From Cutibacterium granulosum (GTDB lineage Bacteria; Actinomycetota; Actinomycetes; Propionibacteriales; Propionibacteriaceae): 64,000 bases of DNA. The notes under the pieces were generated by a model. The model was not told where the DNA came from. It saw only the letters and a list, made by a program, of their open reading frames with translations, and did not search any database. The position numbers and the translations under genes are program-made. Where the stretch lies: positions 930,001 to 994,000 of the forward strand of contig NZ_LT906441.1 in the NCBI RefSeq assembly GCF_900186975.1. Direction: 5' to 3'. Each line of letters starts with the position of its first letter. Position 1 is the stretch's first letter. This document shows, piece by piece, positions 1 through 64,000 of the stretch.

Positions 1-1028
1 GGTTGCCAGTGGCGCCCCTGGTGATCATCCTCGTCGTGCTCATCGTCGTCAGCGCCGTCTTCTCGCTGACCATCGGTTCGGAACCATTGCCGATGCGTGG
101 CGTTCTTGACACGGTTGGTGCCAGGATCACCGGCGAGCCGGGCCCTGACTCGACGATCGATCTCATCGTCTGGGACCTGCGTGCCCCCAGGGCACTGCTG
201 GCGATCATCGTCGGAGCTGGACTCGCCCTGGCCGGAAGCGGTATGCAGACCCTGGTGCGCAACCCGCTGGCCGACCCCTACCTGCTGGGTGTCTCGGCCG
301 GTGCGAGTGTGGGGGCCACCGCGGTCATCGCCCTGGGGATGTTCGCTTCCTGGGGTCCTCACCGACTCACCCTCGGGGCCTTGGTGGGGGCATTGGGCGC
401 CGCCGGTCTGGTGTACCTCATCTCCATGGCCCAGGGCGGCATGACGCCGCTGCGGCTGGTGCTCTCGGGCGTCGTGCTCTCTGCGGCATTCTCGGCACTG
501 GCGAGTTTCCTCGTCTTTCGCAGCTCGGATCCGCGTGCGGCGCAGTCGGTGTTGTACTGGATGCTGGGATCGGTGGCCGGTGCCACCTGGGACAGCTTGT
601 GGATGGCTGCCATCGTCACCGCTCTGTCCGCCGTGCTCATGATCGCGTTCTCGGGTTGGCTCGACGCCCTGGCTGCTGGCACCGACGTCGCTCGATCCCT
701 CGGCATCCCCGATACCAGGGTGCGCAAGGCGTTGTTCGTCGGCAACTCGGTACTCGTCGGGGTGCTCGTGGCGGTCTCCGGCGGCATCGGATTCGTCGGG
801 CTCGTCATTCCGCACATGTCCCGGCTGCTCGTGGGAGCCAGTCACCGGTCGATGGTGCCCGTCGCCGCCGCCATCGGCAGCCTCTTCCTGCTGTGGGTGG
901 ACGTCGGCGCCCGCGTCATCGCGGCACCACAGGAGGTGCCGCTCGGCGTCGTCACCGGGTTCATCGGCGCTCCCATCTTTCTGTACCTCATGGGGCGCAG
1001 CCAGTACCGATTCTCGAGTGAGTCATGA
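1..1028 (+). CDS. FecCD/BtuC-family ABC transporter permease (5' end outside the window)
   Basis: This is the membrane permease of a binding-protein-dependent importer for iron-siderophore, heme or corrinoid. The 341 visible residues are strongly hydrophobic with several membrane helices. They carry typical FecCD stretches: RAPRALLAIIVGAGLALAG near residue 60, RNPLADPYLLGVSAGAS near 86, and GFVGLVIPHMSR near 264, which is the loop that contacts the ATPase. The reading frame is open to the window edge. A TTG at position 3 could serve as a start but is more likely internal, because family members usually begin slightly earlier. It overlaps the downstream ATPase gene by 4 nt, so the two are translationally coupled. 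The substrate cannot be fixed from sequence; the neighbouring cobalamin genes make a corrinoid plausible. Confidence 0.9.
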   Translation, partial: LPVAPLVIILVVLIVVSAVFSLTIGSEPLPMRGVLDTVGARITGEPGPDSTIDLIVWDLRAPRALLAIIVGAGLALAGSGMQTLVRNPLADPYLLGVSAGASVGATAVIALGMFASWGPHRLTLGALVGALGAAGLVYLISMAQGGMTPLRLVLSGVVLSAAFSALASFLVFRSSDPRAAQSVLYWMLGSVAGATWDSLWMAAIVTALSAVLMIAFSGWLDALAAGTDVARSLGIPDTRVRKALFVGNSVLVGVLVAVSGGIGFVGLVIPHMSRLLVGASHRSMVPVAAAIGSLFLLWVDVGARVIAAPQEVPLGVVTGFIGAPIFLYLMGRSQYRFSSES

Positions 1029-1816
1029 CACGTCTCGAAGTTCGCAATGTCCAGTGCCGCATCAACGATCGCATCGTCGTCGACGACGTCAGTTTCATCG
1101 CCGAGCCGGGGAAGCTCACCGCCATCGTCGGCGTCAACGGAGTCGGCAAGTCGACTCTGCTGCGATCCATCGCCGGGGTGCGCCAGTTCAATTCCGGCGA
1201 CGTCCTGCTCAACGGCACCTCCGTCACCGACTACACCCCCATGCAACGTGCCCGGCTCATGGCCTTCGTCGGGCAGGAGGAGTCGCCATCGCCTGACCTC
1301 CTGCTGGGTGAGATGGTCGCGCTGGGACGTACCCCGCACCGCAAGCCGTGGCAGGTGGGGCAGCGTTCCGAGCGGCGGATCATCCGGGACTCCCTGGCCT
1401 TGGTGGGACTGGACCACCTCATCGATCGTCGTTGTGACCACCTGTCGGGCGGTGAGCGGCGCCGCGCCGTCATCGCCCGTGGCCTGGCCCAGGGCGCCGA
1501 CCTCATCATGTTGGACGAGCCGACCAATCACCTCGACGTGCTTCACCAACTCATGCTGCTGGACACGCTGCGCGCCAGCGGTCGGACGGTGGTCGCCACC
1601 ATCCACGACCTCGGCATGGCTGCTTCGCATTTCGACCACGTGGTCGTCCTGGCCGACGGCGGAGTGCTCTCCGCAGGTCCGGCTCGTGAGGCGCTCAGCC
1701 CATCGAACGTCGCGACGGCATTCCACGTCGTCGCACACCATGTCACCACTCCCGACGGCAGCCAGGAACTCGTGTGCACCGCACCGCTGCCCAATCCCAA
1801 CCGAGAGGAAAACTGA
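1025..1816 (+). CDS. ABC transporter ATP-binding protein (FecE/BtuD type)
   Basis: This cytoplasmic ATPase (263 aa) powers the permease encoded just upstream. Walker A GVNGVGKST is at residues 36-44, the signature LSGGERRR starts at 140, and Walker B LIMLDEP is at 160-166 followed by the D-loop. The short single-domain form with ARLMAFVGQEE at the Q-loop is typical of the FecE/BtuD/HmuV group. ATG overlaps the permease stop by 4 nt, and the stop lies 1 nt before the lipoprotein start, so the three genes form one operon. Whether the cargo is corrinoid, heme or siderophore is not decided by the sequence. Confidence 0.92.
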   Translation: MTRLEVRNVQCRINDRIVVDDVSFIAEPGKLTAIVGVNGVGKSTLLRSIAGVRQFNSGDVLLNGTSVTDYTPMQRARLMAFVGQEESPSPDLLLGEMVALGRTPHRKPWQVGQRSERRIIRDSLALVGLDHLIDRRCDHLSGGERRRAVIARGLAQGADLIMLDEPTNHLDVLHQLMLLDTLRASGRTVVATIHDLGMAASHFDHVVVLADGGVLSAGPAREALSPSNVATAFHVVAHHVTTPDGSQELVCTAPLPNPNREEN

Positions 1817-1817
1817 A

Positions 1818-2891
1818 ATGTCCACCAAACTCCTACCTGTCGTCCTGGCCTCCTGCCTGGCTGTGGGACTCACCGCCTGTGGCGGTGGATCAGCCTCCAA
1901 GAGCGGCGAGTCCGCCAAGGACTTCAACGAAGTCACCGTGACCAACTGTGGCAAGAAGGTCACCTACCCCAAGAAGGCCGAGCGACTCTACGTCAATGAC
2001 GGCAGCATCATCGCCATGGCGCTGAGCGCCGGGGCGCAAAAGCAGATCGCCGCGATAAGTTCGGCAGATCGGGACAAGGAGATCCTCACTGCCAAGTACG
2101 GGGCCGACACCATCAACAGTCTGCACGAGGGCGTCAAGGGTTACATGACCCTTGAGTCGGTCATCGCCAACAGGCCCGACGTCGTCGTCGCCGGGTGGGA
2201 CTACGGATTCTCCGAGGCGAACAACCTCACCCCCGACAACCTGCACGACAAGGGCATCAACAGTTACCTTCTCACCGAGTCATGCCGACAGAAGGACGGG
2301 CAGAGCGCCCGCGGTGTCATGGACCCTTGGAACGCAGTGCGGACCGACATCACCAACCTTGCCACCCTCACCGGCAACGAGCAGACCGGCAAGAAGGCCG
2401 TGCAGGACATGGACGATCGGCTCGACGCCCTCCAGAAGGCTCCGAAGGCCAGGAAGACCCCGACGGTGCTGCTCTTCGACTCGGCCAAGGACACCGTCTT
2501 CACCAGTGGTAGCAAGGGTGGGCCACAGGCCATCATCAACGCGGCGGATGCGCAGAACGGCGCTCACGACGTCAATGACACCTGGGTGCGTATCGGCTGG
2601 GAGAAGGTGGCGACGATGAACCCCGACGCCATCGCCTTCGTCGACTACGACGCCCAGCCCTACAGCGAGAAGATCAAGATTCTGGAATCGAATCCGGCGA
2701 CCAAGAACCTGGACGCGGTGAAGAAGAAGCGCTACCTCAACCTCCCCATCGCCATGTGGACCTCCGGCCCGCTCAACATCGATGCCGCCGAGCACCTGCG
2801 GGTCAGCCTGGAGAAGTGGGGGTTGGAGCCCAAGTCGTCGATCAAACCCCAGCTGAGGATTCCGGCCTCCGTGCCCGGGCACGAGGGCTGA
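1818..2891 (+). CDS. ABC transporter substrate-binding lipoprotein (FepB/BtuF-like)
   Basis: This 357-aa extracytoplasmic binding protein belongs to the importer encoded upstream. The N-terminus is a lipoprotein signal peptide with lipobox LTAC and lipidated Cys21, followed by a Gly/Ser-rich tether. The core has features of the helical-backbone metal-receptor fold, such as NRPDVVVAGWDYGF and NPDAIAFVDYD. ATG at 1818 follows a GAGAGGAAA ribosome site. The frame stays open far upstream, but that stretch is antisense-like overlap with the ATPase gene, so the later start with the signal peptide was chosen. A perfect hairpin at 3079-3104 probably ends the operon. Confidence 0.9.
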   Translation: MSTKLLPVVLASCLAVGLTACGGGSASKSGESAKDFNEVTVTNCGKKVTYPKKAERLYVNDGSIIAMALSAGAQKQIAAISSADRDKEILTAKYGADTINSLHEGVKGYMTLESVIANRPDVVVAGWDYGFSEANNLTPDNLHDKGINSYLLTESCRQKDGQSARGVMDPWNAVRTDITNLATLTGNEQTGKKAVQDMDDRLDALQKAPKARKTPTVLLFDSAKDTVFTSGSKGGPQAIINAADAQNGAHDVNDTWVRIGWEKVATMNPDAIAFVDYDAQPYSEKIKILESNPATKNLDAVKKKRYLNLPIAMWTSGPLNIDAAEHLRVSLEKWGLEPKSSIKPQLRIPASVPGHEG

Positions 2892-3078
2892 GAAGCCAAG
2901 TGCACTGCCCGGGTCACCTGGCTGGAGGAGACCAGCTGTCCGGCCCTCGGAGGCGCGGCGCCCGTGACGCGTGGTTGCTGTTGGCCACGACGAGAGGCGG
3001 GCGCGGGGCAGGCGTCCGGTGCGGGTGAGCTGCGGGGTCCGGCTGGGATGGTGAGATGCGGCTGGGCTCTGCCAGACG

Positions 3079-3109
3079 ACCCTCGTCCGAGTACGGACGA
3101 GGGTTTCGT
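3079..3109 (+). terminator. Rho-independent terminator of the importer operon
   Basis: An 11-bp perfect stem (ACCCTCGTCCG / CGGACGAGGGT) closes on an AGTA tetraloop at 3090-3093 and is followed by TTTCGTC. It sits about 190 nt after the binding-protein stop. The rest of 2892-3301 shows no supportable gene; a weaker CCATCAG/CTGATGG dyad lies near 3165 beyond the cbiC end. Confidence 0.65.
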
Positions 3110-3301
3110 CCATCTGGCGAAACCGATGCGCGACGGTCATCCGAAGTGGTCAAACCCGTGTCCCATCAGGGCTGATGGAGTCTCAATCTCACCGCAATGC
3201 CCCCCAAAACCATCTCTTCCAATGGTGGCGAGAATCTGTCATGGGGGGGATTCCTGGTGTGAGTGCCCCAGCGTGATTTGAATGAGCCGGTGACGTGCTT
3301 C

Positions 3302-3955
3302 TCAGCGGTGATCGTTGGTGAGCTCGGCGGTGGAGGCGATGGCGTTGACTGCCGCGACGGCGATGGCTGAGCCGCCACGACGTCCCAGCAGGGTGATGTA
3401 CTCCAGCCCCAGGTTGGAGTCGACCAGCGCCTGCTTGGACTCTGCGGCACCCACGAATCCCACCGGGATGCCGACGACGGCAGCCGGGCGCGCCCCGGTC
3501 TGTTCACACACCTCCAGAAGGTGGAACAGCGCAGTGGGGGCATTGCCGATGGCCACGACCGCCCCGTCCAGATGATCCTCGGCGGCCCACAGATCGACGG
3601 CGGCGCACGTCTTGGTCGTGTCGTTGCGCTTGGCGAGCTCGGTCAGGCGCGGCTCCTTGATGTGACAGACGACCTGCACCCCTTCGGGCAGTCGGGAACG
3701 GATGATGCCGGTCGCCGTCATGGAGGAGTCGCACAGGATGTTCGCGCCAGACGCCAGCGCACGACGCGTGGCCTCGACCACACCGGGGGTGAAGGCGATG
3801 TCACCGGCAATTGCCGGGTCTGCTGCGGCGTGGATCATTCGCACGACGACTCGCTCGACATCGGCGGGGAATCGCGCAAGATCCGCTTCCTCGCGGATGA
3901 TACGGAATGACTCCTTGTAGATGTCGGATCCGTTGTTGACGTATGACATGACCAC
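3302..3955 (-). CDS. cobH/cbiC: Precorrin-8X methylmutase
   Basis: The enzyme moves the C11 methyl group to C12, converting precorrin-8X (or cobalt-precorrin-8) to hydrogenobyrinate (or cobyrinate) in corrin-ring synthesis. The 217-aa length matches the family. The conserved catalytic histidine lies in VRMIHAAAD (His42). The segments CDSSMTATGI and GNAPTALFHLLE, and the closing GIPVGFVGAAESKQAL and GRRGGSAIAVAAVNA blocks, are characteristic. MVMSY gives two possible starts (3955 or 3949). The gene is transcribed away from the riboswitch-controlled cobalt transporter, with 376 nt between the two starts. No riboswitch was found on its own strand. Confidence 0.93.
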   Translation of the reverse strand: MVMSYVNNGSDIYKESFRIIREEADLARFPADVERVVVRMIHAAADPAIAGDIAFTPGVVEATRRALASGANILCDSSMTATGIIRSRLPEGVQVVCHIKEPRLTELAKRNDTTKTCAAVDLWAAEDHLDGAVVAIGNAPTALFHLLEVCEQTGARPAAVVGIPVGFVGAAESKQALVDSNLGLEYITLLGRRGGSAIAVAAVNAIASTAELTNDHR

Positions 3956-4144
3956 TCCTCGCAGCTGGATGACACCTCGAGCCTAGCGTCTCGTTGGCCA
4001 GCAGAGAGTTCTGCAGGTCACTGGTACAGGCAATGAACGCGGCGCCACGGATCGTGAGTGAGAGGACGTGGCGGCAGGGGTGGTGCCGTGCAAGGCCTGG
4101 TCTGTCAAATGTGCATGTCCCCGATTACATGTGTGCAGACCGAT

Positions 4145-4275
4145 GTGAAACAATGAAGCTCGACAACAGAACAGTCTCGTCGCATCTGGGCGGAAGCCGG
4201 GGAATTCCGGCACGGTCGCGCCACTGTGAACACTTCGTGCAACTCTTTGCCCAAGTGGGAGTCAGGAACGCCGTT
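4145..4275 (+). promoter_or_regulatory. Cobalamin riboswitch upstream of cbiM
   Basis: The core CCGGGGAATTCCGGCACGGTCGCGCCACTGTGA (shown in pieces: 4198-4209, 4210-4219, then GCGCCACTGTGA at 4218-4229) matches the conserved B12-riboswitch core. A degenerate B12 box, GTCAGGAACGCC, follows at 4261-4272, about 60 nt before cbiM. B12 riboswitches in this position normally repress cobalt uptake when adenosylcobalamin is plentiful. The exact 5' boundary is estimated. The remaining part of 3956-4144 holds the divergent upstream regions and no gene. Confidence 0.8.
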
Positions 4276-4331
4276 GTGGACGAGCCTTTCCAGCACGGAA
4301 CGCAAGATTCCGAGAAAGGAGAAAGTCCCTC

Positions 4332-5036
4332 ATGCACATTGCAGAAGGAATCCTCTCACCGGCGCAATGCGGTGTGTGGTACGCCGTCAGCGCACCATTC
4401 GTCGTCTGGGGTGCCGTTGAGGTCGTCAAGGAGGTGAAGCACCACCCCGAGAACCGGCTGCTGCTGGCCACCGCCGGTGCCTTCACCTTCGTGCTGTCGG
4501 CCATCAAACTGCCCAGTGTGTCCGGTTCGTCCTCCCACCCCACCGGTACCGGAGCCGGTGCCGTCCTCTTCCGTCCCCCGGTCATGGCCTTCCTCGGCAT
4601 GATCGTCCTCATCTTCCAGGCTCTGCTACTTGCACACGGCGGAATCTCGACGTTGGGGGCCAACACCTTCTCGATGGCGATCGTCGGCCCGTGGGTCGGA
4701 TACGCGTTCTACAAGCTCACCAAGGTTTGCCACGGGCCAGATGCCTTGGCGATCTTCCTGGCCATGGCCACAGCCGACTTCTCCACCTACTGCGTCACCA
4801 GCGTCCAGCTGGGCATTGCCTTCCCCGACCAGCAGTCCGGTGTCGGGGGTGCTGCTGCCAAGTTCCTCGGTATCTTCGCAACCACCCAGGTGCCGTTGGC
4901 CATCGCCGAGGGATTCCTCGGCATCCTGCTGTTCCGTTTCCTGGCCAACGTTGCCGCACCCCAGCTGCGCAAGCTTGGTGTGCTTGCCGACGAGCCGGCC
5001 GAGTCTGCTGACGCTGCGGAGGTGTCCCATGCCTGA
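4332..5036 (+). CDS. cbiM: Cobalt ECF transporter substrate-capture protein CbiM
   Basis: CbiM is the membrane S-component that binds and passes Co2+ in the CbiMNQO energy-coupling-factor importer. The protein (234 aa) starts MHIAEGIL; in CbiM/NikM proteins the N-terminal Met-His pair threads inward and ligates the metal, so the start at 4332 is effectively fixed by function. An AGGAGA-like ribosome site precedes it. At least six hydrophobic helices are visible, with the conserved GHGGISTLGAN-type loop present as AHGGISTLGAN. It overlaps cbiN by 8 nt. The operon is led by a B12 riboswitch, linking cobalt uptake to cobalamin demand. Confidence 0.95.
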   Translation: MHIAEGILSPAQCGVWYAVSAPFVVWGAVEVVKEVKHHPENRLLLATAGAFTFVLSAIKLPSVSGSSSHPTGTGAGAVLFRPPVMAFLGMIVLIFQALLLAHGGISTLGANTFSMAIVGPWVGYAFYKLTKVCHGPDALAIFLAMATADFSTYCVTSVQLGIAFPDQQSGVGGAAAKFLGIFATTQVPLAIAEGFLGILLFRFLANVAAPQLRKLGVLADEPAESADAAEVSHA

Positions 5037-5451
5037 GAAGTCCGTTCACAAGTCTGATACGTCGCTGACCAAGAGGTCCAAGTGGGTCACCCCGGTCCTC
5101 ATCATCCTGCTCATCGCGATCTTCGTCATCTGCATGGTCTTCGGTGGCCGCAAGACCACCCATGACGGTGAAGGTTTCGGTGGAACCGACGACGCCGCAG
5201 CCGATGCAGCCGAGGAGGCCGGTGCCAAGCCATGGATCGAGCCGATCTTCGAGCCTTCCTCCGGCGAGGTCGAATCAGGTCTGTTCGCCATGCAGGCCGC
5301 CCTCGGTGCTGGAATCGTCGGCTACGCCCTGGGCCGGATGTCTGGCCGCAAGCGCGGTGCCGAGGAGGCCATGGCTGCCTCTGACCTGAGCGATGCCACG
5401 GCCGTCGAGGCGGGAAAGACGAATGCCGCTCCCGCCAACCCGGTTGCCTGA
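5029..5451 (+). CDS. cbiN: Cobalt transporter accessory subunit CbiN
   Basis: CbiN (140 aa) is the small two-helix partner needed with CbiM for Co2+ loading. One helix lies at residues 17-38 (WVTPVLIILLIAIFVICMVF) and a second near 85-105 (GLFAMQAALGAGIVGYALG). Between them is an acidic extracytoplasmic loop with FGGTDDAAADAAEE. It is longer than the usual roughly 100 residues owing to an Ala-rich cytoplasmic tail. ATG at 5029 overlaps the end of cbiM by 8 nt, and the stop shares its last base with the cbiQ start, so translation is tightly coupled. Confidence 0.88.
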   Translation: MPEKSVHKSDTSLTKRSKWVTPVLIILLIAIFVICMVFGGRKTTHDGEGFGGTDDAAADAAEEAGAKPWIEPIFEPSSGEVESGLFAMQAALGAGIVGYALGRMSGRKRGAEEAMAASDLSDATAVEAGKTNAAPANPVA

Positions 5452-6269
5452 TGCAGATCACCTCTCTTGACGATGCCGCCTGGGATTCTCCCTGGCGGCA
5501 TCGCCGTGTGGGGGAGAAGGTGGCGCTGAGCACCGGCCTCCTTCTCACCTCCTTGTGCACCCCGGAGGTGCTCGTCCATGGCGCACCCATCGGCGTGTGG
5601 CCGGGTGCCCTCATGGTGGCAGTCGTCTCGGTGGTCGTCATCGTCAGATTCGCGCACATCCAGCCCCGAGTGCTGTGGCAGGCCATGGCGGCCCCGATCG
5701 TCTTCCTCGTCATCGGTGGTATCTCGGTGCTCATCAGCGTGGGTACCTCGACCGGCGGGCCGGAGTGGTGGCGTGCCGGTGGGGTGAGCATCGGCCCGGC
5801 ATCTGCGGCGCAGGCCGCTTCCCTGGTGGAACACGGCCTGGGCGGCACCCTGGCGGTGATGGTGCTCGGCGTGACAACACCGATGGTCGACCTGCTCACC
5901 TGGTTGCGCACATTCCACATTCCCGATCCGCTGCTGGAGATCTCCTCGCTCACCTACCGGCTCATCTTCGTGCTGCTCGGAACGTTCTTCACGGCCCAGG
6001 AGGCCCAGCGCAACCGTCTCAGCGACGACGCCCCCAGCCGGAAGCGACGCTGGGAGAACACTGCTGCGCTTCTGGGATCGGTGGCCGTGCGGTCGTGGAA
6101 TCGTGCTGAGCGGCTCAATGACGGCTTGACGAATCGTGGATTCGAGTCGTCCCTGGTGACCTTGACCATGCCACGTCGGGCCAGCACGAAACTCATGGTG
6201 TCCACTGTGGTGAGCTTGGTGGCGATCTGGGCGATCACATGGGCGACGACAGGAAGGTTGTGGCGATGA
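5451..6269 (+). CDS. cbiQ: Cobalt ECF transporter T-component CbiQ
   Basis: CbiQ (272 aa) is the transmembrane coupling protein linking CbiM/N to the ATPase. The N-terminus has [19 protein letters not shown], typical of CbiQ. Several hydrophobic helices follow, and the C-terminal cytoplasmic region contains [19 protein letters not shown], which matches the AxxxRG-type coupling motif that contacts CbiO. The start overlaps the cbiN stop by one base and the end overlaps cbiO by 4 nt. Confidence 0.93.
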
Positions 6270-7366
6270 CCGACAACGAATCCAGAGGCACCGGAGAATC
6301 CAGCGACACCGGGGAATCCAGAAGTATCGGGTCGGACAAGGCTCGCAGTGGTCAGATGGGCGTGGACGCCTCCCATGCCCTCCGCACCGAGACAGGACCC
6401 CGCACCGCGACAGGTCACACACCACCGGGCAATTCCGGGACGAGCTCAGCGGCGCACGGTGCTGGGGCCAGTGAGGTTCATGACTCCGACGATGCTGGCG
6501 GGGACGACGCTGGCGCGGCCCCCAGCGCTGATGTCACCCAGGATGCCGAGGGTGCCCCTACCGTCCTGATGCAGACCCGGGCCATGTGTGCCACCCATCC
6601 CGGGCGTCCCATGGTGCTGCGGGACGTCGACCTGCGGCTGCATCAGGGGGTGCGCGTCGCAATCCTTGGCGCCAACGGCTCGGGCAAGACGACCCTGCTG
6701 CGCTGCCTGTCCGGCTCCCTCGAACCGGTGTCCGGTGAGGTGCTGCGTGAGGGCAAACGTCTGGAGCACAACAAGAAGGCGCTGCGGGAGCATCGTCGCG
6801 TCGTCCAGCACGTCCTGCAGGATCCCGACGACCAGCTCTTCAGTGCAGACGTCTTCCAGGACGTCTCGTTCGGCCCGATGAACATGGGACTCGACGAGGA
6901 CGAGGTGCGCGAACGAGTCACCGGGGCCCTCACCCTGCTGGGCGCCGATCACCTGGCCGAACGCGCCACCCACCAGCTGTCCTACGGGGAACGCAAACGT
7001 GTCGCGGTGGCCGGAGCCATGGCCATGCGACCCAAACTGCTCATGCTCGACGAACCGACCGCCGGGCTGGACCCCGACGGTGTGTCGCGGATGATGGCGG
7101 CGTTGGGACGGTTGCACCAGACCGGCACGACGGTGGCCATGGCAACCCATGACGTCGATCTGGCCCTGGCCTGGGCCGACGAGGCCCTCGTCGTGGTGGA
7201 TCACAGTGTCGTCCAGGGGCCGATCGACGAGATGCTCGCCGACTCCGACATCGTGGAACGGGCACACCTGCACCTGCCGTGGGCGCTGGATCTCGCCCAG
7301 CGCATGGGAGTGAGTAGCCTGCCACGCACCATGGATGAGGTGGTTGCCGCCCTCGAGGCGCGGTGA
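6266..7366 (+). CDS. cbiO: Cobalt ECF transporter ATPase CbiO with an unusual N-terminal extension
   Basis: This is the ATPase of the cobalt importer (366 aa). Walker [10 protein letters not shown] lies near residues 134-142, signature LSYGERKR near 240, and Walker [14 protein letters not shown] after it. The Q-loop QDPDDQLFS is typical of CbiO/EcfA. ATG at 6266 overlaps the cbiQ stop by 4 nt. About 90 residues rich in Gly, Ser, Thr, Asp and Ala precede the ATPase domain; normal CbiO proteins start almost at that domain. The extension reads as disordered and may be a lineage-specific linker. An alternative internal start would have to lie near residue 99 (MQTRAMC). Confidence 0.92.
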
Positions 7367-7855
7367 GCCAAGCTGGCCCGGCACCAAAGCTGGCCCGACC
7401 CGGTATCGGAAGCAGACCTGACCCGGCCAGCTTGGCAGACCCGGCCCGATATCAAAGCTGGCCCCGGCTCGGGACCGACGCACGCCCGGTACGGCACCAA
7501 GGCAGGCCCGGCATCACAGCCAGGCCGGTGGCACAGCTCGGCAGACTCCGGGTGCTGCCCCCGTCGAACTGCCGAGCTGCCACGGTGAATGGCCGTCGCG
7601 AGCGATGGTTCGGCACGGGCTGCTTTCGACACGGGCGGCTGGGGTTCCCTGGAGTTGTCAGGTGGGCGGTGTCGTGTGAGGACTGGTGCGAGCGCTACCA
7701 CGTGGGGAAGCTGTCGGGGGGAGCGGTGCCGCGTGGGGGAGCTGGCATGACCACCCAGAAGCTCCAGAAGCTGATGTGAGCGCCCACGTGGGGAGCTGGT
7801 GTGGGCATCCGCGCGGGCAGCGTGAGCACTGCCACGCGAGGTGGCGGTCTGAACC
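7367..7855. repeat. Gene-free stretch of degenerate short repeats between cbiO and cbiT
   Basis: No convincing gene lies here. The left part carries imperfect copies of CAAGCTGGCCCGGC (7369-7382, 7385-7400, 7457-7470) and an inverted copy near 7420. The right part has three loose copies of CACGTGGGGAGCTGG (near 7698, 7730 and 7785). An open frame across it encodes Pro/Arg-rich low-complexity sequence and was not called. Confidence 0.5.
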
Positions 7856-8449
7856 TCAGTCCTTGACCCAGCTCCATGCGACGACGGTGCGGGCGGGTTT
7901 CCACCCGCGCAGCCGCCCGATGTGGTCGGCGTTCTCCACCGAGAACCGCATGAGCTCACCGCCCAGCCGCCCCGACAGGTCGACAACCAGGGTCTCGGCC
8001 TCCATCGTCACCCCGTGGACGACGATCCTTCCATCCTGCGGCAACCGTGCCAGGCAGGCGTCCACGAGCTCAGCTGTCGCCCCGCCACCGATGAACACGG
8101 CATCCGGGGTGGGCAGCCCGTCGGGCAGCCCCTCGGTGAGGTCGTGATCGATCACCGTGAACTGTCCCGGTGCGGTGAGATTCTCGGCATTGGTACGTGC
8201 GTTGGCGGCTCGGTCGGCCCGCCGCTCCACCCCGACCGCGGTACAGGTGGGATCGGTACGGCACCACTCCACGGCGACCGATCCGGCGCCGGTGCCCAGA
8301 TCCCACAGCGTCTGCCCGGGCATGGGGCGCAGGGCGGCCAGCGCCACCGCGCGCACCGGATGCTTCGTGATGAGCCCGTCATGGGCAAAGTGTTCCTCGT
8401 CAAGGCCGGGGGTGCGGCCCAGTTTTGCGGTGTCAGGGTCAATGGTCAC
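7856..8449 (-). CDS. cbiT: Precorrin-6B / cobalt-precorrin-7 C15-methyltransferase (decarboxylating), CbiT
   Basis: CbiT methylates C15 and decarboxylates the C12 acetate side chain during corrin synthesis, using S-adenosylmethionine. The 197-aa protein has the family entry motif DEEHFAHDGLITKHPVRAVAL and the SAM loop DLGTGAGSVAVEW at residues 50-62, then FIGGGA at about 124-129. It corresponds to the C-terminal half of CobL in aerobic organisms, here as a separate gene. Codons 1 to about 62 lie inside the left copy of the 665-bp repeat, and a truncated second copy is at 28905-29135. The divergent partner is the riboswitch of the truncated cobO. Confidence 0.92.
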   Translation of the reverse strand: MTIDPDTAKLGRTPGLDEEHFAHDGLITKHPVRAVALAALRPMPGQTLWDLGTGAGSVAVEWCRTDPTCTAVGVERRADRAANARTNAENLTAPGQFTVIDHDLTEGLPDGLPTPDAVFIGGGATAELVDACLARLPQDGRIVVHGVTMEAETLVVDLSGRLGGELMRFSVENADHIGRLRGWKPARTVVAWSWVKD

Positions 8450-8928
8450 GGCTCAAGGGTATGCCGGGTGAGTGAAAACACCTTCGGTGTGTCAGAATCG
8501 CGGTACCGGCCAGGAGGAATCCGGTGTGAGTCCGGAGCGGTCCCGCCACTGTGAGCCCCGTCGGGCGTGCCTCGACCACCGAGGCGCCTCGATGCGCAAG
8601 CCAGGTCGTCCGGGTCGGTGCTGAGTCAGATCGACGCTGCCATGATGCGGGCGAGGACCCGCGAGGAGGTTTCCATGCCAGCAGGCCAGAGCCCCATCAC
8701 TCAGGACCCGAATGCCGTCCAGGATGGCCGCACCACCAGACAACGGCGTCTGAGACCGGTCGTCATGGTCAACACTGGTGAGGGCAAGGGCAAGACCACT
8801 GCCGCCATGGGAACCGCGCTGCGCGCGTGGAACCACGGCTGGGACGTCGGGGTGTTCCAATTCGTCAAGTCCGGTCGTTGGCACGTCGGCGAGCAGGATG
8901 CCCTGCAGGCCCTGGGAAGTCTGCACGA
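8264..8928. repeat. Left copy of a 665-bp perfect direct repeat (cbiT 5' part, riboswitch, cobO 5' part)
   Basis: This segment reappears in the same orientation at 28950-29614, offset by exactly 20,686 nt. By eye I found no mismatch between the copies. It starts at CCACTCCACGG within cbiT, runs through the intergenic B12 riboswitch, and ends at CTGCACGA inside cobO. Left of it cbiT continues intact; right of it cobO is broken and unrelated sequence starts at 8929. Confidence 0.95.
8483..8615 (+). promoter_or_regulatory. Cobalamin riboswitch (left copy) upstream of truncated cobO
   Basis: The canonical core is clear: GGAATCCGGTGTGAGTCCGG at 8516-8535, GCGGTCCCGCCACTGTGA at 8537-8554, and a B12 box GCAAGCCAGGTCGTCC at 8596-8611. 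It now controls only a broken cobO. The functional duplicate is at 29169-29301. Confidence 0.9.
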
Positions 8929-9100
8929 CGGCTGCGCGGGCTGTCGGGCTGCTTCGTCGCAGCCGCACACGTCGGCCCGGGGCACGCCGTCGGCAAACCT
9001 TCTGACGCGTCCCGGACCGAACACAGATCCTGGCCTCAGCCGTGCGGGCGGCGGGTCGGGAACTGCTTGCGGGCGTAACGAGCGACGCTCCAGGTGGTGA
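8675..9100 (+). pseudogene. cobO: Truncated cobO (5' fragment fused to unrelated downstream sequence)
   Basis: The first 84 to 85 codons are identical to the intact cobO at 29361, including the P-loop NTGEGKGKTTAA. Identity stops at 8928. The frame then continues for about 57 unrelated codons, partly antisense to the end of the EcsC-like gene, before a stop at 9100. The product would keep the nucleotide-binding loop but lose most of the adenosyltransferase fold, so it is almost certainly nonfunctional. ATG at 8675 follows a GAGGAGG ribosome site, as in the intact copy. Confidence 0.88.
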
Positions 9101-9708
9101 ACCCGTCGGTGGTGGCTCCGACTCCACCACCTAACACGGGCACGCGCTTGGAGACGAAGACCGGCAGTTTCTTGCCCGCAACTTGGCCCATGAGGACGTT
9201 GACGAGGTTACGGGCGACGACCTTCTCCAGATCGGCGTCCCCCCACCGGGGCGGTGGCGATGCCCATCGGGGTCGTCGGAAGCTTCTCCTCGTGAATGAG
9301 GCTGTCGACCTCACGCTGACCCATGAGGGTGGCGAGGATGGCGGTCCGGACGCGCTGGTCGTCAAGGTCGTAGCCGCGTAGGTGGGCGATGGCAGCCACC
9401 ATGCGGGCCTGGACGATCGCGACGCCCGAGATGTTGGCGGGGATGGTCACGGCCAAGGTGACGACGCCACCGAGGTTGGAGACGAATCCCTGTGCACCGG
9501 CCATGGCGATGTGCTGGTTGACGAGGGAGTTGATGGCCTGTTCGACGTCACCGTCGTGCTTGGTGAGGGTCTTACCAGCGGCCTGACGCGCTCCCGGCAG
9601 CGATGAGGCACCGTCGATGGCGAATCCCAGGATGCTGCGCAGCATCGAGACGGCCGCGCCGGGTGCCTGAGCCAGCAGGGCCTTGCCGATGTTGCTTCCG
9701 ATTCCCAC
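9036..9708 (-). pseudogene. EcsC-like protein gene split by a one-base frameshift in a C6/G6 run
   Basis: The gene starts at 9708 (MGIGSNIGKALLAQAPG) and reads to about residue 155 in one frame. The C-terminal part (DLEKVVARNLVNVLMG, VLGGGVGATTDGFTTWSVA) continues in another frame to a stop at 9036. The switch lies at a run of six C on the plus strand at 9239-9244; five would restore a single frame of about 224 codons. The Ala/Gly-rich helices and the GGGVGATTDGF..YARKQF ending resemble EcsC-family membrane-associated proteins, but this assignment is tentative. The cause could be a real mutation, slippage-based phase variation or a sequencing error. Confidence 0.65.
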
Positions 9709-9939
9709 GAGGGTCTCCTCTCGATCAACTCACTTCAAGGGTAGCCGTGGGGGCAGGGCGAGTCCTGTGGTGTTCGCGTTGAGGTGGTGACGGGCAATGC
9801 CCGTGGTGATCGCGCCTGCGCGAGGCCGCGATTCCTCCGAACGTGGTGTGCCCTCCAGCGTCACCAGTAGGACCGCCTGTCTGGCCTGTGAGTGTCTCTC
9901 CTTGCCAGGGCGTGAATGACCCCTATTTGTTAACGAGGA

Positions 9940-9967
9940 TAACTAATGAGTTAGGGTTGCCTTATGA
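9940..9967 (+). promoter_or_regulatory. Candidate metal-regulator (DtxR/IdeR-like) site and -10 element before the ECF cluster
   Basis: TAACTA at 9940-9945 could be a -10 box. Just after it TTAGGGTTGCCTTA (9951-9964) has the TTAGG...CCTTA dyad and resembles half of the actinobacterial iron box TTAGGTTAGGCTAACCTAA. It would fit iron or heme control of the transporter that follows. The match is partial. The remaining part of 9709-9939 shows no gene. Confidence 0.35.
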
Positions 9968-10773
9968 ATTGTGACGAGGTGACCGTGGCCCGACAAGGTG
10001 ACATCCCCCCGCTCCCGATGGCCCGCGCCATGGCCGGAAGCGCGCTGACCACCACCCATCGGCCCCGCACTCGGGGGTTCCACGGTGCTGTGGACCCACG
10101 CACCCTGTTCCTCTATGTCATCGTTCTCAACGTCCTTCTCATGGGAGCGGGGTCGACGCCTCTGGTGCTGGCCTGCCTCGGTGTCGTCGCGGTGTCACTC
10201 GTGCTCACGACCCGCCCCACGACGTGGATCGGGTGGCTGGCCTTTGTCCTGGTGTGGGTCTTCTGCTGTTTCGCCCTTCCAGCCCTATGGCACTCGGCTG
10301 TTTCCGCATTTCTGGTCTTCATCGCCTTCTGGATGTTCCGCTTCGCAGGAGTCTTCGGCTCGGCAGTGGCTGCGATCAAGGTTCTCGACGTCACCCGGGT
10401 TGGTTCAGTCCTCACCCAGATGCGTGCGCCGCGGGTCGTGCAGGTCCCGGTGATGGTCGTGGTGAGGTTCTTCCCGATGGCAGTGCGCGAGCTGCGGGCG
10501 ATCGTCCAGGCCATGACCCTGCGAGGCCTGAGACCCGGCGCCCGCTCAACCATGCGCCACCCGCTGCGTACGGGGGAATACGTCGTCATCCCCTTCTTGG
10601 CCTCGGCTGCCCGGATCGCCGACGAGCTCTCCGCCGCAGCCATCATCAAGGGGCTGGGTGCACAAAAATCCCGGTCCACCCTGGACCCGAGTCGTTTCCG
10701 TCTCGGTGACGTCGTCGTGCTGACGGTTTTGGTCGCGTTGATTGCCTGGCGCGTGACCGAGGTGATCGCATGA
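9964..10773 (+). CDS. ECF transporter T-component (EcfT/CbiQ family)
   Basis: This is the transmembrane coupling subunit of an energy-coupling-factor importer (up to 269 aa). Several hydrophobic helices lie in the first half. The C-terminal half carries RELRAIVQAMTLRGLRPGA, the coupling motif region, and later IADELSAAAIIKGLG. The ATG at 9964 has no clear ribosome site and sits on the possible operator, whereas GTG at 9985 follows GACGAGG with good spacing and may be the true start. It overlaps the ATPase gene by 4 nt. Gene order T, A-A, S, two ABC half-transporters, regulator forms a compact operon. Confidence 0.85.
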   Translation: MNCDEVTVARQGDIPPLPMARAMAGSALTTTHRPRTRGFHGAVDPRTLFLYVIVLNVLLMGAGSTPLVLACLGVVAVSLVLTTRPTTWIGWLAFVLVWVFCCFALPALWHSAVSAFLVFIAFWMFRFAGVFGSAVAAIKVLDVTRVGSVLTQMRAPRVVQVPVMVVVRFFPMAVRELRAIVQAMTLRGLRPGARSTMRHPLRTGEYVVIPFLASAARIADELSAAAIIKGLGAQKSRSTLDPSRFRLGDVVVLTVLVALIAWRVTEVIA

Positions 10774-12257
10774 GCGTCAGCCTGACCGACGTCTCCTACG
10801 CCTACCCGGTCCCTGACCTCGACGGGTCCCCGTTCGATGACGGCCCCACGCCCGACCGAGAGGCCGTGGACCAGCTCCGGGACATCACCATGACGATCCG
10901 GCCCGGGACCCTGACCCTGCTCATTGGGGGATCAGGATCGGGGAAGTCCACCCTGCTGCGGACGATGAATGGCCTTGTCCCGAAGTTTTTCGAGGGCACC
11001 ATGCGTGGCAAGGCGGAGGTGGACGGCACTGATCTGGCCGGGGTCGAACTCCACGACGTCGGGCGCACCTCGGCGATGATCTTCCAGAATCCTCGCACCC
11101 AGTTCTTCACCTCCAGCGTGCGAACCGAGCTGGCTTTCGGGCTGGAGAATTACGGGGTCGACCCGTCTGAGATCCGCGACGCTATGACTCGGGCAGTCGG
11201 CCAGACCGGCATCGCACACCTGCTCGACAGGCGGCTCGACACCCTCTCGGGAGGGGAGTTGCAGCGCGTCGCGTGTGCCTGTGCCCTGGTCACTGACGTC
11301 GATCTGCTCCTCTTCGACGAGCCGACCTCGAATCTCTCTGCCGAGGGAATCGACGATTTTCGCCACCTCGTCGCCCAGCTGAAGGCCTCCGGGAAGACGC
11401 TGGTCATTGCCGAGCATCGGCTGCACCTCTTCCGTGGGATGGTCGACGTCGTTCATCGCATTTCTGACGGCAGGGTCGCCGAAACCATGACCGGCGATGA
11501 TCTTTTCAGCCTGACGGACATGGAACGGACCGAACGTGGCCTCCGCGCCGTCGATGTCGTCCCGGTGGACATACCCGAGCCGCCGACCGCCGCAGCCTCC
11601 TCCAACACCGATGGCCCAAAACTCCCGACTGGGCTGATGGTCGAGCACCTGTCCTTCTCCTACGGGCATGGCCCGACGATTCTCGACGTCGACTCCCTCT
11701 TCCTGCCGGCCGGAGCGGTGACGATCCTCACCGGCCCCAATGGCGCGGGCAAATCGACCTTGGCCCGACTGATCTGCGGGCTCGAAAAGTCCCCGCCCAG
11801 CGCCCGTATCGGCATGGGAGAGCCGTGGAGCACCGGCAGGAGGCAGAAATCGTGCGGGATGGTCATGCAGGACGTCCGCCGTCAGCTGTTCAGCGAGTCG
11901 GTGGAGCGGGAAGTCACCCTCGGTCTGGACCCGCGCCAACGCGATGCCGCCAACGTCCCGGCGCTCCTGGAACGTCTCGACCTGGTCGGCCAACGTGACC
12001 GTCACCCCTTGTCACTGTCCGGTGGGCAGGCCCAGCGCCTCGTCGTGGCGGCCACCATCGCTCAGGACAAGGAGGTCGTCATCTTCGACGAGCCCACATC
12101 GGGTGCCGATTTTCGTCACCTCACCTCGATCGCTGACCTCGTCGGTGATCTCGCGACCGCTGGGAAGGTCGTCATCGTCATCACCCACGACCCGGAGCTC
12201 ATGGCCCGATGTGGGGATTACCTCATCAACATCACCACTCTGAAAGGACAATCATGA
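10770..12257 (+). CDS. ECF transporter duplicated ATPase (two ABC domains in one chain)
   Basis: Both ATPase domains of the ECF module are fused in this 495-aa protein. Domain 1 has Walker A GGSGSGKST near residues 53-61 and signature LSGGELQR near 159. Domain 2 has Walker A GPNGAGKST near 322 and signature LSGGQAQR near 415, with Walker B VVIFDEPTSGAD. In domain 1 the Walker B is LLLFDEPTSNLS. Fused A-A' proteins are common for actinobacterial and streptococcal ECF systems. It overlaps its neighbours on both sides by 4 nt. Confidence 0.92.
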   Translation: MSVSLTDVSYAYPVPDLDGSPFDDGPTPDREAVDQLRDITMTIRPGTLTLLIGGSGSGKSTLLRTMNGLVPKFFEGTMRGKAEVDGTDLAGVELHDVGRTSAMIFQNPRTQFFTSSVRTELAFGLENYGVDPSEIRDAMTRAVGQTGIAHLLDRRLDTLSGGELQRVACACALVTDVDLLLFDEPTSNLSAEGIDDFRHLVAQLKASGKTLVIAEHRLHLFRGMVDVVHRISDGRVAETMTGDDLFSLTDMERTERGLRAVDVVPVDIPEPPTAAASSNTDGPKLPTGLMVEHLSFSYGHGPTILDVDSLFLPAGAVTILTGPNGAGKSTLARLICGLEKSPPSARIGMGEPWSTGRRQKSCGMVMQDVRRQLFSESVEREVTLGLDPRQRDAANVPALLERLDLVGQRDRHPLSLSGGQAQRLVVAATIAQDKEVVIFDEPTSGADFRHLTSIADLVGDLATAGKVVIVITHDPELMARCGDYLINITTLKGQS

Positions 12258-12847
12258 AACCCCGTCTGACAACGCGTGACCTGGTGAGTATCGCCATCTT
12301 CGCGGTGATCTTCTTCGTCGTCTTCTACGCCTGCGGCATGATCGGTCTCGCCGGTCCGGCCTTCATGTTCGTCGGTTGGATCCTGGGCATCCTGCTGGGC
12401 GGCATCGTCCTCATGTTGTCAGTTGCACGGGTGCCGAAAATTGGCACCATGACGATCACTGGTCTGCTCGTCGGGCTCGGTATGAGCCCGGGGCACACCA
12501 TCTGGATGATCCCGGCTGGAATAGTGCTCGGATTCCTCTCCGACATCATCATCACCAATGCCGGCCGCAGCACCCGTCTCACGACGAGCTGCGCGATGCT
12601 CGGGTATGCCGTGTTCGTGCTGTGGATGATCGTGCCGCTCATCCCGATGCTCGTGAATACCGACGAGTACTACGCCATGATCACCGAGCAGATGGGTGCC
12701 GACTACTCCAACAAGATGCGGGAACTCTTCACACCTGGCCTGGTGGCGGGATGGGCCGTCATCGTCTTCCTGCTGGGGCTGGCCGGTGGCTGGTTGGGCA
12801 TCAAGGTGGGTCGCAAGCACTTCCAGCGGGCAGGACTGACGAAGTGA
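12254..12847 (+). CDS. MptD/Trep_Strep-type ECF S-component
   Basis: This is the probable substrate-binding membrane subunit (197 aa) of the ECF importer, with five to six hydrophobic helices, a short KPRLTTRDLVSIAIFAVIFF N-terminus and a basic C-terminal tail. The family is often annotated MptD or Trep_Strep. ATG at 12254 overlaps the ATPase stop by 4 nt; longer upstream reading is just overlap with that gene. The related streptococcal SiaFGH system has been reported to import heme, and the following exporter-like half-transporters resemble siderophore importers of the Irt/Ybt kind, so heme or siderophore is my leading guess for substrate. Confidence 0.75.
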   Translation: MKPRLTTRDLVSIAIFAVIFFVVFYACGMIGLAGPAFMFVGWILGILLGGIVLMLSVARVPKIGTMTITGLLVGLGMSPGHTIWMIPAGIVLGFLSDIIITNAGRSTRLTTSCAMLGYAVFVLWMIVPLIPMLVNTDEYYAMITEQMGADYSNKMRELFTPGLVAGWAVIVFLLGLAGGWLGIKVGRKHFQRAGLTK

Positions 12848-14664
12848 CCGAGATCTCCACGTCCCTGCAGGTGTGCCCCGACGCTGTCGCGCCGGGAGGA
12901 ACTCAGGACTATCAGGCCAAGCACCGTGCCGGCGGCAAGGCCCTGTCGATGATCATGAGGCCCATTCGTGGGTACGTCATCGTTGCGCGGATCCTTGTCG
13001 TGGTGTCATGCATCGTCGCACTGGCCCCGTACGTCGCCCTGACGAGACTCGGCGCGATCCTGCTGGGTGATCACGTCGACCGTGAGGCGCTCACCCATAC
13101 CGCCAATGTGCTGTGGATGGCTTTCTGCATCCAGGCCATGCTCTACGTGGTGGCCCTCCTCATCACTCACATCGCCGACATCAAGGTGCGCAACATCTTG
13201 CAGGATCGCATCATCGACCACATCTCGAAGGCGCCGCTGGCCTGGTTCAGCTCGTCGTCAACCGGTCGAGTGCGCAAGGCCATCCAGGACGACACCGTCC
13301 AGATCCACATGCTCGTCGCCCATGCGCCCGTTGAGCAAACCGCAGCCGTGGGAGTTCCGCTCGTCCTGCTCGTCTACGCCTTCGTGGTGGACTGGCGGCT
13401 GGGACTTCTCTCCATCGCCACCTTCCCGATCTACGCCCTGCTGCAGTGGGTGACGATGCGAGACATGGCCACCAAGACCGCCGAGATGGACGACAAACTG
13501 GCCGACATCTCATCCTCGTCGATCGAGCTGACGGAGGGGATCCACGTCGTCAAGAACTTCGGACAGACCGGTAAGGCCCATCGTCGCTTCACCCGTGCGT
13601 GCGAGGAGTTCGCCCAGTTCTACTGGAACTGGTGTGGCCCGCTCATCAAGGCGTCGGCCCTGTCTCTGTCGGTGATCTCGGTGGCCGCCCTCATGGCGAT
13701 CAACCTGGGATTCGGTCTGCTCATGGCCAAGGCCGGCTGGGTGGGCGTCACCGACGTCCTCACCTGTTCACTCATCGCCCTGGTCCTGCCGCGCACCATC
13801 GAGGTACTGGGCAACATGGCATGGGGTTACCAACAGGCCGGCAACGCGGCTCTGCGTCTGCAGGACGTGCTGTCCATCGAGCAGATCAGCCATCCACAGG
13901 TCAGCGCGCGGATTCCTGATGACATGACGGTCACCTTTGACGACGTCAGCGCCTCCTACCTCACCCCTGACGGCGTCATCCCGGCGCTCAGCCACGTCAA
14001 CCTGACGCTGCGTCCGGGGACGGTGACGGCTCTCGTCGGGCCGTCGGGGTCCGGCAAGTCGACCCTGGCGACGATGCTCGCCCGCTTCCGCGACCCTGAT
14101 TCCGGGGTGGTGCGCATTGGTGGGGTCGACCTCAAGGACCTCGCCCAGGACGACCTCTACCGGTTGGTGTCCTTCGTCCTCCAGGATCCGTACATGCAGC
14201 GTCGGTCCATCCGTGACGTCATCACCCTGGCCCGTCCCGACGCCACCGACGACCAGGTGTGCGAGGCTGCTCGGGCCGCCCACATTCTTGACGACATCGA
14301 CGCACTGCCGAAGGGTTTCGACACCGTCCTGGGTGAGGACACCGATTTCTCGGGTGGTCAGAAGCAGCGGCTGTCGATCGCCCGCGCTGTGCTCGCCGAC
14401 GCCCCGATCCTCGTGCTCGACGAGGCGACGGCCGCCACCGATCCCGACTGCGAGGCGGAGATCCAGCAGGCCCTGGCTGCACTGGCCCGGGGCCGAACTG
14501 TGCTCGCCATCGGTCACCACGCCGAGTCGGTGGCCGGAGCTGACGTCATCTGCGTCATGGAGGGCGGTGGCATCGCAGCTTGCGGTTCGTCCGAGGAATT
14601 GGCCGACCAGCCCTACTGGGCGCGTCTGTCGGCAGGGCGAGCGATGGAAGGAGTCACTCAATGA
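12844..14664 (+). CDS. ABC half-transporter (fused membrane and ATPase domains), first of a pair
   Basis: A six-helix membrane domain occupies roughly residues 35-320 of this 606-aa protein, followed by an ATPase domain. Walker A GPSGSGKST is near 398-406, signature FSGGQKQR (F replacing the usual L) near 501, and Walker B PILVLDEATAATD follows. Exporter-fold half-transporters that sit with uptake genes, such as IrtA/IrtB and YbtP/YbtQ, actually import siderophores. GTG at 12844 overlaps the S-component stop; ATG at 12949 is an alternative that would trim 35 residues. It overlaps the next half-transporter by 4 nt, suggesting a heterodimer. Confidence 0.88.
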   Translation: MTEISTSLQVCPDAVAPGGTQDYQAKHRAGGKALSMIMRPIRGYVIVARILVVVSCIVALAPYVALTRLGAILLGDHVDREALTHTANVLWMAFCIQAMLYVVALLITHIADIKVRNILQDRIIDHISKAPLAWFSSSSTGRVRKAIQDDTVQIHMLVAHAPVEQTAAVGVPLVLLVYAFVVDWRLGLLSIATFPIYALLQWVTMRDMATKTAEMDDKLADISSSSIELTEGIHVVKNFGQTGKAHRRFTRACEEFAQFYWNWCGPLIKASALSLSVISVAALMAINLGFGLLMAKAGWVGVTDVLTCSLIALVLPRTIEVLGNMAWGYQQAGNAALRLQDVLSIEQISHPQVSARIPDDMTVTFDDVSASYLTPDGVIPALSHVNLTLRPGTVTALVGPSGSGKSTLATMLARFRDPDSGVVRIGGVDLKDLAQDDLYRLVSFVLQDPYMQRRSIRDVITLARPDATDDQVCEAARAAHILDDIDALPKGFDTVLGEDTDFSGGQKQRLSIARAVLADAPILVLDEATAATDPDCEAEIQQALAALARGRTVLAIGHHAESVAGADVICVMEGGGIAACGSSEELADQPYWARLSAGRAMEGVTQ

Positions 14665-16454
14665 CCACGACCATGAACTCCCGCCTTTCCTGGGCGGGCG
14701 ACATCCTGCTCCTGAACACCTTCAGGCCCCTTCTCACCGAGGAAGGAGCTGCCAAGTTCCGTCGCTCCCTGTGGCTGGCAGGTGTCCAGGGAGTCCTCGA
14801 GGGAGTTGGCCTGTTCGCCATCGTTCCGACGATCACGGCATTCGTCGAGGGTGGACCCTCGATGGGACTGACCTGGCAGGGCTGGGTGTGGGTGCTCGTC
14901 GCCCTGGCCGTTGCCGGGGCCGTCGTGACGTACTTCCAGTCGACGATCGGCTATCTCGCCGCGATGGATGTCATGGGAAAACTCAGCGTGCGCATCGGCG
15001 ACCAGGTGGCGAGCCTGCCACTGGGATGGTTCCGCTCGAGTTTCCCCGGCCGCCTGTCCCGCCTTCTCACTCAGGGACTCATGCACCTGGGCGAGGGGTT
15101 GGCACATTTCACCGCCCCACTCGTGCGCGGTGCCGCGACCACCGTCGTCATGATGGTGCTCTCGTGGTTCTGGTCGTGGCAGTTGGGGTTGTCCCTGCTC
15201 ATCTCGATGCCTGCGATGTGTCTGATCATGATCGCCTCGCGAGCCTTGTGGCTTCGCGGTGAGTCGGTGGTCCAGCCGACCGAGCAGGAACTGGCTGCCC
15301 GCATCGTCGAGTTCTGTGAGACCCAACCAGTGCTGAGGGCCGCCGGCCGAGCCGAGGGCTACGAGCCGCTTCGGAATGCACGCCGGGCCAATGAACGCGC
15401 CGCTCGTAAGTGTCTGGGGCTGGGCGTGACGGCGAACTTCCTCTCGGGTCTGGGTGCCCAGGCGGTCGCGGTCGTCCTCATCGTGCTGGCCGCGCGCATG
15501 GGCAGCAACGGCACCCTCGCCCCGGTCGCGACGGTTGCTTTCGTCGGCGTCTCGCTGCGCTACGCCAAGGTGTTGGAGGACGTCGTCTCGGCTGCTCTGT
15601 CCGTCGAGACCGCGCGCAAGCCGGTCAGTGAGGTCGACGAGATCCTCTCGGCTGAGGTGCTTCCCGAGCCCGAGGCCCCGGGCGACATGACAGCTCCCGG
15701 TGAGGTGTCCTTCGAAGACGTCTCCTTCGGTTATGACAAGGAGCACCCGGTCGTCCATGACGTCACGTTCACTGCTCCAGCGGGGGGTTTGACGGCCATT
15801 GTCGGCCCCTCGGGGGCTGGCAAGACGACTCTGTTCCGGCTCATGGCGAGGTTCTGGGACGTCGACTCCGGGACGGTGCGTGTCGGCGGACTGGACGTGC
15901 GCGACCAAACCACCGAGCAGCTCATGAGTCAGCTCGCCATGGTTTTCCAGGACGTTTATCTCTACGACTCCACTTTGGCGGAGAACATCCGCATCGGTGA
16001 CCCGGATGCCACGGACGAGCAGGTCCGGAAGGCGGGGTCTCTGGCCGGGGTCGATGAGATCGCAGCTCGTCTGCCCGGTGGATGGGACGCCGGCGTTGGT
16101 GAAGGTGGCCGTCGTCTCTCGGGTGGTGAACGGCAACGGGTGTCGGTGGCACGAGCCTTGCTGAAACGCGCCCCGATCCTGCTCTTCGACGAGGCCACCT
16201 CTGCTCTCGACCCGGAGAACGAGGCCCACATCGAGGCCGCCCTGGCCCAGCTGCGTGAGTTCTCGACGATCCTCGTCATCGCTCACAAGCTCGACACCAT
16301 CCGTTCGGCGGATCGCATCGTCGTCATCGATCACACCGGTAGAGTCTGCCAAGTGGGAACCCATGACGACCTCATTGCCAGCGGCGGTGCTTACGCCGAT
16401 CTGTGGCATGCCCGGGAGCGGGCCGAGGGGTGGTCGCTCGTGGGCCGTGAATGA
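14661..16454 (+). CDS. ABC half-transporter (fused membrane and ATPase domains), second of a pair
   Basis: This is the partner subunit of the preceding protein (597 aa). The membrane domain spans about residues 20-330, Walker A GPSGAGKTT is near 379, signature LSGGERQR near 485, and Walker B PILLFDEATSALD. Unlike its partner it has the canonical LSGGE signature, so the heterodimer has one consensus and one slightly altered site. ATG at 14661 (MTTTMNSRL) overlaps the previous stop; the longer open frame upstream is shadow. The stop overlaps the TetR gene by 4 nt. Confidence 0.88.
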   Translation: MTTTMNSRLSWAGDILLLNTFRPLLTEEGAAKFRRSLWLAGVQGVLEGVGLFAIVPTITAFVEGGPSMGLTWQGWVWVLVALAVAGAVVTYFQSTIGYLAAMDVMGKLSVRIGDQVASLPLGWFRSSFPGRLSRLLTQGLMHLGEGLAHFTAPLVRGAATTVVMMVLSWFWSWQLGLSLLISMPAMCLIMIASRALWLRGESVVQPTEQELAARIVEFCETQPVLRAAGRAEGYEPLRNARRANERAARKCLGLGVTANFLSGLGAQAVAVVLIVLAARMGSNGTLAPVATVAFVGVSLRYAKVLEDVVSAALSVETARKPVSEVDEILSAEVLPEPEAPGDMTAPGEVSFEDVSFGYDKEHPVVHDVTFTAPAGGLTAIVGPSGAGKTTLFRLMARFWDVDSGTVRVGGLDVRDQTTEQLMSQLAMVFQDVYLYDSTLAENIRIGDPDATDEQVRKAGSLAGVDEIAARLPGGWDAGVGEGGRRLSGGERQRVSVARALLKRAPILLFDEATSALDPENEAHIEAALAQLREFSTILVIAHKLDTIRSADRIVVIDHTGRVCQVGTHDDLIASGGAYADLWHARERAEGWSLVGRE

Positions 16455-17095
16455 TCAGCAAACGGCCAGGGCGCAGGCCTGCGTTTACGCGACGTCAGGC
16501 GATTGATGCAGCCCTGGCCGAGGGCATTGAGACCTTCACCTTGAGGGCGGTCGCTGATCGTCTCGGGGTGAAGGCCACCGCCTTGTACCGAGAGTTCAGT
16601 TCTCGTCAGGAACTGCAAGTGGCTGCAATCGCGGAGATCATGGTGGACATTGAACCCGATCCCAACGTCGCGAGTTGGCAGGACGCCCTTCGTCAGATTG
16701 TCGACCGTCAGTGGGCGTTGTGTGAGCGATATCCAGAGGCCCCGCTGGTGCTCATGACTCAGCCAGAGACTTTTGGGGCAGTCATGCCTCGCTGCGCGGC
16801 GATTGCGCAGGGATTGGCAGAACTTGGTATTCCCGGAGGAGTCGAGGGGGCCGCTTTCGCCTTCGATTTCGTCGGGGACACCACCTTCGAGACCTTCATC
16901 TCGATGCAGCCCTATCTGGTGGCTGACGAGGACGGACGCACCGGCGTCGAGAGAATCGGGGTCATGACCGAGGGCCTCCCCGACATCTTCGGGATGCAGG
17001 ATCTGGGGGAGCGCGGCAATCTTGATCTCAAGGTTGAATTCATCATCGCCGGCATGGAGCACGGGCTGTTCCCTGGCGCGGTCACGCGGAAATGA
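16451..17095 (+). CDS. TetR-family transcriptional regulator
   Basis: The N-terminal helix-turn-helix reads TRRQAIDAALAEGIETFTLRAVADRLGVKATALYREFSSRQEL (residues about 13-57), the classic TetR DNA-binding pattern with LYREF. The C-terminal 150 residues form the variable ligand-binding domain, which resembles the TetR_C group that senses drugs or lipophilic molecules. Total length is 214 aa. The gene is the last of the ECF/ABC operon and overlaps it by 4 nt, so it probably autoregulates that operon. A divergent-site operator was not identified. Confidence 0.85.
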   Translation: MISKRPGRRPAFTRRQAIDAALAEGIETFTLRAVADRLGVKATALYREFSSRQELQVAAIAEIMVDIEPDPNVASWQDALRQIVDRQWALCERYPEAPLVLMTQPETFGAVMPRCAAIAQGLAELGIPGGVEGAAFAFDFVGDTTFETFISMQPYLVADEDGRTGVERIGVMTEGLPDIFGMQDLGERGNLDLKVEFIIAGMEHGLFPGAVTRK

Positions 17096-17485
17096 TCGCA
17101 TTCCCAGACGGGGAATCCTCCTGCTGTTCCCCCATCCCGCGTTGTGACTCATCACCGTCCATCGGGGTGCATGTCAAACAGTGGGGTCTCCAGCTCACTG
17201 ATGGCCCTGGCCAGGAGGCGACATCTTCAAGCAACTCCACACTTTGCTGCTGGCGGGGGTACAGCGCGTCGCATCGGCCAGACCCTTGCCGAGCGCGCAT
17301 GGTGCCATGCTTCTGGTGCAGTTGGCCACCCCTGGTTCTCGGGTGCGCGGTGCTGGCCCCCCGGTATCTGCGTCAAGATGGCCCCGAACGTCCTGCCCGT
17401 CCTTGGCGAGGGCGGTTCTGGTGCTCTCCTCGTCCTCCTGGGAAAGCTCGTCGGAGTGGGAGCTGAGCAGGTTTGTTCGGAGTTC
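17096..17485. other. Gene-poor spacer between TetR and MFS genes
   Basis: No complete gene is supported. On the minus strand near 17156-17260 two short frames read QQSVELLEDVAS and then LLARAISELETPLFDMHPDGR before a stop. They look like the C-terminus of a decayed protein joined across a frameshift, but the family cannot be named. Confidence 0.3.
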
Positions 17486-18922
17486 TCACCTGACTGAGGG
17501 CTGAGCCTGGGCCGCGCGATCTGACTGGTCTGCCTCGGCAGGCTTGGCCAGCCACGCTGCCTTTTCGCTGTGCCCGGAGCGGATGAGATAGCTCAGTGCG
17601 ATGACGGCGAGCACGGCAACCAGACCCCAGGACAGGGCGTAAGGCCAGCGTGGTGGGGTGATCGGCGTTGAGGTACCGTGTTGGGGAAAGGCCACCGCGA
17701 CCAGAGACGTGAGTAGCGGGACGAACATGGCGCTGGCAAGATTCTCGACGATGACGGATGATCCCGCGATGGCCTCGATGGGGATGCCGTCGGGGACGAT
17801 GGGGTCCTCGAAGAGGGTGCTGAGGACGTCGAGGTAGACGACCCCCATGCCGATCCCGGCGCTGATCCACAGCACCATCATGGCCTGGAAGGGTGGCAGA
17901 CCGGCCATCCGGGTGGCCAGAGCGATGGTGATGAGGGTCGACGCGGTGATGATGAGCCCGACGCCCACCCCGATCCGGATGAGGTAATGACGTGGATTCT
18001 TGGTGGGTTTGAGGCCGGCGAGTACGCCGGTGATGGCCCATCCGAGTCCGCCGCCGAGAATGATGTAGCCGAGGTCCTTGGCGTCACCGCCGAAGAGGTC
18101 GTGGTAGCTCAGCGTGACCAGCTCGTTGGCGGAGTAGTAGGCGCCGGTGAGGAAGAACAGACCTGCCAGGGCGTGCAGGCGGATGCCACCCGTGGTGAAA
18201 GTGTGCGGCGGCATGGAGATGATGGCCACCCAGCCCAGGATGAGGAATCCTGCGATCATGAGGACGTATTTCCACGGTGAGGGCACCGGGACGATTATGA
18301 GGGTGATGCCGATGGCGATGAGCCCGGTGGCCTTGAGGGGCATGGGGGAGTCGTCGCTGTGCTGGTCGGCGTCGAGGTTCTCGGCGATGACGATCCGCGC
18401 CGCGAGCAGGAAGGGCAGGTAACACAGCATCGCCCAGCGCCAGGAGAGCAGGTGGGTGACCCATGCGGCGTAGCTCGGGCCGACAATGGATGCGATGATC
18501 CAGCTGGCCGAGTTGAAAGCCAGGGTGAGTTGACGAGCTCGCCCGGTCAGTCCGACGGCGACGGCACCGATGGACGTCATGGCCAGGCAGGCCCCAGCGA
18601 ATCCGCGGATCGCGCGGCCGATGAGAAAGACCCAAATGGTGGGGGCGGTGGCACTGATGATGGCCCCGACGATGAGGGCCGCTGTGGCCGTCAGGAGGAT
18701 TCTCGGAAGTCGGCAGCGTCTGAGAAAGGTGGCACCGATGGGCAGGCCGACCATGGTGGAGAGGGATCCGACCCCGGTGATGACGCCGTACATGTCCTGG
18801 GCGTCGAGGTCGGCCGCCATGATCGGCAGGATGAGCTGGGTGAGGTAGGTCTGCATCCCGCCGATGAGTTCCAAGACGATGATGCAGATCGCCAGGACGA
18901 GGGAGTTCTTCTTCATCGTCAT
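17486..18922 (-). CDS. Major facilitator superfamily transporter
   Basis: A 478-aa inner-membrane transporter with 12 to 14 hydrophobic segments. The loop between helices 2 and 3 reads GLPIGATFLRRCRLPRILL, a variant of the MFS GxxxD(R/K)xGR motif, and FLIGRAIRGFAGA follows in helix 4. The long form with late helices resembles drug-efflux MFS proteins of the 14-helix group. ATG at 18922 (MTMKKNSL) or 18916 fits the first helix; the frame stays open upstream, but that part is Arg/Pro-rich shadow overlapping a cupin remnant. The substrate is unknown. Confidence 0.85.
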   Translation of the reverse strand: MTMKKNSLVLAICIIVLELIGGMQTYLTQLILPIMAADLDAQDMYGVITGVGSLSTMVGLPIGATFLRRCRLPRILLTATAALIVGAIISATAPTIWVFLIGRAIRGFAGACLAMTSIGAVAVGLTGRARQLTLAFNSASWIIASIVGPSYAAWVTHLLSWRWAMLCYLPFLLAARIVIAENLDADQHSDDSPMPLKATGLIAIGITLIIVPVPSPWKYVLMIAGFLILGWVAIISMPPHTFTTGGIRLHALAGLFFLTGAYYSANELVTLSYHDLFGGDAKDLGYIILGGGLGWAITGVLAGLKPTKNPRHYLIRIGVGVGLIITASTLITIALATRMAGLPPFQAMMVLWISAGIGMGVVYLDVLSTLFEDPIVPDGIPIEAIAGSSVIVENLASAMFVPLLTSLVAVAFPQHGTSTPITPPRWPYALSWGLVAVLAVIALSYLIRSGHSEKAAWLAKPAEADQSDRAAQAQPSVR

Positions 18923-18978
18923 GGGCGAGTCTGGGGTGTCATCGGGGGGGCTCCTGGTCTGGGTCGACGCTGGGTTAC

Positions 18979-19160
18979 TCAAGTATGCAGATCGTTTGCT
19001 CTCTTGGCAGGCTGGACGCTCCATTGCGGCGGGACGTCGACCCCGGACTTCTCGTCCTTGGCAGCAGTCTCGATGGCTGGATCGGCCTCGGTGAGGCTGT
19101 CGTTGCCCCACGATCTCGACCAATTCATTCTATGTGGTGGGTAAAATACGAAAAGGCGAA
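18979..19160 (-). pseudogene. Internally deleted cupin gene remnant (upstream region joined to last 30 codons)
   Basis: The minus strand encodes ETAAKDEKSGVDVPPQWSVQ...ANDLHT followed by a stop, which closely matches the end of the intact cupin protein encoded at 21843-22319 (ETAAKAEEDEKSGADVPPEWSVQ...DDLHA). Immediately upstream, about 19097-19140, it resembles the intact gene's upstream region near 22405-22440 (TTGCCCCACGATCTCGA versus TTGCCCCACAATCTCGA). The central 120 or so codons are missing. It is therefore a second, internally deleted copy. Confidence 0.7.
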
Positions 19161-19419
19161 CACGGGAACCGTGGCGATGAACCGTTGTGGTAGAGACGAA
19201 CAACGCACCAGGAAATGACGTCCTTGTGCCGTGAAAAATAATCTGAAAGGAGCCTAGCCTGTTCACATATCAGGCGGTGTGGGTGGGAAGTCCAACATCC
19301 TTTGTCCCTGGAGATGCTTCCCGGGGAACATGTACGCAGGCTAGCCATGCGCAGCTTCCTGATTGACTCGCATGATGAGATCGGGTGCTCCTCAGATGTG
19401 TCGAGTTAGGATTGCCGAC

Positions 19420-19983
19420 ATGACTGCTCTTGCTGTGGGTCCGGTCGCTTTGCGTCCTCTCAAACTGACCGACGCGCCTAAGCTGCGCGCCATCGTCGAC
19501 GAGGAGAGTTGGCAGGGCAATTCCACCCCGTTTCCAACGTCTGACGATCAGATGCGCGACCATCTCCGGTCACTGATCGAGGCGGACAATTTCGAGATGT
19601 ATGCCGTCGAACTTGACGGACGGTTCGTTGGCCGGACCGGTCTGTATGACATTGTTCCGGGGATTCGTTGCCAGATCGGGTACACCATTTATGGTCGTAA
19701 CGTGTGGGGCACGGTGGTGAACCCGTCTGCGAAGCTGATGTTGTTCCGGCGTGCCTTTGAGGACTTTGGTATGCACCGGGTCGCCCTGCGCTGTGATCAT
19801 CGCAATACCCGCTCTCGTTCGGCGATTGCCCGGCTTGGGGCACAGCTTGAAGGCACGCTGCGATCTTTCCGTCCGGCGGCTGACGGAACCATCGCCGATA
19901 TTGATTACTTCTCGGTAATCCGCGCTGAGTGGCCCGGTGTTGAAGCCGGGTTGGAGGAGAGGATCGCCCGGTATCAGGGCTAA
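19420..19983 (+). CDS. GNAT-family N-acetyltransferase (RimJ/RimL-like)
   Basis: The 187-aa protein begins TALAVGPVALRPLKLTDAPKL, the usual opening of RimJ/RimL-type acetyltransferases. The acetyl-CoA region is IGYTIYGRNVWGTVVNPSAKLML, and the C-terminal block HRVALRCDHRNTRSRSAIARLGAQLEGTLR is the hallmark of the group that acetylates protein N-termini or small amines. In place of the standard Q/RxxGxG/A loop it has GRNVWGTVV, as in several RimJ relatives. ATG at 19420 was chosen over an upstream ATG because homology-like sequence starts here. The target is unknown. Confidence 0.82.
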   Translation: MTALAVGPVALRPLKLTDAPKLRAIVDEESWQGNSTPFPTSDDQMRDHLRSLIEADNFEMYAVELDGRFVGRTGLYDIVPGIRCQIGYTIYGRNVWGTVVNPSAKLMLFRRAFEDFGMHRVALRCDHRNTRSRSAIARLGAQLEGTLRSFRPAADGTIADIDYFSVIRAEWPGVEAGLEERIARYQG

Positions 19984-20084
19984 GGCTGGGATCGATTTGC
20001 GGTGCCTCACTGTCACGTCCCCGCGAGATGGGGGCCCTCGCCTCATGTAGTTTTCCCGTGAAATCTGGGGTTAACTGGCGCGGC

Positions 20085-20574
20085 GGATGCCGGTGACGTT
20101 CACCGTCTGACAGAACTCGCCTTTCACCGTGAACCCGCAGTGAGTAACCATGTCGACCTCGAAGAACCCGGGTTCGGATTCGACCTGGGCACCGGCTGTG
20201 CCGATGGTGATCGCGTTGGGCAGCCTTCGGCCTCCATCGCGTCGAGCAAGTCGTTCATCGATACCGCCAAGTACTTGCCGCACAACCCGCCACTGGTCGC
20301 CCACACGGTGGGCAGGATTGTGTGGGCGTCGGAGGAGTACTTGCAGCCCTTGGTACGGCGTGTGTCCATGACCCTGACGGTGGCGCTCGCGCGGCTCTTG
20401 GGCTGGCCCATCCTGGCTCACAGTTGCTGGCGGGTGTGGTCGCGGTTCCAGCCGGTCACCTCGACCACCTGATCCACGATGCCCTTTGTCCTTTGTCGAC
20501 GTCGACGCATAGGCGGCCGCGTAATTCTTGGTCACCTCATAGCAAGCCTGCATTGACACCCCCTCACCATCCAT
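20085..20574 (-). pseudogene. Degenerate DDE/integrase-core transposase relic
   Basis: Three frames on the minus strand add up to the start of an integrase-core transposase. VTKNYAAAYASTSTKDKG then DQVVEVTGWNRDHTRQQL is the N-terminal region, TVWATSGGLCGKYLAVSMNDLLDAMEAEG the middle, and EPGFFEVDMVTHCG..KGEFCQTVNVT the first catalytic Asp region. At least two frameshifts separate them, and everything after the first catalytic block is missing. No terminal inverted repeats were found. The relic lies directly next to the abiF-like gene. Confidence 0.75.
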
Positions 20575-20659
20575 ACCCTTGGTCGTCGCTGTTGCCTGAC
20601 GCTTTCACGCGGAAAAGTGTGTGAGGCACGGGCCCTGTTTATGCGGGGACCATGCGTGA

Positions 20660-20683
20660 GTCTCGTCGTGGCGTTGACGAGAC
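20660..20683 (+). promoter_or_regulatory. Perfect 8-bp inverted repeat overlapping the abiF -35 region
   Basis: GTCTCGTC (20660-20667) and GACGAGAC (20676-20683) are exact reverse complements around an 8-nt loop. The right arm overlaps the -35 hexamer at 20674-20679, so this is more likely a protein operator than a transcribed hairpin. Confidence 0.5.
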
Positions 20684-20702
20684 GGCTACGTTGACGTACT
20701 AT
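20674..20702 (+). promoter_or_regulatory. Sigma-70-type promoter of the abiF-like locus
   Basis: TTGACG at 20674-20679 is separated by exactly 17 nt from TACTAT at 20697-20702. Transcription would begin near 20709, immediately before the structured leader at 20709-20785. Confidence 0.6.
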
Positions 20703-20708
20703 GAGATG

Positions 20709-20785
20709 TGATAGATCCCCGGTCAGGCCTCTAGTCTCGCGAGGGACAATGCACAAATGACCGGGGCCTTTCAGTGTCTAGAAAG
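20709..20785 (+). ncRNA. Candidate structured RNA leading into the abiF-like gene
   Basis: A perfect 9-bp stem, CCCCGGTCA (20717-20725) with TGACCGGGG (20758-20766), encloses an inner hairpin. The inner hairpin pairs GTCTC at 20734-20738 with GAGGGAC-type bases at 20743-20747 (one G-U) and closes on a GCGA tetraloop at 20739-20742. A third hairpin pairs CTTTC (20768-20772) with GAAAG (20781-20785), which would cover the ribosome site of the ATG at 20789. Comparative genomics has described an abiF RNA motif upstream of abiF genes; this resembles it by position, but family membership is unverified. Confidence 0.55.
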
Positions 20786-20788
20786 CTC

Positions 20789-21730
20789 ATGGTTAAGCGC
20801 TGGTTCAGTTACGACGAACAAGTTGAACTGCTTCAAGAACGCGGTTTGACCGTAACTGATACCGCAACAGCAGCTGATTTCCTATCTCGCGTGAACTACT
20901 ACCGGCTCTCGGGATATTTCCGGTACTGGCAAGTGGACCCTACGGCGGGCGACGATCGTTTCCTCGATGGTTCATCCTTCGAAGTAATTCAGCGTCTCTA
21001 CGAAGCGGAGCAAGACCTAGTTGCGGTTTGCGACGAAGTCCTCCACCCGATCGAGGTTCTCCTGAGAACCCGGTTCGCCTACTACTACGCACAGAAAGTC
21101 GGGTCGATTGGAGCATTCGCTCGGGGTGAGGGATTCACGCAATCGCCTGGTCGTGATGGCGAACGTGTAGAAGAACATGCGTTGTCGAATCTGGACCGGA
21201 GCAAGGAGACCTTTGTGTCTCACTACCGTGACGAGATCAAGACGGGTAATGCTTACAGCACGGAAGCGTACGCACGCATGCCCATCTGGGTAGCTGTGGA
21301 GGCCTTCTCGTTTGGAAGTCTGTCCAGGCTCATCGAGGCTTCAAGCAAGTCCGGAGTGCTGCAAGACGTGGCGATTTCGATGAACGTCTCTCCAACGACG
21401 CTGCCAAGTCAAGTCCGATCATTTGTCTACCTGCGCAACCGCAACGCTCACTGCGCGAAGCTGTGGAACCACTCTGTTCTCGACCGCCCAGGGGTCCTTT
21501 CTAACATTGCCCGGCGAGCCAAGCGAGACCATCGCCAGTTCAGCGATCACTCGATCTACAAGATCTTCGTAGCGCTTGACCAAGTCGCTACCAAGACTGG
21601 CCTTCAACAGGACTGGCTTGCCAACCGCGTCGAGCCAATCCTTGCCACGAACGCGCTTCTCGCAGCAGGTATCGCAACCCCAGCCCGCTACGGAGAAATG
21701 CCGCAGCAGCTACTCGTCCCCGGCCACTAG
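20789..21730 (+). CDS. AbiD/AbiF-like abortive-infection protein (Abi_2, HEPN superfamily)
   Basis: The 313-aa protein (318 if GTG at 20774 is used) opens VKRWFSYDEQVELLQERGLTV, and then LSRVNYYRLSGYFRYWQ, the diagnostic Abi_2 segment for phage abortive-infection proteins AbiD/AbiF. Near the C-terminus FVYLRNRNAHCAKLWN contains RNRNAH, an Rx4H pattern typical of HEPN ribonucleases. The protein probably cleaves RNA on phage infection or acts as a toxin. Base composition is less GC-rich than its neighbours, and it abuts a transposase relic, so it is probably acquired. GAAAG just before ATG 20789 favours that start, but it lies in the third leader hairpin. Confidence 0.85.
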   Translation: MVKRWFSYDEQVELLQERGLTVTDTATAADFLSRVNYYRLSGYFRYWQVDPTAGDDRFLDGSSFEVIQRLYEAEQDLVAVCDEVLHPIEVLLRTRFAYYYAQKVGSIGAFARGEGFTQSPGRDGERVEEHALSNLDRSKETFVSHYRDEIKTGNAYSTEAYARMPIWVAVEAFSFGSLSRLIEASSKSGVLQDVAISMNVSPTTLPSQVRSFVYLRNRNAHCAKLWNHSVLDRPGVLSNIARRAKRDHRQFSDHSIYKIFVALDQVATKTGLQQDWLANRVEPILATNALLAAGIATPARYGEMPQQLLVPGH

Positions 21731-21842
21731 TTCTTCACGGCCCTCAGGTCTTTCAGTAGTAGTCGTCAGCGGACAGGCCCGCCGTCTACACAGTCGGGTG
21801 GGCAGGCGGTGATCGCCGCCTGCCCTGGACGGATGGTGCTTC

Positions 21843-22319
21843 TCAGGCGTGCAGATCGTCGGCGGTCTTGTCGGGTTGGACGCTCCACTCCGGTGGGACG
21901 TCGGCTCCGGACTTTTCGTCCTCCTCAGCCTTGGCGGCGGTCTCCTGGACGATGCCCGGGGTGTGGTGGACCGGGGCGTAGATGGCGTAGACCTGCATCG
22001 GCTCGTCACCGGTGTTGATGACGTCGTGCCAGGTGCCGACCGGGACCTGGACGGACCAGCCGTCGCTGACGTCCTGCTGGAAGTCGAGCTGATCCTCAGC
22101 CGGTCCCATGACGCAGCGCCCCTTGCCGGAGTCCAGGCGCAGGAACTGATCGGTGTCGGGGTGGGCCTCCAGGCCGATGGACTCTCCCACCGGGATGGAC
22201 ATGAGCGTCACCTGCAGGTACTTACCGGTCCAGGCGGTGGTGCGGTAGTTCGTGTTCTCCTTCGTTGCGGTCTCGATGTCGAAGGCGTTCGGTTTGGGGC
22301 CGTTGTCGTTGATCTTCAT
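21843..22319 (-). CDS. Cupin-domain protein
   Basis: The 158-aa protein has both cupin motifs in a small single barrel. Motif 1 is GESIGLEAHPDTDQFLRLDSGKG, with two possible metal-binding His/Glu positions partly replaced by Asp and Gln. Motif 2 is VPVGTWHDVINTGDEPMQVYAIYAP, with the conserved His. A charged C-terminal tail, EEDEKSGADVPPEWSVQ, ends the protein. Function is unknown; such cupins bind small molecules or isomerise sugars. ATG at 22319 follows GGAAAGCG. The frame stays open upstream across a triple TGTGGCCAG repeat, which is noncoding. A deleted second copy exists at 18979-19160. Confidence 0.8.
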   Translation of the reverse strand: MKINDNGPKPNAFDIETATKENTNYRTTAWTGKYLQVTLMSIPVGESIGLEAHPDTDQFLRLDSGKGRCVMGPAEDQLDFQQDVSDGWSVQVPVGTWHDVINTGDEPMQVYAIYAPVHHTPGIVQETAAKAEEDEKSGADVPPEWSVQPDKTADDLHA

Positions 22320-22439
22320 GGTCAACGCTTCCTTTCCTGGTGAGATTCGTGCTGCGGGTGTGGGCCAGTGACCGGTCGCGCCGATCGGATTGGTATCTGC
22401 AAGGCAGCCATTGCCCCACAATCTCGATGGATCCAGCCT

Positions 22440-22466
22440 ATGTGGCCAGTGTGGCCAGTGTGGCCA
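22440..22466. repeat. Three tandem 9-bp units upstream of the cupin gene
   Basis: The unit TGTGGCCAG is repeated three times head to tail from 22440 to 22466. It lies about 120 nt upstream of the cupin start, where a variable-number repeat could affect expression. Confidence 0.7.
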
Positions 22467-22545
22467 GACTATCCTGCCCACCCACCTTGACGACATGTTC
22501 GACAATTCCAAGGGGTCTAGGCCTCTCTAGAGGAGAGTACGTGCT

Positions 22546-22707
22546 GTGTCGGCTCACTTCGACATGGAGATCCACGACGACGAGTTCCAGTCCGGCGTTC
22601 CCGCGGACAAGCAGCCGACGGTCTCCGACGTCCTGAACATCTGGCGTGAGAGGTACAAAAGGCCGCCAGGGAGGAGTCTCGGCGCTGTGATCATGGCGAG
22701 GGGCTAG
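22546..22707 (+). CDS. Small hypothetical protein (53 aa)
   Basis: A GTG start at 22546 lies about 10 nt after GAGGAG and reads VSAHFDMEIHDDEFQSGVPA, then QPTVSDVLNIWRERYKRPPG to a stop at 22705-22707. The composition is balanced and protein-like, unlike the shadow frames around it. It overlaps the end of the convergent membrane-protein gene by 4 nt. It could also be the surviving end of a larger decayed gene. I do not recognise a family. Confidence 0.35.
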   Translation: MSAHFDMEIHDDEFQSGVPADKQPTVSDVLNIWRERYKRPPGRSLGAVIMARG

Positions 22708-23120
22708 GACTTCTTCTTCCGGGTGTCCCGGATCCCCTGGATGAGGATCGCGAGGATCCCGATCACCATGACCCACGCCATTTCCCCGACGGCGCCGTAC
22801 CACGGTTGGATGAGGGCGGTGAGGGCGAGGACGATGAGAGCCCACGCGGCGAGGATGAGCGTCAGGATGAGCAAACGTGCAGCTCGTGTCTGGCCCGGTT
22901 TGCCTCCGCCGCGGGGGAACATTCGGTTCTCGCCAACCAGTTCCAGCAGGATCTCGCCGGGGATTCCGATGAGCAGGACTCCGACGAACATCCTCAGCGA
23001 CCAGCGCCAACCGATGAAGATCGCCACGATCGCGAACACCACGGCCATGCAGATCGTAAACGCGACGGTGCCCGCAAAGATCCTCTCAGCGCGGGACGGT
23101 TCCTTCTCCTCGATGGTCAT
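22704..23120 (-). CDS. Small membrane protein, four predicted helices
   Basis: A 138-aa protein begins MTIEEKEPSRAERIFAGTVAF and has hydrophobic segments near residues 15-35, 40-58, 80-105 and 112-130, ending in a basic RDTRKKKS tail that suggests a cytoplasmic C-terminus. ATG at 23120 follows AGGAAG closely; an alternative ATG at 23153 would add 11 residues. No family is recognised and no partner gene lies on the same strand. Confidence 0.55.
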   Translation of the reverse strand: MTIEEKEPSRAERIFAGTVAFTICMAVVFAIVAIFIGWRWSLRMFVGVLLIGIPGEILLELVGENRMFPRGGGKPGQTRAARLLILTLILAAWALIVLALTALIQPWYGAVGEMAWVMVIGILAILIQGIRDTRKKKS

Positions 23121-23577
23121 GACTTCCTCACACTCGCTCGCCAGCGTCGTCACGCACGTGGCTGACGACCTGCTCTGACAAGGCCAAGTGTCCTCCAGGA
23201 AGGCTCACGACCAAACCGAGGGGCTCCAGGCCGGACTGGGGATGCTACGAGACGTGTCCGTATGGAGGGTATGGGGATCAGTTGCACCGAATCCGTCGGC
23301 TCCTATCTCGATGAGGGTTCCGGGGCCGACGCCGACTCCGATACGAATGATGAGGTCCACCCAGTCGAGCATGATTCCTTCCAAGATTCGGGCAGGGCGG
23401 CACCAGGGGACAGTGAAATGTGTGGCACATACCCGTTGGACAATGAGGGGGGCAGGACACGCGGATGTGCGAGTCCTGGAGCAAAGGCGCTCTGACCAGC
23501 CCGAACAGCCTCAGCAGAAGGTGAGGTGGGACGACTCAACGATCAGTGGTGCGGTGGAGGGCCTCTATTCTGACGCC
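23121..23577. other. Spacer without a supported gene
   Basis: This holds the upstream regions of the small membrane protein and the nucleoside hydrolase. Long open frames here are Arg/Pro/Ser-rich and lack ribosome sites. A minus-strand stretch around 23300-23400 (WVDLIIRIGVGVGPGTLIEI) looks protein-like and may be a decayed fragment. Confidence 0.3.
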
Positions 23578-24546
23578 ATGCCCACACGTTTCTTGCCGGT
23601 TCTGCTCGATTGCGACCCTGGGATTGACGACGCGTTCGCGCTGGCCTACCTGGCGTGCCGCGACGATGTCGAGACCGTCGGGGTGGTGACGACAGCTGGC
23701 AATGTCGGTCAGGACGACGTGCTGCGCAATGCCCTGGGGCTGACCGAGCTGCTCGGGATGGATGCCCCGGTGGCGCGTGGGGCGGACGCGCCCCTCGTCG
23801 AGCCGGTGATGACCGCCGAGGAGACCCATGGACCCCACGGTTTGGGGCATGCCCAGCTGGGGGACTGCGGACGTCACCCCGATGGGCGCAGCGGTGCGCA
23901 ACTGTGGGTGGATCTTGCCCGGAAATACCCCGGCGAGCTGGTCGGCATCGTCACCGGGCCGCTGACGAACCTCGCGCTGGCGCTGCGGGAAGAACCGGAC
24001 TTGCCGCAGTTGTTGCGGGGGCTGCACGTCATGGGTGGAGCGATCAACCACCGTGGCAACACCGGCCCGACGAGCGAGTGGAACATCGCGGTGGACCCGG
24101 AGGCCGGCCATGAGGTGTTCGAGGCATGGGGGAAGGCGTCCAAACGGGTCGTGCTTGGGGCGTTGCAGGCCACTGAGGTCATCAGGCTGGACGAGAGGGA
24201 TCGTCGGGCTGTGAAGGAGCTAGGGGAACATCCGGTTGTGAAAGTCTTGGCCGACGCGCTGAGGTTCTACTTCGAGTTCCACGAGGCTGACGGGTTGGGA
24301 TGGTGTGCGTACTTGCACGACCCGCTCGTCGTCGCCAATGCGGTGACCGGGAGATTTGCGACGACGCGGCCACTGGCCGTCGACGTCGAGCTGACCGGGA
24401 CGCTCACCCGTGGCCAGACCGTCGGTGACGAGATGGGGCGGTGGGGCAAGGAGCCCAACGTCGACCTGCTGTGTGACGTCGACGCCGAACGGTTTATTGA
24501 GCACCTCATCTCGACGTTGCGGGAGGGGCTAGGCGCCGGGCGCTGA
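23578..24546 (+). CDS. Inosine-uridine-preferring nucleoside hydrolase family protein
   Basis: This 322-aa enzyme would hydrolyse the N-glycosidic bond of ribonucleosides for salvage. The N-terminal motif LLDCDPGIDDAFAL (residues 8-21) is the family's Ca2+-binding DxDxxxDD signature. GIVTGPLTNLALALREEP and the NIAVDPEAGHEVFEAW block, and the late HDPLVVANAV calcium-ligand region, are all intact. ATG at 23578 (MPTRFLPVLLDCDPG) is set by the motif, which lies at the start of all family members; upstream open reading is shadow. It stands alone, so substrate specificity remains open. Confidence 0.92.
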   Translation: MPTRFLPVLLDCDPGIDDAFALAYLACRDDVETVGVVTTAGNVGQDDVLRNALGLTELLGMDAPVARGADAPLVEPVMTAEETHGPHGLGHAQLGDCGRHPDGRSGAQLWVDLARKYPGELVGIVTGPLTNLALALREEPDLPQLLRGLHVMGGAINHRGNTGPTSEWNIAVDPEAGHEVFEAWGKASKRVVLGALQATEVIRLDERDRRAVKELGEHPVVKVLADALRFYFEFHEADGLGWCAYLHDPLVVANAVTGRFATTRPLAVDVELTGTLTRGQTVGDEMGRWGKEPNVDLLCDVDAERFIEHLISTLREGLGAGR

Positions 24547-24607
24547 GATCAGGCGGCGTTTGGAACGAGCGGTCGACGAGCCTCTGGTAAGAGCAGGGGA
24601 TGCCTCA

Positions 24608-24637
24608 TTGAACTACTATGCAATGCAAGGTACATTG
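24608..24637 (+). promoter_or_regulatory. Promoter and candidate PadR operator
   Basis: TTGAAC (24608-24613), a 17-nt spacer, and TACATT (24631-24636) form a good promoter. The inverted repeat CAATG (24621-24625) / CATTG (24633-24637) overlaps the spacer and -10 box, the position expected for autorepression by the PadR protein encoded 33 nt downstream. Confidence 0.5.
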
Positions 24638-24669
24638 TTAGTCAAGCTACTTGGTTGAGGAGGAAAACC

Positions 24670-25017
24670 GTGGCGGAACGACAACTGCGCAAGGGTGCGC
24701 TCGAACTCGTCGTCCTCGGGTTGCTGGCGAGCAAACCGTCCTACGGAGGGGAACTCGTGGACAGGCTCGAGAAGGAGACGGATCTGGGCGTGTCTCAGGG
24801 GACGCTGTACCCGTTGCTCAACCGACTGCGTCGCGGTGATCTGGTTTCGACCGAGTGGCAGGAGTCGCCGTCAGGGCCTCCGCGCAAGATCTATCGCCTG
24901 ACTGCCACCGGTCGAGGCTACCTGACAGAGCTCATCGATGAGTGGTCGCGCATCGCAGCCGCCGTCGACCGTGCCACCAACGATAACCACAACACTTCTG
25001 GCAAGGAGAGATCATGA
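24670..25017 (+). CDS. PadR-family transcriptional regulator
   Basis: A 115-aa winged-helix regulator with RKGALELVVLGLLASKPSYGGELVDRLE at the N-terminus, the GTLYPLLNRLRRGDLV recognition region and the RKIYRLTATGRGYLTEL wing, all diagnostic of PadR proteins. GTG at 24670 follows an excellent GAGGAGGAAAA site. It overlaps the next gene by 4 nt and probably represses its own operon with the two membrane proteins downstream. PadR proteins of this size often respond to drugs, phenolics or cell-envelope stress; the signal here is unknown. Confidence 0.9.
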   Translation: MAERQLRKGALELVVLGLLASKPSYGGELVDRLEKETDLGVSQGTLYPLLNRLRRGDLVSTEWQESPSGPPRKIYRLTATGRGYLTELIDEWSRIAAAVDRATNDNHNTSGKERS

Positions 25018-25733
25018 ACCTCTGGACTCGAGACGATGATGGCGTGCGTCGCCTGTTCGGCATCCCCGTCGGTGCGCCGTGGGGGAGCGGCTCCCGCATT
25101 GCGCTGCGCGGTTTCGAACCTGAGAACCCGCACCTGCTAGTGCCTCGCGCTGTGGGCATCGGATGGGATCTCAATCTGGGCGCCGTCGCCGTGCGCCTGG
25201 GGCTCATCCGCCCCGACGACTCCCTGCCCGACCTCAACGAATACGTTCCCGAGACGCTGCGTCGCGGCCTGGTTGCAGCGCCGTGGATCGGGGCCGGCGT
25301 CGCCAGCGGCATGGCACTCGGTTTCGTCAAGGCTGACCGGGTGGCGACGTCGTGGTCGCTCGGCGGCAAACCCAACCACTACATGAGCGGTGTGGCAGCA
25401 GCCCTGACGACTACCGGAATTACCACGGCGGCAGCCCTCTACCCGCGCTGGGTCGGGAAGGAGGATGGAGCTGACATCGCGGCGACGGCCCAGGCCCTGG
25501 GCATCCTGACCGTCATCGGTATGGCAAATCGGGCTGCCCGCAAGGAGATTCGTCGTCCCGGGAGCCGTCAGCCCCTCGCGGTTGTCGGAGCAATGCTGGC
25601 GCCGGTTGTCATGGGTGGAGTGCTGGTCGGAACGGTCAAGGTCGCCCTCGACGGCGTCGCACAGTCACTCGCGCATGGCGGCAAGGCGGGTCAGTCCGGG
25701 GAGCGAGGCCGCAACATAGGATTCCACTCATGA
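25014..25733 (+). CDS. DUF5808-like membrane protein in the PadR operon
   Basis: The 239-aa protein starts with a soluble segment in which PENPHLLVPRAVGIGWDLNLG matches the DUF5808 pattern (a D/ENPxxxVPxxxGxGWxLN motif). Hydrophobic helices follow near residues 85-105, 125-145 and 185-212. It is co-transcribed with padR by a 4-nt overlap, and with the next gene by another. PadR operons with DUF-type membrane proteins are common in actinobacteria; the function is unknown. Confidence 0.65.
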   Translation: MNLWTRDDDGVRRLFGIPVGAPWGSGSRIALRGFEPENPHLLVPRAVGIGWDLNLGAVAVRLGLIRPDDSLPDLNEYVPETLRRGLVAAPWIGAGVASGMALGFVKADRVATSWSLGGKPNHYMSGVAAALTTTGITTAAALYPRWVGKEDGADIAATAQALGILTVIGMANRAARKEIRRPGSRQPLAVVGAMLAPVVMGGVLVGTVKVALDGVAQSLAHGGKAGQSGERGRNIGFHS

Positions 25734-26269
25734 AGTACCTCCGATCCGTGGCCGTGATCTCAGCGGTCCTGCTCATCGCCGTCGCGGTCGCGAGGTCCTT
25801 CAACCGGTTCATCCCGGCTGTCAACAACACCACGATCGCCATCGTCGATCTGTGTCTGGTCGCTCTGGCCGTCGAGGTCATCGCCGAGTGTGCACGCATG
25901 CCCGGACGCACGAAGGGGTGGCGCATCGGGCGGGCCATCGCGATCATCGCGGCGGTGGTGGTGAGCGGGGTCATAGGGTTCCTGGCCCTGCTGTGGAGCG
26001 CCTTCGAAGGTGACGGAGGCGGGTCGTTCACCAAGGACGGCGAGACCTACTACGTCATGAGGACGTTCCCCGACAACGTCGTCATGTACCGAAAGACGTC
26101 GCCGGTGACCATGGCGGAGTCTGCGTTCGCCGACGACTCCGGCCACGCCCTCGGATTCGTGCCGATGCCGGTCGCTCTGTCAATCAGTCTGGATGAGTAC
26201 GGCGGGGAGTACTCACAGATCCTGGCTGATGTACGTCGTGATCATCCCGATTGGCTCACCGACCGGTAG
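25730..26269 (+). CDS. Hypothetical membrane protein, last gene of the PadR operon
   Basis: This 179-aa protein has three N-terminal helices (about residues 6-22, 34-52, 67-90). A soluble domain follows that reads GGGSFTKDGETYYVMRTFPDNVVMYRKTS, possibly exposed outside the membrane. ATG at 25730 overlaps the preceding stop by 4 nt. I do not recognise a family. A 70-residue frame just after it (ending WAGFVAGILFLLAAVATLRK at about 26400) looks like the last helix of another decayed membrane protein. Confidence 0.6.
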   Translation: MKYLRSVAVISAVLLIAVAVARSFNRFIPAVNNTTIAIVDLCLVALAVEVIAECARMPGRTKGWRIGRAIAIIAAVVVSGVIGFLALLWSAFEGDGGGSFTKDGETYYVMRTFPDNVVMYRKTSPVTMAESAFADDSGHALGFVPMPVALSISLDEYGGEYSQILADVRRDHPDWLTDR

Positions 26270-26439
26270 CCCATGGTCTGGCGAACGGTTCATCTCGCAT
26301 CCATCAGACCGCCCGTCGGTGGCCGTGTGGGCCGGATTCGTGGCCGGAATTCTCTTCCTCCTGGCGGCCGTCGCAACGTTGAGGAAACCCTCGACCGACG
26401 AGTAGCGATCATAGAGGACCCGGAAAAGGGCATGAAGAG

Positions 26440-26485
26440 AGCGGGCGACGGGAATCGAACCCGCGTGTCCAGCTTGGGAAGCTGG
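26440..26485 (-). other. 3' half of a tRNA-Gly(CCC): possible integration-site remnant
   Basis: On the minus strand the anticodon stem-loop CCAGC-TTCCCAA-GCTGG (26485-26469), the T arm GCGGG-TTCGATT-CCCGT and the acceptor strand CGCCCGC plus T are all present in order. No matching 5' acceptor strand or D arm lies upstream, so it is not a full tRNA. A 3' tRNA piece of about 46 bp is what site-specific integration or imprecise excision of a genomic island leaves behind. Confidence 0.7.
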
Positions 26486-26980
26486 GCCGCACTGGGATCC
26501 AGGCGTGCGCGGTCGCCTGATGATGCGACGATGTACCCGTTGGTGACCGACGTCGACCGATGGATTGGGTACGGACGCCTGGCGAGTGTTCGATTAATCG
26601 GGGTGGCTCGACGGTCGCGTGGGGTGACTTTGGCGGGGGAGTGTTGAGCGGGTCTCGGACGGCGGGTCTGGAGCACGTTCTTCGTTCCTTGCGTGCCGGG
26701 TGGGGTGCGACGGGGTGCAAGGCAGGAGCGAAGCGGATGCCGTGCGGGGCCCTGCGCAGTTCGTCGAGCTCGGCGGCGTCAGCCGCCGCTTGAAAAGCCA
26801 GTAGGGGAAGGTTCTCACGGACCCGCTAGTTTCGTTGGAAGGATTGGTGCCCGGGCGCTTCCGGTGATTCAAACACCAATCGGCCGGGAGGCAGGGTGGG
26901 GCTTGACGCGAGTCTCGGGTTTTGATCCTTTCGCCTGATTTGCGTTCCCCGATGCGGGGCCGGTGTGGTGGGCTAGGGAT
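26486..26980. other. Gene-poor stretch beside the tRNA fragment
   Basis: No gene is supported across 26270-26980 apart from the tRNA fragment. On the minus strand near 26700-26800, ENLPLLAFQAAADAAELDEL looks protein-like but has no start, and is probably the end of a decayed gene. Confidence 0.3.
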
Positions 26981-27886
26981 ATGTCGACACTCGAAGAGAT
27001 GTTTCCTCCCTTCGGCCTGCGGATCTCATGCAGGACCCTCCGTCTCGCGGTCCTTCGTGACGAGGACCTTCCCGAGCTGGTGGAACTTGTGCGAGGGGGA
27101 ATCCAAGTGCCCGACTTGCTGATGCCCTTCCTGCGGGATTGGCATCAGCAGCCCTACCAGCCAGGGGATCCCTATGCGTTCCCTGCTACCTCATTGTCGT
27201 GGTGGTGGTCGCAGCGTTCGACGTTCGCTCCCGAAGAGTGGCGTTTTGCCCTGACAGTCCGTCACAAGGGGGAGCTGGTGGGAATGCAAGACGTACACGG
27301 TCGACACTTTCCTCAGGCTCGTCACGTTCTCACCGGTTCATGGTTGGGGCGGTACCACCAGGGCCAGGGGATCGGTACACTGATGCGACAGATGGTGGTG
27401 GGCTTTGCGTTCGATGAATTGGGTGTGCTCGAGTGCGAGTCTGGCTATGTCGAGGGCAACGCAGCATCGGCGGCCGTCAGCCGCAAGGTGGGCTACGTCG
27501 ACAATGGTCATCGTCGAATCGTGCAGAACGTTCAGGATGGCGCTCAAGGAGTCACTGAACGGCGAGTACTGGTGACGCCGGAGACATTTCGCCGCCCCGG
27601 CGACCCTGTCACAGTTGAGGGGGCGAGGCGCTCAGAAGGTTCTTATGTGTGCAGATCTGAAGCTGTGAAAATTCAAGCGGATGGTCTGAGCTCTGTGCTT
27701 AGCCAAGGATCTGGATCGCACAGCGATTTGCAGGTTGTGCGCTGGAGTCTGTGTGGGGGTGTAGCCGTAGTGGATCGTCGGCAGGCCAGGGATGCGGCGG
27801 TCGGGCCAAGCCGTGCTGGGGATCCTGGTCGTTGTTCGGTCCGTGACCAAACCATGGGGCACACAGCGGGACACCTCCCCGGATGA
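26981..27886 (+). CDS. GNAT-family N-acetyltransferase with a likely non-native C-terminal tail
   Basis: Residues 1 to about 215 form a GNAT enzyme: LRLAVLRDEDLPELVELVRGG at the start, GSWLGRYHQGQGIGTLMRQM as the acetyl-CoA loop (Q-G-Q-G-I-G), and YVEGNAASAAVSRKVGY. The remaining 85 or so residues (from about 216) are low-complexity and overlap, antisense, a mutarotase fragment at 27790-28031. The native stop seems to have been lost in a rearrangement, so the tail is probably not conserved. ATG at 26981 is favoured over an in-frame ATG 18 nt earlier. The substrate is unknown. Confidence 0.75.
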   Translation: MSTLEEMFPPFGLRISCRTLRLAVLRDEDLPELVELVRGGIQVPDLLMPFLRDWHQQPYQPGDPYAFPATSLSWWWSQRSTFAPEEWRFALTVRHKGELVGMQDVHGRHFPQARHVLTGSWLGRYHQGQGIGTLMRQMVVGFAFDELGVLECESGYVEGNAASAAVSRKVGYVDNGHRRIVQNVQDGAQGVTERRVLVTPETFRRPGDPVTVEGARRSEGSYVCRSEAVKIQADGLSSVLSQGSGSHSDLQVVRWSLCGGVAVVDRRQARDAAVGPSRAGDPGRCSVRDQTMGHTAGHLPG

Positions 27887-28031
27887 CCGCGTCGGACTCG
27901 TCGGCGTGCTCGGGGTCGAACCAGATGACGGGCTTGCCGTCGGCCTGCCACGCCAGCACCTGGCAGCCGTGCTCTGCGACCTGCCATGCGCCGTCATGAG
28001 CGGTGTGAAGGGTTCCGGGGAGGTTGGTCAT
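27790..28031 (-). pseudogene. N-terminal fragment of an aldose-1-epimerase-like (hexose-6-phosphate mutarotase) gene
   Basis: From ATG at 28031 the frame reads MTNLPGTLHTAHDGAWQVAE, then QVLAWQADGKPVIWFDPEHADE and GGVPLCAPWFGHGPNNDQDPQHGLAR. The GG(V/I)P.C.PWFG...HG(F/L)AR pattern is the N-terminal signature of YeaD-type mutarotases. After about 80 codons the resemblance stops, while a full protein would be about 270 aa. The first 17 nt lie just beyond the end of the serB pseudogene, so the two were probably neighbours on the same strand. Confidence 0.65.
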
Positions 28032-28047
28032 GCCCCCATGATCGTGG

Positions 28048-28908
28048 TCATCGTTCCCACACTGCGCGAAGCGCGTCGATCCGCTCACAACGGATGGTGT
28101 TTCGTGCAGCCTCGACGACGACAGGTTTGGCGCAGAAGGCGATGGCCAGCCCGGCGGCGGCAAACATGTCGAGGTCGTTGGCGCCGTCTCCCACCGCGAT
28201 CGTTCGCTCAAGATCTACCTCACGCTCCTCAGCCCAACGACGCAGTCAGGTGGCCTTGGCTGCCCGATCGACGATGTTCCCGACAACCCGGCCAGTGAGG
28301 TGGTCGTCGACGATCTCGAGCTCGTTGGAGGCTGAGAAATCGGCGCCGATCTCCGCAGCAAGCGGATCGACCAGGGCCGTGAACCCTCCTGACACCAACC
28401 CGACGGCTGCACCGACCTCGTGCGCCGCGGCCACCAGTTCCGTCGCACCCGGGGCGACGACGGTCGCCTTGCGAGCCTCCTCGAGGGCCCCGACGTGCAG
28501 ACCCTCCAGGCACTTGACGCGCTCGTGAAGGGACTCGGCAAAGTCGAGCGTTCCGGCCATCGCCCGGGCCGTCACCTCACTGACCTCCTCAGCCTTCCCT
28601 GCGCACTCGGCGAGTAGGTCGATGGCCTCGGTGCGCGTGACTGTCGAGTCGACGTCACAGACAATGAGACCGGGCGGCTCGACAGCCAGGGCGCCATGGG
28701 GATGCAGGACGCCGGCGCCGGTCTGGGCGGCGAGTTCGCGTACCTGTGTCATGTTGCCCTCGAAGGACATGGCGTACTCGAAGATGTGAGCGGCCCAGTC
28801 ACTGGTGTGGATGCCGCGCATGCAGGCGGAGCCGGGCCAAAGAAGGGTGCCGGGGGAGCGGAGGCTGGAGCGATCGTCACTGACGAGGATGACGCGAGAA
28901 CTCATCAT
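28048..28908 (-). pseudogene. serB: Phosphoserine phosphatase serB interrupted by an in-frame TGA
   Basis: The upstream part has the HAD catalytic motif VCDVDSTVTRTEAID and motif II region GLVSGGF. At 28248-28246 the codon after KAT is TGA where family logic suggests Trp (TGG). The same frame then continues without a break through LRRWAEEREVDLERTIAVGDGANDLDMFAAAGLAIAF, including the essential GDGAND motif, to a natural stop at 28048. One base change (G to A) explains everything. The truncated product would lack Mg2+ binding. Start is ATG 28908 or 28905. Other serine genes appear at the window's right end (serC). Confidence 0.85.
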
Positions 28909-29135
28909 GGCACCACGGTAGGTGGGTTTCGGCCCGTCGGGTGGGGGTTCCACTCCACGGCGACCGATCCGGCGCCGGTGCCCAGATCCCACAGCGTCTG
29001 CCCGGGCATGGGGCGCAGGGCGGCCAGCGCCACCGCGCGCACCGGATGCTTCGTGATGAGCCCGTCATGGGCAAAGTGTTCCTCGTCAAGGCCGGGGGTG
29101 CGGCCCAGTTTTGCGGTGTCAGGGTCAATGGTCAC
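28905..29135 (-). pseudogene. cbiT: Truncated cbiT (5' fragment in the right repeat copy)
   Basis: The first 62 codons are identical to the intact cbiT (including DLGTGAGSVAVEW). The frame then leaves the repeat at 28950 and ends after about 14 unrelated codons at 28905, next to the serB start. The product would lack most of the methyltransferase fold. Confidence 0.88.
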
Positions 29136-29614
29136 GGCTCAAGGGTATGCCGGGTGAGTGAAAACACCTTCGGTGTGTCAGAATCGCGGTACCGGCCAGG
29201 AGGAATCCGGTGTGAGTCCGGAGCGGTCCCGCCACTGTGAGCCCCGTCGGGCGTGCCTCGACCACCGAGGCGCCTCGATGCGCAAGCCAGGTCGTCCGGG
29301 TCGGTGCTGAGTCAGATCGACGCTGCCATGATGCGGGCGAGGACCCGCGAGGAGGTTTCCATGCCAGCAGGCCAGAGCCCCATCACTCAGGACCCGAATG
29401 CCGTCCAGGATGGCCGCACCACCAGACAACGGCGTCTGAGACCGGTCGTCATGGTCAACACTGGTGAGGGCAAGGGCAAGACCACTGCCGCCATGGGAAC
29501 CGCGCTGCGCGCGTGGAACCACGGCTGGGACGTCGGGGTGTTCCAATTCGTCAAGTCCGGTCGTTGGCACGTCGGCGAGCAGGATGCCCTGCAGGCCCTG
29601 GGAAGTCTGCACGA
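28950..29614. repeat. Right copy of the 665-bp perfect direct repeat
   Basis: Identical by eye to 8264-8928. On its left it joins the serB upstream region; on its right it continues into an intact cobO. The two copies bound a 20,021-bp interval (8929-28949). Confidence 0.95.
29169..29301 (+). promoter_or_regulatory. Cobalamin riboswitch (right copy) upstream of intact cobO
   Basis: The same core as at 8483-8615: GGAATCCGGTGTGAGTCCGG at 29202-29221, TCCCGCCACTGTGA after it, and the B12 box at 29282-29297. It controls the cobO, cobB/cobC, cobA operon. Confidence 0.92.
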
Positions 29615-29990
29615 GAGCACTGGTGTCGGCGGACGCGTCACCTGGGAGACGATGGGCACCGGATGGTCGTGGACCCGCGCCTTCGATGCCGCCGAGGACC
29701 CCGCTCGGGCCGCCCAGGAGGGGTGGCGGCACGTCAAGGAGCTGCTCAACGACGAGGCGTTCGACTTCTACCTCCTTGACGAGTTCACCTATCCGCTCGA
29801 CTGGGGCTGGATCGACGTCTCCGAGGTCGTCGAGGTGCTCACGCACCGTCCCGGAGCCCAGCAGGTCGTCATCACCGGGAGGCGGGCTCCCCGCGCGCTC
29901 GTGGAGATGGCCGACATCGTCACCGAGATGACGAAGATCAAGCATCCCTTCGATCTCGGCCAGCGTGGCCAGGCAGGAATTGAGTGGTGA
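29361..29990 (+). CDS. cobO: Cob(I)yrinic acid a,c-diamide adenosyltransferase
   Basis: CobO attaches the 5'-deoxyadenosyl group to cob(I)yrinate a,c-diamide. The 209-aa protein has the P-loop VNTGEGKGKTTAAMG near residue 33-47, followed by WNHGWDVGVFQFVKSGRWHVGEQDAL and the C-terminal YLLDEFTYPLDWGWIDVSEVVE, all signatures of CobA/CobO/BtuR ATP:corrinoid adenosyltransferases. ATG at 29361 follows GAGGAGG; the longer frame reaches into the riboswitch. The first 254 nt are shared with the left repeat copy. It overlaps the next gene, so synthesis is coupled, under B12 riboswitch control. Confidence 0.95.
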   Translation: MPAGQSPITQDPNAVQDGRTTRQRRLRPVVMVNTGEGKGKTTAAMGTALRAWNHGWDVGVFQFVKSGRWHVGEQDALQALGSLHESTGVGGRVTWETMGTGWSWTRAFDAAEDPARAAQEGWRHVKELLNDEAFDFYLLDEFTYPLDWGWIDVSEVVEVLTHRPGAQQVVITGRRAPRALVEMADIVTEMTKIKHPFDLGQRGQAGIEW

Positions 29991-32938
29991 TGAGGATTCC
30001 ACGAGTGCTGTTGGCTGCTCCGGCGTCCGGAGGGGGCAAGACGACGGTGACGACCGGACTCCTGGCGGCCCTGCGCGCCGCCGGTCACACGGTGGCCCCC
30101 TTCAAGGTGGGCCCCGACTATATTGACCCGGGCTATCACACCCTGGCGGCTGGGCGTCCGGGGCGAAACCTCGACGCGGTGATGTGTGGGGAGCACCGCA
30201 TTGCTCCGCTGCTCGCCCATGGGTTCTGCACCCCCGAGCCGGCCGATGTCGCCCTCATCGAGGGCGTCATGGGGCTGTTCGACGGTCGTCTGGGAGACGG
30301 CGTCGGATCCAGCGCCCACATTGCGGCCCTCACCACGTCTCCGGTGGTGCTCGTCATCGACACGGCGCATGCGTCCCTCACCCATGCCGCCGTGGCGGCC
30401 GGACTGGCACATTTCGATCCCCAGGTGCGCATAGCCGGGGTGATCCTCAATCGGGTTGCCTCGCCGCGTCACGCCGCCGAGATCCGACGTGGTCTGGATC
30501 TGGCGGGACTGCCCGTGCTCGGTGAGATTCCTCGTAATCCCGACATCTTCGTGCCCTCACGCCACTTGGGGCTGGTGCCGGCCGCCGAGCGTGAGGAGTC
30601 GGCCCGTCAGGTGGAACAGTTGGCGCAGTTCATCGGCGACCACGTCGACCTGACGGCCCTGCTGCACATTGCCGAGGCCGCCCCGCAGCTGGACGCCCAA
30701 CCCTGGGACCCGGCAGTGGCGTTGGCAGGTACCGGCATCGAGATTCCCGGGGTGTCACCCGATCAGACGCCGGCCTTGAGTGCCTCCCGGCAGCCGGCCT
30801 CCCACCAACCAGGGCAGGCTCGACCCACCGGAGGGGCCGGCCGGCCCGTGGTGGCCATGGCTGGTGGACGCGCCTTCACCTTCCGATACCCCGAGACCGC
30901 AGAACTGCTCGAGGCCAGTGGGTTCGAGGTTGTTGACGTCGATCCGCTCACTGCACCTGCCCTGCCACAGGACTGCTGTGGGCTGTACCTGGGGGGAGGG
31001 TTCCCCGAGGTGCACGCCACCGAGCTGTCGGCCAATGCGAGCCTGCATGACGACATTCGCCGTCGTGCCGCCGAGGGGATGCCGATCATCGCCGAATGTG
31101 CTGGGCTGCTGTACCTGTGCCGGCACCTCGACGGACACGACATGGCGTCCGTGCTGCCCCTGGATGGGGCCATGAACCAGCGTCTCACGATGGGCTACCG
31201 CACGGCCACCGCCCCGACCGACACCCTGGTGGCGCGGGCTGGTGACCAGGTGGTCGGCCACGAGTTCCACCGCACGCAGGTCGTCGTGGATGCCGAGCCG
31301 CATCGAGACACCGATTCGACACGGACCAGTGATGGCGCTCCCCAGGGCTCCTCGCCGCATTCCAGCGGGTTGCGTCCCGACCCACGTTCCGTGGCGGGCC
31401 AGTCGTCGTCCACGGCCGAGCATGCTCCACTGCCCGCGGCGTGGACCTTCCCGGGACGAGACGGCGTCGTGTCGGACGGTGTGGCGTGCGGCAGTGTCCA
31501 CGCCTCCTACCTGCACCTGCACTGGGCGGGGACCCCGCAGGTTGCGGCCCGATTCGTGAAGGCTGTCTGGCAGTACGCGCAGCGTCCCCAGGGTGCGGGG
31601 GAGTCCATCGCCGTGGACCATTCGCCCGCTGACACAGGAGCTGCCCGCCCCGATGCCACGACTCGAGCGGGTGGGCATGCGGATCATTGCAGGCAGGCTC
31701 TCCCCGCTGGCGACGTCGACGCCGCGAGCACGGACCGGCCAACAGGGGCGGCAGCCCCCGAGTTGGTGCAGCCGGGCAAGACCGCCTCGGCGAGTCGGGA
31801 CGAGTCGGCTCCCGCAGCACCAACAGCCGCCAGCCCGGCGGTGCAGGAATCTGCACCGCCACCTCCGCCCGCCGTTGAGCCCGACCTGCGCCACCACGGC
31901 GACCGGGACGTGCGCCAGGGACTCATCGACCTGGCTGTCAACGTGCGTGTGCAGCAGACCCCGGCCTGGCTCATCAACGCCATCGTCAGCACCGGGAACT
32001 GGGCCCACTACCCAGACCCCAGTGCCGCCCGCAATGCCCTGGCCGCCATGCACCAGGTGCCCCGGCAGATGGTGCTGCCCACCAGCGGTGGGGCGGAGGG
32101 ATTCACCCTCATCGCCCATGACCTGCGCCCCGAGCACCCGCTCGTCGTCCACCCCCAGTTCACCGAACCGGAGTCTGCCCTCATCCAAGCGGGGTTCCAG
32201 GTGGCCCGGCTCATCCTGGACCGGACCAACGGCTTCCAGCTGGCTGCCGAGGACGTCCCCGACGATGCCGACCTCGTCGTCGTCGGCAACCCGACCAACC
32301 CCACCGGGCGACTGCACCCGCGTGAGGTCATTGCACGGCTGCGTCGCCCCGGGCGTATCGTCGTCGTCGACGAGGCCTTCATGGACGCCACCGACGAGGC
32401 GGAGTCCATGATCGGCCCGCACATGGATGGCGTCCTCGTGCTGCGCTCACTCACCAAGACCTATGGGCTGGCCGGTGTCCGTGCTGGATATGTCGTCGGT
32501 GATCCGGCGCTCATCGAACGCCTGGCCGCCCAGCAGCCGCCGTGGTCGGTGTCCACCCCGGCGGCAGCGGCGATGGTTGCCGTCACCGGAGACCTGGGAC
32601 GAGCCCACCGCTTGGATCTGGCCCGCACCGTGCCCGGGCAGCGCGACGACCTGGTGCGGCGTCTCACCGACATCGGCCTGCCGCCGATCGACTCGGGAGC
32701 CCCCTTCGTGCTGCTGGACACCTCGTCGATCTCACCGCAGTCGATCCGGCCAGCCCTGGAGAGCCAGGGAATTGCCGTGCGACGGGGGGAGACGTTCCCC
32801 GGTCTGGGGCCCACCTGGATTCGACTGGCAGTACGCGACTGTCGCATCCACACCCGTTTTGCCGAGGCTCTTGGCTCCATTCAGGCCAGTCCGAGCGATT
32901 TCGACCTGCCCGCCGCCCCCGACCAGCACACATCCTGA
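29990..32938 (+). CDS. Fusion of cobyrinate a,c-diamide synthase (CobB/CbiA) and CobC/CobD-type aminotransferase
   Basis: The 982-aa protein joins two cobalamin enzymes. Residues 1 to about 530 are CobB/CbiA: P-loop APASGGGKTTV near 8-18, KVGPDYIDPGYH, and a glutamine amidotransferase domain with ECAGLLYLC (Cys about 369) and SYLHLHW (His about 508). A linker of about 100 residues rich in Pro, Ala and Ser follows. From about 630 it is a class I/II aminotransferase resembling L-threonine-O-3-phosphate decarboxylase CobD (CobC in aerobic naming): GNPTNPTGR, VDEAFMD and SLTKTYGLAGVRAGY with the PLP lysine near 822. Starts at 29984, 29987 or 29990 are possible. The fusion couples side-chain amidation to making the aminopropanol arm. 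Confidence 0.9.
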   Translation: MRIPRVLLAAPASGGGKTTVTTGLLAALRAAGHTVAPFKVGPDYIDPGYHTLAAGRPGRNLDAVMCGEHRIAPLLAHGFCTPEPADVALIEGVMGLFDGRLGDGVGSSAHIAALTTSPVVLVIDTAHASLTHAAVAAGLAHFDPQVRIAGVILNRVASPRHAAEIRRGLDLAGLPVLGEIPRNPDIFVPSRHLGLVPAAEREESARQVEQLAQFIGDHVDLTALLHIAEAAPQLDAQPWDPAVALAGTGIEIPGVSPDQTPALSASRQPASHQPGQARPTGGAGRPVVAMAGGRAFTFRYPETAELLEASGFEVVDVDPLTAPALPQDCCGLYLGGGFPEVHATELSANASLHDDIRRRAAEGMPIIAECAGLLYLCRHLDGHDMASVLPLDGAMNQRLTMGYRTATAPTDTLVARAGDQVVGHEFHRTQVVVDAEPHRDTDSTRTSDGAPQGSSPHSSGLRPDPRSVAGQSSSTAEHAPLPAAWTFPGRDGVVSDGVACGSVHASYLHLHWAGTPQVAARFVKAVWQYAQRPQGAGESIAVDHSPADTGAARPDATTRAGGHADHCRQALPAGDVDAASTDRPTGAAAPELVQPGKTASASRDESAPAAPTAASPAVQESAPPPPPAVEPDLRHHGDRDVRQGLIDLAVNVRVQQTPAWLINAIVSTGNWAHYPDPSAARNALAAMHQVPRQMVLPTSGGAEGFTLIAHDLRPEHPLVVHPQFTEPESALIQAGFQVARLILDRTNGFQLAAEDVPDDADLVVVGNPTNPTGRLHPREVIARLRRPGRIVVVDEAFMDATDEAESMIGPHMDGVLVLRSLTKTYGLAGVRAGYVVGDPALIERLAAQQPPWSVSTPAAAAMVAVTGDLGRAHRLDLARTVPGQRDDLVRRLTDIGLPPIDSGAPFVLLDTSSISPQSIRPALESQGIAVRRGETFPGLGPTWIRLAVRDCRIHTRFAEALGSIQASPSDFDLPAAPDQHTS

Positions 32939-32949
32939 GGAGAAGAACC

Positions 32950-33726
32950 ATGAAACACAGCGCAGATCTCATTCCCGGCACCGTCACCCTGGTGGGAGGC
33001 GGTCCCGGCGACCCCGGGCTCGTCACCGTCGCCGGGTTGCAAGCCGTGCAACAGGCCGACGTCATCCTCTACGACCGTCTCGCACCTCAGGACATCATGG
33101 ACGAGAACCCGGATGCCGAGAAGATCCCGGTGGGCAAGGTGCCGCGCGGAAAATACGTGCCCCAGGAGGAGATCAACCTGCTGCTCGTCGAGCATGCTCA
33201 GCAGGGCAGGAAGGTCGTGCGGCTCAAGGGTGGCGACTCCTTCGTCTTCGGACGCGGCGGTGAGGAGTGGCAGGCCTGCGCGGCAGCTGGCGTCCCGGTG
33301 CGGATCATTCCCGGCGTCACCTCGTGCGTGGCCGGCCCGGAGCTGGCCGGGGTGCCGCTCACCCACCGTCACATGGTGCAGGGATTCACCGTCGTCTCGG
33401 GCCACGTCGCTCCCGGCGACACCCGTTCCGAACTCGACTGGGCGCAGATCGCCAAGACGGGCACCACGCTCGTCATCCTCATGGGGGTGGCCAACATCGG
33501 CGGCATCTCCGAGAAGCTGCAGGCCGGTGGGCTTGCCCCGCACACCCCGGTGGCCGTCATCGGTGACGCCTCCCTGCCCACCCAGCAGGTGCTCACCTCG
33601 ACCCTGGGAGAGGTGGCCGACGACATGGAGCAGGCCGGGATCAAGCCGCCGGCCATCACCGTCGTGGGTGACGTCGCCGGGCTCGACCTCGAGCACACCA
33701 GCGTCCACGAGCCCTCCGACCACTGA
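32950..33726 (+). CDS. cobA: Uroporphyrinogen-III C-methyltransferase
   Basis: CobA doubly methylates uroporphyrinogen III to precorrin-2, the committed step to cobalamin and siroheme. The 258-aa protein has VTLVGGGPGDPGLVTVAGLQ near residues 12-31, YDRL, VRLKGGDSFVFGRGGEE and IIPGVTSCVAGPELAGVPLTHR, all standard SUMT motifs. It is the stand-alone form without a CysG N-terminal or HemD C-terminal domain. ATG at 32950 follows GAGGAGA, 11 nt after the fusion gene stop, so it belongs to the same riboswitch-led operon. Confidence 0.95.
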   Translation: MKHSADLIPGTVTLVGGGPGDPGLVTVAGLQAVQQADVILYDRLAPQDIMDENPDAEKIPVGKVPRGKYVPQEEINLLLVEHAQQGRKVVRLKGGDSFVFGRGGEEWQACAAAGVPVRIIPGVTSCVAGPELAGVPLTHRHMVQGFTVVSGHVAPGDTRSELDWAQIAKTGTTLVILMGVANIGGISEKLQAGGLAPHTPVAVIGDASLPTQQVLTSTLGEVADDMEQAGIKPPAITVVGDVAGLDLEHTSVHEPSDH

Positions 33727-34095
33727 CGTCCATCCGTCTACCGGCTTCCCTTCTGACCGCTGACGCCCATCAGCCCACTGGCCCCCTACGATCACTGATT
33801 CGGGGACGCCGACTGCCGGGCTCTGCTCCCACGCGCCTCATCCTGCCCAGCTGACTCCAGCGCCCAGTTCCTCTCACCGACGGAGGCACTCGGGTTCGCG
33901 GGTGGGGTCAGAGGTTGCCCGGGGAGGCTGATACAGCGCTCCACGCCATGTGCCCGGACGAGGTGGTACGGGTGAGACAGTGTGGTTGAGGTCGTGACGT
34001 GGGTCTGATGCGCTCCGACGAGGTGGTACGGACGCGGGCAACGGCTGTGTGCGGCTGTACCAACGTCACACACCAGGCAGGCGGCACGCAGCTGC
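33727..34095. other. Spacer between convergent cobA and cobK, with a short direct repeat
   Basis: No gene is supported. GACGAGGTGGTACGG occurs at 33957-33971 and again at 34017-34031, 60 nt apart, in similar flanks. No clear bidirectional terminator was found. Confidence 0.4.
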
Positions 34096-34845
34096 TCATG
34101 GTCGTCGTCCGCCCGCCAGACGTGCGCGTATCCAGGCCTCGGCGTCCCCAACCCCGCTCACCTCGTCGTCCCAGGCGGGTTGGGCACCTCGCGAGATCAT
34201 GACGACCCGGATCCCCGACTCGGCTGCGACGACGAGTTTGGCATCGGGCTTCACCCCGCCGGAGTCCTTGGAGACCAGCACCGACGCCCCGGCCAGTGCG
34301 GCACGTTCGTGATCGACGGTGAACGGCCCGCGCTCCCGGCGCACCACCCAGCCGTCCGGTAGCTCCTCGGCAGGGGAGTCGACACAGCGCAGCAGCAGAT
34401 CGCGCTCACCCAGGCTCAGGTAGTGGGCGGTGGGCTGGCGTCCCACGGTGAGCACCACCCGTCCCGGGATTCCGGTGACGACGCGGGCCGCCTCGTCGTG
34501 ATCGGCCACCCAGGTCCACGACGCCGCCTCGGGCAGGTCATGCCAACTGGGCCGTCCCAACCGCAGCAGGGGGACGTTCTCGGCCTGGCAGGCCTGGAAG
34601 GCGTGCCAGTGCATCGTCGTGGCGAAGGCGTGGGTGGCATCAACCACCGATCCGACGTTCTCGGTGCGCAGGAAGGTGCGCAGCCCGTCCACCCCGCCGA
34701 AACCGCCGACCCGCACCTTGCCGGGGAGTCGGGACGGTGCCGTGGTGCGTCCGGCGATGGAGGTGACGACGTCCACCTGCTGCTCGACGAGCCGGGCGGA
34801 CAGTTTCCCGGCCAGACCGGTGCCCCCCAGAACCAGGACGTCCAT
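34096..34845 (-). CDS. cobK/cbiJ: Precorrin-6A/cobalt-precorrin-6A reductase
   Basis: This NAD(P)H-dependent reductase reduces precorrin-6A. The 249-aa protein opens MDVLVLGGTGLAGKLSARL with the nucleotide-binding GGTGLAG loop. VVDATHAFATTMHWHAFQACQ near residues 60-80 is the family's DATHPFA block with P replaced by A. The C-terminal VSKDSGGVKPDAKLVVAAESGIRVVMISRG is typical (SKxSGG). ATG at 34845 follows GGAAGG; the longer frame has no support. It runs convergent to cobA and divergent from the cobT riboswitch. Confidence 0.9.
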   Translation of the reverse strand: MDVLVLGGTGLAGKLSARLVEQQVDVVTSIAGRTTAPSRLPGKVRVGGFGGVDGLRTFLRTENVGSVVDATHAFATTMHWHAFQACQAENVPLLRLGRPSWHDLPEAASWTWVADHDEAARVVTGIPGRVVLTVGRQPTAHYLSLGERDLLLRCVDSPAEELPDGWVVRRERGPFTVDHERAALAGASVLVSKDSGGVKPDAKLVVAAESGIRVVMISRGAQPAWDDEVSGVGDAEAWIRARLAGGRRP

Positions 34846-34984
34846 GTCGCACACCTTCCATCCATTCACGACTGGCCTTGGCTCGACTGGCCCAGCACAA
34901 TTTGGCCCGGCTCGATTGGCACCGAGCAGCACTGCCGAGGCCAGACGTCGGCCTGGGCCGTCATGTGCCCCAGGCTTTCACGCG

Positions 34985-35110
34985 GCCAAGGCTCCCATGC
35001 GTTCAGAGACCTCATGTGCAAGGATAGATCCCGCGGCGCGGTGGAACACCGGTGTGAGTCCGGGACGGTCCCGCCACTGTGACGCTGGGGACAGCGAAGT
35101 CAGACCACAA
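34985..35110 (+). promoter_or_regulatory. Cobalamin riboswitch upstream of cobT
   Basis: ACCGGTGTGAGTCCGG at 35048-35063, then GACGGTCCCGCCACTGTGA at 35064-35082 and a B12 box GAAGTCAGACCAC at 35096-35108, give the canonical order. It lies about 110 nt before the cobT ATG and would control cobT, cobU and cobS. The 5' edge is approximate. The preceding 34865-34925 carries loose TTGGCCCGGCTCGA repeats. Confidence 0.88.
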
Positions 35111-35222
35111 CCGCCCGCTCATCCCCAGTCCGGGGATGGTTGCCGGACGTCACCTGACGGTTCCAGCTGCGCGGACACAGCTGCGGGAACGGGGTACGTT
35201 CTTGACCCCGGGAGAGAACTCC

Positions 35223-36377
35223 ATGTCTGTCAGGTTGCCAGCCTCCTTGCCGCCCCAGAGCCTGCTCGCTCGTACCGCCAGGGCCATCACCCCGGTGGAT
35301 CCGAGGATCCGGCAGGAGGCCCACGAGCGTCAGCAGATACTCACCAAGCCGGAGGGATCCCTCGGACTGCTGGAAGCCCTCTCCGAGCAGTTGTGCGCGA
35401 TTTACGGGCAGGTTCCCGGGCCGATCCCCAGCCATCCCGTCGTCGGCCTGTTCGCCGGCGATCACGGGGTGTGTGCCCAGGGCGTCTCGCCCGACCCCCA
35501 GGAGATCACCTACCAGCAGGCCATCAACATGGCTGCCGGGGGAGCCGGTGTGGGGGTGCTCACCCGTCAGATGGGTGGCAAGGTCATCGTCACCGACGTC
35601 GGCATACTCAAGGACCTTCCCGTAGGAACCGGAGTCGTGGATCGCAAGATCCAGCACGGTACCGACGACATCTCCGTCGGCCCGGCCATGAGCCTCGACG
35701 ATGCCGTCACGGCCTTCGAGGTGGGCATCCAGACCGGTCTGAACGCCATCGACGGGGGAGCCGACACCCTCATCGCCGGTGAGATGGGCATCGGCAACAC
35801 CACCCCGGCAGCCGCTCTCATCGCCCTGTTCACCGGAAAACCTGCCAAGGAGGTCACCGGCCACGGGGCCGGGGCCGATGAGCGGCGTCGCGCCCACAAG
35901 ATCGCCGTCGTCGACAAGGCTCTCGCCGTCAACGAACCCGACGCAGCGGATCCCGTGACGGCCATGGCCCTGGTCGGCGGGTTCGAGCTCGCCGCCATGG
36001 CCGGCCTCATGCTCGCCGGTGCCAGCAGGCACGTCCCCATCGTCATCGACGGCGTCCTGGCCTGTTCGGCAGCCCTCACCGCCACTGCCATCGCCCCCGC
36101 CACCCTGGACTATCTCGTCGCCGGGCATGCCGGGGCCGAGCCGGGTATCGTCGCCGCCACCGAGAAGCTTGGTCTGCCCGCCCTGCTGGATCTCGGCATG
36201 CGGCTGGGGGAGGGCTCCGGGGCCATCCTTGCCTTCCCCATCGTGCAGGCCGCAGCGCACATCATGGCAGAGATGACCACCTTCGACGAGGTCGGTGTGA
36301 CCGATGTCAAGGTGACCGGCCAGACCGATTTTCCCGGCTCGGCGGAAGCTGGGGCCAGCAAGGACGCCGTCCGATGA
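35223..36377 (+). CDS. cobT: Nicotinate-nucleotide--dimethylbenzimidazole phosphoribosyltransferase
   Basis: CobT activates the lower-ligand base as alpha-ribazole phosphate. The 384-aa protein has TKPEGSLGLLEALSEQL near residues 40-57, VGLFAGDHGVCAQGVSP, INMAAGGAGVGVLTRQ, GEMGIGNTTPAAAL and the C-terminal LGMRLGEGSGAILAFPIVQAA with the catalytic Glu. ATG at 35223 follows GGGAGAG and matches the family's N-terminus; the open frame extending 48 codons upstream runs through riboswitch sequence. It overlaps cobU by 4 nt. Confidence 0.95.
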   Translation: MSVRLPASLPPQSLLARTARAITPVDPRIRQEAHERQQILTKPEGSLGLLEALSEQLCAIYGQVPGPIPSHPVVGLFAGDHGVCAQGVSPDPQEITYQQAINMAAGGAGVGVLTRQMGGKVIVTDVGILKDLPVGTGVVDRKIQHGTDDISVGPAMSLDDAVTAFEVGIQTGLNAIDGGADTLIAGEMGIGNTTPAAALIALFTGKPAKEVTGHGAGADERRRAHKIAVVDKALAVNEPDAADPVTAMALVGGFELAAMAGLMLAGASRHVPIVIDGVLACSAALTATAIAPATLDYLVAGHAGAEPGIVAATEKLGLPALLDLGMRLGEGSGAILAFPIVQAAAHIMAEMTTFDEVGVTDVKVTGQTDFPGSAEAGASKDAVR

Positions 36378-36940
36378 GTGTGCACACCCCGACACCAGTG
36401 GATTCCCGTCCCAGCCGCGCCATCGTGCTCGGTGGGGCACGCTCGGGCAAGTCGACCTTCGCCGAGTCGCAGCTGGCCCAGTGCGAGGTCGTCACCTATG
36501 TGGCCACCAGCGCACGCAACCCCGACGACCCGGAGTGGACCGAACGCATCCGACTGCACCAGCAACGCCGCCCCGAGTCGTGGCGCACCGTGGAGACTCT
36601 CGACGTCGCCGCCGTGCTGCTCGACGACGATCCGAGCCCGGTGCTCGTGGACTGCCTGGGGGTGTGGATCACCCGCATCCTCGACGAGGTCGGCGCCTGG
36701 AACGACGAGCCGGGCTGGCGCGATGGGCTGAGGACCCGCGTCGACGAGCTCGTCGACGCCATCCGACGCACCCACCGACGAGTGATCCTCGTCTCCAACG
36801 AGGTGGGGATGGGCGTGGTACCCGACACCGCTGCCGGACGCCTCTTTCGTGACGAGCTCGGACGTCTCAATGCCGCCGTCGCCGGTGCCTGCGACGAGGT
36901 GTGGATGTGCGTGGCGGGCATCCCGCGCAGGTGGGCATGA
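36374..36940 (+). CDS. cobU: Adenosylcobinamide kinase / adenosylcobinamide-phosphate guanylyltransferase
   Basis: CobU phosphorylates and then GMP-activates adenosylcobinamide during nucleotide-loop assembly. The 188-aa protein has the P-loop LGGARSGKSTFAE near residues 19-31, VTYVATSARNPDDPEWTERI, HQQRRPESWRTVE (the guanylylated His region) and VSNEVGMGVVPDTAAGRLFRDELG, all conserved. It overlaps both cobT and cobS by 4 nt. Confidence 0.95.
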   Translation: MSVHTPTPVDSRPSRAIVLGGARSGKSTFAESQLAQCEVVTYVATSARNPDDPEWTERIRLHQQRRPESWRTVETLDVAAVLLDDDPSPVLVDCLGVWITRILDEVGAWNDEPGWRDGLRTRVDELVDAIRRTHRRVILVSNEVGMGVVPDTAAGRLFRDELGRLNAAVAGACDEVWMCVAGIPRRWA

Positions 36941-37806
36941 TGGAAACGCCAACAGATTCCCAGGACGGTGCCCCCCGGACCACCTCAGCCCGCGGCCCAC
37001 TGGGGGGTCTGGCCGCCGCCACCTTACTGTTCACCATCCTGCCTGCCCCCATGATCGCCGACGTGGACCGTCGAGTGGCCATCCGTGCCATCCGCGCCTT
37101 CCCCTGGCTGGGACTGTGTCTGGGCGTGGTCGGTGGACTCATCGCCGGGGGAGTACTGGCGATGGGAGCCGGATCGTGGCTCGCCGCGATCCTGGCGCTG
37201 GTGTGGCTCACCGGTGCCACCGGAGGTTTCCATCTGGACGGTGTCGCCGACACCGCCGACGGACTCGGCTCGCGACGTGACCCAGCCCGGGCCCTGGAGA
37301 TCATGAAACAGTCCGACATCGGGCCGATGGGTGTCATCGCCCTGGTGCTCACCCTGCTCGTCGACCTCGGCGCGCTCAGCTCGCTCACCGGTACTGCCGG
37401 GGCACTGGGTGCAGGATCGTGGTGGCGAGTCGGGCTGCTCGTGATGCTGGGGCCGTCAGTGGCCCGTGCCGCGATCATCGTGGCGACGATGCCGTCCATC
37501 CCGTGCGCCCGACCCGGCGGGTTCGGTTCCCTGGTGGCTGGGGTGAGCACCCCGCGCACCGTGGCCGTCAACTTCGCTGCGCTGGAGCTGGTGTGGGCCG
37601 CCCTGGGCTGGGCGGTCGGTGGCTGGCAGTGGGCCGTGACCGTGGCGGTGGCCACGCTGGTGGCGCTGGGCATGGCATGGCTGTGGATCAGACACCTCGT
37701 CAAGCGGTTCGGCGGGCTCACCGGCGACTGCTACGGCTCGATCAACGAACTCACCCAGACCGTCACCTGGACCCTGCTGGCCCTGGCGTTGGCCGTGGTG
37801 GCATGA
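36937..37806 (+). CDS. cobS: Cobalamin (5'-phosphate) synthase
   Basis: CobS is the membrane enzyme that joins adenosylcobinamide-GDP to alpha-ribazole (phosphate). The 289-aa protein has several hydrophobic helices, the catalytic GGFHLDGVADTADGLGSRRD motif near residues 101-120 and the terminal FGGLTGDCYGSINELTQ motif. ATG at 36937 overlaps the cobU stop by 4 nt; the ORF starting 36 nt earlier is overlap. This ends the nucleotide-loop gene set. Confidence 0.93.
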   Translation: MMETPTDSQDGAPRTTSARGPLGGLAAATLLFTILPAPMIADVDRRVAIRAIRAFPWLGLCLGVVGGLIAGGVLAMGAGSWLAAILALVWLTGATGGFHLDGVADTADGLGSRRDPARALEIMKQSDIGPMGVIALVLTLLVDLGALSSLTGTAGALGAGSWWRVGLLVMLGPSVARAAIIVATMPSIPCARPGGFGSLVAGVSTPRTVAVNFAALELVWAALGWAVGGWQWAVTVAVATLVALGMAWLWIRHLVKRFGGLTGDCYGSINELTQTVTWTLLALALAVVA

Positions 37807-37870
37807 AGACGTGGCCGAGGATGCGGCATGAGAACGTGGCAGTGCGCAAGACGGTGAGGGAGGACGCACG

Positions 37871-38842
37871 ATGAACAGTGGACGGCGCGACGAGAGGCAG
37901 CACGAAGGCGGCTCTGCCGAGAACGCCCCGGCTGGGGCCGGCCAGGACGCGGCCAATCGATGTGAAACCGACCGGCACGGTGCAGATCGGTGCGGGGCCA
38001 GTCGACACGCAGATCGACATGGGGACAAGCCGCACGGCACGCAACGATCCGACGATGCTGGCGCCACGCCCGGGCAGTGCCGGGACGATCGGGGCACCCC
38101 GGTGCAGCTCGGTGAGATCCGTCGAGTGGTGAGCCTCGTCCCCTCACTCACCGAGGCCATCGTCGCCACCTGCCCACAGCTTCTGGTGGGTTGCACCGAC
38201 TACTGTGTGCGCCCACCCGACATGGACGACGTGGTCGGTCATGCGGTGTGCCGGGTGCGGGGCACGAAGAACCCGGATCGTGCCGCGATCGCCGAGCTGC
38301 GTCCCGACCTCGTCATCGCCAATGACGAGGAGAATCGGGCCTTCGACGTCGAGAAGCTGCGCGCCGACGGTGTGCCGGTGTGGGTGACGCACATTCCCAC
38401 TGTTTCAGACGCCCTCACCAGCATGGCACGGCTGTTTGGCGTCTTGGGGTGCGCCGAGGAGCCGAGTTGGCTCACCGCTGCACGTCAGGAATGGCAGCCC
38501 CCGTTCGAGGGCCCCAGACTCACTGCCGTCGTGCCGATCTGGCGTGACCCGTGGATGTGCATCGGACCGAACACCTATGCTGCCGATGTGCTGGCGCACT
38601 GCGGAGTCGATCTGGCACCACTTCCCGACGATGGCACGCGCTATCCGCACGTGGAGCTCGAGACGATCCTGGAGCTTGGCGCCGACCGCGTCATCCTGCC
38701 CGACGAGCCCTACTCCTTCGGCCGCTCCGATGCCGCCGACCTGCCCGGCTGCGACGTGCGATTCGTCGACGGGCAGCGTCTGGTGTGGTACGGGCCCATG
38801 ATGGTTGGTGCCCGGTCCCAGCTGACGTCAACTATGCGTTGA
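37871..38842 (+). CDS. BtuF-like helical-backbone metal receptor without a signal peptide
   Basis: Residues 81-323 resemble the substrate-binding proteins of cobalamin or metal importers: RRVVSLVPSLTEAIVA (the classic opening), LVGCTDYCVRPP, RGTKNPDRAAIAELRPDLVIANDEENR and WYGPMMVGARSQL. Instead of a signal peptide it has about 80 hydrophilic residues rich in Arg, Asp and His with scattered Cys. The protein is therefore predicted cytoplasmic unless a later start is used, and no later start provides a signal peptide. Cytosolic members may bind corrinoids or serve other roles. It lies 64 nt after cobS and is probably in the same transcript. Confidence 0.78.
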   Translation: MNSGRRDERQHEGGSAENAPAGAGQDAANRCETDRHGADRCGASRHADRHGDKPHGTQRSDDAGATPGQCRDDRGTPVQLGEIRRVVSLVPSLTEAIVATCPQLLVGCTDYCVRPPDMDDVVGHAVCRVRGTKNPDRAAIAELRPDLVIANDEENRAFDVEKLRADGVPVWVTHIPTVSDALTSMARLFGVLGCAEEPSWLTAARQEWQPPFEGPRLTAVVPIWRDPWMCIGPNTYAADVLAHCGVDLAPLPDDGTRYPHVELETILELGADRVILPDEPYSFGRSDAADLPGCDVRFVDGQRLVWYGPMMVGARSQLTSTMR

Positions 38843-38886
38843 CCGCCCAAACGTGCCACAATGTGCCGTATGCCCTGTTGGGCCGT

Positions 38887-38962
38887 GCCTCTGTAGCTCA
38901 GTAGGTAGAGCGCCGCTCTTGTAAAGCGATGGTCGCGGGTTCGATTCCTGTCAGAGGCTCCA
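38887..38962 (+). tRNA. tRNA-Thr(TGT)
   Basis: The full cloverleaf is present: acceptor GCCTCTG/CAGAGGC, D arm AGCTCAGTAGGTAGAGC, anticodon loop CTTGTAA with anticodon TGT, T arm GCGGGTTCGATTCCTGT, discriminator T and encoded CCA. It is 76 nt long. Confidence 0.95.
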
Positions 38963-39194
38963 CTGACCACCTCGGCCGTGTCGGCAAGGACGATCGTGTC
39001 GGTGGCCGGTGTGTGCCCCCTCGCGTGGGGCTGGCCCACGCTTGTCGCCCATCGATTCGAGTGGGATGGCTACCTGCTCTTTCACCCCCCGACTCAAGTG
39101 GGACGGTTACCTGCACTCTCGCCTGTTGAATTGGGCTGCCGCCCACCCCGGACTGTCTTGCCGCTGGGAATCTTGGGTGCGAGATGATGGATTC

Positions 39195-39659
39195 ATGGCA
39201 CAGAAGATGAATGTCGAGAGTTTCAATCTGGATCACACCACGGTGGCAGCACCCTTCGTGCGGGTGGCAGACGTCAAGCACCTACCTGTCGGCGACACCC
39301 TCACCAAGTACGACGTGAGATTCTGCCAGCCCAACCATGACCACCTGGAGATGCCGGCGGTCCACTCGATCGAGCACTCCTTCGCCGAGTGTGTGCGCAA
39401 CCACAGCGAATCCGTCATCGACTTCGGACCGATGGGCTGCCAGACCGGTTTCTACCTCATCATGGTTGGCGAGCCAGACGTCCCTGCCGTCTGCGATCTG
39501 GTGGAGACGACCTTCCGCGACATCCTGGAGCTCGACGCCACCCCGGCCGCCAACGAGGTGCAGTGCGGGTGGGGAGCCAATCACTCCATCCATGCTGCGC
39601 AGGAAGCCGTTCGCACGATGCTGGATCGACGCGATGAGTGGGAACAGGTGACGGCCTGA
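39195..39659 (+). CDS. luxS: S-ribosylhomocysteine lyase LuxS
   Basis: LuxS converts S-ribosylhomocysteine to homocysteine and the AI-2 precursor in the activated methyl cycle. The 154-aa protein carries the metal motif HSIEH (His57, His61) and the third ligand Cys124 in [15 protein letters not shown]. The catalytic Cys82 is in [14 protein letters not shown] at 39195 starts [15 protein letters not shown], typical of LuxS. It stands alone, 233 nt after tRNA-Thr; this gap has an imperfect 26-nt direct repeat (39055 and 39091) but no gene. Confidence 0.96.
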
Positions 39660-39749
39660 TCGACGATGGGGGTACTCCCCACCGGCGCCTGACAACGGCG
39701 CGGAAGTACACTTAATCGTCCCATTCCTGCGACGACGGAGGACTCTGCT

Positions 39750-40532
39750 GTGATCGACCTCACCGACATTCTGCCCCTGGGGGCAATTCGGGTGGAGGCG
39801 TCGGCCTCCGACTGGCCGGCAGCCATTCGTGCTGCTGGCGAATTGCTCGTTGCCACCGGTACGGCCACCCCGGAGTACACCGAGGCCATGATCGACAACG
39901 TCAGGCAGAACGGTCCCTACATTGTCGTCGCTCCCGGATTCGCACTGGCCCACGCCCGGCCCGATGAGTCAGTACGGCACACCGGGATGTCCTGGGTCCA
40001 TCTTGACGAACCGGTGGCCTTCGGTCACCAGACCAATGATCCCGTCACCATGGTGGCCGGACTGGCCGCCAGTGACGCTTCGGACCATCAGGACGTCCTT
40101 GCCGCGCTGGCGACCGTCCTGGCCGATCCCAGCAGACGTACGGCTTTGGAGACGGCGCACACCGCCCAAGATGTCGTGTCGATCCTGTCGGGGAGGAACG
40201 ACTTGGACGGTGGACGGCAGGCCGCATCGCCTGCCACCACGACCTCTCGGAATCTCCTGCTCACGGTCTGCGGGAATGGGGTGGGCACGAGCCTGTTCCT
40301 CAAGAACACCACAGAGCAGGTTCTGGACGTCTGGGGGTGGACGCCGTACCTCGGCGTCGAGGCCACGGACACGATCTCGGCCAAGGGACGGTGCAGTGAG
40401 GCCGACGCGATCCTCACCTCCGGTGCCATCGCCCAGACCCTTGGGGAGCTCCCCATCCCGGTGGAGGTCGTCGACGACTTCACGTCGATCTCCGAGGTGG
40501 ACGCTGCGCTGCGTCGCATCTTCGACGTCTGA
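39750..40532 (+). CDS. PTS EIIA-EIIB fusion, ascorbate type
   Basis: This 260-aa cytoplasmic phosphotransferase component has an EIIA domain (residues about 1-150) with active His68 in APGFALAHARP, and an EIIB domain (165-260) with phosphorylatable Cys174 in LLTVCGNGVGTSLFLK. Both resemble UlaC/UlaB-type domains of L-ascorbate PTS, fused in the order A-B. ATG at 39750 follows GGAGGA. It is 44 nt before the EIIC gene and forms an operon with it. The substrate may be ascorbate or a related compound; no ulaG-like catabolic gene is adjacent. Confidence 0.9.
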   Translation: MIDLTDILPLGAIRVEASASDWPAAIRAAGELLVATGTATPEYTEAMIDNVRQNGPYIVVAPGFALAHARPDESVRHTGMSWVHLDEPVAFGHQTNDPVTMVAGLAASDASDHQDVLAALATVLADPSRRTALETAHTAQDVVSILSGRNDLDGGRQAASPATTTSRNLLLTVCGNGVGTSLFLKNTTEQVLDVWGWTPYLGVEATDTISAKGRCSEADAILTSGAIAQTLGELPIPVEVVDDFTSISEVDAALRRIFDV

Positions 40533-40576
40533 TCACCAACCGTCCACACAGCCCAGCGTCACACCGAAAGCCACCC

Positions 40577-42157
40577 ATGAGCATCGTCCTGGCCATCGTC
40601 CAATTCCTCGTCAACGAGATCCTCAGTGTTCCCGCCTTCCTCATCGGCATCATCACCGCCATTGGCCTTGCAGCCATGCGCAAGGGGGCCGGGCAGGTTG
40701 TGGGAGGAGCCATCAAGGCTGTCCTCGGTTTCCTGCTCATCGGGGCTGGTGCCGGGCTGGTGGTCAACTCCCTGAACCCACTGGGCACGATGATCGAGGG
40801 GGCTCTCGGCGCTCACGGAGTCGTTCCGACGAACGAGGCGATCGCCGGCATTGCCCAGCAGCAGTACGGGTCGCAGGTCGCTTGGATCATGCTTGCCGGA
40901 TTCCTCGTCTCGCTGGTGCTGGCTCGCGTCACGCCGTTGCGATACGTGTTCCTCACCGGGCACCACATGCTGTTCATGGCGACCCTCATCACGATCGTCA
41001 TGGCCTCTGCCTCGATGCCCACCCCGATCGTCATCGGACTGGGATCCTTGTTGCTGGGCATACTCATGGTGAGCCTTCCCGCCCTGGCACACCCCTTCAC
41101 CCGCAAGGTCACCGGTGGTGAGAACATCGCCATCGGGCACTTCGGCACCTCGGGGTACATCGCCTCCGCTGCGACCGGGCGTCTCGTGGACCCGCATGGG
41201 CGGAGCCGTTCGACGGAGGAGATCAAGGTTCCCGAGGGTCTGCGATTCCTGCGCGACTCAATGGTGGCGACAGCCCTGTCCATGGTCCTCATGTACGTCA
41301 TCATGGCCATCGTCTTCCTTGCGCGACGTGGCAGGACGGTAGCTTTCACAGCCTTCCCCGACGGGGCCACCGGGATCGGCAACTACATCATGTCGTCGGT
41401 GACCGAGGGCCTCGAATTCGGTATCGCCGTCGCTGTCATCCTGTTCGGCGTGCGGACGATCCTCGGTGAGCTCATCCCGGCATTCCAGGGCATTGCCAAA
41501 AAAGTTGTGCCGGGGGCGGTCCCAGCCCTCGACTGCCCCATCGTCTTTCCCTATGCCCAGAACGCGGTGCTCATCGGATTCATGTCCTCATTCATCGGCG
41601 GCCTGATCGGTCTGACGCTCCTCGCGACCTTACTTGGACCGGCCTTCGGGCTGGCGTTGATCCTTCCCGGTCTGGTGCCTCACTTCTTCACCGGTGGCGC
41701 AGCGGGCGTCTACGGCAATGCGACCGGAGGACGCCGCGGCGCCATCGCCGGTGCTTTTGTCAATGGCCTGCTCGTGACGTTCCTGCCGGCCTTCCTGCTC
41801 AAGGTGCTGGGATCCTTCGGATCGGTGAACACGACTTTCGGGGACGCCGACTTCGGATGGTTCGGCATCCTCATCGGTTATGGCTCCCGGGCCGGTGTCG
41901 TGCCGGGAGCGGTCATCCTCACCCTGATCGGCGCCATCATTCTGCTGTCTGCCATTGCGGTGCAGAAGAGGGTCGTCGAGGGGGGATGGGATCCAGCTCC
42001 GGATCGGGGCGCTGCAGGTGATGGTGCCGTCACCAGCACTGTCGAAAGCATTGCTGCACCCGGTGGGGAGAATGCCCCGGTGTCCTCGTCCCGCGGTCGA
42101 ATCCCGCGTCCTGCAGGAGCCCCGTTACCTCCCTCCCGGCAGGATCTCGGGTTGTGA
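40577..42157 (+). CDS. PTS EIIC, ascorbate (UlaA/SgaT) family
   Basis: This integral membrane permease (526 aa) takes up and lets the A/B domains phosphorylate the sugar. It opens VQFLVNEILSVPAFLIGIITAIGL, with NPLGTMIEGALGAHGVVPTNEAIAG and the typical GHHMLFMA and FPYAQNAVLIGFMSSFIGG stretches; about ten to eleven helices are visible. The C-terminal 60 residues are a hydrophilic Pro/Ser/Gly tail not found in short UlaA proteins. A strong terminator follows at 42411. Confidence 0.92.
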   Translation: MSIVLAIVQFLVNEILSVPAFLIGIITAIGLAAMRKGAGQVVGGAIKAVLGFLLIGAGAGLVVNSLNPLGTMIEGALGAHGVVPTNEAIAGIAQQQYGSQVAWIMLAGFLVSLVLARVTPLRYVFLTGHHMLFMATLITIVMASASMPTPIVIGLGSLLLGILMVSLPALAHPFTRKVTGGENIAIGHFGTSGYIASAATGRLVDPHGRSRSTEEIKVPEGLRFLRDSMVATALSMVLMYVIMAIVFLARRGRTVAFTAFPDGATGIGNYIMSSVTEGLEFGIAVAVILFGVRTILGELIPAFQGIAKKVVPGAVPALDCPIVFPYAQNAVLIGFMSSFIGGLIGLTLLATLLGPAFGLALILPGLVPHFFTGGAAGVYGNATGGRRGAIAGAFVNGLLVTFLPAFLLKVLGSFGSVNTTFGDADFGWFGILIGYGSRAGVVPGAVILTLIGAIILLSAIAVQKRVVEGGWDPAPDRGAAGDGAVTSTVESIAAPGGENAPVSSSRGRIPRPAGAPLPPSRQDLGL

Positions 42158-42410
42158 CATCGCGCAGCCGGTGTGACACTCGAGCGTTCACCTGAGCAGA
42201 TCGTGTCGATTCGTTGACCGCTGACAGTGCAGCGAGCCACGGTTGCCTACGTCTGGGATGTGGCTGGTTGCATCACCGACGAGATTCTCCTGTCACTGCG
42301 GGCACGAATGTCCGTAGTGCATGATTCGTTGGTTCAACACCGGTGATCTCTGCCTCGGCAAATCTGGCGGTGGCCTCTCCTCGTCCTGAACCTTCCCGGC
42401 AGGTGACAGA

Positions 42411-42448
42411 AAGGTGCCCCGCGACTGTTGGGTCGCGGGGCACCTTTT
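42411..42448. terminator. Bidirectional terminator between the PTS operon and the surface-protein gene
   Basis: The stem AAGGTGCCCCGCGAC (42411-42425) pairs perfectly with GTCGCGGGGCACCTT (42432-42446) around TGTTGG, with T on one side and A on the other. It can stop both converging transcripts. The rest of 42158-42498 has no gene. Confidence 0.9.
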
Positions 42449-42498
42449 GTGGATCACCTAGGAAGCCACATGGCTTCTGATGATTCCTGATTCAGTTG

Positions 42499-44553
42499 TC
42501 ACACACCGGTGGCGGGCAGTCCGGGCTCTACGCAGACATCAGCCTTGCCAGCCTTGTCCTTGGCCACGGCACCATGCTTGCCGGCAGTGGCGCCCTGATC
42601 CGGCACGCAGGTCGTGGGAACGATGACGCAGGGTTTCCCGTTCTCGTCGGTTCCACCCTGGCCTGGCACGCAGGCCGTGGGAGTGCTGCTCGGAGCCGGG
42701 GTCACGCTGGGTGCCGGGGTCCCACACGGCTTGCCGTTCTCGTCGGTTCCGCCTTCACCTGGCACGCAGGGTGTCGGGGTCGGGGTAGCCGACGGGGTCT
42801 CGCACGGGTTGCCGTTCTCATCAGTTCCACCCTGGCCTGGCACACAGGCCGAGGGGGTGTCACTCGGGGCCGGCGTCGGGGTGTCCGATGGTGTCGGTGT
42901 TGGGGTGTTGCAGGGGTTGCCGTTTTCGTCGGTTCCGCCTTGGCCTGGCACGCAGGGTGTCGGGGTCACGCTGGGCGTGTCGCTTGGCGTGGGTGTTGGG
43001 GTGTCCGATGGGGTTGGTGTGGGGCTGTCGGAGGGTGTGGGGGCTGGTGTGATGCAGTCCTCGGAGGTGTCTCCTGGCAGGCATGGAGTGGGCTCCGGGG
43101 TGGGAGTGTCACTCGGGGTCGGCGTCGGTGTGTCCGACGGGGTGTCCGACGGTGTCGGGGTTGGGGTTCCACACGGCTTGCCGTTTTCGTCGGTTCCGCC
43201 TTCACCTGGCACGCAGGGTGTCGGGGTCACGCTGGGCGTGTCGCTTGGCGTGGGTGTTGGGGTGTCCGATGGGGTTGGTGTGGGGCTGTCGGAGGGTGTG
43301 GGGGCTGGTGTGATGCAGTCCTCGGAGGTGTCTCCTGGCAGGCATGGAGTGGGCTCCGGGGTGGGAGTGTCACTCGGGGTTGGTGTTGGGGTGTCCGATG
43401 AGGTTGGGGTCGGAGTATCCGATGGCGTGGGTGTGGGTGTCGGCTTCTGGGCGGCGTCCCAACTCACGGACACCGAGGCGCTGGACTCACTGTCGTCCGA
43501 ATCAATGATGACCGTCGTCTGGCCATGATCTCTGCCAGACTTCTCAAAAAGAACCTTGCCGGACAGATTGGACTTCTTCACCGAGGTGCTGATGGTGGCC
43601 GAGCCAGCCGGGGCATCGGCGGGCACCTTGAGGTAGAGGTCCTTGCCGACTGGGGCCTTGGCCTTGTCGATGGCGTTGCCGTCGGCGTCAACGATCTCCC
43701 AATCACTGGCGGGATCGCTCACGGTGAGAGGCAGCGTCTTCTCGGTGCCACCGAAGCGGATCGGACCGACGGGCTGGCCAGCGACCCCAGTCCCTGAGGG
43801 GCCGGTGACGGTGACTTCCGCTGCCTTCTTGTCCGAGGTGTCCAGTGGGACGCCGGTGTTCTTGGGGCCAGTGAGGTAGCTGTAGAAATCCTTCAGATCC
43901 TTGGTGACATCTTCGGGCAGATCAGATTCACTGTTGGTAACCGGGTCATAGGCGGCAGCACTCTGGAGGTCGCGGTTGTCCACGTAGTGGAGTAGCGCGG
44001 CGTGAGTGGCAGAAATGGCTTCAGGCCTGGTCAGGTTGCTGACCCCCGAGTCAGCTCTGAGTTGATCGAGGTCCTTCGTTGGGTAACCGTTCTCAGTCAC
44101 CCATTGGGCTTCCTGCTGACGATCCTTGTCATTCGTGATCGGCAGCGGGGTTCGCTGATTCTCGGCCTTGAGTCCGCTCCAGTTCCCCACAGTCAAGGTG
44201 GTGGCGGGGTTTTCCTCAACCGTGTAGTACTTGATCCCAGGTTCGATGCAGTATGTGTATGCATATTTACCTGGGGCAATCTCCACAGTCTGGATCAGAT
44301 CTTCGATTGCATGCCTGGGATCCCCGGTGTGCGGGGTGGGGACGCTGTAGTGGGTTCTGTACCCCACCATCTCCTTAAAGTTGGAATGCTTTACAAAGTT
44401 GATTGGTTTGGGGTATCCCTCGGAGAGTCCCGGATTCACGGGCTGGTCGGCGTCCCCGGGGGCAGCGTTCGCCTGGGCCGGTGTCAGGAAACCGGCACCA
44501 CCGACGAGCGCGGACAACACCCCCAGACCAGCGTTGATCAGTACCTTGCGCAT
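42499..44553 (-). CDS. Secreted Pro/Thr-rich surface protein with an altered thioester domain and terminal LPATG
   Basis: The 684-aa protein has a signal peptide ([18 protein letters not shown], cleavage after AQANA), then a thioester-type domain: [10 protein letters not shown] with Cys102 and [12 protein letters not shown] (181-192). In thioester adhesins the second motif is normally TQ; here Gln is His184, so the thioester bond may not form. A beta-sandwich-like region follows to about 380. The rest is a Pro/Thr/Ser/Asp stalk with CVPG.GGTDENG.PC repeated five times. The protein ends [11 protein letters not shown]-stop: an LPXTG sortase motif with no membrane helix or basic tail. ATG 44553 follows GAAAGG and begins the signal peptide; 44601 lacks a ribosome site. 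Confidence 0.85.
42921..43382. repeat. In-frame 261-nt duplication inside the surface-protein stalk
   Basis: About 200 nt from 42921 recur nearly unchanged from 43182, an offset of 261 nt (87 codons). The unit covers two Cys motifs (CVPGxGGTDENG and [10 protein letters not shown]) and the intervening PTPSD repeats. Stalk length is probably variable between strains. Confidence 0.75.
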
Positions 44554-44706
44554 GGCGCCCTTTCTGTGAGCAGGTAGGAACTTGACCTTCGCTGTTGCCA
44601 TGCAGCATGCCTCTGATGGTGAGTTTCACGGATGTTTACCGAGAGTTCAGAGGCCAATACGCTGATCATGAAGCACACACCGGGGTCAGGTTGTTAGACC
44701 CGAGTG

Positions 44707-44736
44707 ACTGTACATACTTTCAGAGTAGGGTGTCAA
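44707..44736 (-). promoter_or_regulatory. Candidate promoter of the surface-protein gene
   Basis: On the minus strand TTGACA (44736-44731) is separated by 18 nt from TACAGT (44712-44707), leaving a leader of about 150 nt. The remaining gap 44554-45034 has no gene and is less GC-rich than its surroundings. Confidence 0.4.
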
Positions 44737-45034
44737 AGCTGTATTGGCATACGAGTATGGCCCATCCGGTATCAGATGAGAACGAAAGCTAATACCTGTC
44801 TGACACAAATCGAGAGCGCCGATGAATCTCCTTGTCAGACGGCAACAAACCTCCCACGGGCGCAGCTGAGGCCGTCGGATGCGTCAGGAATCTGCCGGGA
44901 GCGGACTGCGATGCGGGTGTCGTGTGACTGGCTGACAACCTCGCGGTGATGCGTGGATTTGCAAGGAGTTTTTCATATAACATACTGAAGAAAAGAAGGC
45001 AAAACTCGACCGCCGCGTGAAAACATGAGACTGG

Positions 45035-46216
45035 TCACATACCTGGTGAAGCGATGAACCCCTCACAGTTCCCATTGAGCTGTACCTGCTCACCCGCGGG
45101 GATCCAGGCGGCCATACCGTGCACCAACTCGTCGGTGCCACTCGGGCTGGTGCACACGACGTAACCCCCTGTCACCAGGAGGATCCGTGGTTGATCGGGG
45201 CGCGGTGCCATTGCTGGTTGATCGACGTCAAGGTCGAAGCGGTACAACTGGAACTGCGGGTACTGCGTGTCATAACGTCCCATGCCGGCTCCCACACCCA
45301 CGAGGTCGACCAGGTCGATGGGTTGCGTGACGAAATTGACGATCGAGATGAGCCGGTCGATGTCGATGTGCTTGTGAGTGAGCCCACCGCGCACGACGTT
45401 GCTCGAGTTGGCGGCAAGCTCCACCCCGGTGCCAGTGAGGTAGCAGTGCAGGGTGCCGGGATTCACCAGCAGAGCATCCCCGCGGTGCAGATGACGGTGA
45501 TTGAGCAGCAGTGCGGCCAAGATGGACGGATCGGAGGGGTGGTGCTCGTCCAGGGCAACGGCGGTGCGGGCGAACACACCCAGCTCTCCCTCGTCGTCCA
45601 CATGGTTGACGGCGGCTGACGTCACCTCGCTCACCCATGCCTCGCGTTCCGGTCCACCGCTCAGACAGTCGAGGAACACCTCGGCCAGGCCGGCGGAACT
45701 GCGGCGTTCGGTGAGCGGGCCGATGACCTGGTCCAACGAGGCAGGCACGTCGAGTGCGTCGAAGAGGTTGCGCGTCTGGATCGGGTCGCGGAAGCCGTGC
45801 AGCACGTCCACCTCGTCCATGGCGACGAAGATCTCTGGTTTGCCCCACGGATCCAGAAAGGTGCGATCGGGGGAGTCCAGGGCCACACCACGCTCGTTGT
45901 CGGCAGCGAACCCCTCCCAGGCCTGTTCGTCATTGGGGTGGGCCTGCAGACTCATGGGGCGTGCCGCGGAGACGATCTTCATCATGTAGGGCAGTCGTCC
46001 CTCGAATCGCTGCCCAGCTGATCCGAGCTCGTCGGGATGCACGTGGAGGTGCTGCGTCAACGGTTCACCACTGCTCAGCTGCGATGGTGCCAGGGGGTGG
46101 GCGCCGAGCCAGTACTCGGCCTGGGGATTGCCGTCGGGTTCGGTGCCCAGGATGGTGGGGACGCCGGTGGTGCTTCCCCATGCGTACTGTCGAATGCTGC
46201 CTGTCAGACGCTCCAT
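45035..46216 (-). CDS. manA: Mannose-6-phosphate isomerase, class I
   Basis: ManA interconverts mannose-6-phosphate and fructose-6-phosphate, feeding mannose into glycolysis or GDP-mannose synthesis. The 393-aa protein opens MERLTGSIRQYAWGS. It has the zinc-binding LQAHPNDEQA and KPEIFVAMDEVDVLHGFRD segments (WGKPEIF) and the NPGTLHCYLTGTGVELAANSSNVVRGGLTHKHID block, diagnostic of type I enzymes. ATG at 46216 follows GGGAGGA; an earlier start at 46231 is less supported. Confidence 0.95.
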   Translation of the reverse strand: MERLTGSIRQYAWGSTTGVPTILGTEPDGNPQAEYWLGAHPLAPSQLSSGEPLTQHLHVHPDELGSAGQRFEGRLPYMMKIVSAARPMSLQAHPNDEQAWEGFAADNERGVALDSPDRTFLDPWGKPEIFVAMDEVDVLHGFRDPIQTRNLFDALDVPASLDQVIGPLTERRSSAGLAEVFLDCLSGGPEREAWVSEVTSAAVNHVDDEGELGVFARTAVALDEHHPSDPSILAALLLNHRHLHRGDALLVNPGTLHCYLTGTGVELAANSSNVVRGGLTHKHIDIDRLISIVNFVTQPIDLVDLVGVGAGMGRYDTQYPQFQLYRFDLDVDQPAMAPRPDQPRILLVTGGYVVCTSPSGTDELVHGMAAWIPAGEQVQLNGNCEGFIASPGM

Positions 46217-46638
46217 CGCCAGTCCTCCCACGTGGACACGGATACCTCAATCCTGCCACGACCATCCGGCGAGGTGCGCAGCACGCCCGTCGCGCCACGT
46301 GAGGAGGATGCGGGTCGGTCAGCCCGAGGCCGATGGCCGACGTGCGCCTGCCACACCACATGGTCGAGGAACCACATGGTCCAGGAAGCGGGGACGTACG
46401 TGCGAGGAGCGTCGAGATGTCCGGCCCGGTTGGGGCATGTCTGGCCCGGCCGGGGCCGGAATCTGCCGGAGATCTCGCTACGCTCAGACGATCCCGGACG
46501 ATCCCGTTGTGCCCGGGCAATCCCGCTGCGCCTGGACATCCTCTGCGCCTGGACAATCCTGTTGCGGGGGATCCCGTTGTGCCCATGGGGCTGTTGCGCT
46601 CATGGGCACCATCCCGGTGAACTCGTGGGCACAATCCC
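46217..46638. other. Spacer with degenerate repeats between manA and groEL
   Basis: No gene is supported. The segment 46410-46640 holds loose copies of CCGGCCCGG and of CTGCGCCTGGACAATCC/TTGTGCCC, similar in flavour to the repeats at 7367 and 34865. Confidence 0.4.
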
Positions 46639-46700
46639 TTTGCACTCATGGGGGGTGAGTGCTAAAAATGATCTTGGCACTCGGACATGACGAGTGCTAC
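46639..46700 (+). promoter_or_regulatory. Two tandem CIRCE elements (HrcA operators) upstream of groEL
   Basis: First copy: TTTGCACTC (46639-46647), 9 nt, GAGTGCTAA (46657-46665). Second copy: TTGGCACTC (46674-46682), 9 nt, GAGTGCTAC (46692-46700). Both match the CIRCE consensus TTAGCACTC-N9-GAGTGCTAA closely. A possible promoter (TTGCAC 46640-46645 and an A/T-rich -10 near 46663) overlaps the first copy, so HrcA would block transcription until heat shock. Confidence 0.88.
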
Positions 46701-46750
46701 CGACTGGAGCGATGTTGCGAGCGTCGATCCGGCCGGGGACCCGGTGATGA

Positions 46751-48499
<1,749 letters not shown>

Positions 48500-48554
48500 C
48501 ATGCCATCGGCAATGCTGATCTGAGGCAGTGCTGGTACAGACACAGCGCTGGTA

Positions 48555-48597
48555 CGGACATGGGACGGCCCGGTTGGACCGTCCCATGTCCGTTTCT
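48555..48597 (+). terminator. Terminator after groEL
   Basis: CGGACATGGGACGG (48555-48568) pairs perfectly with CCGTCCCATGTCCG (48579-48592), loop of 10 nt, followed by TTTCT. The rest of 48600-48879 has no gene. Confidence 0.75.
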
Positions 48598-48620
48598 CAA
48601 TGGATCTGTCCCGTGTCCTA

Positions 48621-48860
<240 letters not shown>

Positions 48861-48879
48861 TCACGACAGAAGGACGACG

Positions 48880-50526
48880 ATGAGCACACTGCCGCACGGT
48901 GCGGATGAGACCACACGACTGGTCCGCGACACCCCGCCCTCGGGACCGCACCGCGGAATCGGTGCCATTGCCGCCGTCGCCACCCTGGGCTCCCTGCTCT
49001 TCGGCTACGACACCGGTGTCATCTCTGGTGCCCTGCCCTACATGTACATGCCCGGTTCCGCCGGCGGGCTGGGGCTCACCGCCGTCCAGGAGGGGGCGAT
49101 CGGTGGAATCCTGCTCATCGGAGCGGCCATCGGCGCCATGGTCGGGGGAGCGATGTCCGACCGGTGGGGGAGGCGTCACAACATCACCACCCTTGCCATC
49201 ATCTTCCTGCTCGGGGCCCTGGGGACGACGTTCGCCCCCACCGTGGGCATGGTCTACCTCTTCCGCTTCGTCCTGGGGTTCGCCGTCGGTGCCGCCTCGG
49301 CCACCGTGCCGATATATCTCGCCGAGAGCTCTCCCAAGCGTATCCGCGGAACGGTCGTGGCCATCGACCAGTTCATGATCGTCACCGGCCAGCTGCTGGC
49401 CTTCACCATGAACGCCGTCATCAACGTCGCCCACGGAGGGCCGCAGATCACGGTGCGACGCAATGGCAACGCCGATCCGCTCGGTATCACCTCGGGCCCA
49501 CATTCCTGGGACGAGATTCTCGGACTGCAGACCTCCAAGGGCGGCCCACTCGACGAGACGGCCTACCATGCCTTCCTCGACAACCTCGTCATCTCCTCGG
49601 GCAACGGTGCGGCGTGGCGATGGATGCTCCTCCTGTGCTCCATCCCAGCCATCGCCCTGTGGATCGGCATCCGCCTCATGCCCGAGTCGGCCCGCTGGTA
49701 CCTGTCCAAGGGACGCCTCACCGACGCCATCGGAGTGCTGAAGCGCGTTCGGGACGAGGCCAAGGACGGCCCCATCCAGGACGAGATCGAGGAGATGCTC
49801 GCCGCCCAGCATCACGAGAAGCAGAATGCCCACCAGGGGAATGCCCTGGCACATGTGTGGCGCACGCCGTGGCTGCGCAAACTGCTGTTCGTCGGCATCT
49901 TCCTGGCCATCGTCAACCAGACCACCGGCGTCAACACCGTCATGTACTACGCCCCCAAGGTGCTGGAGTACGCCGGGATGACGACCTCGGCCTCCATCAC
50001 CGCTCAAGTGGGCAACGGCGTCATGTCGGTCATCGGGGCAGCAGCCGGGCTGTGGCTCGTCTCCCGATTCAGCCGTCGCAGCCTGCTCATCTTCGACGTG
50101 ACGGCTGTGGGGGTCATCCTGCTGGCCATCGCCGCGACCTTTCACCATGCCATCGCCTCGCACATCGCCGACGGAACGACGCCACCATCCTGGGCGCCAT
50201 ACCTGGTGCTCGTACTCATGGCGGTGTTCATGCTCGTCGTCCAGTCGACCAACGGCACCGTCGTGTGGACCATGCTCGGTGAGATGTTCCCCTCCCATGT
50301 GCGTGGCGTCATGAACGGAACGGCGATCTTCTTCATGTGGATCGTCAACGCCGTCATCACCTTCACCTTCCCTGCAATGATGGCTGGGCTCGGCGGCAGC
50401 GTCACCTACCTCAGTTACGGGCTGCTCAACCTCGTCATCGCCGTGGTGCTGGTGAGGATCATGCCGGAGACCCGGGGCAGGTCCCTGGAACAGATCGAGG
50501 CGGAGATGGAGCAGCGGTACTCCTGA
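48880..50526 (+). CDS. Sugar porter (MFS) family transporter, inositol/xylose-type
   Basis: This 548-aa membrane transporter has twelve helices and the sugar-porter signatures: GSLLFGYDTGVISGALPYM, DRWGRRHNI, PIYLAESSPKRIRG and the closing EMFPSHVRGVMNGTA and PETRGRSLEQIE. FGYDTGVISGAL is typical of inositol (IolT) and galactose/xylose porters. About 60 extra residues lie in the loop after helix 5 (around 190-250: PQITVRRNGNADPLG to KGGPLDETAYHAF). ATG at 48880 follows AGAAGGACG. No sugar catabolic genes adjoin, so the substrate is not resolved. Confidence 0.9.
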   Translation: MSTLPHGADETTRLVRDTPPSGPHRGIGAIAAVATLGSLLFGYDTGVISGALPYMYMPGSAGGLGLTAVQEGAIGGILLIGAAIGAMVGGAMSDRWGRRHNITTLAIIFLLGALGTTFAPTVGMVYLFRFVLGFAVGAASATVPIYLAESSPKRIRGTVVAIDQFMIVTGQLLAFTMNAVINVAHGGPQITVRRNGNADPLGITSGPHSWDEILGLQTSKGGPLDETAYHAFLDNLVISSGNGAAWRWMLLLCSIPAIALWIGIRLMPESARWYLSKGRLTDAIGVLKRVRDEAKDGPIQDEIEEMLAAQHHEKQNAHQGNALAHVWRTPWLRKLLFVGIFLAIVNQTTGVNTVMYYAPKVLEYAGMTTSASITAQVGNGVMSVIGAAAGLWLVSRFSRRSLLIFDVTAVGVILLAIAATFHHAIASHIADGTTPPSWAPYLVLVLMAVFMLVVQSTNGTVVWTMLGEMFPSHVRGVMNGTAIFFMWIVNAVITFTFPAMMAGLGGSVTYLSYGLLNLVIAVVLVRIMPETRGRSLEQIEAEMEQRYS

Positions 50527-50585
50527 GCCGAGCCGCAGCCATCGCGCCAGCCCTGCCCCGCGGGCTCACCCGGTACCATGCCCGG

Positions 50586-51533
50586 GTGAGCACCTCGCCC
50601 AGCAACCAACCCTCCCAGAACCAGACGTCAGGCTCCGGTGAGGCACGTGACACCAGCTACTGCGATGCCTTTCTGGCGCACGCCTCGCGACTGCCGCCCA
50701 TGATCGTCGTCGTGGCGTCGTTGGTGATCCTGGCCGTCGGACAACTGATCGTCTCGGTGCCAGCCACCGCCCTCCTCGGCACCAAACCGGCACCGCGGAC
50801 GAGCTCGGTGGTGGTGCTCCTCTCGTTCTGGGGGGTGTGGCTCGCGCTGTGGGCGTGGATGCGATTCGTCGACGGACGCCCGATACGTGCCCTGGGGCTG
50901 GGGGCCCGACGCGCCGAGGTGTGGATCGGCCTGGTGATCGCGCTGGTCGTCCTGGGCGGAGATCTCCTCGTCATGACGGCGGCTGGGCAGGGCAGACTAC
51001 GCTGGGCCCACCCGCACCCCGCCCAGATCTGGCAGGTTCTCGGTCTGGCCGTGCTCTTCGTCATCCAGGGAAGTGCCGAGGAGGTCGTGCTGCGCGGCCA
51101 TCTCATGCAGACCGTTGCGGCGCGGTGGGGCATCATCGCCGGAGTTTCGATCCAGGCCGTTCTCTTCGCCGTGCTGCACGGTGCCAACCCCGGGGTGTCG
51201 GTCGTGGCCGTGGTCAACATCGCCCTGTTCGGCCTCATGCTCGGCGTCCTCGTGCTGTGGCGAGGCAGCCTGTGGCCAGCAGTGGGATTCCACGGGGTGT
51301 GGAACTGGCTGCAGGGGCCAGTGCTGGGATTCGACGTCTCCGGAATGGACTTCGGTCAGACGATCCTGCGTCAGACGCACCCTGAAGCTGCATCGACACT
51401 GTGGACCGGCGGGAGTTTCGGGGCCGAGGCGGCGTTGCCCACCACGGTGTTCCTCATGGTGGTGACCGGTCTTCTCATCGTGGCGTGGCGGTCCGGGAAG
51501 ATGTCTGGGAGCCCCGCGCACCTGTCGAACTGA
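50586..51533 (+). CDS. CPBP-family intramembrane metalloprotease
   Basis: The 315-aa multi-helix protein carries the CPBP (Abi-CAAX) motifs: GSAEEVVLRGHL with the EExxxR motif, AVLHGANPG with the first His, and FHGVWNW with the second His/Asn. These residues chelate zinc in CaaX-type proteases; bacterial members act in envelope stress, peptide maturation or bacteriocin immunity. GTG at 50586 fits a hydrophilic N-terminal tail before the first helix; no ATG is available nearby in frame. Its 3' end overlaps the convergent beta-lactamase-like gene by 59 nt. Confidence 0.85.
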   Translation: MSTSPSNQPSQNQTSGSGEARDTSYCDAFLAHASRLPPMIVVVASLVILAVGQLIVSVPATALLGTKPAPRTSSVVVLLSFWGVWLALWAWMRFVDGRPIRALGLGARRAEVWIGLVIALVVLGGDLLVMTAAGQGRLRWAHPHPAQIWQVLGLAVLFVIQGSAEEVVLRGHLMQTVAARWGIIAGVSIQAVLFAVLHGANPGVSVVAVVNIALFGLMLGVLVLWRGSLWPAVGFHGVWNWLQGPVLGFDVSGMDFGQTILRQTHPEAASTLWTGGSFGAEAALPTTVFLMVVTGLLIVAWRSGKMSGSPAHLSN

Positions 51534-52548
51534 AATCCTGCGGATACTTCGTAGTCCACTGGGGGTGCTCGTGGACGGCCATGATCCCCGCAAGTGATTC
51601 CAGCGTGGAGATCTGGTATTCCATGGTTGACGCCGCGGCACGGCTCAGCCCAGCCAGGATCATGCCGTCGGGGCCGTCCATCGCGGCCACCGAGTTGACG
51701 TGCCACGCATTGTCATGGGGCAACCAACCGTTCTTCACCCGTCGATCGACGGTGTGCGGGATGGCAGCCGTCATTCCCCAGGTCTGTTCGTCGTCCACGT
51801 GGCCCAGCAGGTTGATGGCGTAACGCCGCATGGGTTCGGGGATGATCGGGTTCTTCATGGCGAAGTGACTCATGATGACCACCTGGTCGCGAGCCGTGGT
51901 CGTCGTGAGCCCCCAGCCCTGGGTCGAGGGCGTGGTCTGGTCGGCCCCCATGGAACGCAGCACCTTCTGCACCGCAGGGGCCTCACCGACTCTCGTCCAC
52001 AGCTCGGTGGTGGCGTCATTGTCGGACTCGGTGATCATCGGCTCGATGAGCGACTTCTCGGTGGCGGTGAGGCCACGCCCCTCCCGGTGGGCCTGGACCA
52101 TGACGGTGGCCATCACCGAGAGTTTGACGACACTTGCCGTGATGTAGGGATCATGACTGCCGGTGTCGAAGGCATAGATCGTGGCACAACCCGGATACCG
52201 CATGGCCACCGCAGCGCTGCCGCGGCGATTCCTCATGTAGCTGCTCAGGCTGGATTCATAGCTGAACCTCTCGGTACGTCCCGGAGCGGCCGGATCCTTG
52301 CCACGGGGGCTCGAGCACCGCGGGGAGGCTGACGTGGCAACGCTCGGTGTCGGACTGGCGAGGGCTGGTGAGCTCGCAGCGGTGGTGGGCCGGGCCGCCG
52401 CGCTCAGAGCTGGTCGTGCCGTGGGCGAGGGCAGGGCGCCGTCCGATCGACTCGGACCGTGCTGGGCCCCGCAGCCAGCCAGCAGTGACAGACACACCAG
52501 GCAGACGGCGCCGCGAGTCGGTGCCCGACGCAGGGTGTGGTGAAGCAC
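51475..52548 (-). CDS. Class A beta-lactamase-like serine hydrolase, predicted lipoprotein
   Basis: A 357-aa secreted protein has lipobox LLAGC (Cys about 26), a Ser/Thr/Pro/Ala-rich tether to about residue 85, and a penicillin-recognising domain with SVVK (Ser139, Lys142), SDN (175-177) and KNG (272-274) in place of KTG. These are the three catalytic elements of class A beta-lactamases, but whether it hydrolyses beta-lactams or works on the cell wall is unclear; no omega-loop Glu was located with confidence. The GTG at 52548 gives a good lipoprotein signal. The longer open frame upstream crosses an 18-bp direct repeat and was not used. Confidence 0.75.
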   Translation of the reverse strand: MLHHTLRRAPTRGAVCLVCLSLLAGCGAQHGPSRSDGALPSPTARPALSAAARPTTAASSPALASPTPSVATSASPRCSSPRGKDPAAPGRTERFSYESSLSSYMRNRRGSAAVAMRYPGCATIYAFDTGSHDPYITASVVKLSVMATVMVQAHREGRGLTATEKSLIEPMITESDNDATTELWTRVGEAPAVQKVLRSMGADQTTPSTQGWGLTTTTARDQVVIMSHFAMKNPIIPEPMRRYAINLLGHVDDEQTWGMTAAIPHTVDRRVKNGWLPHDNAWHVNSVAAMDGPDGMILAGLSRAAASTMEYQISTLESLAGIMAVHEHPQWTTKYPQDFSSTGARGSQTSSRTATPR

Positions 52549-52671
52549 GGTGCGCCCGGTGAGATGATGCGGCTGTACGTCATGGCTGTCCGGGGCGAGT
52601 GGCGCACGCCGGTGGCCGCGCAGAATCGCCCTGTGCCGTATCACCCTGTGTCGCATGACCACGCGCGGCGA

Positions 52672-52719
52672 TGCATGCCCGTTCTGCTCCCCGGGCTGCG
52701 CTGCATGCCCGTTCTGCTC
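52672..52719. repeat. 18-bp direct repeat upstream of the lipoprotein gene
   Basis: TGCATGCCCGTTCTGCTC occurs at 52672-52689 and at 52702-52719, 30 nt apart. It lies between the two minus-strand genes. Confidence 0.7.
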
Positions 52720-52744
52720 ATGGTGTGGCAAACGGATCACGGCG

Positions 52745-54403
52745 TCACCCCATTCCTACCTCACCGCTCAACTCCGCGGAGTCGATGATACGGTACGAAT
52801 ACCCCTGCTCGGCCAGGAAACGTTGCCGATGCGAGGCGAACTCGGCATCCACGGTGTCCCGGGAGACGATGGCGTAGAACCGCGCCGTGCGGCCTTCCTT
52901 GGGGCGCAGCAGCCGCCCCAGTCGCTGGGCCTCCTCCTGACGCGACCCGAATGCCCCCGACACCTGGATGGCCACCTCAGCACTGGGCAGGTCGATGGAG
53001 AAATTCGCCACCTTGGAGACGACGAGCAGATCGATCTCACCGTCGCGGAACTCCTGGTAGATCCGCTGACGCTGCACCGAGGACGTGTGGCCAGTGATGA
53101 GCGGACAGCCCAACTGCTCGGCCAGTTCCTCCAGCTGATCCACGTACTGACCGATGATGAGCGTCGGTTGACCGCGATGCTCCCGAACCAGCTGCTGGAC
53201 GACGCCGTTCTTGCTTGGCTGGGTGGCCGCCATCCGGTAGCGCACGTCCGGCTCGGCCAGGGCACAGGCCATCCGCTCGCCATCGTCGAGTGTGACGCGT
53301 ACCTCCACGCAGTCCGCCGGGGCGATGTAACCCTGGTTCTCCAGTTCCTTCCACGGCGCGTCATAACGTTTGGGGCCGATGAGGCTGAAGACGTCGTCCT
53401 CGTGACCGTCCTCCCGCACCAGGGTCGCCGTCAGTCCCAGCCGTCGTCTCGCCTGCAGATCTGCCGTCATGCGAAACACCGGCGCGGGCAGCAGGTGCAC
53501 CTCGTCGTAGATGACGAGTCCCCAGTCGCGGGCCTCGAAGAGTTCCAGGTGGGGATGCACGCCGTGCCGCTTGGTCGTGATGACCTGATACGTCGCGATG
53601 GTGACCGGGCGTACTTCCTTGCGGGACCCGGAGTACTCGCCGATCTCGTCGGGGGTGAGGGTGGTGCGCCGCACCAACTCGTCCTTCCACTGTCGGGCCG
53701 AGACGGTGTTGGTCACCAGGATGAGCGTCGTGCAGCGAGCCCGTGCCATCGCAGCAGCTCCCACGACCGTCTTGCCAGCTCCACAGGGCAGCACGACGAC
53801 GCCGGATCCGCCACTGAAGAATGAGTCCGCAGCGAGCTTCTGGTACTCCCGCAGCTGCCAGCCGTCCTCGTCCAGGGCAATGTCGTGGTGTTCCCCGTCC
53901 ACGTACCCAGCAAGATCCTCCGCCGGCCACCCCATCTTGAGCAGGGCCTGCTTGAGGGTACCCCGTTGGGAGGGATGCACGATCGCCGTGGCCTCGTCGA
54001 TCTGCTCACCCACCAGACCGCGCACCTGCTTGGAGCGAAGCACCTCGGTGAGGACCGCCTTGTCGGTGCTCAGCAGCACGAGGCCGTGGGCCGGATGTTT
54101 CTCGATGCGCAGCCGGCCGTACCGGCTCATGGTGTCGGTGACGTCGATGAGCAGGGAACTTGCCACGGGGTAGCGCGAGTAGCGCATGAGGACGTCGACG
54201 ACCTGCTCGGCATCGTGGCCGGTAGCCATCGCATTCCACAGTCCCAGCGGGGTGAGTCGGTAGGTGTGGATGTGCTCGGGTGCCCGCTCCAGCTCGGCGA
54301 ACGGGGCAATGGCATGACGGCACTCGTCGGCCAGGGGATGATCGACCTCCAGCAGCAGGGTTCGGTCGGACTGGACGATGAGGGGACCAGGAACGTGAGA
54401 CAT
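52745..54403 (-). CDS. XPB/Rad25-like superfamily 2 DNA helicase
   Basis: This 552-aa protein resembles bacterial XPB helicases. A damage-recognition-like N-terminal region (about 1-180) precedes the helicase core. The core has LREYQKLAADSFF, Walker A LPCGAGKT at 205-212, DEVH at 300-303, RRRLGLTATLVREDG and the C-terminal RQEEAQRLGRLLRPKEG. XPB homologues in mycobacteria unwind DNA 3' to 5'; a role in repair is likely but unproved. ATG at 54403 was chosen; no better ribosome site was seen. The next genes on the strand are a FN3 protein and a helicase-associated protein, which suggests a repair operon. Confidence 0.93.
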   Translation of the reverse strand: MSHVPGPLIVQSDRTLLLEVDHPLADECRHAIAPFAELERAPEHIHTYRLTPLGLWNAMATGHDAEQVVDVLMRYSRYPVASSLLIDVTDTMSRYGRLRIEKHPAHGLVLLSTDKAVLTEVLRSKQVRGLVGEQIDEATAIVHPSQRGTLKQALLKMGWPAEDLAGYVDGEHHDIALDEDGWQLREYQKLAADSFFSGGSGVVVLPCGAGKTVVGAAAMARARCTTLILVTNTVSARQWKDELVRRTTLTPDEIGEYSGSRKEVRPVTIATYQVITTKRHGVHPHLELFEARDWGLVIYDEVHLLPAPVFRMTADLQARRRLGLTATLVREDGHEDDVFSLIGPKRYDAPWKELENQGYIAPADCVEVRVTLDDGERMACALAEPDVRYRMAATQPSKNGVVQQLVREHRGQPTLIIGQYVDQLEELAEQLGCPLITGHTSSVQRQRIYQEFRDGEIDLLVVSKVANFSIDLPSAEVAIQVSGAFGSRQEEAQRLGRLLRPKEGRTARFYAIVSRDTVDAEFASHRQRFLAEQGYSYRIIDSAELSGEVGMG

Positions 54404-54532
54404 CCTGTCAATTATGACTCAGTCATGGCCCGGTGGGCACGGGGTGCGGAACGGAGACGGCGATTCGCCGGGGAGCTGACAGCCCAGCCCAGAGGCGGCA
54501 ATGGCAACGAGGATCGTGGCTGGGGCCAGGGG

Positions 54533-55438
54533 TCACTGGCCTGGTCTGGTGGGGTTTCCCGGCGATTGCCGGGGAGTCTGGTGCCGCGCTGGAGCGCTCC
54601 GTCCCGCAGATGGACGTGATGCGTCATCGGGTGGTGCACTACCCGTGACAGTTGGTGTTGGGTGGGCGGTTGATGTCGGGTTGGCGTCGGGCGACGACGT
54701 GGAACGTGCCGTGTCACTGGGGCTGGGAGTCGCAGACGTGCTGGGCGATTCCGACGTGTCCGGCTCCGGGGTGTTGTGCCCTGAGGCGCTCGGCGTGGTC
54801 GTGGGGGAGGGCGACTGACGACGTTGTGACGAGGAGGTTCTCGGTGTGGTACCTCGCCGTCGCGCGGTGTGTGAATGGCGGGGGTGTGGGGCGCGATGAC
54901 GCCGGGGGCTGGTCCTCTTCCGCTCGTCCTGCTGTTCCTCGGAGCCCTCCCGCTGCTGGGAAGACGTCTCTGGTTCACCGGCTGCCCCGGAATCTCGATG
55001 GTCCACCGGAGGCGGGACGACGAACAGTGCCCGCCACGGGCTGTGAACCTGAGTCGGAGTGACCGCAGCCACCTGCACCAGCACATGATCTGTCGAGGTG
55101 GGCCACGGAATCGTCGCCGTGGTCTGCGCGATACGTGCCATCTGACGTCCGTCCACCGTGACGTCGTACTCCAAACTCTCATCGCTGCGTGGAGCCTGCC
55201 AGGTGAGGGTGAAGGACTGGGCATCGTTGTGGGCCAGGCTCAGATCCGCCACCGCCGGGGGCACCGAACGAGGACCGGGTGGAGGACTTGACGTCCATGC
55301 CGGTGTACTCACCGCGGAGGAGGCCGGCACGGAGCTCGGCGATGGAGCAGCGGAGTGTTGACGCAGGGCGACGATGGCTGCGACCACCCCGAGGAGGGTG
55401 ATCCCAGCTGCCGTAGCAGTAATGGCTCGTGACCCCAC
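54533..55438 (-). CDS. Fibronectin type III protein with a disordered C-terminus, membrane-anchored
   Basis: The 301-aa protein starts with a single transmembrane segment (residues about 6-26, ITATAAGITLLGVVAAIVAL), a Pro/Ser stretch, and then an FN3-like domain near 60-145 (ADLSLAHNDAQSFTLTWQAP, EYDVTVDG, VLVQVAAVTPTQVHSPWR). The rest (from about 150) is low-complexity Ser/Thr/Pro/Arg. It is predicted to lie outside the membrane. Function is unknown. The C-terminal half may be slightly extended by low-complexity drift; the stop at 54533 is clear. Confidence 0.65.
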   Translation of the reverse strand: MGSRAITATAAGITLLGVVAAIVALRQHSAAPSPSSVPASSAVSTPAWTSSPPPGPRSVPPAVADLSLAHNDAQSFTLTWQAPRSDESLEYDVTVDGRQMARIAQTTATIPWPTSTDHVLVQVAAVTPTQVHSPWRALFVVPPPVDHRDSGAAGEPETSSQQREGSEEQQDERKRTSPRRHRAPHPRHSHTARRRGTTPRTSSSQRRQSPSPTTTPSASGHNTPEPDTSESPSTSATPSPSDTARSTSSPDANPTSTAHPTPTVTGSAPPDDASRPSAGRSAPARHQTPRQSPGNPTRPGQ

Positions 55439-55552
55439 GCCCCAAGCCTAGGAGATGTGGGATGTCTGCACAGCACAATGGCCAGACCATCGCCGCTGAG
55501 CCAGCATGGGCACATCTGGTGCGGGGACGTGCGTCGCCGCGGGATCGCGCGG

Positions 55553-57673
55553 TCAGGCGTTCTCGAGGCGAGCCCGCACCATTCGTGGCAGGGGGATGAT
55601 TTGCATCCCGCCGCCACCACGGTGCACACATCGGGCAGCACCGCTGGCCACTGCCAGCACCCGTACGACGCTCTGACGAGCCTGGCCGGAGTCGTCGACG
55701 TGGTCCAGCCGTATCCAGGCGCCATGGCTCTGGGCCTCGCGCAGCAGACTGGCGATCTCGTCCGTGCTGTTGGCCGACGGTTCCGTGCTGGCAACCAGGG
55801 CCTCGGCCACCGTCTGTGGGTCGACCGGTTCGGAGGTCGGTTCCCGGGCGGGTGTGCGGAATCGTGCCGGGGTCGGGGAATTGAGCACCGTGCCGTGTTG
55901 ATCGCGAGCCACCGGGGCGAGTCCCTGCGCACGCAACGCGGCCAAGGTCACCTCGGGCTCTGCCTGGGCGATGAGCAGGGTGGGGGCCACTCGACGCAGA
56001 CCGAGCTCGCTGGCCTGGTCGCTGCGCAGCAGTATCTCAGCGGACGCCGGGTCGTCCACCTCGATGAGGCACGATGCAGCGGACACCGACACCCTGCCGT
56101 GGTCGCGCACCACGTCGTCGAGCAGGATGAGCAGGCCCTGCGGCACCTCGGTCATGGAATGCTCCGCCCACCAACCACGAACCTGCTCACGTGTCCAGCC
56201 GGCGTCCAGACCGCGGCGCAGCGAACTGCGGGAGAATCGTCGGACACCGGCAACCCCCGTCGACTCTCGATCGGCCAGCAGAGCGAGATCACGAGACATC
56301 GCCGGGGTGAGCGGTCCCGGGGCGACGACGGTGAGGTCGGACTGCAGGATGAGATCGGTACCTGGCTCAGGCATCCCCGGATCGCTCCGGTCGTCGGCCA
56401 ACCGGCTGCGGCACCCCAGGGCGATGACTCCCAACAGCGATGCCTCGTGCAGCACCGCGTCAATGACCTCATGGGCCTCGGCGACCGGCCAGGTGGGGTG
56501 GAACCAGGCCAACCTCTCGCTCACCTTCTCGGTGTCGATCGGCGTACCCACCGGTGCACTGGCGATCTGGGTGGCGATCTCGCGCCGCCACGTCTGGGCG
56601 GTGGCCGGCGACGGGGCATCGAGTGAGTTGGAGAGTTGCCCCGGGGCGCCTGTCATGGTGAGCCATGCGTCGTGCAGGGCGAGCCATCGTTGCCACAGGG
56701 CGGACTCACTCCAGTGGTCGGAGGCTTGGCTGGGAAGCCAGCCCCGAGCGTCGGCCCCCAGCAGGTCGGCGCTCACGGCGAGCCACAGGTGGAACCAGCC
56801 GTCCTCGCGTCGGCACACCCGTGACAAGGCCTTGAACCCGTCACGACGAGCCATGCCGCCGTTTCGCAATCGGGCTGGATGCATGTGGTCGACGGCCTCG
56901 AGCAGGGCGGACATGGCACTCACGGCCTCCAAGGCCGTCCCGATGGCGGCGGTGTTGACGCGATCGGGGTCCTGGGCCTCGGGCCAGGCGGGCGGCTGAG
57001 GGGCCACGACGTCGGGGAAGAGCCGTCCACGACGCGCGTGCAGGGCAACCTCCCTGGGCAGGATGACGGTGTGGTCGTCCACGGGGCGCAACAGGTGATG
57101 TGCCAGGGCCAACTCGACCGGAGTGGTGGCATCCTGCGGGGAGAGTGGCCGGTTGGCGTGGGGCAGTCGGCCGGTGGGGCTCCAGGCGAGCCGTTCGATG
57201 ACCGGGATGACGGCGGGTCCAGCGGCCGCCAGCCGTCCGGGGACGTCGTCAATGACCGTGGTGCTGCGCGGTGCCAGCCCAGCAGGGAACGGCCCCAGCA
57301 GACCAGCCGCAGCCCCCACCACGTGCACGGTGTCGTGATCCTCGAGCAGCAGGAGGATGTTCCCGAGGTCGTCAAGGGTCGTGTCGACGTCTGCCTGGGT
57401 GGGTGGGCAAGCCGTGTCTGGCGTGCATGCCATGACGATGTTGCGGCGCGGTACGTCGCCCAGGGCGACGGCAGCGGTGAGTACCCGCAACTGCCAGGCA
57501 TCGAGGGACTCGACAGCTGCCCGTGTCGATGCCGCCGTCGTGGCGCGCTCGGCGAGGTCGGGCAGGGATCGTGGCGCCGGGTTGGCGAGATCGGGACGCA
57601 GGGTGAGCAGCTGGGTGAGCTCCTGGACAGACAGGCTCCGCAGTTTGCCGGCAACGGTGATGGCTGAGCTCAC
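55553..57673 (-). CDS. Helicase-associated C-terminal-domain protein (XPB-linked)
   Basis: A 706-aa protein without helicase motifs, largely helical, resembling the actinobacterial family annotated as helicase C-terminal domain or helicase-associated protein (as in the mycobacterial gene upstream of the XPB homologue). Segments such as LDAWQLRVLTAAVALGD, DLILQSDLTVVAPGPL and LLIAQAEPEVTLAALRAQGLAP are typical of that family. GTG at 57673 follows GGAGAT with good spacing and overlaps the upstream gene by 4 nt. The frame open further upstream is shadow. Its role with XPB is an inference from co-occurrence. Confidence 0.8.
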   Translation of the reverse strand: MSSAITVAGKLRSLSVQELTQLLTLRPDLANPAPRSLPDLAERATTAASTRAAVESLDAWQLRVLTAAVALGDVPRRNIVMACTPDTACPPTQADVDTTLDDLGNILLLLEDHDTVHVVGAAAGLLGPFPAGLAPRSTTVIDDVPGRLAAAGPAVIPVIERLAWSPTGRLPHANRPLSPQDATTPVELALAHHLLRPVDDHTVILPREVALHARRGRLFPDVVAPQPPAWPEAQDPDRVNTAAIGTALEAVSAMSALLEAVDHMHPARLRNGGMARRDGFKALSRVCRREDGWFHLWLAVSADLLGADARGWLPSQASDHWSESALWQRWLALHDAWLTMTGAPGQLSNSLDAPSPATAQTWRREIATQIASAPVGTPIDTEKVSERLAWFHPTWPVAEAHEVIDAVLHEASLLGVIALGCRSRLADDRSDPGMPEPGTDLILQSDLTVVAPGPLTPAMSRDLALLADRESTGVAGVRRFSRSSLRRGLDAGWTREQVRGWWAEHSMTEVPQGLLILLDDVVRDHGRVSVSAASCLIEVDDPASAEILLRSDQASELGLRRVAPTLLIAQAEPEVTLAALRAQGLAPVARDQHGTVLNSPTPARFRTPAREPTSEPVDPQTVAEALVASTEPSANSTDEIASLLREAQSHGAWIRLDHVDDSGQARQSVVRVLAVASGAARCVHRGGGGMQIIPLPRMVRARLENA

Positions 57674-58581
57674 GGGATCTCCGGGGTGAGTTCTCGGTCG
57701 GCAAGGACGAGGCTCAACGGGGCCATGACGAGGGCGCCGATCTGACACACCCAGCAGATCTGCTCGAACGTCGACCTGGTGGGTGAGCCGAGCACGACGA
57801 GCGTCACCATGATGACTCCCAGTACCCCGACGAGTTTGCGCAGCACGGGGCCCATGACGGGGTTCGTCATGGCGAAGCAAGCCACGACGAGGGCACCCAG
57901 CGGAGCCGTTCGCGGCACCAGGTGCAGGAGGAATCCGACCATCATTCCCCACCCCAGTACGAGGACCAGATCGGTGATGTCACGGTGGGCGCTGTGCGGG
58001 GTCCCGGTACCTCGCCAGGAGGCAGGGATCCGCTGCCACAGGCCCTCGGGTGCAGCATCCTCCGGCAGGGGCTGTTCGACGGCGGCCGACAGGTGGAGAG
58101 CATCCGTGGGGCTCTGGCCGGCTTCCCCCGACGCGGTGGAGAGCTGGGAGGTCATGACGCGCAGCGGCTGGTGTGGATCCACCTGGCCGGTCATGTGGTC
58201 GTGAAGCGTCTGCATCGTGGGGAACGCCACGGTGGGATCACGACGTGGCTCGCTGCTGGGCACCACGTGTTCCAGGGCCGGACCCTGGGCGGGGGTGTAG
58301 GTCGTTGGAGGGGTGGGCGGGTCGAGGACCGGCATCGCCGTCGGCGCGACGTCTTCCAGAGGAGCGGCGTCGGGCATGGCCAGCCCGTAGGGGGCCGGGG
58401 CAGCTCCGAGAACGTTGATGACAGAGCCGATGGGATGGTTGCGGTGCGGTGATGGACAGGTGGTCGGGGTGGTTCCGTGGTCGGTTGAGTCGGGGCCGTT
58501 CGAGTCGGATGGTGCAGCAGTCGGTGCGCACGCATGTCTCGGGTGCTCAGCGGGGCCAGATCGTGCAACCATGCTCACCAT
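57670..58581 (-). CDS. Membrane protein with a long disordered N-terminus
   Basis: The 303-aa protein has about 200 hydrophilic residues rich in Pro, Ala, Thr and Ser, then four helices (near 205-225, 228-245, 250-270, 278-298). The last part overlaps the helicase-associated gene by 4 nt. A start at MVSMVARSG (58581) is plausible; later ATGs inside the low-complexity part cannot be excluded. I do not recognise a family. Its upstream gap (58582-58877) also serves nagB and holds a TATACT box at 58747-58752. Confidence 0.6.
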   Translation of the reverse strand: MVSMVARSGPAEHPRHACAPTAAPSDSNGPDSTDHGTTPTTCPSPHRNHPIGSVINVLGAAPAPYGLAMPDAAPLEDVAPTAMPVLDPPTPPTTYTPAQGPALEHVVPSSEPRRDPTVAFPTMQTLHDHMTGQVDPHQPLRVMTSQLSTASGEAGQSPTDALHLSAAVEQPLPEDAAPEGLWQRIPASWRGTGTPHSAHRDITDLVLVLGWGMMVGFLLHLVPRTAPLGALVVACFAMTNPVMGPVLRKLVGVLGVIMVTLVVLGSPTRSTFEQICWVCQIGALVMAPLSLVLADRELTPEIP

Positions 58582-58877
58582 CCTAGGTGTGTCCCGAAGA
58601 ATCCCGAGTCATCCGGGGTGAGTCACCATCCGAGCCGGTCATCGTCCGGGGCTGGTCATCGGTGGGTGACGATCACTCACCGGACTGGTTGGCACCTACG
58701 GGGCTGGCTGATCGTGTTCTGCCTCGACGGCCGCAGCGTCCCCCCCTATACTGGCTTTCCAATGACGAGTCCACGTGCCCGGCGCGCCAGGTGAAGGATC
58801 ACCGGACGCACGGCATTGAGCAATGACGCTCGGACGCATGGGCAATGGGCACCCGAACACGACACGGAGGAGAGGCC

Positions 58878-59675
58878 ATGGAGGTCATCATCTGCAAGGA
58901 CACCACCGAGATGGGCGAGATCGCCGCTCGTCACATCATCGCCGTGCTCGCCCGGAGCACGCATCCGGTTCTGGGGGTGGCCACTGGTTCCTCCCCGCTG
59001 TCCACCTACCAGGCCTTGGCTCGGCTCGCCAAGGCCGACATGGCCGATTTCAGCAACCTCTCCGCCTTCGCCCTGGACGAGTACATCGGTCTGAGCCCCG
59101 ATGACGAGCGCTCCTACACCGCCACCATCAAGCACACCGTCACCGAGCAGCTGGGGCTCGACCCTGCCAACGTCCACGTGCCGGAGGGCTCGGCGCGCGA
59201 CCTCGTCGCAGCATGTCAGAACTACGAGAAGGCGATCAAGGCCGCCGGCGGGGTGGACATCCAGATCCTCGGCATTGGTGGCAACGGCCACATCGGTTTC
59301 AACGAACCGAGTTCCCCGTTCAGCTCTCGCACCCGTGTCATGACACTCGCCCCGCGTACCCGTGAGGACAACCAGCGGTTCTTCCATGCCGACGAGGCCG
59401 TGCCCACCCATTGCCTCACCCAGGGGCTGGGGACGATCATGGAGGCCCGTCATCTCGTCCTGCTCGCCAACGGTGAGGCCAAGGCCGGCGCCATCGCTGC
59501 AGCCGTCGAGGGGCCGGTCAGTGCCATGTGCCCGGCGTCCGTGCTGCAGTTCCACCAGCAGGCAGTCGTCATCGTCGACGAGGCGGCGGCGTCCAAGCTC
59601 GCCAACGCCGATTACTACCGTCACGTGCAGAAGAACCAGCTCGATGGGTGGGGCGTCGCCGACCAGCGGGGCTGA
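58878..59675 (+). CDS. nagB: Glucosamine-6-phosphate deaminase
   Basis: NagB converts glucosamine-6-phosphate to fructose-6-phosphate and ammonia, the last step of amino-sugar use. The 265-aa protein has the phosphate loop LGVATGSSP at residues 32-40, catalytic LDEYIGL (Asp67), and LGIGGNGHIGFNEP at 131-144 with the catalytic His and Glu, plus SSRTRVMTLAPRTREDN. ATG at 58878 follows GGAGGAGAGG. The usual partner nagA is not adjacent. Confidence 0.96.
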   Translation: MEVIICKDTTEMGEIAARHIIAVLARSTHPVLGVATGSSPLSTYQALARLAKADMADFSNLSAFALDEYIGLSPDDERSYTATIKHTVTEQLGLDPANVHVPEGSARDLVAACQNYEKAIKAAGGVDIQILGIGGNGHIGFNEPSSPFSSRTRVMTLAPRTREDNQRFFHADEAVPTHCLTQGLGTIMEARHLVLLANGEAKAGAIAAAVEGPVSAMCPASVLQFHQQAVVIVDEAAASKLANADYYRHVQKNQLDGWGVADQRG

Positions 59676-59791
59676 TGCGATCCACTGCGCGGTGGAGTTG
59701 GTTTGCTGCTGCCGGTACTCTTGACATACTGCCCGGACAATCGAGTGTTTCGGGCGATGACGTATTTCGTGACGACAGGAGTGAGCCAGAG

Positions 59792-60175
59792 ATGCCAACC
59801 GGTAAGGTGCGTTTCTACGACGCTGCCAAGGGGTTCGGTTTCCTGACCAAGGATGGCGGTGGAGACGTCTATGTCAACGCGCAGGCGCTGCCGGACGGTG
59901 TGTCAGCGCTGCGGCCCGGTCAGCGAGTCGATTTCGGCATCGTCGAGGGACGACGTGGGGAGCAGGCACTCTCCATCCAGGTTCTCGACACCCCGCCGTC
60001 CGTCTCGAAGGCTGCGCGCAAGCGTCCGCAGGAGATGGCGGTCATCTGCGAAGATCTCATCAAGATGCTCGACCGGATGGGCAATGGCTACCGACACGGA
60101 CGTCACCCAGATCCACGCAACGCCGAGCGGGTGGCCAAGTTGCTGCGGGTCGTCGCCGATGAACTGGAGCTGTGA
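59792..60175 (+). CDS. Cold-shock domain protein with a C-terminal extension (CspB-like)
   Basis: The cold-shock domain occupies residues 1-64: MPTGKVRFYDAAKGFGFLTKDGGGDVYVNAQAL has the RNP1-like KGFGFL and RNP2-like DVYVN motifs for binding RNA or single-stranded DNA. An additional 60-residue C-terminal helical region (from about 70: RKRPQEMAVICEDLIKMLDRMGNGYRHGRHPDP) follows, a form known in mycobacteria and propionibacteria. Total 127 aa. A TTGACA at 59721 may be part of the promoter. It is translationally coupled to the next gene through TGATG. Confidence 0.92.
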   Translation: MPTGKVRFYDAAKGFGFLTKDGGGDVYVNAQALPDGVSALRPGQRVDFGIVEGRRGEQALSIQVLDTPPSVSKAARKRPQEMAVICEDLIKMLDRMGNGYRHGRHPDPRNAERVAKLLRVVADELEL

Positions 60176-61041
60176 TGAGCCAGACACCTTCCGAACCAGT
60201 CGCCGCCAACCACGAATCGGCCGCTGAGGCTGAGAAGGAGCCGGCCAGGCCGCGTCGTCGCGCACGCGCGGCGGCCAGGCCCAAGGCTGATCCCACCATT
60301 GCCAGGGCAGTCGACGAGGCCCGAGAGGCAGCCGAGTTCGAGGCCAGGGATTTCGGTGTCGGTGACTATCTGGGAGCCGTCGTCGACGGGGAACGGATGC
60401 TCACCCACCTGTTCGAGTGCACCCATCCGGGATATCGGGGATGGCGCTGGGCGGTCTCCATGGTGCGCGCCTCCCGAGCCCGCAACGTCTCCGTCAGTGA
60501 GGTGTGCCTCATCCCCGGTGACGACTCCCTCGTCCCCCCAGCTTGGGTGCCGTGGCGAGACCGTCTGCAACCAGGCGACATCGCTCCCGGGACACTGCTG
60601 CCGACCCCGGACAACGATCCCCGCCTGGAGCCCGGCTACACCGGGGGTGAACTGGCCGCCGACGAGGACCCGGCCGAATGGGCGGCGACTCGCGCCGTTG
60701 TCGCCGAGCTGGGACTGGGAAGGGAACGCCTGCTCTCCCAGGCCGGACGGGATCGGGTGGCCGAACGGTGGATGAGGGGCACGGGCGGCCCCTCCGACAA
60801 GTCCACCAAGCATGCCCCGCATCCCTGCCAGACGTGCGGCTACTTCGTGCGACTGTCCGACAGTCTGGGACGGATCTTCGGGGTCTGCACCAATGAGTAC
60901 GCGCCCTTCGACGGGACGGTCGTCCACGTCGAGCACGGCTGTGGTGGCCATTCCGATGTCGTCGAGAAACATACGGGAATCGAGATCCCCGAACCGGTCT
61001 ACGACACGATCGACACCGATCAGTCGATCTTCTCCGAGTGA
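60175..61041 (+). CDS. DUF3027-family protein
   Basis: The 288-aa protein has a basic N-terminal tail (RPRRRARAAARPKAD) and then the DUF3027 core: DYLGAVVDGERMLTHLFECTHPGYRGWRWAVSMVRASRAR, PAWVPWRDRLQPGD and a Cys cluster HPCQTCGYFVRL, GVCTNEYAPFDG, HGCGGHSD that could bind zinc. Its pairing with a cold-shock gene is common in actinobacteria, but the function is not established. ATG at 60175 shares a base with the upstream stop; a GTG 3 nt earlier is the alternative. Confidence 0.9.
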   Translation: MSQTPSEPVAANHESAAEAEKEPARPRRRARAAARPKADPTIARAVDEAREAAEFEARDFGVGDYLGAVVDGERMLTHLFECTHPGYRGWRWAVSMVRASRARNVSVSEVCLIPGDDSLVPPAWVPWRDRLQPGDIAPGTLLPTPDNDPRLEPGYTGGELAADEDPAEWAATRAVVAELGLGRERLLSQAGRDRVAERWMRGTGGPSDKSTKHAPHPCQTCGYFVRLSDSLGRIFGVCTNEYAPFDGTVVHVEHGCGGHSDVVEKHTGIEIPEPVYDTIDTDQSIFSE

Positions 61042-61169
61042 TGCCCGGCCCACACCCTGATCCTGCTCACCCCTGATCCAGCTGGGGTGTTGGGCGGCAT
61101 CCGCGACGTGCGCCCCCGGTCTCGGGGAGGCACGGACGCGAGTGGCACGGGCTCGGGCCAGGGCAGGTC

Positions 61170-61469
61170 TCAGTGGTCGCGGGTGGCACTCGTGCGGCCA
61201 CGCCGCCGGATCGCGTACACCATCCCGCACAGTCCCAGAACGGTTGCGGACACGCAGATCCACAGCCAGTCCCGATAACCTGCTTCGGTGAGGGCGTCGA
61301 GCCGAATCCAGCACACGAGACTCGCCACGGCGAACAGGACGGTCCCGATGATCGAGACCATCACGCCGTCCTCGTCGAGGGGAGGGACCGTCGCCTGCAC
61401 CAGGAGGGGGCCCCGCGACGATGTGTGCGCATCTGCGGTGCTGACGACGTGCTTCTGGCTGTTACCCAC
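61170..61469 (-). CDS. DUF2530-family small membrane protein
   Basis: A 99-aa protein with a short hydrophilic start, PPLDEDGVMVSIIGTVLFAVASLVCWI as helix 1, and DWLWICVSATVLGLCGMVYAIRRR as helix 2, a pattern matching the actinobacterial DUF2530 membrane family. The end is basic. It runs opposite to the DUF3027 gene, with 128 nt between their stops. Function unknown. Confidence 0.8.
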   Translation of the reverse strand: MGNSQKHVVSTADAHTSSRGPLLVQATVPPLDEDGVMVSIIGTVLFAVASLVCWIRLDALTEAGYRDWLWICVSATVLGLCGMVYAIRRRGRTSATRDH

Positions 61470-61587
61470 GCCACCATGGTAGCGACGGTGCCTGCTCGGC
61501 AGACGGGTTCTCGCCAGCCGAGCACTGCCTGAGAGGCAGCTTCCGGCGCAGGCACAGACCGGCGAGGCACAGAGGTGACGGGTCCGA

Positions 61588-62316
61588 TCACGAGGCTGAG
61601 CGCGTCGGGAGGATGCCGCTGCCAGGCGTGCTGACCGGCGGGACGGTGGCCAGGGTCGCCGGGTCCTCGTGGCGCAGGATGATGAGGTCTGGTCGAGGAC
61701 GTCCAGCAGCGCGTGCTTCGTCGTACCAGCTGGGGAACTTCTCGAGGAAGTCCATCAGCGCCCGAACATTCCGGACATTGTCGTCCGAGAGGTACGGTAC
61801 GGCCCGGTCCAGCGCCGCACAGGTGGCCTCCACATGGCTGGCGCGAGAATATCCCACTCGCATACCAGGCGCTGGACGCAGAGGAATCTGCGGATCACCG
61901 CCGAAGAGGCGGTTGAGGCCCAGGTAGCTCGGGACTCCTGCGCGTGCCAGTTCGAACTCAAGGGCGTCGTACTCCCGGCGGGTGCAACTGGTCGTCAGCG
62001 TTCCCCACGACAACTTCTCCAGCCACAGATCCAGCACCCGCCAACTCTTGACCAGTTCGTTGGGCGCGACGAATCGCCCTTCCAACAGATCGTCAGCCGT
62101 GCGTTCAGTGGGGCTGCCGGCTCGGTGCATGACGATGTGCGGTCGCCTCCGGGCACGACGGAACAGATGATTGCGCCCAACGTGCCGATCCGGTTGCGCA
62201 GGTGTGGGGAATGCTTCCAAGGCCCAGCCCCGCAGCTTCGCGGCAAGGACATCGTCAGCACCGAACACGTCGCGAACCTCATTGATCGCCAGGGCGTGCA
62301 GTCGAAACTCACCCAT
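61588..62316 (-). CDS. Hypothetical protein of 242 aa
   Basis: From ATG 62316 (after GGTGGAG) the protein reads MGEFRLHALAINEVRDVFGA and is soluble, with alternating charged and hydrophobic stretches. It contains SWGTLTTSCTRREYDALEFELARAG, a short LNRLFGGDPQIPLRPAPGMRVGYSRASHVE block and a Pro-rich end. I do not recognise a family or catalytic motif. Two earlier in-frame starts exist without ribosome sites. No neighbour on the same strand indicates a role. Confidence 0.7.
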   Translation of the reverse strand: MGEFRLHALAINEVRDVFGADDVLAAKLRGWALEAFPTPAQPDRHVGRNHLFRRARRRPHIVMHRAGSPTERTADDLLEGRFVAPNELVKSWRVLDLWLEKLSWGTLTTSCTRREYDALEFELARAGVPSYLGLNRLFGGDPQIPLRPAPGMRVGYSRASHVEATCAALDRAVPYLSDDNVRNVRALMDFLEKFPSWYDEARAAGRPRPDLIILRHEDPATLATVPPVSTPGSGILPTRSAS

Positions 62317-62476
62317 GAGCTCCACCCTAACTCCGGCACAGAAACACTTGGTGAATTTCACATGTTGGGCTCATGTCACTTTTGGGGGTCGATGAGGTGC
62401 CGGAGACGACGGTGGGTGTGGATCTGCACGCGTGGCAATGTGCAAGGTGCTGCGTCCACGTGGCAGGATGGCTGCC

Positions 62477-63457
62477 ATGACAGGTGAGCGACGGTCGTGG
62501 ACTGCTGCCCTGTGTTGCTGCATGGGGTGGGCCCTGACAGCTGCTCCAGCGGTGGCTGCACCGGCCAGCCTCACCCTCGACGTGCCCGACCTCGGCGAGC
62601 CGGTGGGCATTGCTGCAGACCTGTCCGAAGGACGGTACTGGGTCACGGATGGCACCACCTCGGGACGTACCACAGTGGTGTCGGTGGGCGATGACGGCAA
62701 GCTTGGCACGAAGTTGAACTGGCAGGCTCCGACCACCGACGTCCAAGCTCTGTCCTGGTACGACGAGCACCTCTACGTCGGCGACATCGGCGACTCCGCA
62801 CGTCGTCGGGACCACATTCAGGTGCTGTCCCCGATGAGTCTGAACGGCGGCAGCGGTAGCTGGATGGCCTGGGACTTCTCCTATCCCGATGGCCCGCATG
62901 ATGCCGCCGCCATGGCGGTGAGCCCACGCGGGAACATGTACTTCATCACGCGTGGTGACAAGCCCGCGATCTACCGCACCAGATCCAACCCCAGTCGCAC
63001 CGGCGTCAATGCCCTGATCAAGGTGGCCGACGCTCCGGCTGGCGTCACGGATGCCACCTTCCTCGCAGATGGCAGCCGAATCGCCATGCGCACCGACAAC
63101 GCGATCCACGTCGTGGACGCCTACTCATGGCACACGATCGGGGCGGCCAACTTCACCGATGGTGGTGGTGAGGCCATGACGACCGACCTGCGCCAGGCGA
63201 ACCTGGAACTCACGACCTCTGCCACGAAGGTCACCACGGCACAGATCCCCAGCAAGGTGGAGAAGATCGCGGCGGTCCCCACAGCCAGCTCAGACCACAC
63301 GGCATCACAGAAACCAACTGCAGCCACGGAGCCCGACTCCAGCAGGAGCACCTCGAAACGGCCGGTCGGAACGGTGGCAGCCATCATCGGTGCCGTTGTG
63401 CTGGCCGTCGTGGCAGGAGTGTTCGTGGGGCTGTGGGGCCGTCGGGAGGACGCCTAG
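62477..63457 (+). CDS. Secreted, membrane-anchored beta-propeller-like protein
   Basis: The 326-aa protein has a signal peptide (TAALCCCMGWALTAAPAVA, cleavage near residue 29) followed by repeated beta-strand-rich stretches. These include GIAADLSEGRYWVTDG, VQALSWYDEHLYVGDIGDSARRRDHIQV, HDAAAMAVSPRGNMYFITRG and VTDATFLADGSRIAM, which resemble blades of a propeller. A Thr/Ser-rich tether precedes one C-terminal helix (GTVAAIIGAVVLAVVAGVFVGLWG) and a short RREDA tail. It is predicted exposed on the cell surface. ATG at 62477 was favoured over 62468. Function unknown. Confidence 0.75.
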   Translation: MTGERRSWTAALCCCMGWALTAAPAVAAPASLTLDVPDLGEPVGIAADLSEGRYWVTDGTTSGRTTVVSVGDDGKLGTKLNWQAPTTDVQALSWYDEHLYVGDIGDSARRRDHIQVLSPMSLNGGSGSWMAWDFSYPDGPHDAAAMAVSPRGNMYFITRGDKPAIYRTRSNPSRTGVNALIKVADAPAGVTDATFLADGSRIAMRTDNAIHVVDAYSWHTIGAANFTDGGGEAMTTDLRQANLELTTSATKVTTAQIPSKVEKIAAVPTASSDHTASQKPTAATEPDSSRSTSKRPVGTVAAIIGAVVLAVVAGVFVGLWGRREDA

Positions 63458-63518
63458 GCTCGGGTATCCTCCTCGTCCAACCCCCGCAGATCACACGCCG
63501 TGGTGCTCGAGCCGTGGC

Positions 63519-64000
63519 TCAGTGCGCGTCGTTCAGCTCACTCTCGTCGGCGATTCGCTCGACGATCCAGTCCAGGCATGCAATGAGCGCCTCGACGTCA
63601 TCGGGATCGACGGAGGCAAAGGTTCCCACGCGGATCTGGTTTTTGCCGAGCTTGTGATAACCATCGATGTCGACGATCCCGTTGGCGCGGGCCACCTTGC
63701 ACAGTATGGTGGCGTCGATCGCCTCATCGAAGTCGATGGTGACCGTCACTGGGCTGCGGTACTGCGGATCCTCGACGAAGGGACGTGCCCACGGGCGGTC
63801 ACTGGCCCACGAGTACAGTAGCTGGCTCGACCGGGAGGTACGGGCAGCCACCCAGTTCATGCCGCCCTTGTCGAGCACCCAGGACACCTGGTCCCGAGCC
63901 ATCTGCAGTGCCGACAACGAGGGGGTGTTGAAGGTCTGGTCCTTGACGGAGTTGTCCAGGGCCTTCTGCAGATTGAGGATTCCCGGCACCCATCTGGCCG
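63519..64000 (-). CDS. serC: Phosphoserine aminotransferase, C-terminal part (5' end outside the window)
   Basis: The visible reading frame encodes the C-terminal 160 residues of the serine-pathway aminotransferase. ILNLQKALDNSVKDQTFNTPSLSALQMARDQVSWVLDKGGMNWVA near the start matches the actinobacterial SerC family, with NTPS around the phosphate site. NQIRVGTFASVDPDDVEALIACLDWIVE is the C-terminal region. The frame runs through the window edge without a start. The natural partner serB in this window carries an in-frame stop codon. Confidence 0.92.
   Translation of the reverse strand, partial: ARWVPGILNLQKALDNSVKDQTFNTPSLSALQMARDQVSWVLDKGGMNWVAARTSRSSQLLYSWASDRPWARPFVEDPQYRSPVTVTIDFDEAIDATILCKVARANGIVDIDGYHKLGKNQIRVGTFASVDPDDVEALIACLDWIVERIADESELNDAH

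Follow-up and report, generated by a model that had tools for sequence, protein, structure and literature searches.

In the window analysed here, a 64,000-nucleotide stretch of the Cutibacterium granulosum genome (contig NZ_LT906441.1, positions 930,001 to 994,000), some 20 kb of DNA lies between two copies of one and the same cbiT-cobO segment, which raises the question of where this DNA came from and how it could be added while an intact copy of each neighbouring gene was kept.

A perfect direct repeat divides the cbiT-cobO region

The direct repeat noted in a preliminary description of the window was confirmed, as positions 8264-8928 and 28950-29614 (both on the forward strand) are identical at 665 of 665 bases, with 0 mismatches and an offset of 20,686. 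Its borders are sharp, the next 100-base blocks on either side being 22-33% identical. In the 2.175-Mb one-contig genome only two full-length copies were found (938264-938928 and 958950-959614), together with three further matches to the repeat of 27-49 bases. An exact repeat of 665 bases would be far beyond the reach of chance.

The repeated segment comprises the 5' part of cbiT, a cobalamin riboswitch (Rfam RF00174; 8520-8605 in the left copy, with 41.7 bits, and 29206-29291 in the right copy, both on the forward strand) and the 5' part of cobO. NCBIfam and Pfam profiles bore out the proposed distribution of intact and broken genes. The left copy belongs to an intact cbiT (7856-8449, reverse strand; NCBIfam TIGR02469 above cut-off) and to a truncated cobO (8567-9100, forward strand) that covers only profile positions 3-55 of the 172 of PF02572 before running into foreign DNA, and the right copy belongs to an intact cobO (29253-29990, forward strand, ORF start uncertain; NCBIfam PRK05986 and cobA above cut-off). 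The host-side borders of the insert fall within cobO and cbiT.

Removal of 8929-29614 in silico yielded one cbiT-cobO locus, and both this geometry and the predicted empty site were upheld by a comparison of the host genome, the only one representing its species, with 8 other Cutibacterium genomes, in all of which (8/8) the interval is absent at cbiT-cobO. The restored locus aligned in one piece over both borders with five of the six genus loci and with one locus from another genus (L009); the sixth genus locus (L014) aligned in three pieces because its leader has diverged.

Origin and gene content of the interval

The interval proper (8929-28949, 20,021 bp) resembles a chromosome segment of Cutibacterium avidum. 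With a different locus of C. avidum ATCC 25577, 67% of it could be aligned in collinear blocks that are 92.9-98.5% identical, and matches of over 300 bases between the host flank (29615-49500) and the same genome were 65-88% identical. Judged by these alignments, the inserted DNA is shown to be foreign, C. avidum being much nearer to the interval than to the host flank. A rearrangement within the genome, also considered in the preliminary description, found no support, and internal duplication was rejected as the source of the interval, since the matches to it elsewhere in the host genome are short or, where longer, 66-79% identical. Other Cutibacterium species also contain collinear matches to the interval, reaching 99.8% per 500-base window, and its nearest relative shifts along its length (up to 99.8% identity to genus genome G002 and 99.6% to G003), with one 500-base window dropping to 82%. 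Because of these shifts, and because 33% of the interval has no match in the C. avidum ATCC 25577 stretch, a different Cutibacterium of mosaic make-up could be the donor. A literature term search for transfer between C. avidum and C. granulosum returned no record, and the accessible portion of a C. granulosum genome paper (PMC10832045), according to which public databases contain several tens of genomes of the host species, does not mention the present insertion.

Near the left end of the interval lies an EcsC-family gene (9039-9708, reverse strand) that is frameshifted relative to C. avidum ATCC 25577 and G002, followed on the forward strand by an ECF transporter with T component, double ATPase and MptD-family S component (9964-12847; Pfam CbiQ, ABC_tran and Trep_Strep; TIGR02185), two ABC exporter genes (12376-16454, ORF starts uncertain; Pfam ABC_membrane and ABC_tran) and a TetR-family regulator (16451-17095; Pfam TetR_N). 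A 4.7-kb block without continuous match in the C. avidum ATCC 25577 locus (17140-21817) contains an MFS transporter, a GNAT gene and an AbiD-like (Abi_2) gene (20774-21730, forward strand; PF07751; PADLOC AbiD). Further to the right lie a nucleoside hydrolase gene (23188-24546, forward strand, ORF start uncertain; PF01156), a PadR-family regulator (24655-25017, forward strand; PF03551), a tRNA-Gly(CCC) (26439-26516, reverse strand), which is a second copy of a sequence also present near genome position 786330, and a foreign serB (28051-28905, reverse strand) whose reading frame is closed prematurely by a stop at 28246-28248. Among 20 hand-picked interval ORFs (3 of them without a Pfam match), Pfam detected no integrase, transposase, relaxase or replication families, and no vector or transfer genes were recognised among the same ORFs.

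The host retains a native counterpart of the interval's serB region, with an open serB, and the DNA beside this counterpart is 77-86% identical to C. avidum ATCC 25577. With a query trimmed of a 133-residue upstream extension, serB was counted twice in the host and once in each of the 8 other genus genomes; the stop is confined to the foreign copy and occurs in none of those eight. A stop in the foreign serB, when the gene is single and open in all eight relatives, argues against a plain contaminant; on this pattern of copies, the DNA of the interval seems to have resided in a cell together with another, functional serB.

Junctions between host and donor DNA

At the left junction (8923-8928, forward strand) 6 bp are common to host and donor relative, an overlap with a simulated chance of 0.0026. 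At the right junction (28950-28961, forward strand) the exact overlap is 2 bp, as seen in 18% of random joins; an imperfect 10/12 match there has a chance of 0.0008, by a measure picked after the sequence was seen. Host and donor diverge outside these bases, and long homology is absent at both joins. The location of the left join at a 6-bp microhomology points to illegitimate joining, and at the left break a donor ORF survives only as its tail. The outer flanks of the donor locus showed no significant similarity to the 665-bp region, with only 11-19-base matches at chance level, and closure of a circle via repeats in these flanks was rejected, only 11-15-base chance-level matches being available. 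The outer-left flank had no match in the host in a search run without positive control, and the outer-right flank, two short matches elsewhere in the host apart, matched the native host locus only. The Ku end-joining protein had no match in the host, in a search in which Bacillus subtilis was the sole positive among 14 control genomes, and joining by this route was rejected. The host does have a ComEC match, which is unspecific, as 10 of the 14 control genomes also have one.

Alternative explanations

Campbell-type integration of a circle leaves an insert between direct repeats of its target, a geometry that the preliminary description recognised at this locus. The repeat geometry stands, and a single crossover yields exactly such an arrangement; the circle that this reading requires speaks against it. 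A molecule with 20 kb of avidum-like DNA would have had to hold the host-identical 665 bp before any RecA crossover at cbiT-cobO, and no circle, replicon or mobility gene was recognised, the 20 ORFs including no candidate for replication, relaxase, integrase, transfer or vector functions. Megablast of the interval against 72,556 plasmid records gave no match, and a plasmid origin was rejected. The left host-donor join sits at a microhomology, a circle would only shift the illegitimate joins one step earlier, and we regard such an integration as unlikely. It is highly improbable that an integrative element, a phage or an island bounded by long terminal repeats moved itself in as a mobile element. 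The 49 bases that the interval tRNA-Gly has in common with Propionibacterium freudenreichii phage records mark the donor locus as an attachment region, but the tRNA is set back 2.5 kb from the right end, away from the borders, the repeats consist of host gene DNA, and the 20 ORFs scanned include neither integrase nor transposase. Site-specific integration at the tRNA, which is internal and marks no border, was rejected. A phage origin was rejected as well: megablast returned 13 phage records, 12 of them matching only those 49 bases and the remaining one (unannotated, fecal) matching 845 bases at 71.7% near 23.6-24.4 kb, that is, at the nucleoside hydrolase.

An assembly artefact, in which chimeric reads linked the host, at two sites separated by 665 bp, to a fragment of a Cutibacterium sequenced alongside it, would account for the perfect identity of the repeats and for a nearest relative that varies along the interval. 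It would require two independent direct-orientation chimeras at one locus, in an assembly that consists of one contig with a contamination value of 0.33, and the stop in the foreign serB stands against it too; we think it improbable. It is also unlikely that the locus arose in two steps, by a prior tandem duplication of the cbiT-cobO region and a later replacement of part of one copy by foreign DNA, leaving 665 bp. Spontaneous tandem duplications are common in bacteria, according to the available part of PMC3784515, but this scheme needs an additional event, a trace of a longer duplication was not seen, and the repeat borders coincide with both donor joins.

Proposed mechanism

Our preferred reading, which we hold to be probable, is that a linear chromosome fragment from another species was integrated illegitimately and additively, its ends meeting host DNA at sites separated by 665 bp. 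A linear donor fragment would have entered the host by transformation, transduction or mating, and its ends would have joined the chromosome illegitimately, one at 8928, with the 6-bp microhomology, and the other 665 bp upstream at 8264. The fragment may have connected two sister chromatids at positions that were not level with each other, or replication from a broken fork may have moved onto the donor as template and then returned to the sister at a site 665 bp behind. Either route duplicates the bases between the joins, so that cbiT and cobO would both survive and the insert would be added without loss. The host would thereby have come to carry tRNA-Gly and serB in the merodiploid state, and the foreign serB, now redundant, would later have gained its stop.

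Three known systems offer partial parallels, as described in the accessible parts of the sources. In natural transformation of Acinetobacter, double illegitimate and homology-facilitated illegitimate recombination (de Vries and Wackernagel 2002, Huelter and Wackernagel 2008, cited in PMC4437187) likewise join foreign DNA to a chromosome where extended homology is lacking and a join shows microhomology; the present case differs as a natural event in which 20 kb was added, 665 bp of target was duplicated and both host genes were kept. In merodiploids of Streptococcus pneumoniae (PMC3784515), transforming DNA bridges sister chromatids and leaves a tandem duplication on one chromosome, a model for the 665-bp duplication in that host DNA is duplicated beside donor DNA. 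The pneumococcal duplications span about 100-900 kb and arise by homologous pairing via repeats, whereas here the joins look illegitimate, the duplication is 665 bp, and homologous pairing between donor fragment and host repeat, the mark of interchromatid merodiploidy, was not found. In starving Escherichia coli, complex chromosome changes have been proposed to arise by template switching (PMC3161906), in which a fork that jumps away and back can leave a duplication-flanked insert; the template in that proposal is the chromosome of the cell itself, and in the present case it would come from another species.

Significance

Excision via the flanking repeats is a plausible prediction. More tentatively, and only as a possibility, Cutibacterium species may swap 20-kb chromosome pieces additively and without a mobile element: a foreign linear fragment would be acquired at microhomologies, either by capture between sister chromatids or through copying by template switching, the target would be duplicated with no host gene lost, and the flanking repeats would let RecA test-drive, amplify or discard the new genes. 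Recombination between species ordinarily replaces homologous DNA, and the gain of new genes is usually credited to mobile elements. Here an ECF transporter, exporters, regulators and an AbiD-like gene were added at a non-homologous site and both cobalamin neighbours were preserved, a sign that large chromosome pieces can cross a species boundary and add to a genome with no evident mobile element. The flanking repeats make the stability of the insert directly measurable. If true, the proposed integration would be a clean natural case of strongly diverged skin commensals gaining chromosomal genes.

Results

The preliminary description had reported apparently perfect 665-bp direct repeats in the cbiT-cobO region, and the two copies, at window positions 8264-8928 and 28950-29614, are indeed equal at 665/665 bases, with sharp ends on both sides. 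A search with this 665-bp sequence across the host genome, a single contig of 2,175,244 bases (completeness 99.75, contamination 0.33) in which the window is G000:C1:930001-994000, returned the two full copies and three partial matches of 27-49 bases. The reported gene arrangement also held, with cbiT intact at the left copy, cobO intact at the right copy and a cobalamin riboswitch in each. The proposed comparison with related genomes located the cbiT-cobO locus (query 7800-9300) in all eight other Cutibacterium genomes, in one piece in seven and in two pieces in G004. Removal of the intervening DNA had been predicted to restore a clean cbiT-cobO region, and the host locus without the insert aligned in a single piece over both borders with five of the six genus loci taken into this test (G002 and G005 being left out) and with one locus of another genus; the sixth genus locus, L014, aligned in three pieces. 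Because cbiT-cobO is found in the relatives and the insert-less host locus aligns across the borders, the interval (8929-28949; 20,021 bp) is the newcomer.

Twenty hand-picked ORFs of the interval were scanned against Pfam, of which 17 gave a match and three did not. The matches included an ECF transporter, two ABC exporters, TetR, MFS, two GNATs, Abi_2, a cupin, a nucleoside hydrolase, PadR, a fragmentary aldose epimerase and SerB. None of these 20 ORFs was recognized as coding for an integrase, transposase, relaxase or replication protein, and no plasmid match was found for the interval. The double ECF ATPase has a 53% identical relative on L030, a contig binned as Actinomycetaceae. The 3' part of a tRNA-Gly(CCC) at 26439-26487 was 93.9% identical, over 49 bases, to 12 records of Propionibacterium freudenreichii phages, a match that is probably a phage attachment core. 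The distance from this tRNA-Gly(CCC) to the next shared block is about 6.7 kb in G005 (C. avidum ATCC 25577, NZ_JH165054.1) and 1.3 kb in the interval. Elsewhere in the window, head-to-tail repeats at 42627-43395, about 77 and 261 nt in length, perhaps belong to a repetitive surface-protein gene.

Query 8950-28940 had matches in all nine genus genomes, with the longest collinear set in G005, made up of blocks at 8920-12178 (96.6%), 11179-17139 (92.9%), 21818-25847 (94.2%), 26420-26485 (98.5%) and 27797-28961 (95.1%), which together cover 13,460 of the 20,021 interval bases (67%). As a control, the host flank at 29615-49500 was 65-88% identical to G005 in matches longer than 300 bases, among the matches listed. 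The 4.7-kb stretch at 17140-21817 had no continuous match in the G005 locus, and its AbiD-like gene has an 86% relative at another place in that genome. In 500-base windows the nearest relative shifted along the interval, being G003 at 10.4-12.4 kb (98.4-99.6%), G002 at 22.9-24.4 kb (99.4-99.8%) and G005 at 27.9-28.9 kb (95.6-96.2%). An origin of the interval as interspecies chromosomal DNA is well supported, and the collinear blocks together with the change of best relative from window to window point to a donor that is an avidum-like chromosome, itself mosaic, other than that of ATCC 25577.

The native counterpart locus of the host was recognized by a 47-base tRNA-Gly match near 786330, with a native serB at 793-794 kb (73% protein identity) that has an open frame and adjoining DNA 77-86% identical to G005. 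In protein searches, serB was single and free of stops in each of the eight other genomes, the G008 match being partial (residues 74-282), and was present in two copies in the host, where the foreign one (28051-28905, minus strand) carries one stop. The EcsC-family gene of the interval (9039-9708, minus strand) is frameshifted relative to both G005 and G002. With no difference among 1,330 repeat bases, the sequence may, at 95%, have diverged by up to about 0.23% (3/1,330) after the event, or by about 45 changes over the interval, so that one stop and one frameshift are compatible with perfect repeats.

At the left join (8928), host and donor relative have 6 bp in common, with 8/9 agreement over the last nine bases, and at the right join (28950) they share 2 bp exactly and an imperfect 10/12 stretch. 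Among 200,000 simulated joins, at least 6 shared bases occurred in 0.26% and at least 2 in 18%, and a 10/12 stretch touching the join, a measure picked post hoc, in 0.08%. At the left break only the end of a donor ORF remains, the right break is upstream of serB, a few tens of bases away from its likely start, and the host-side borders fall within cobO and cbiT.

Discussion

An assembly error, which would make of the interval and its flanking repeats a product of mis-joined sequence, is unlikely. The foreign serB presumably acquired its stop after transfer, when a functional copy of the gene was also present, and this speaks against contamination. Acquisition from another Cutibacterium chromosome could have proceeded by way of a fragment that linked two sister chromatids at non-equivalent positions, whereby the host DNA between the joins would be duplicated; a two-step template switch would likewise duplicate it. 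Such a mechanism is plausible, with the chances about evenly balanced. Interchromatid integration was demonstrated in pneumococcus with homologous repeats (PMC3784515); double illegitimate recombination is described for Acinetobacter in work cited by PMC4437187, and template switching has been proposed in starving E. coli (PMC3161906). A search for Ku in the host genome gave no match.

The blocks carrying the ECF/ABC exporter and nucleoside hydrolase genes (10400-24400) reach 98-99.8% identity between different Cutibacterium species. Judged by this identity, the region looks as if it may often be exchanged inside the genus.
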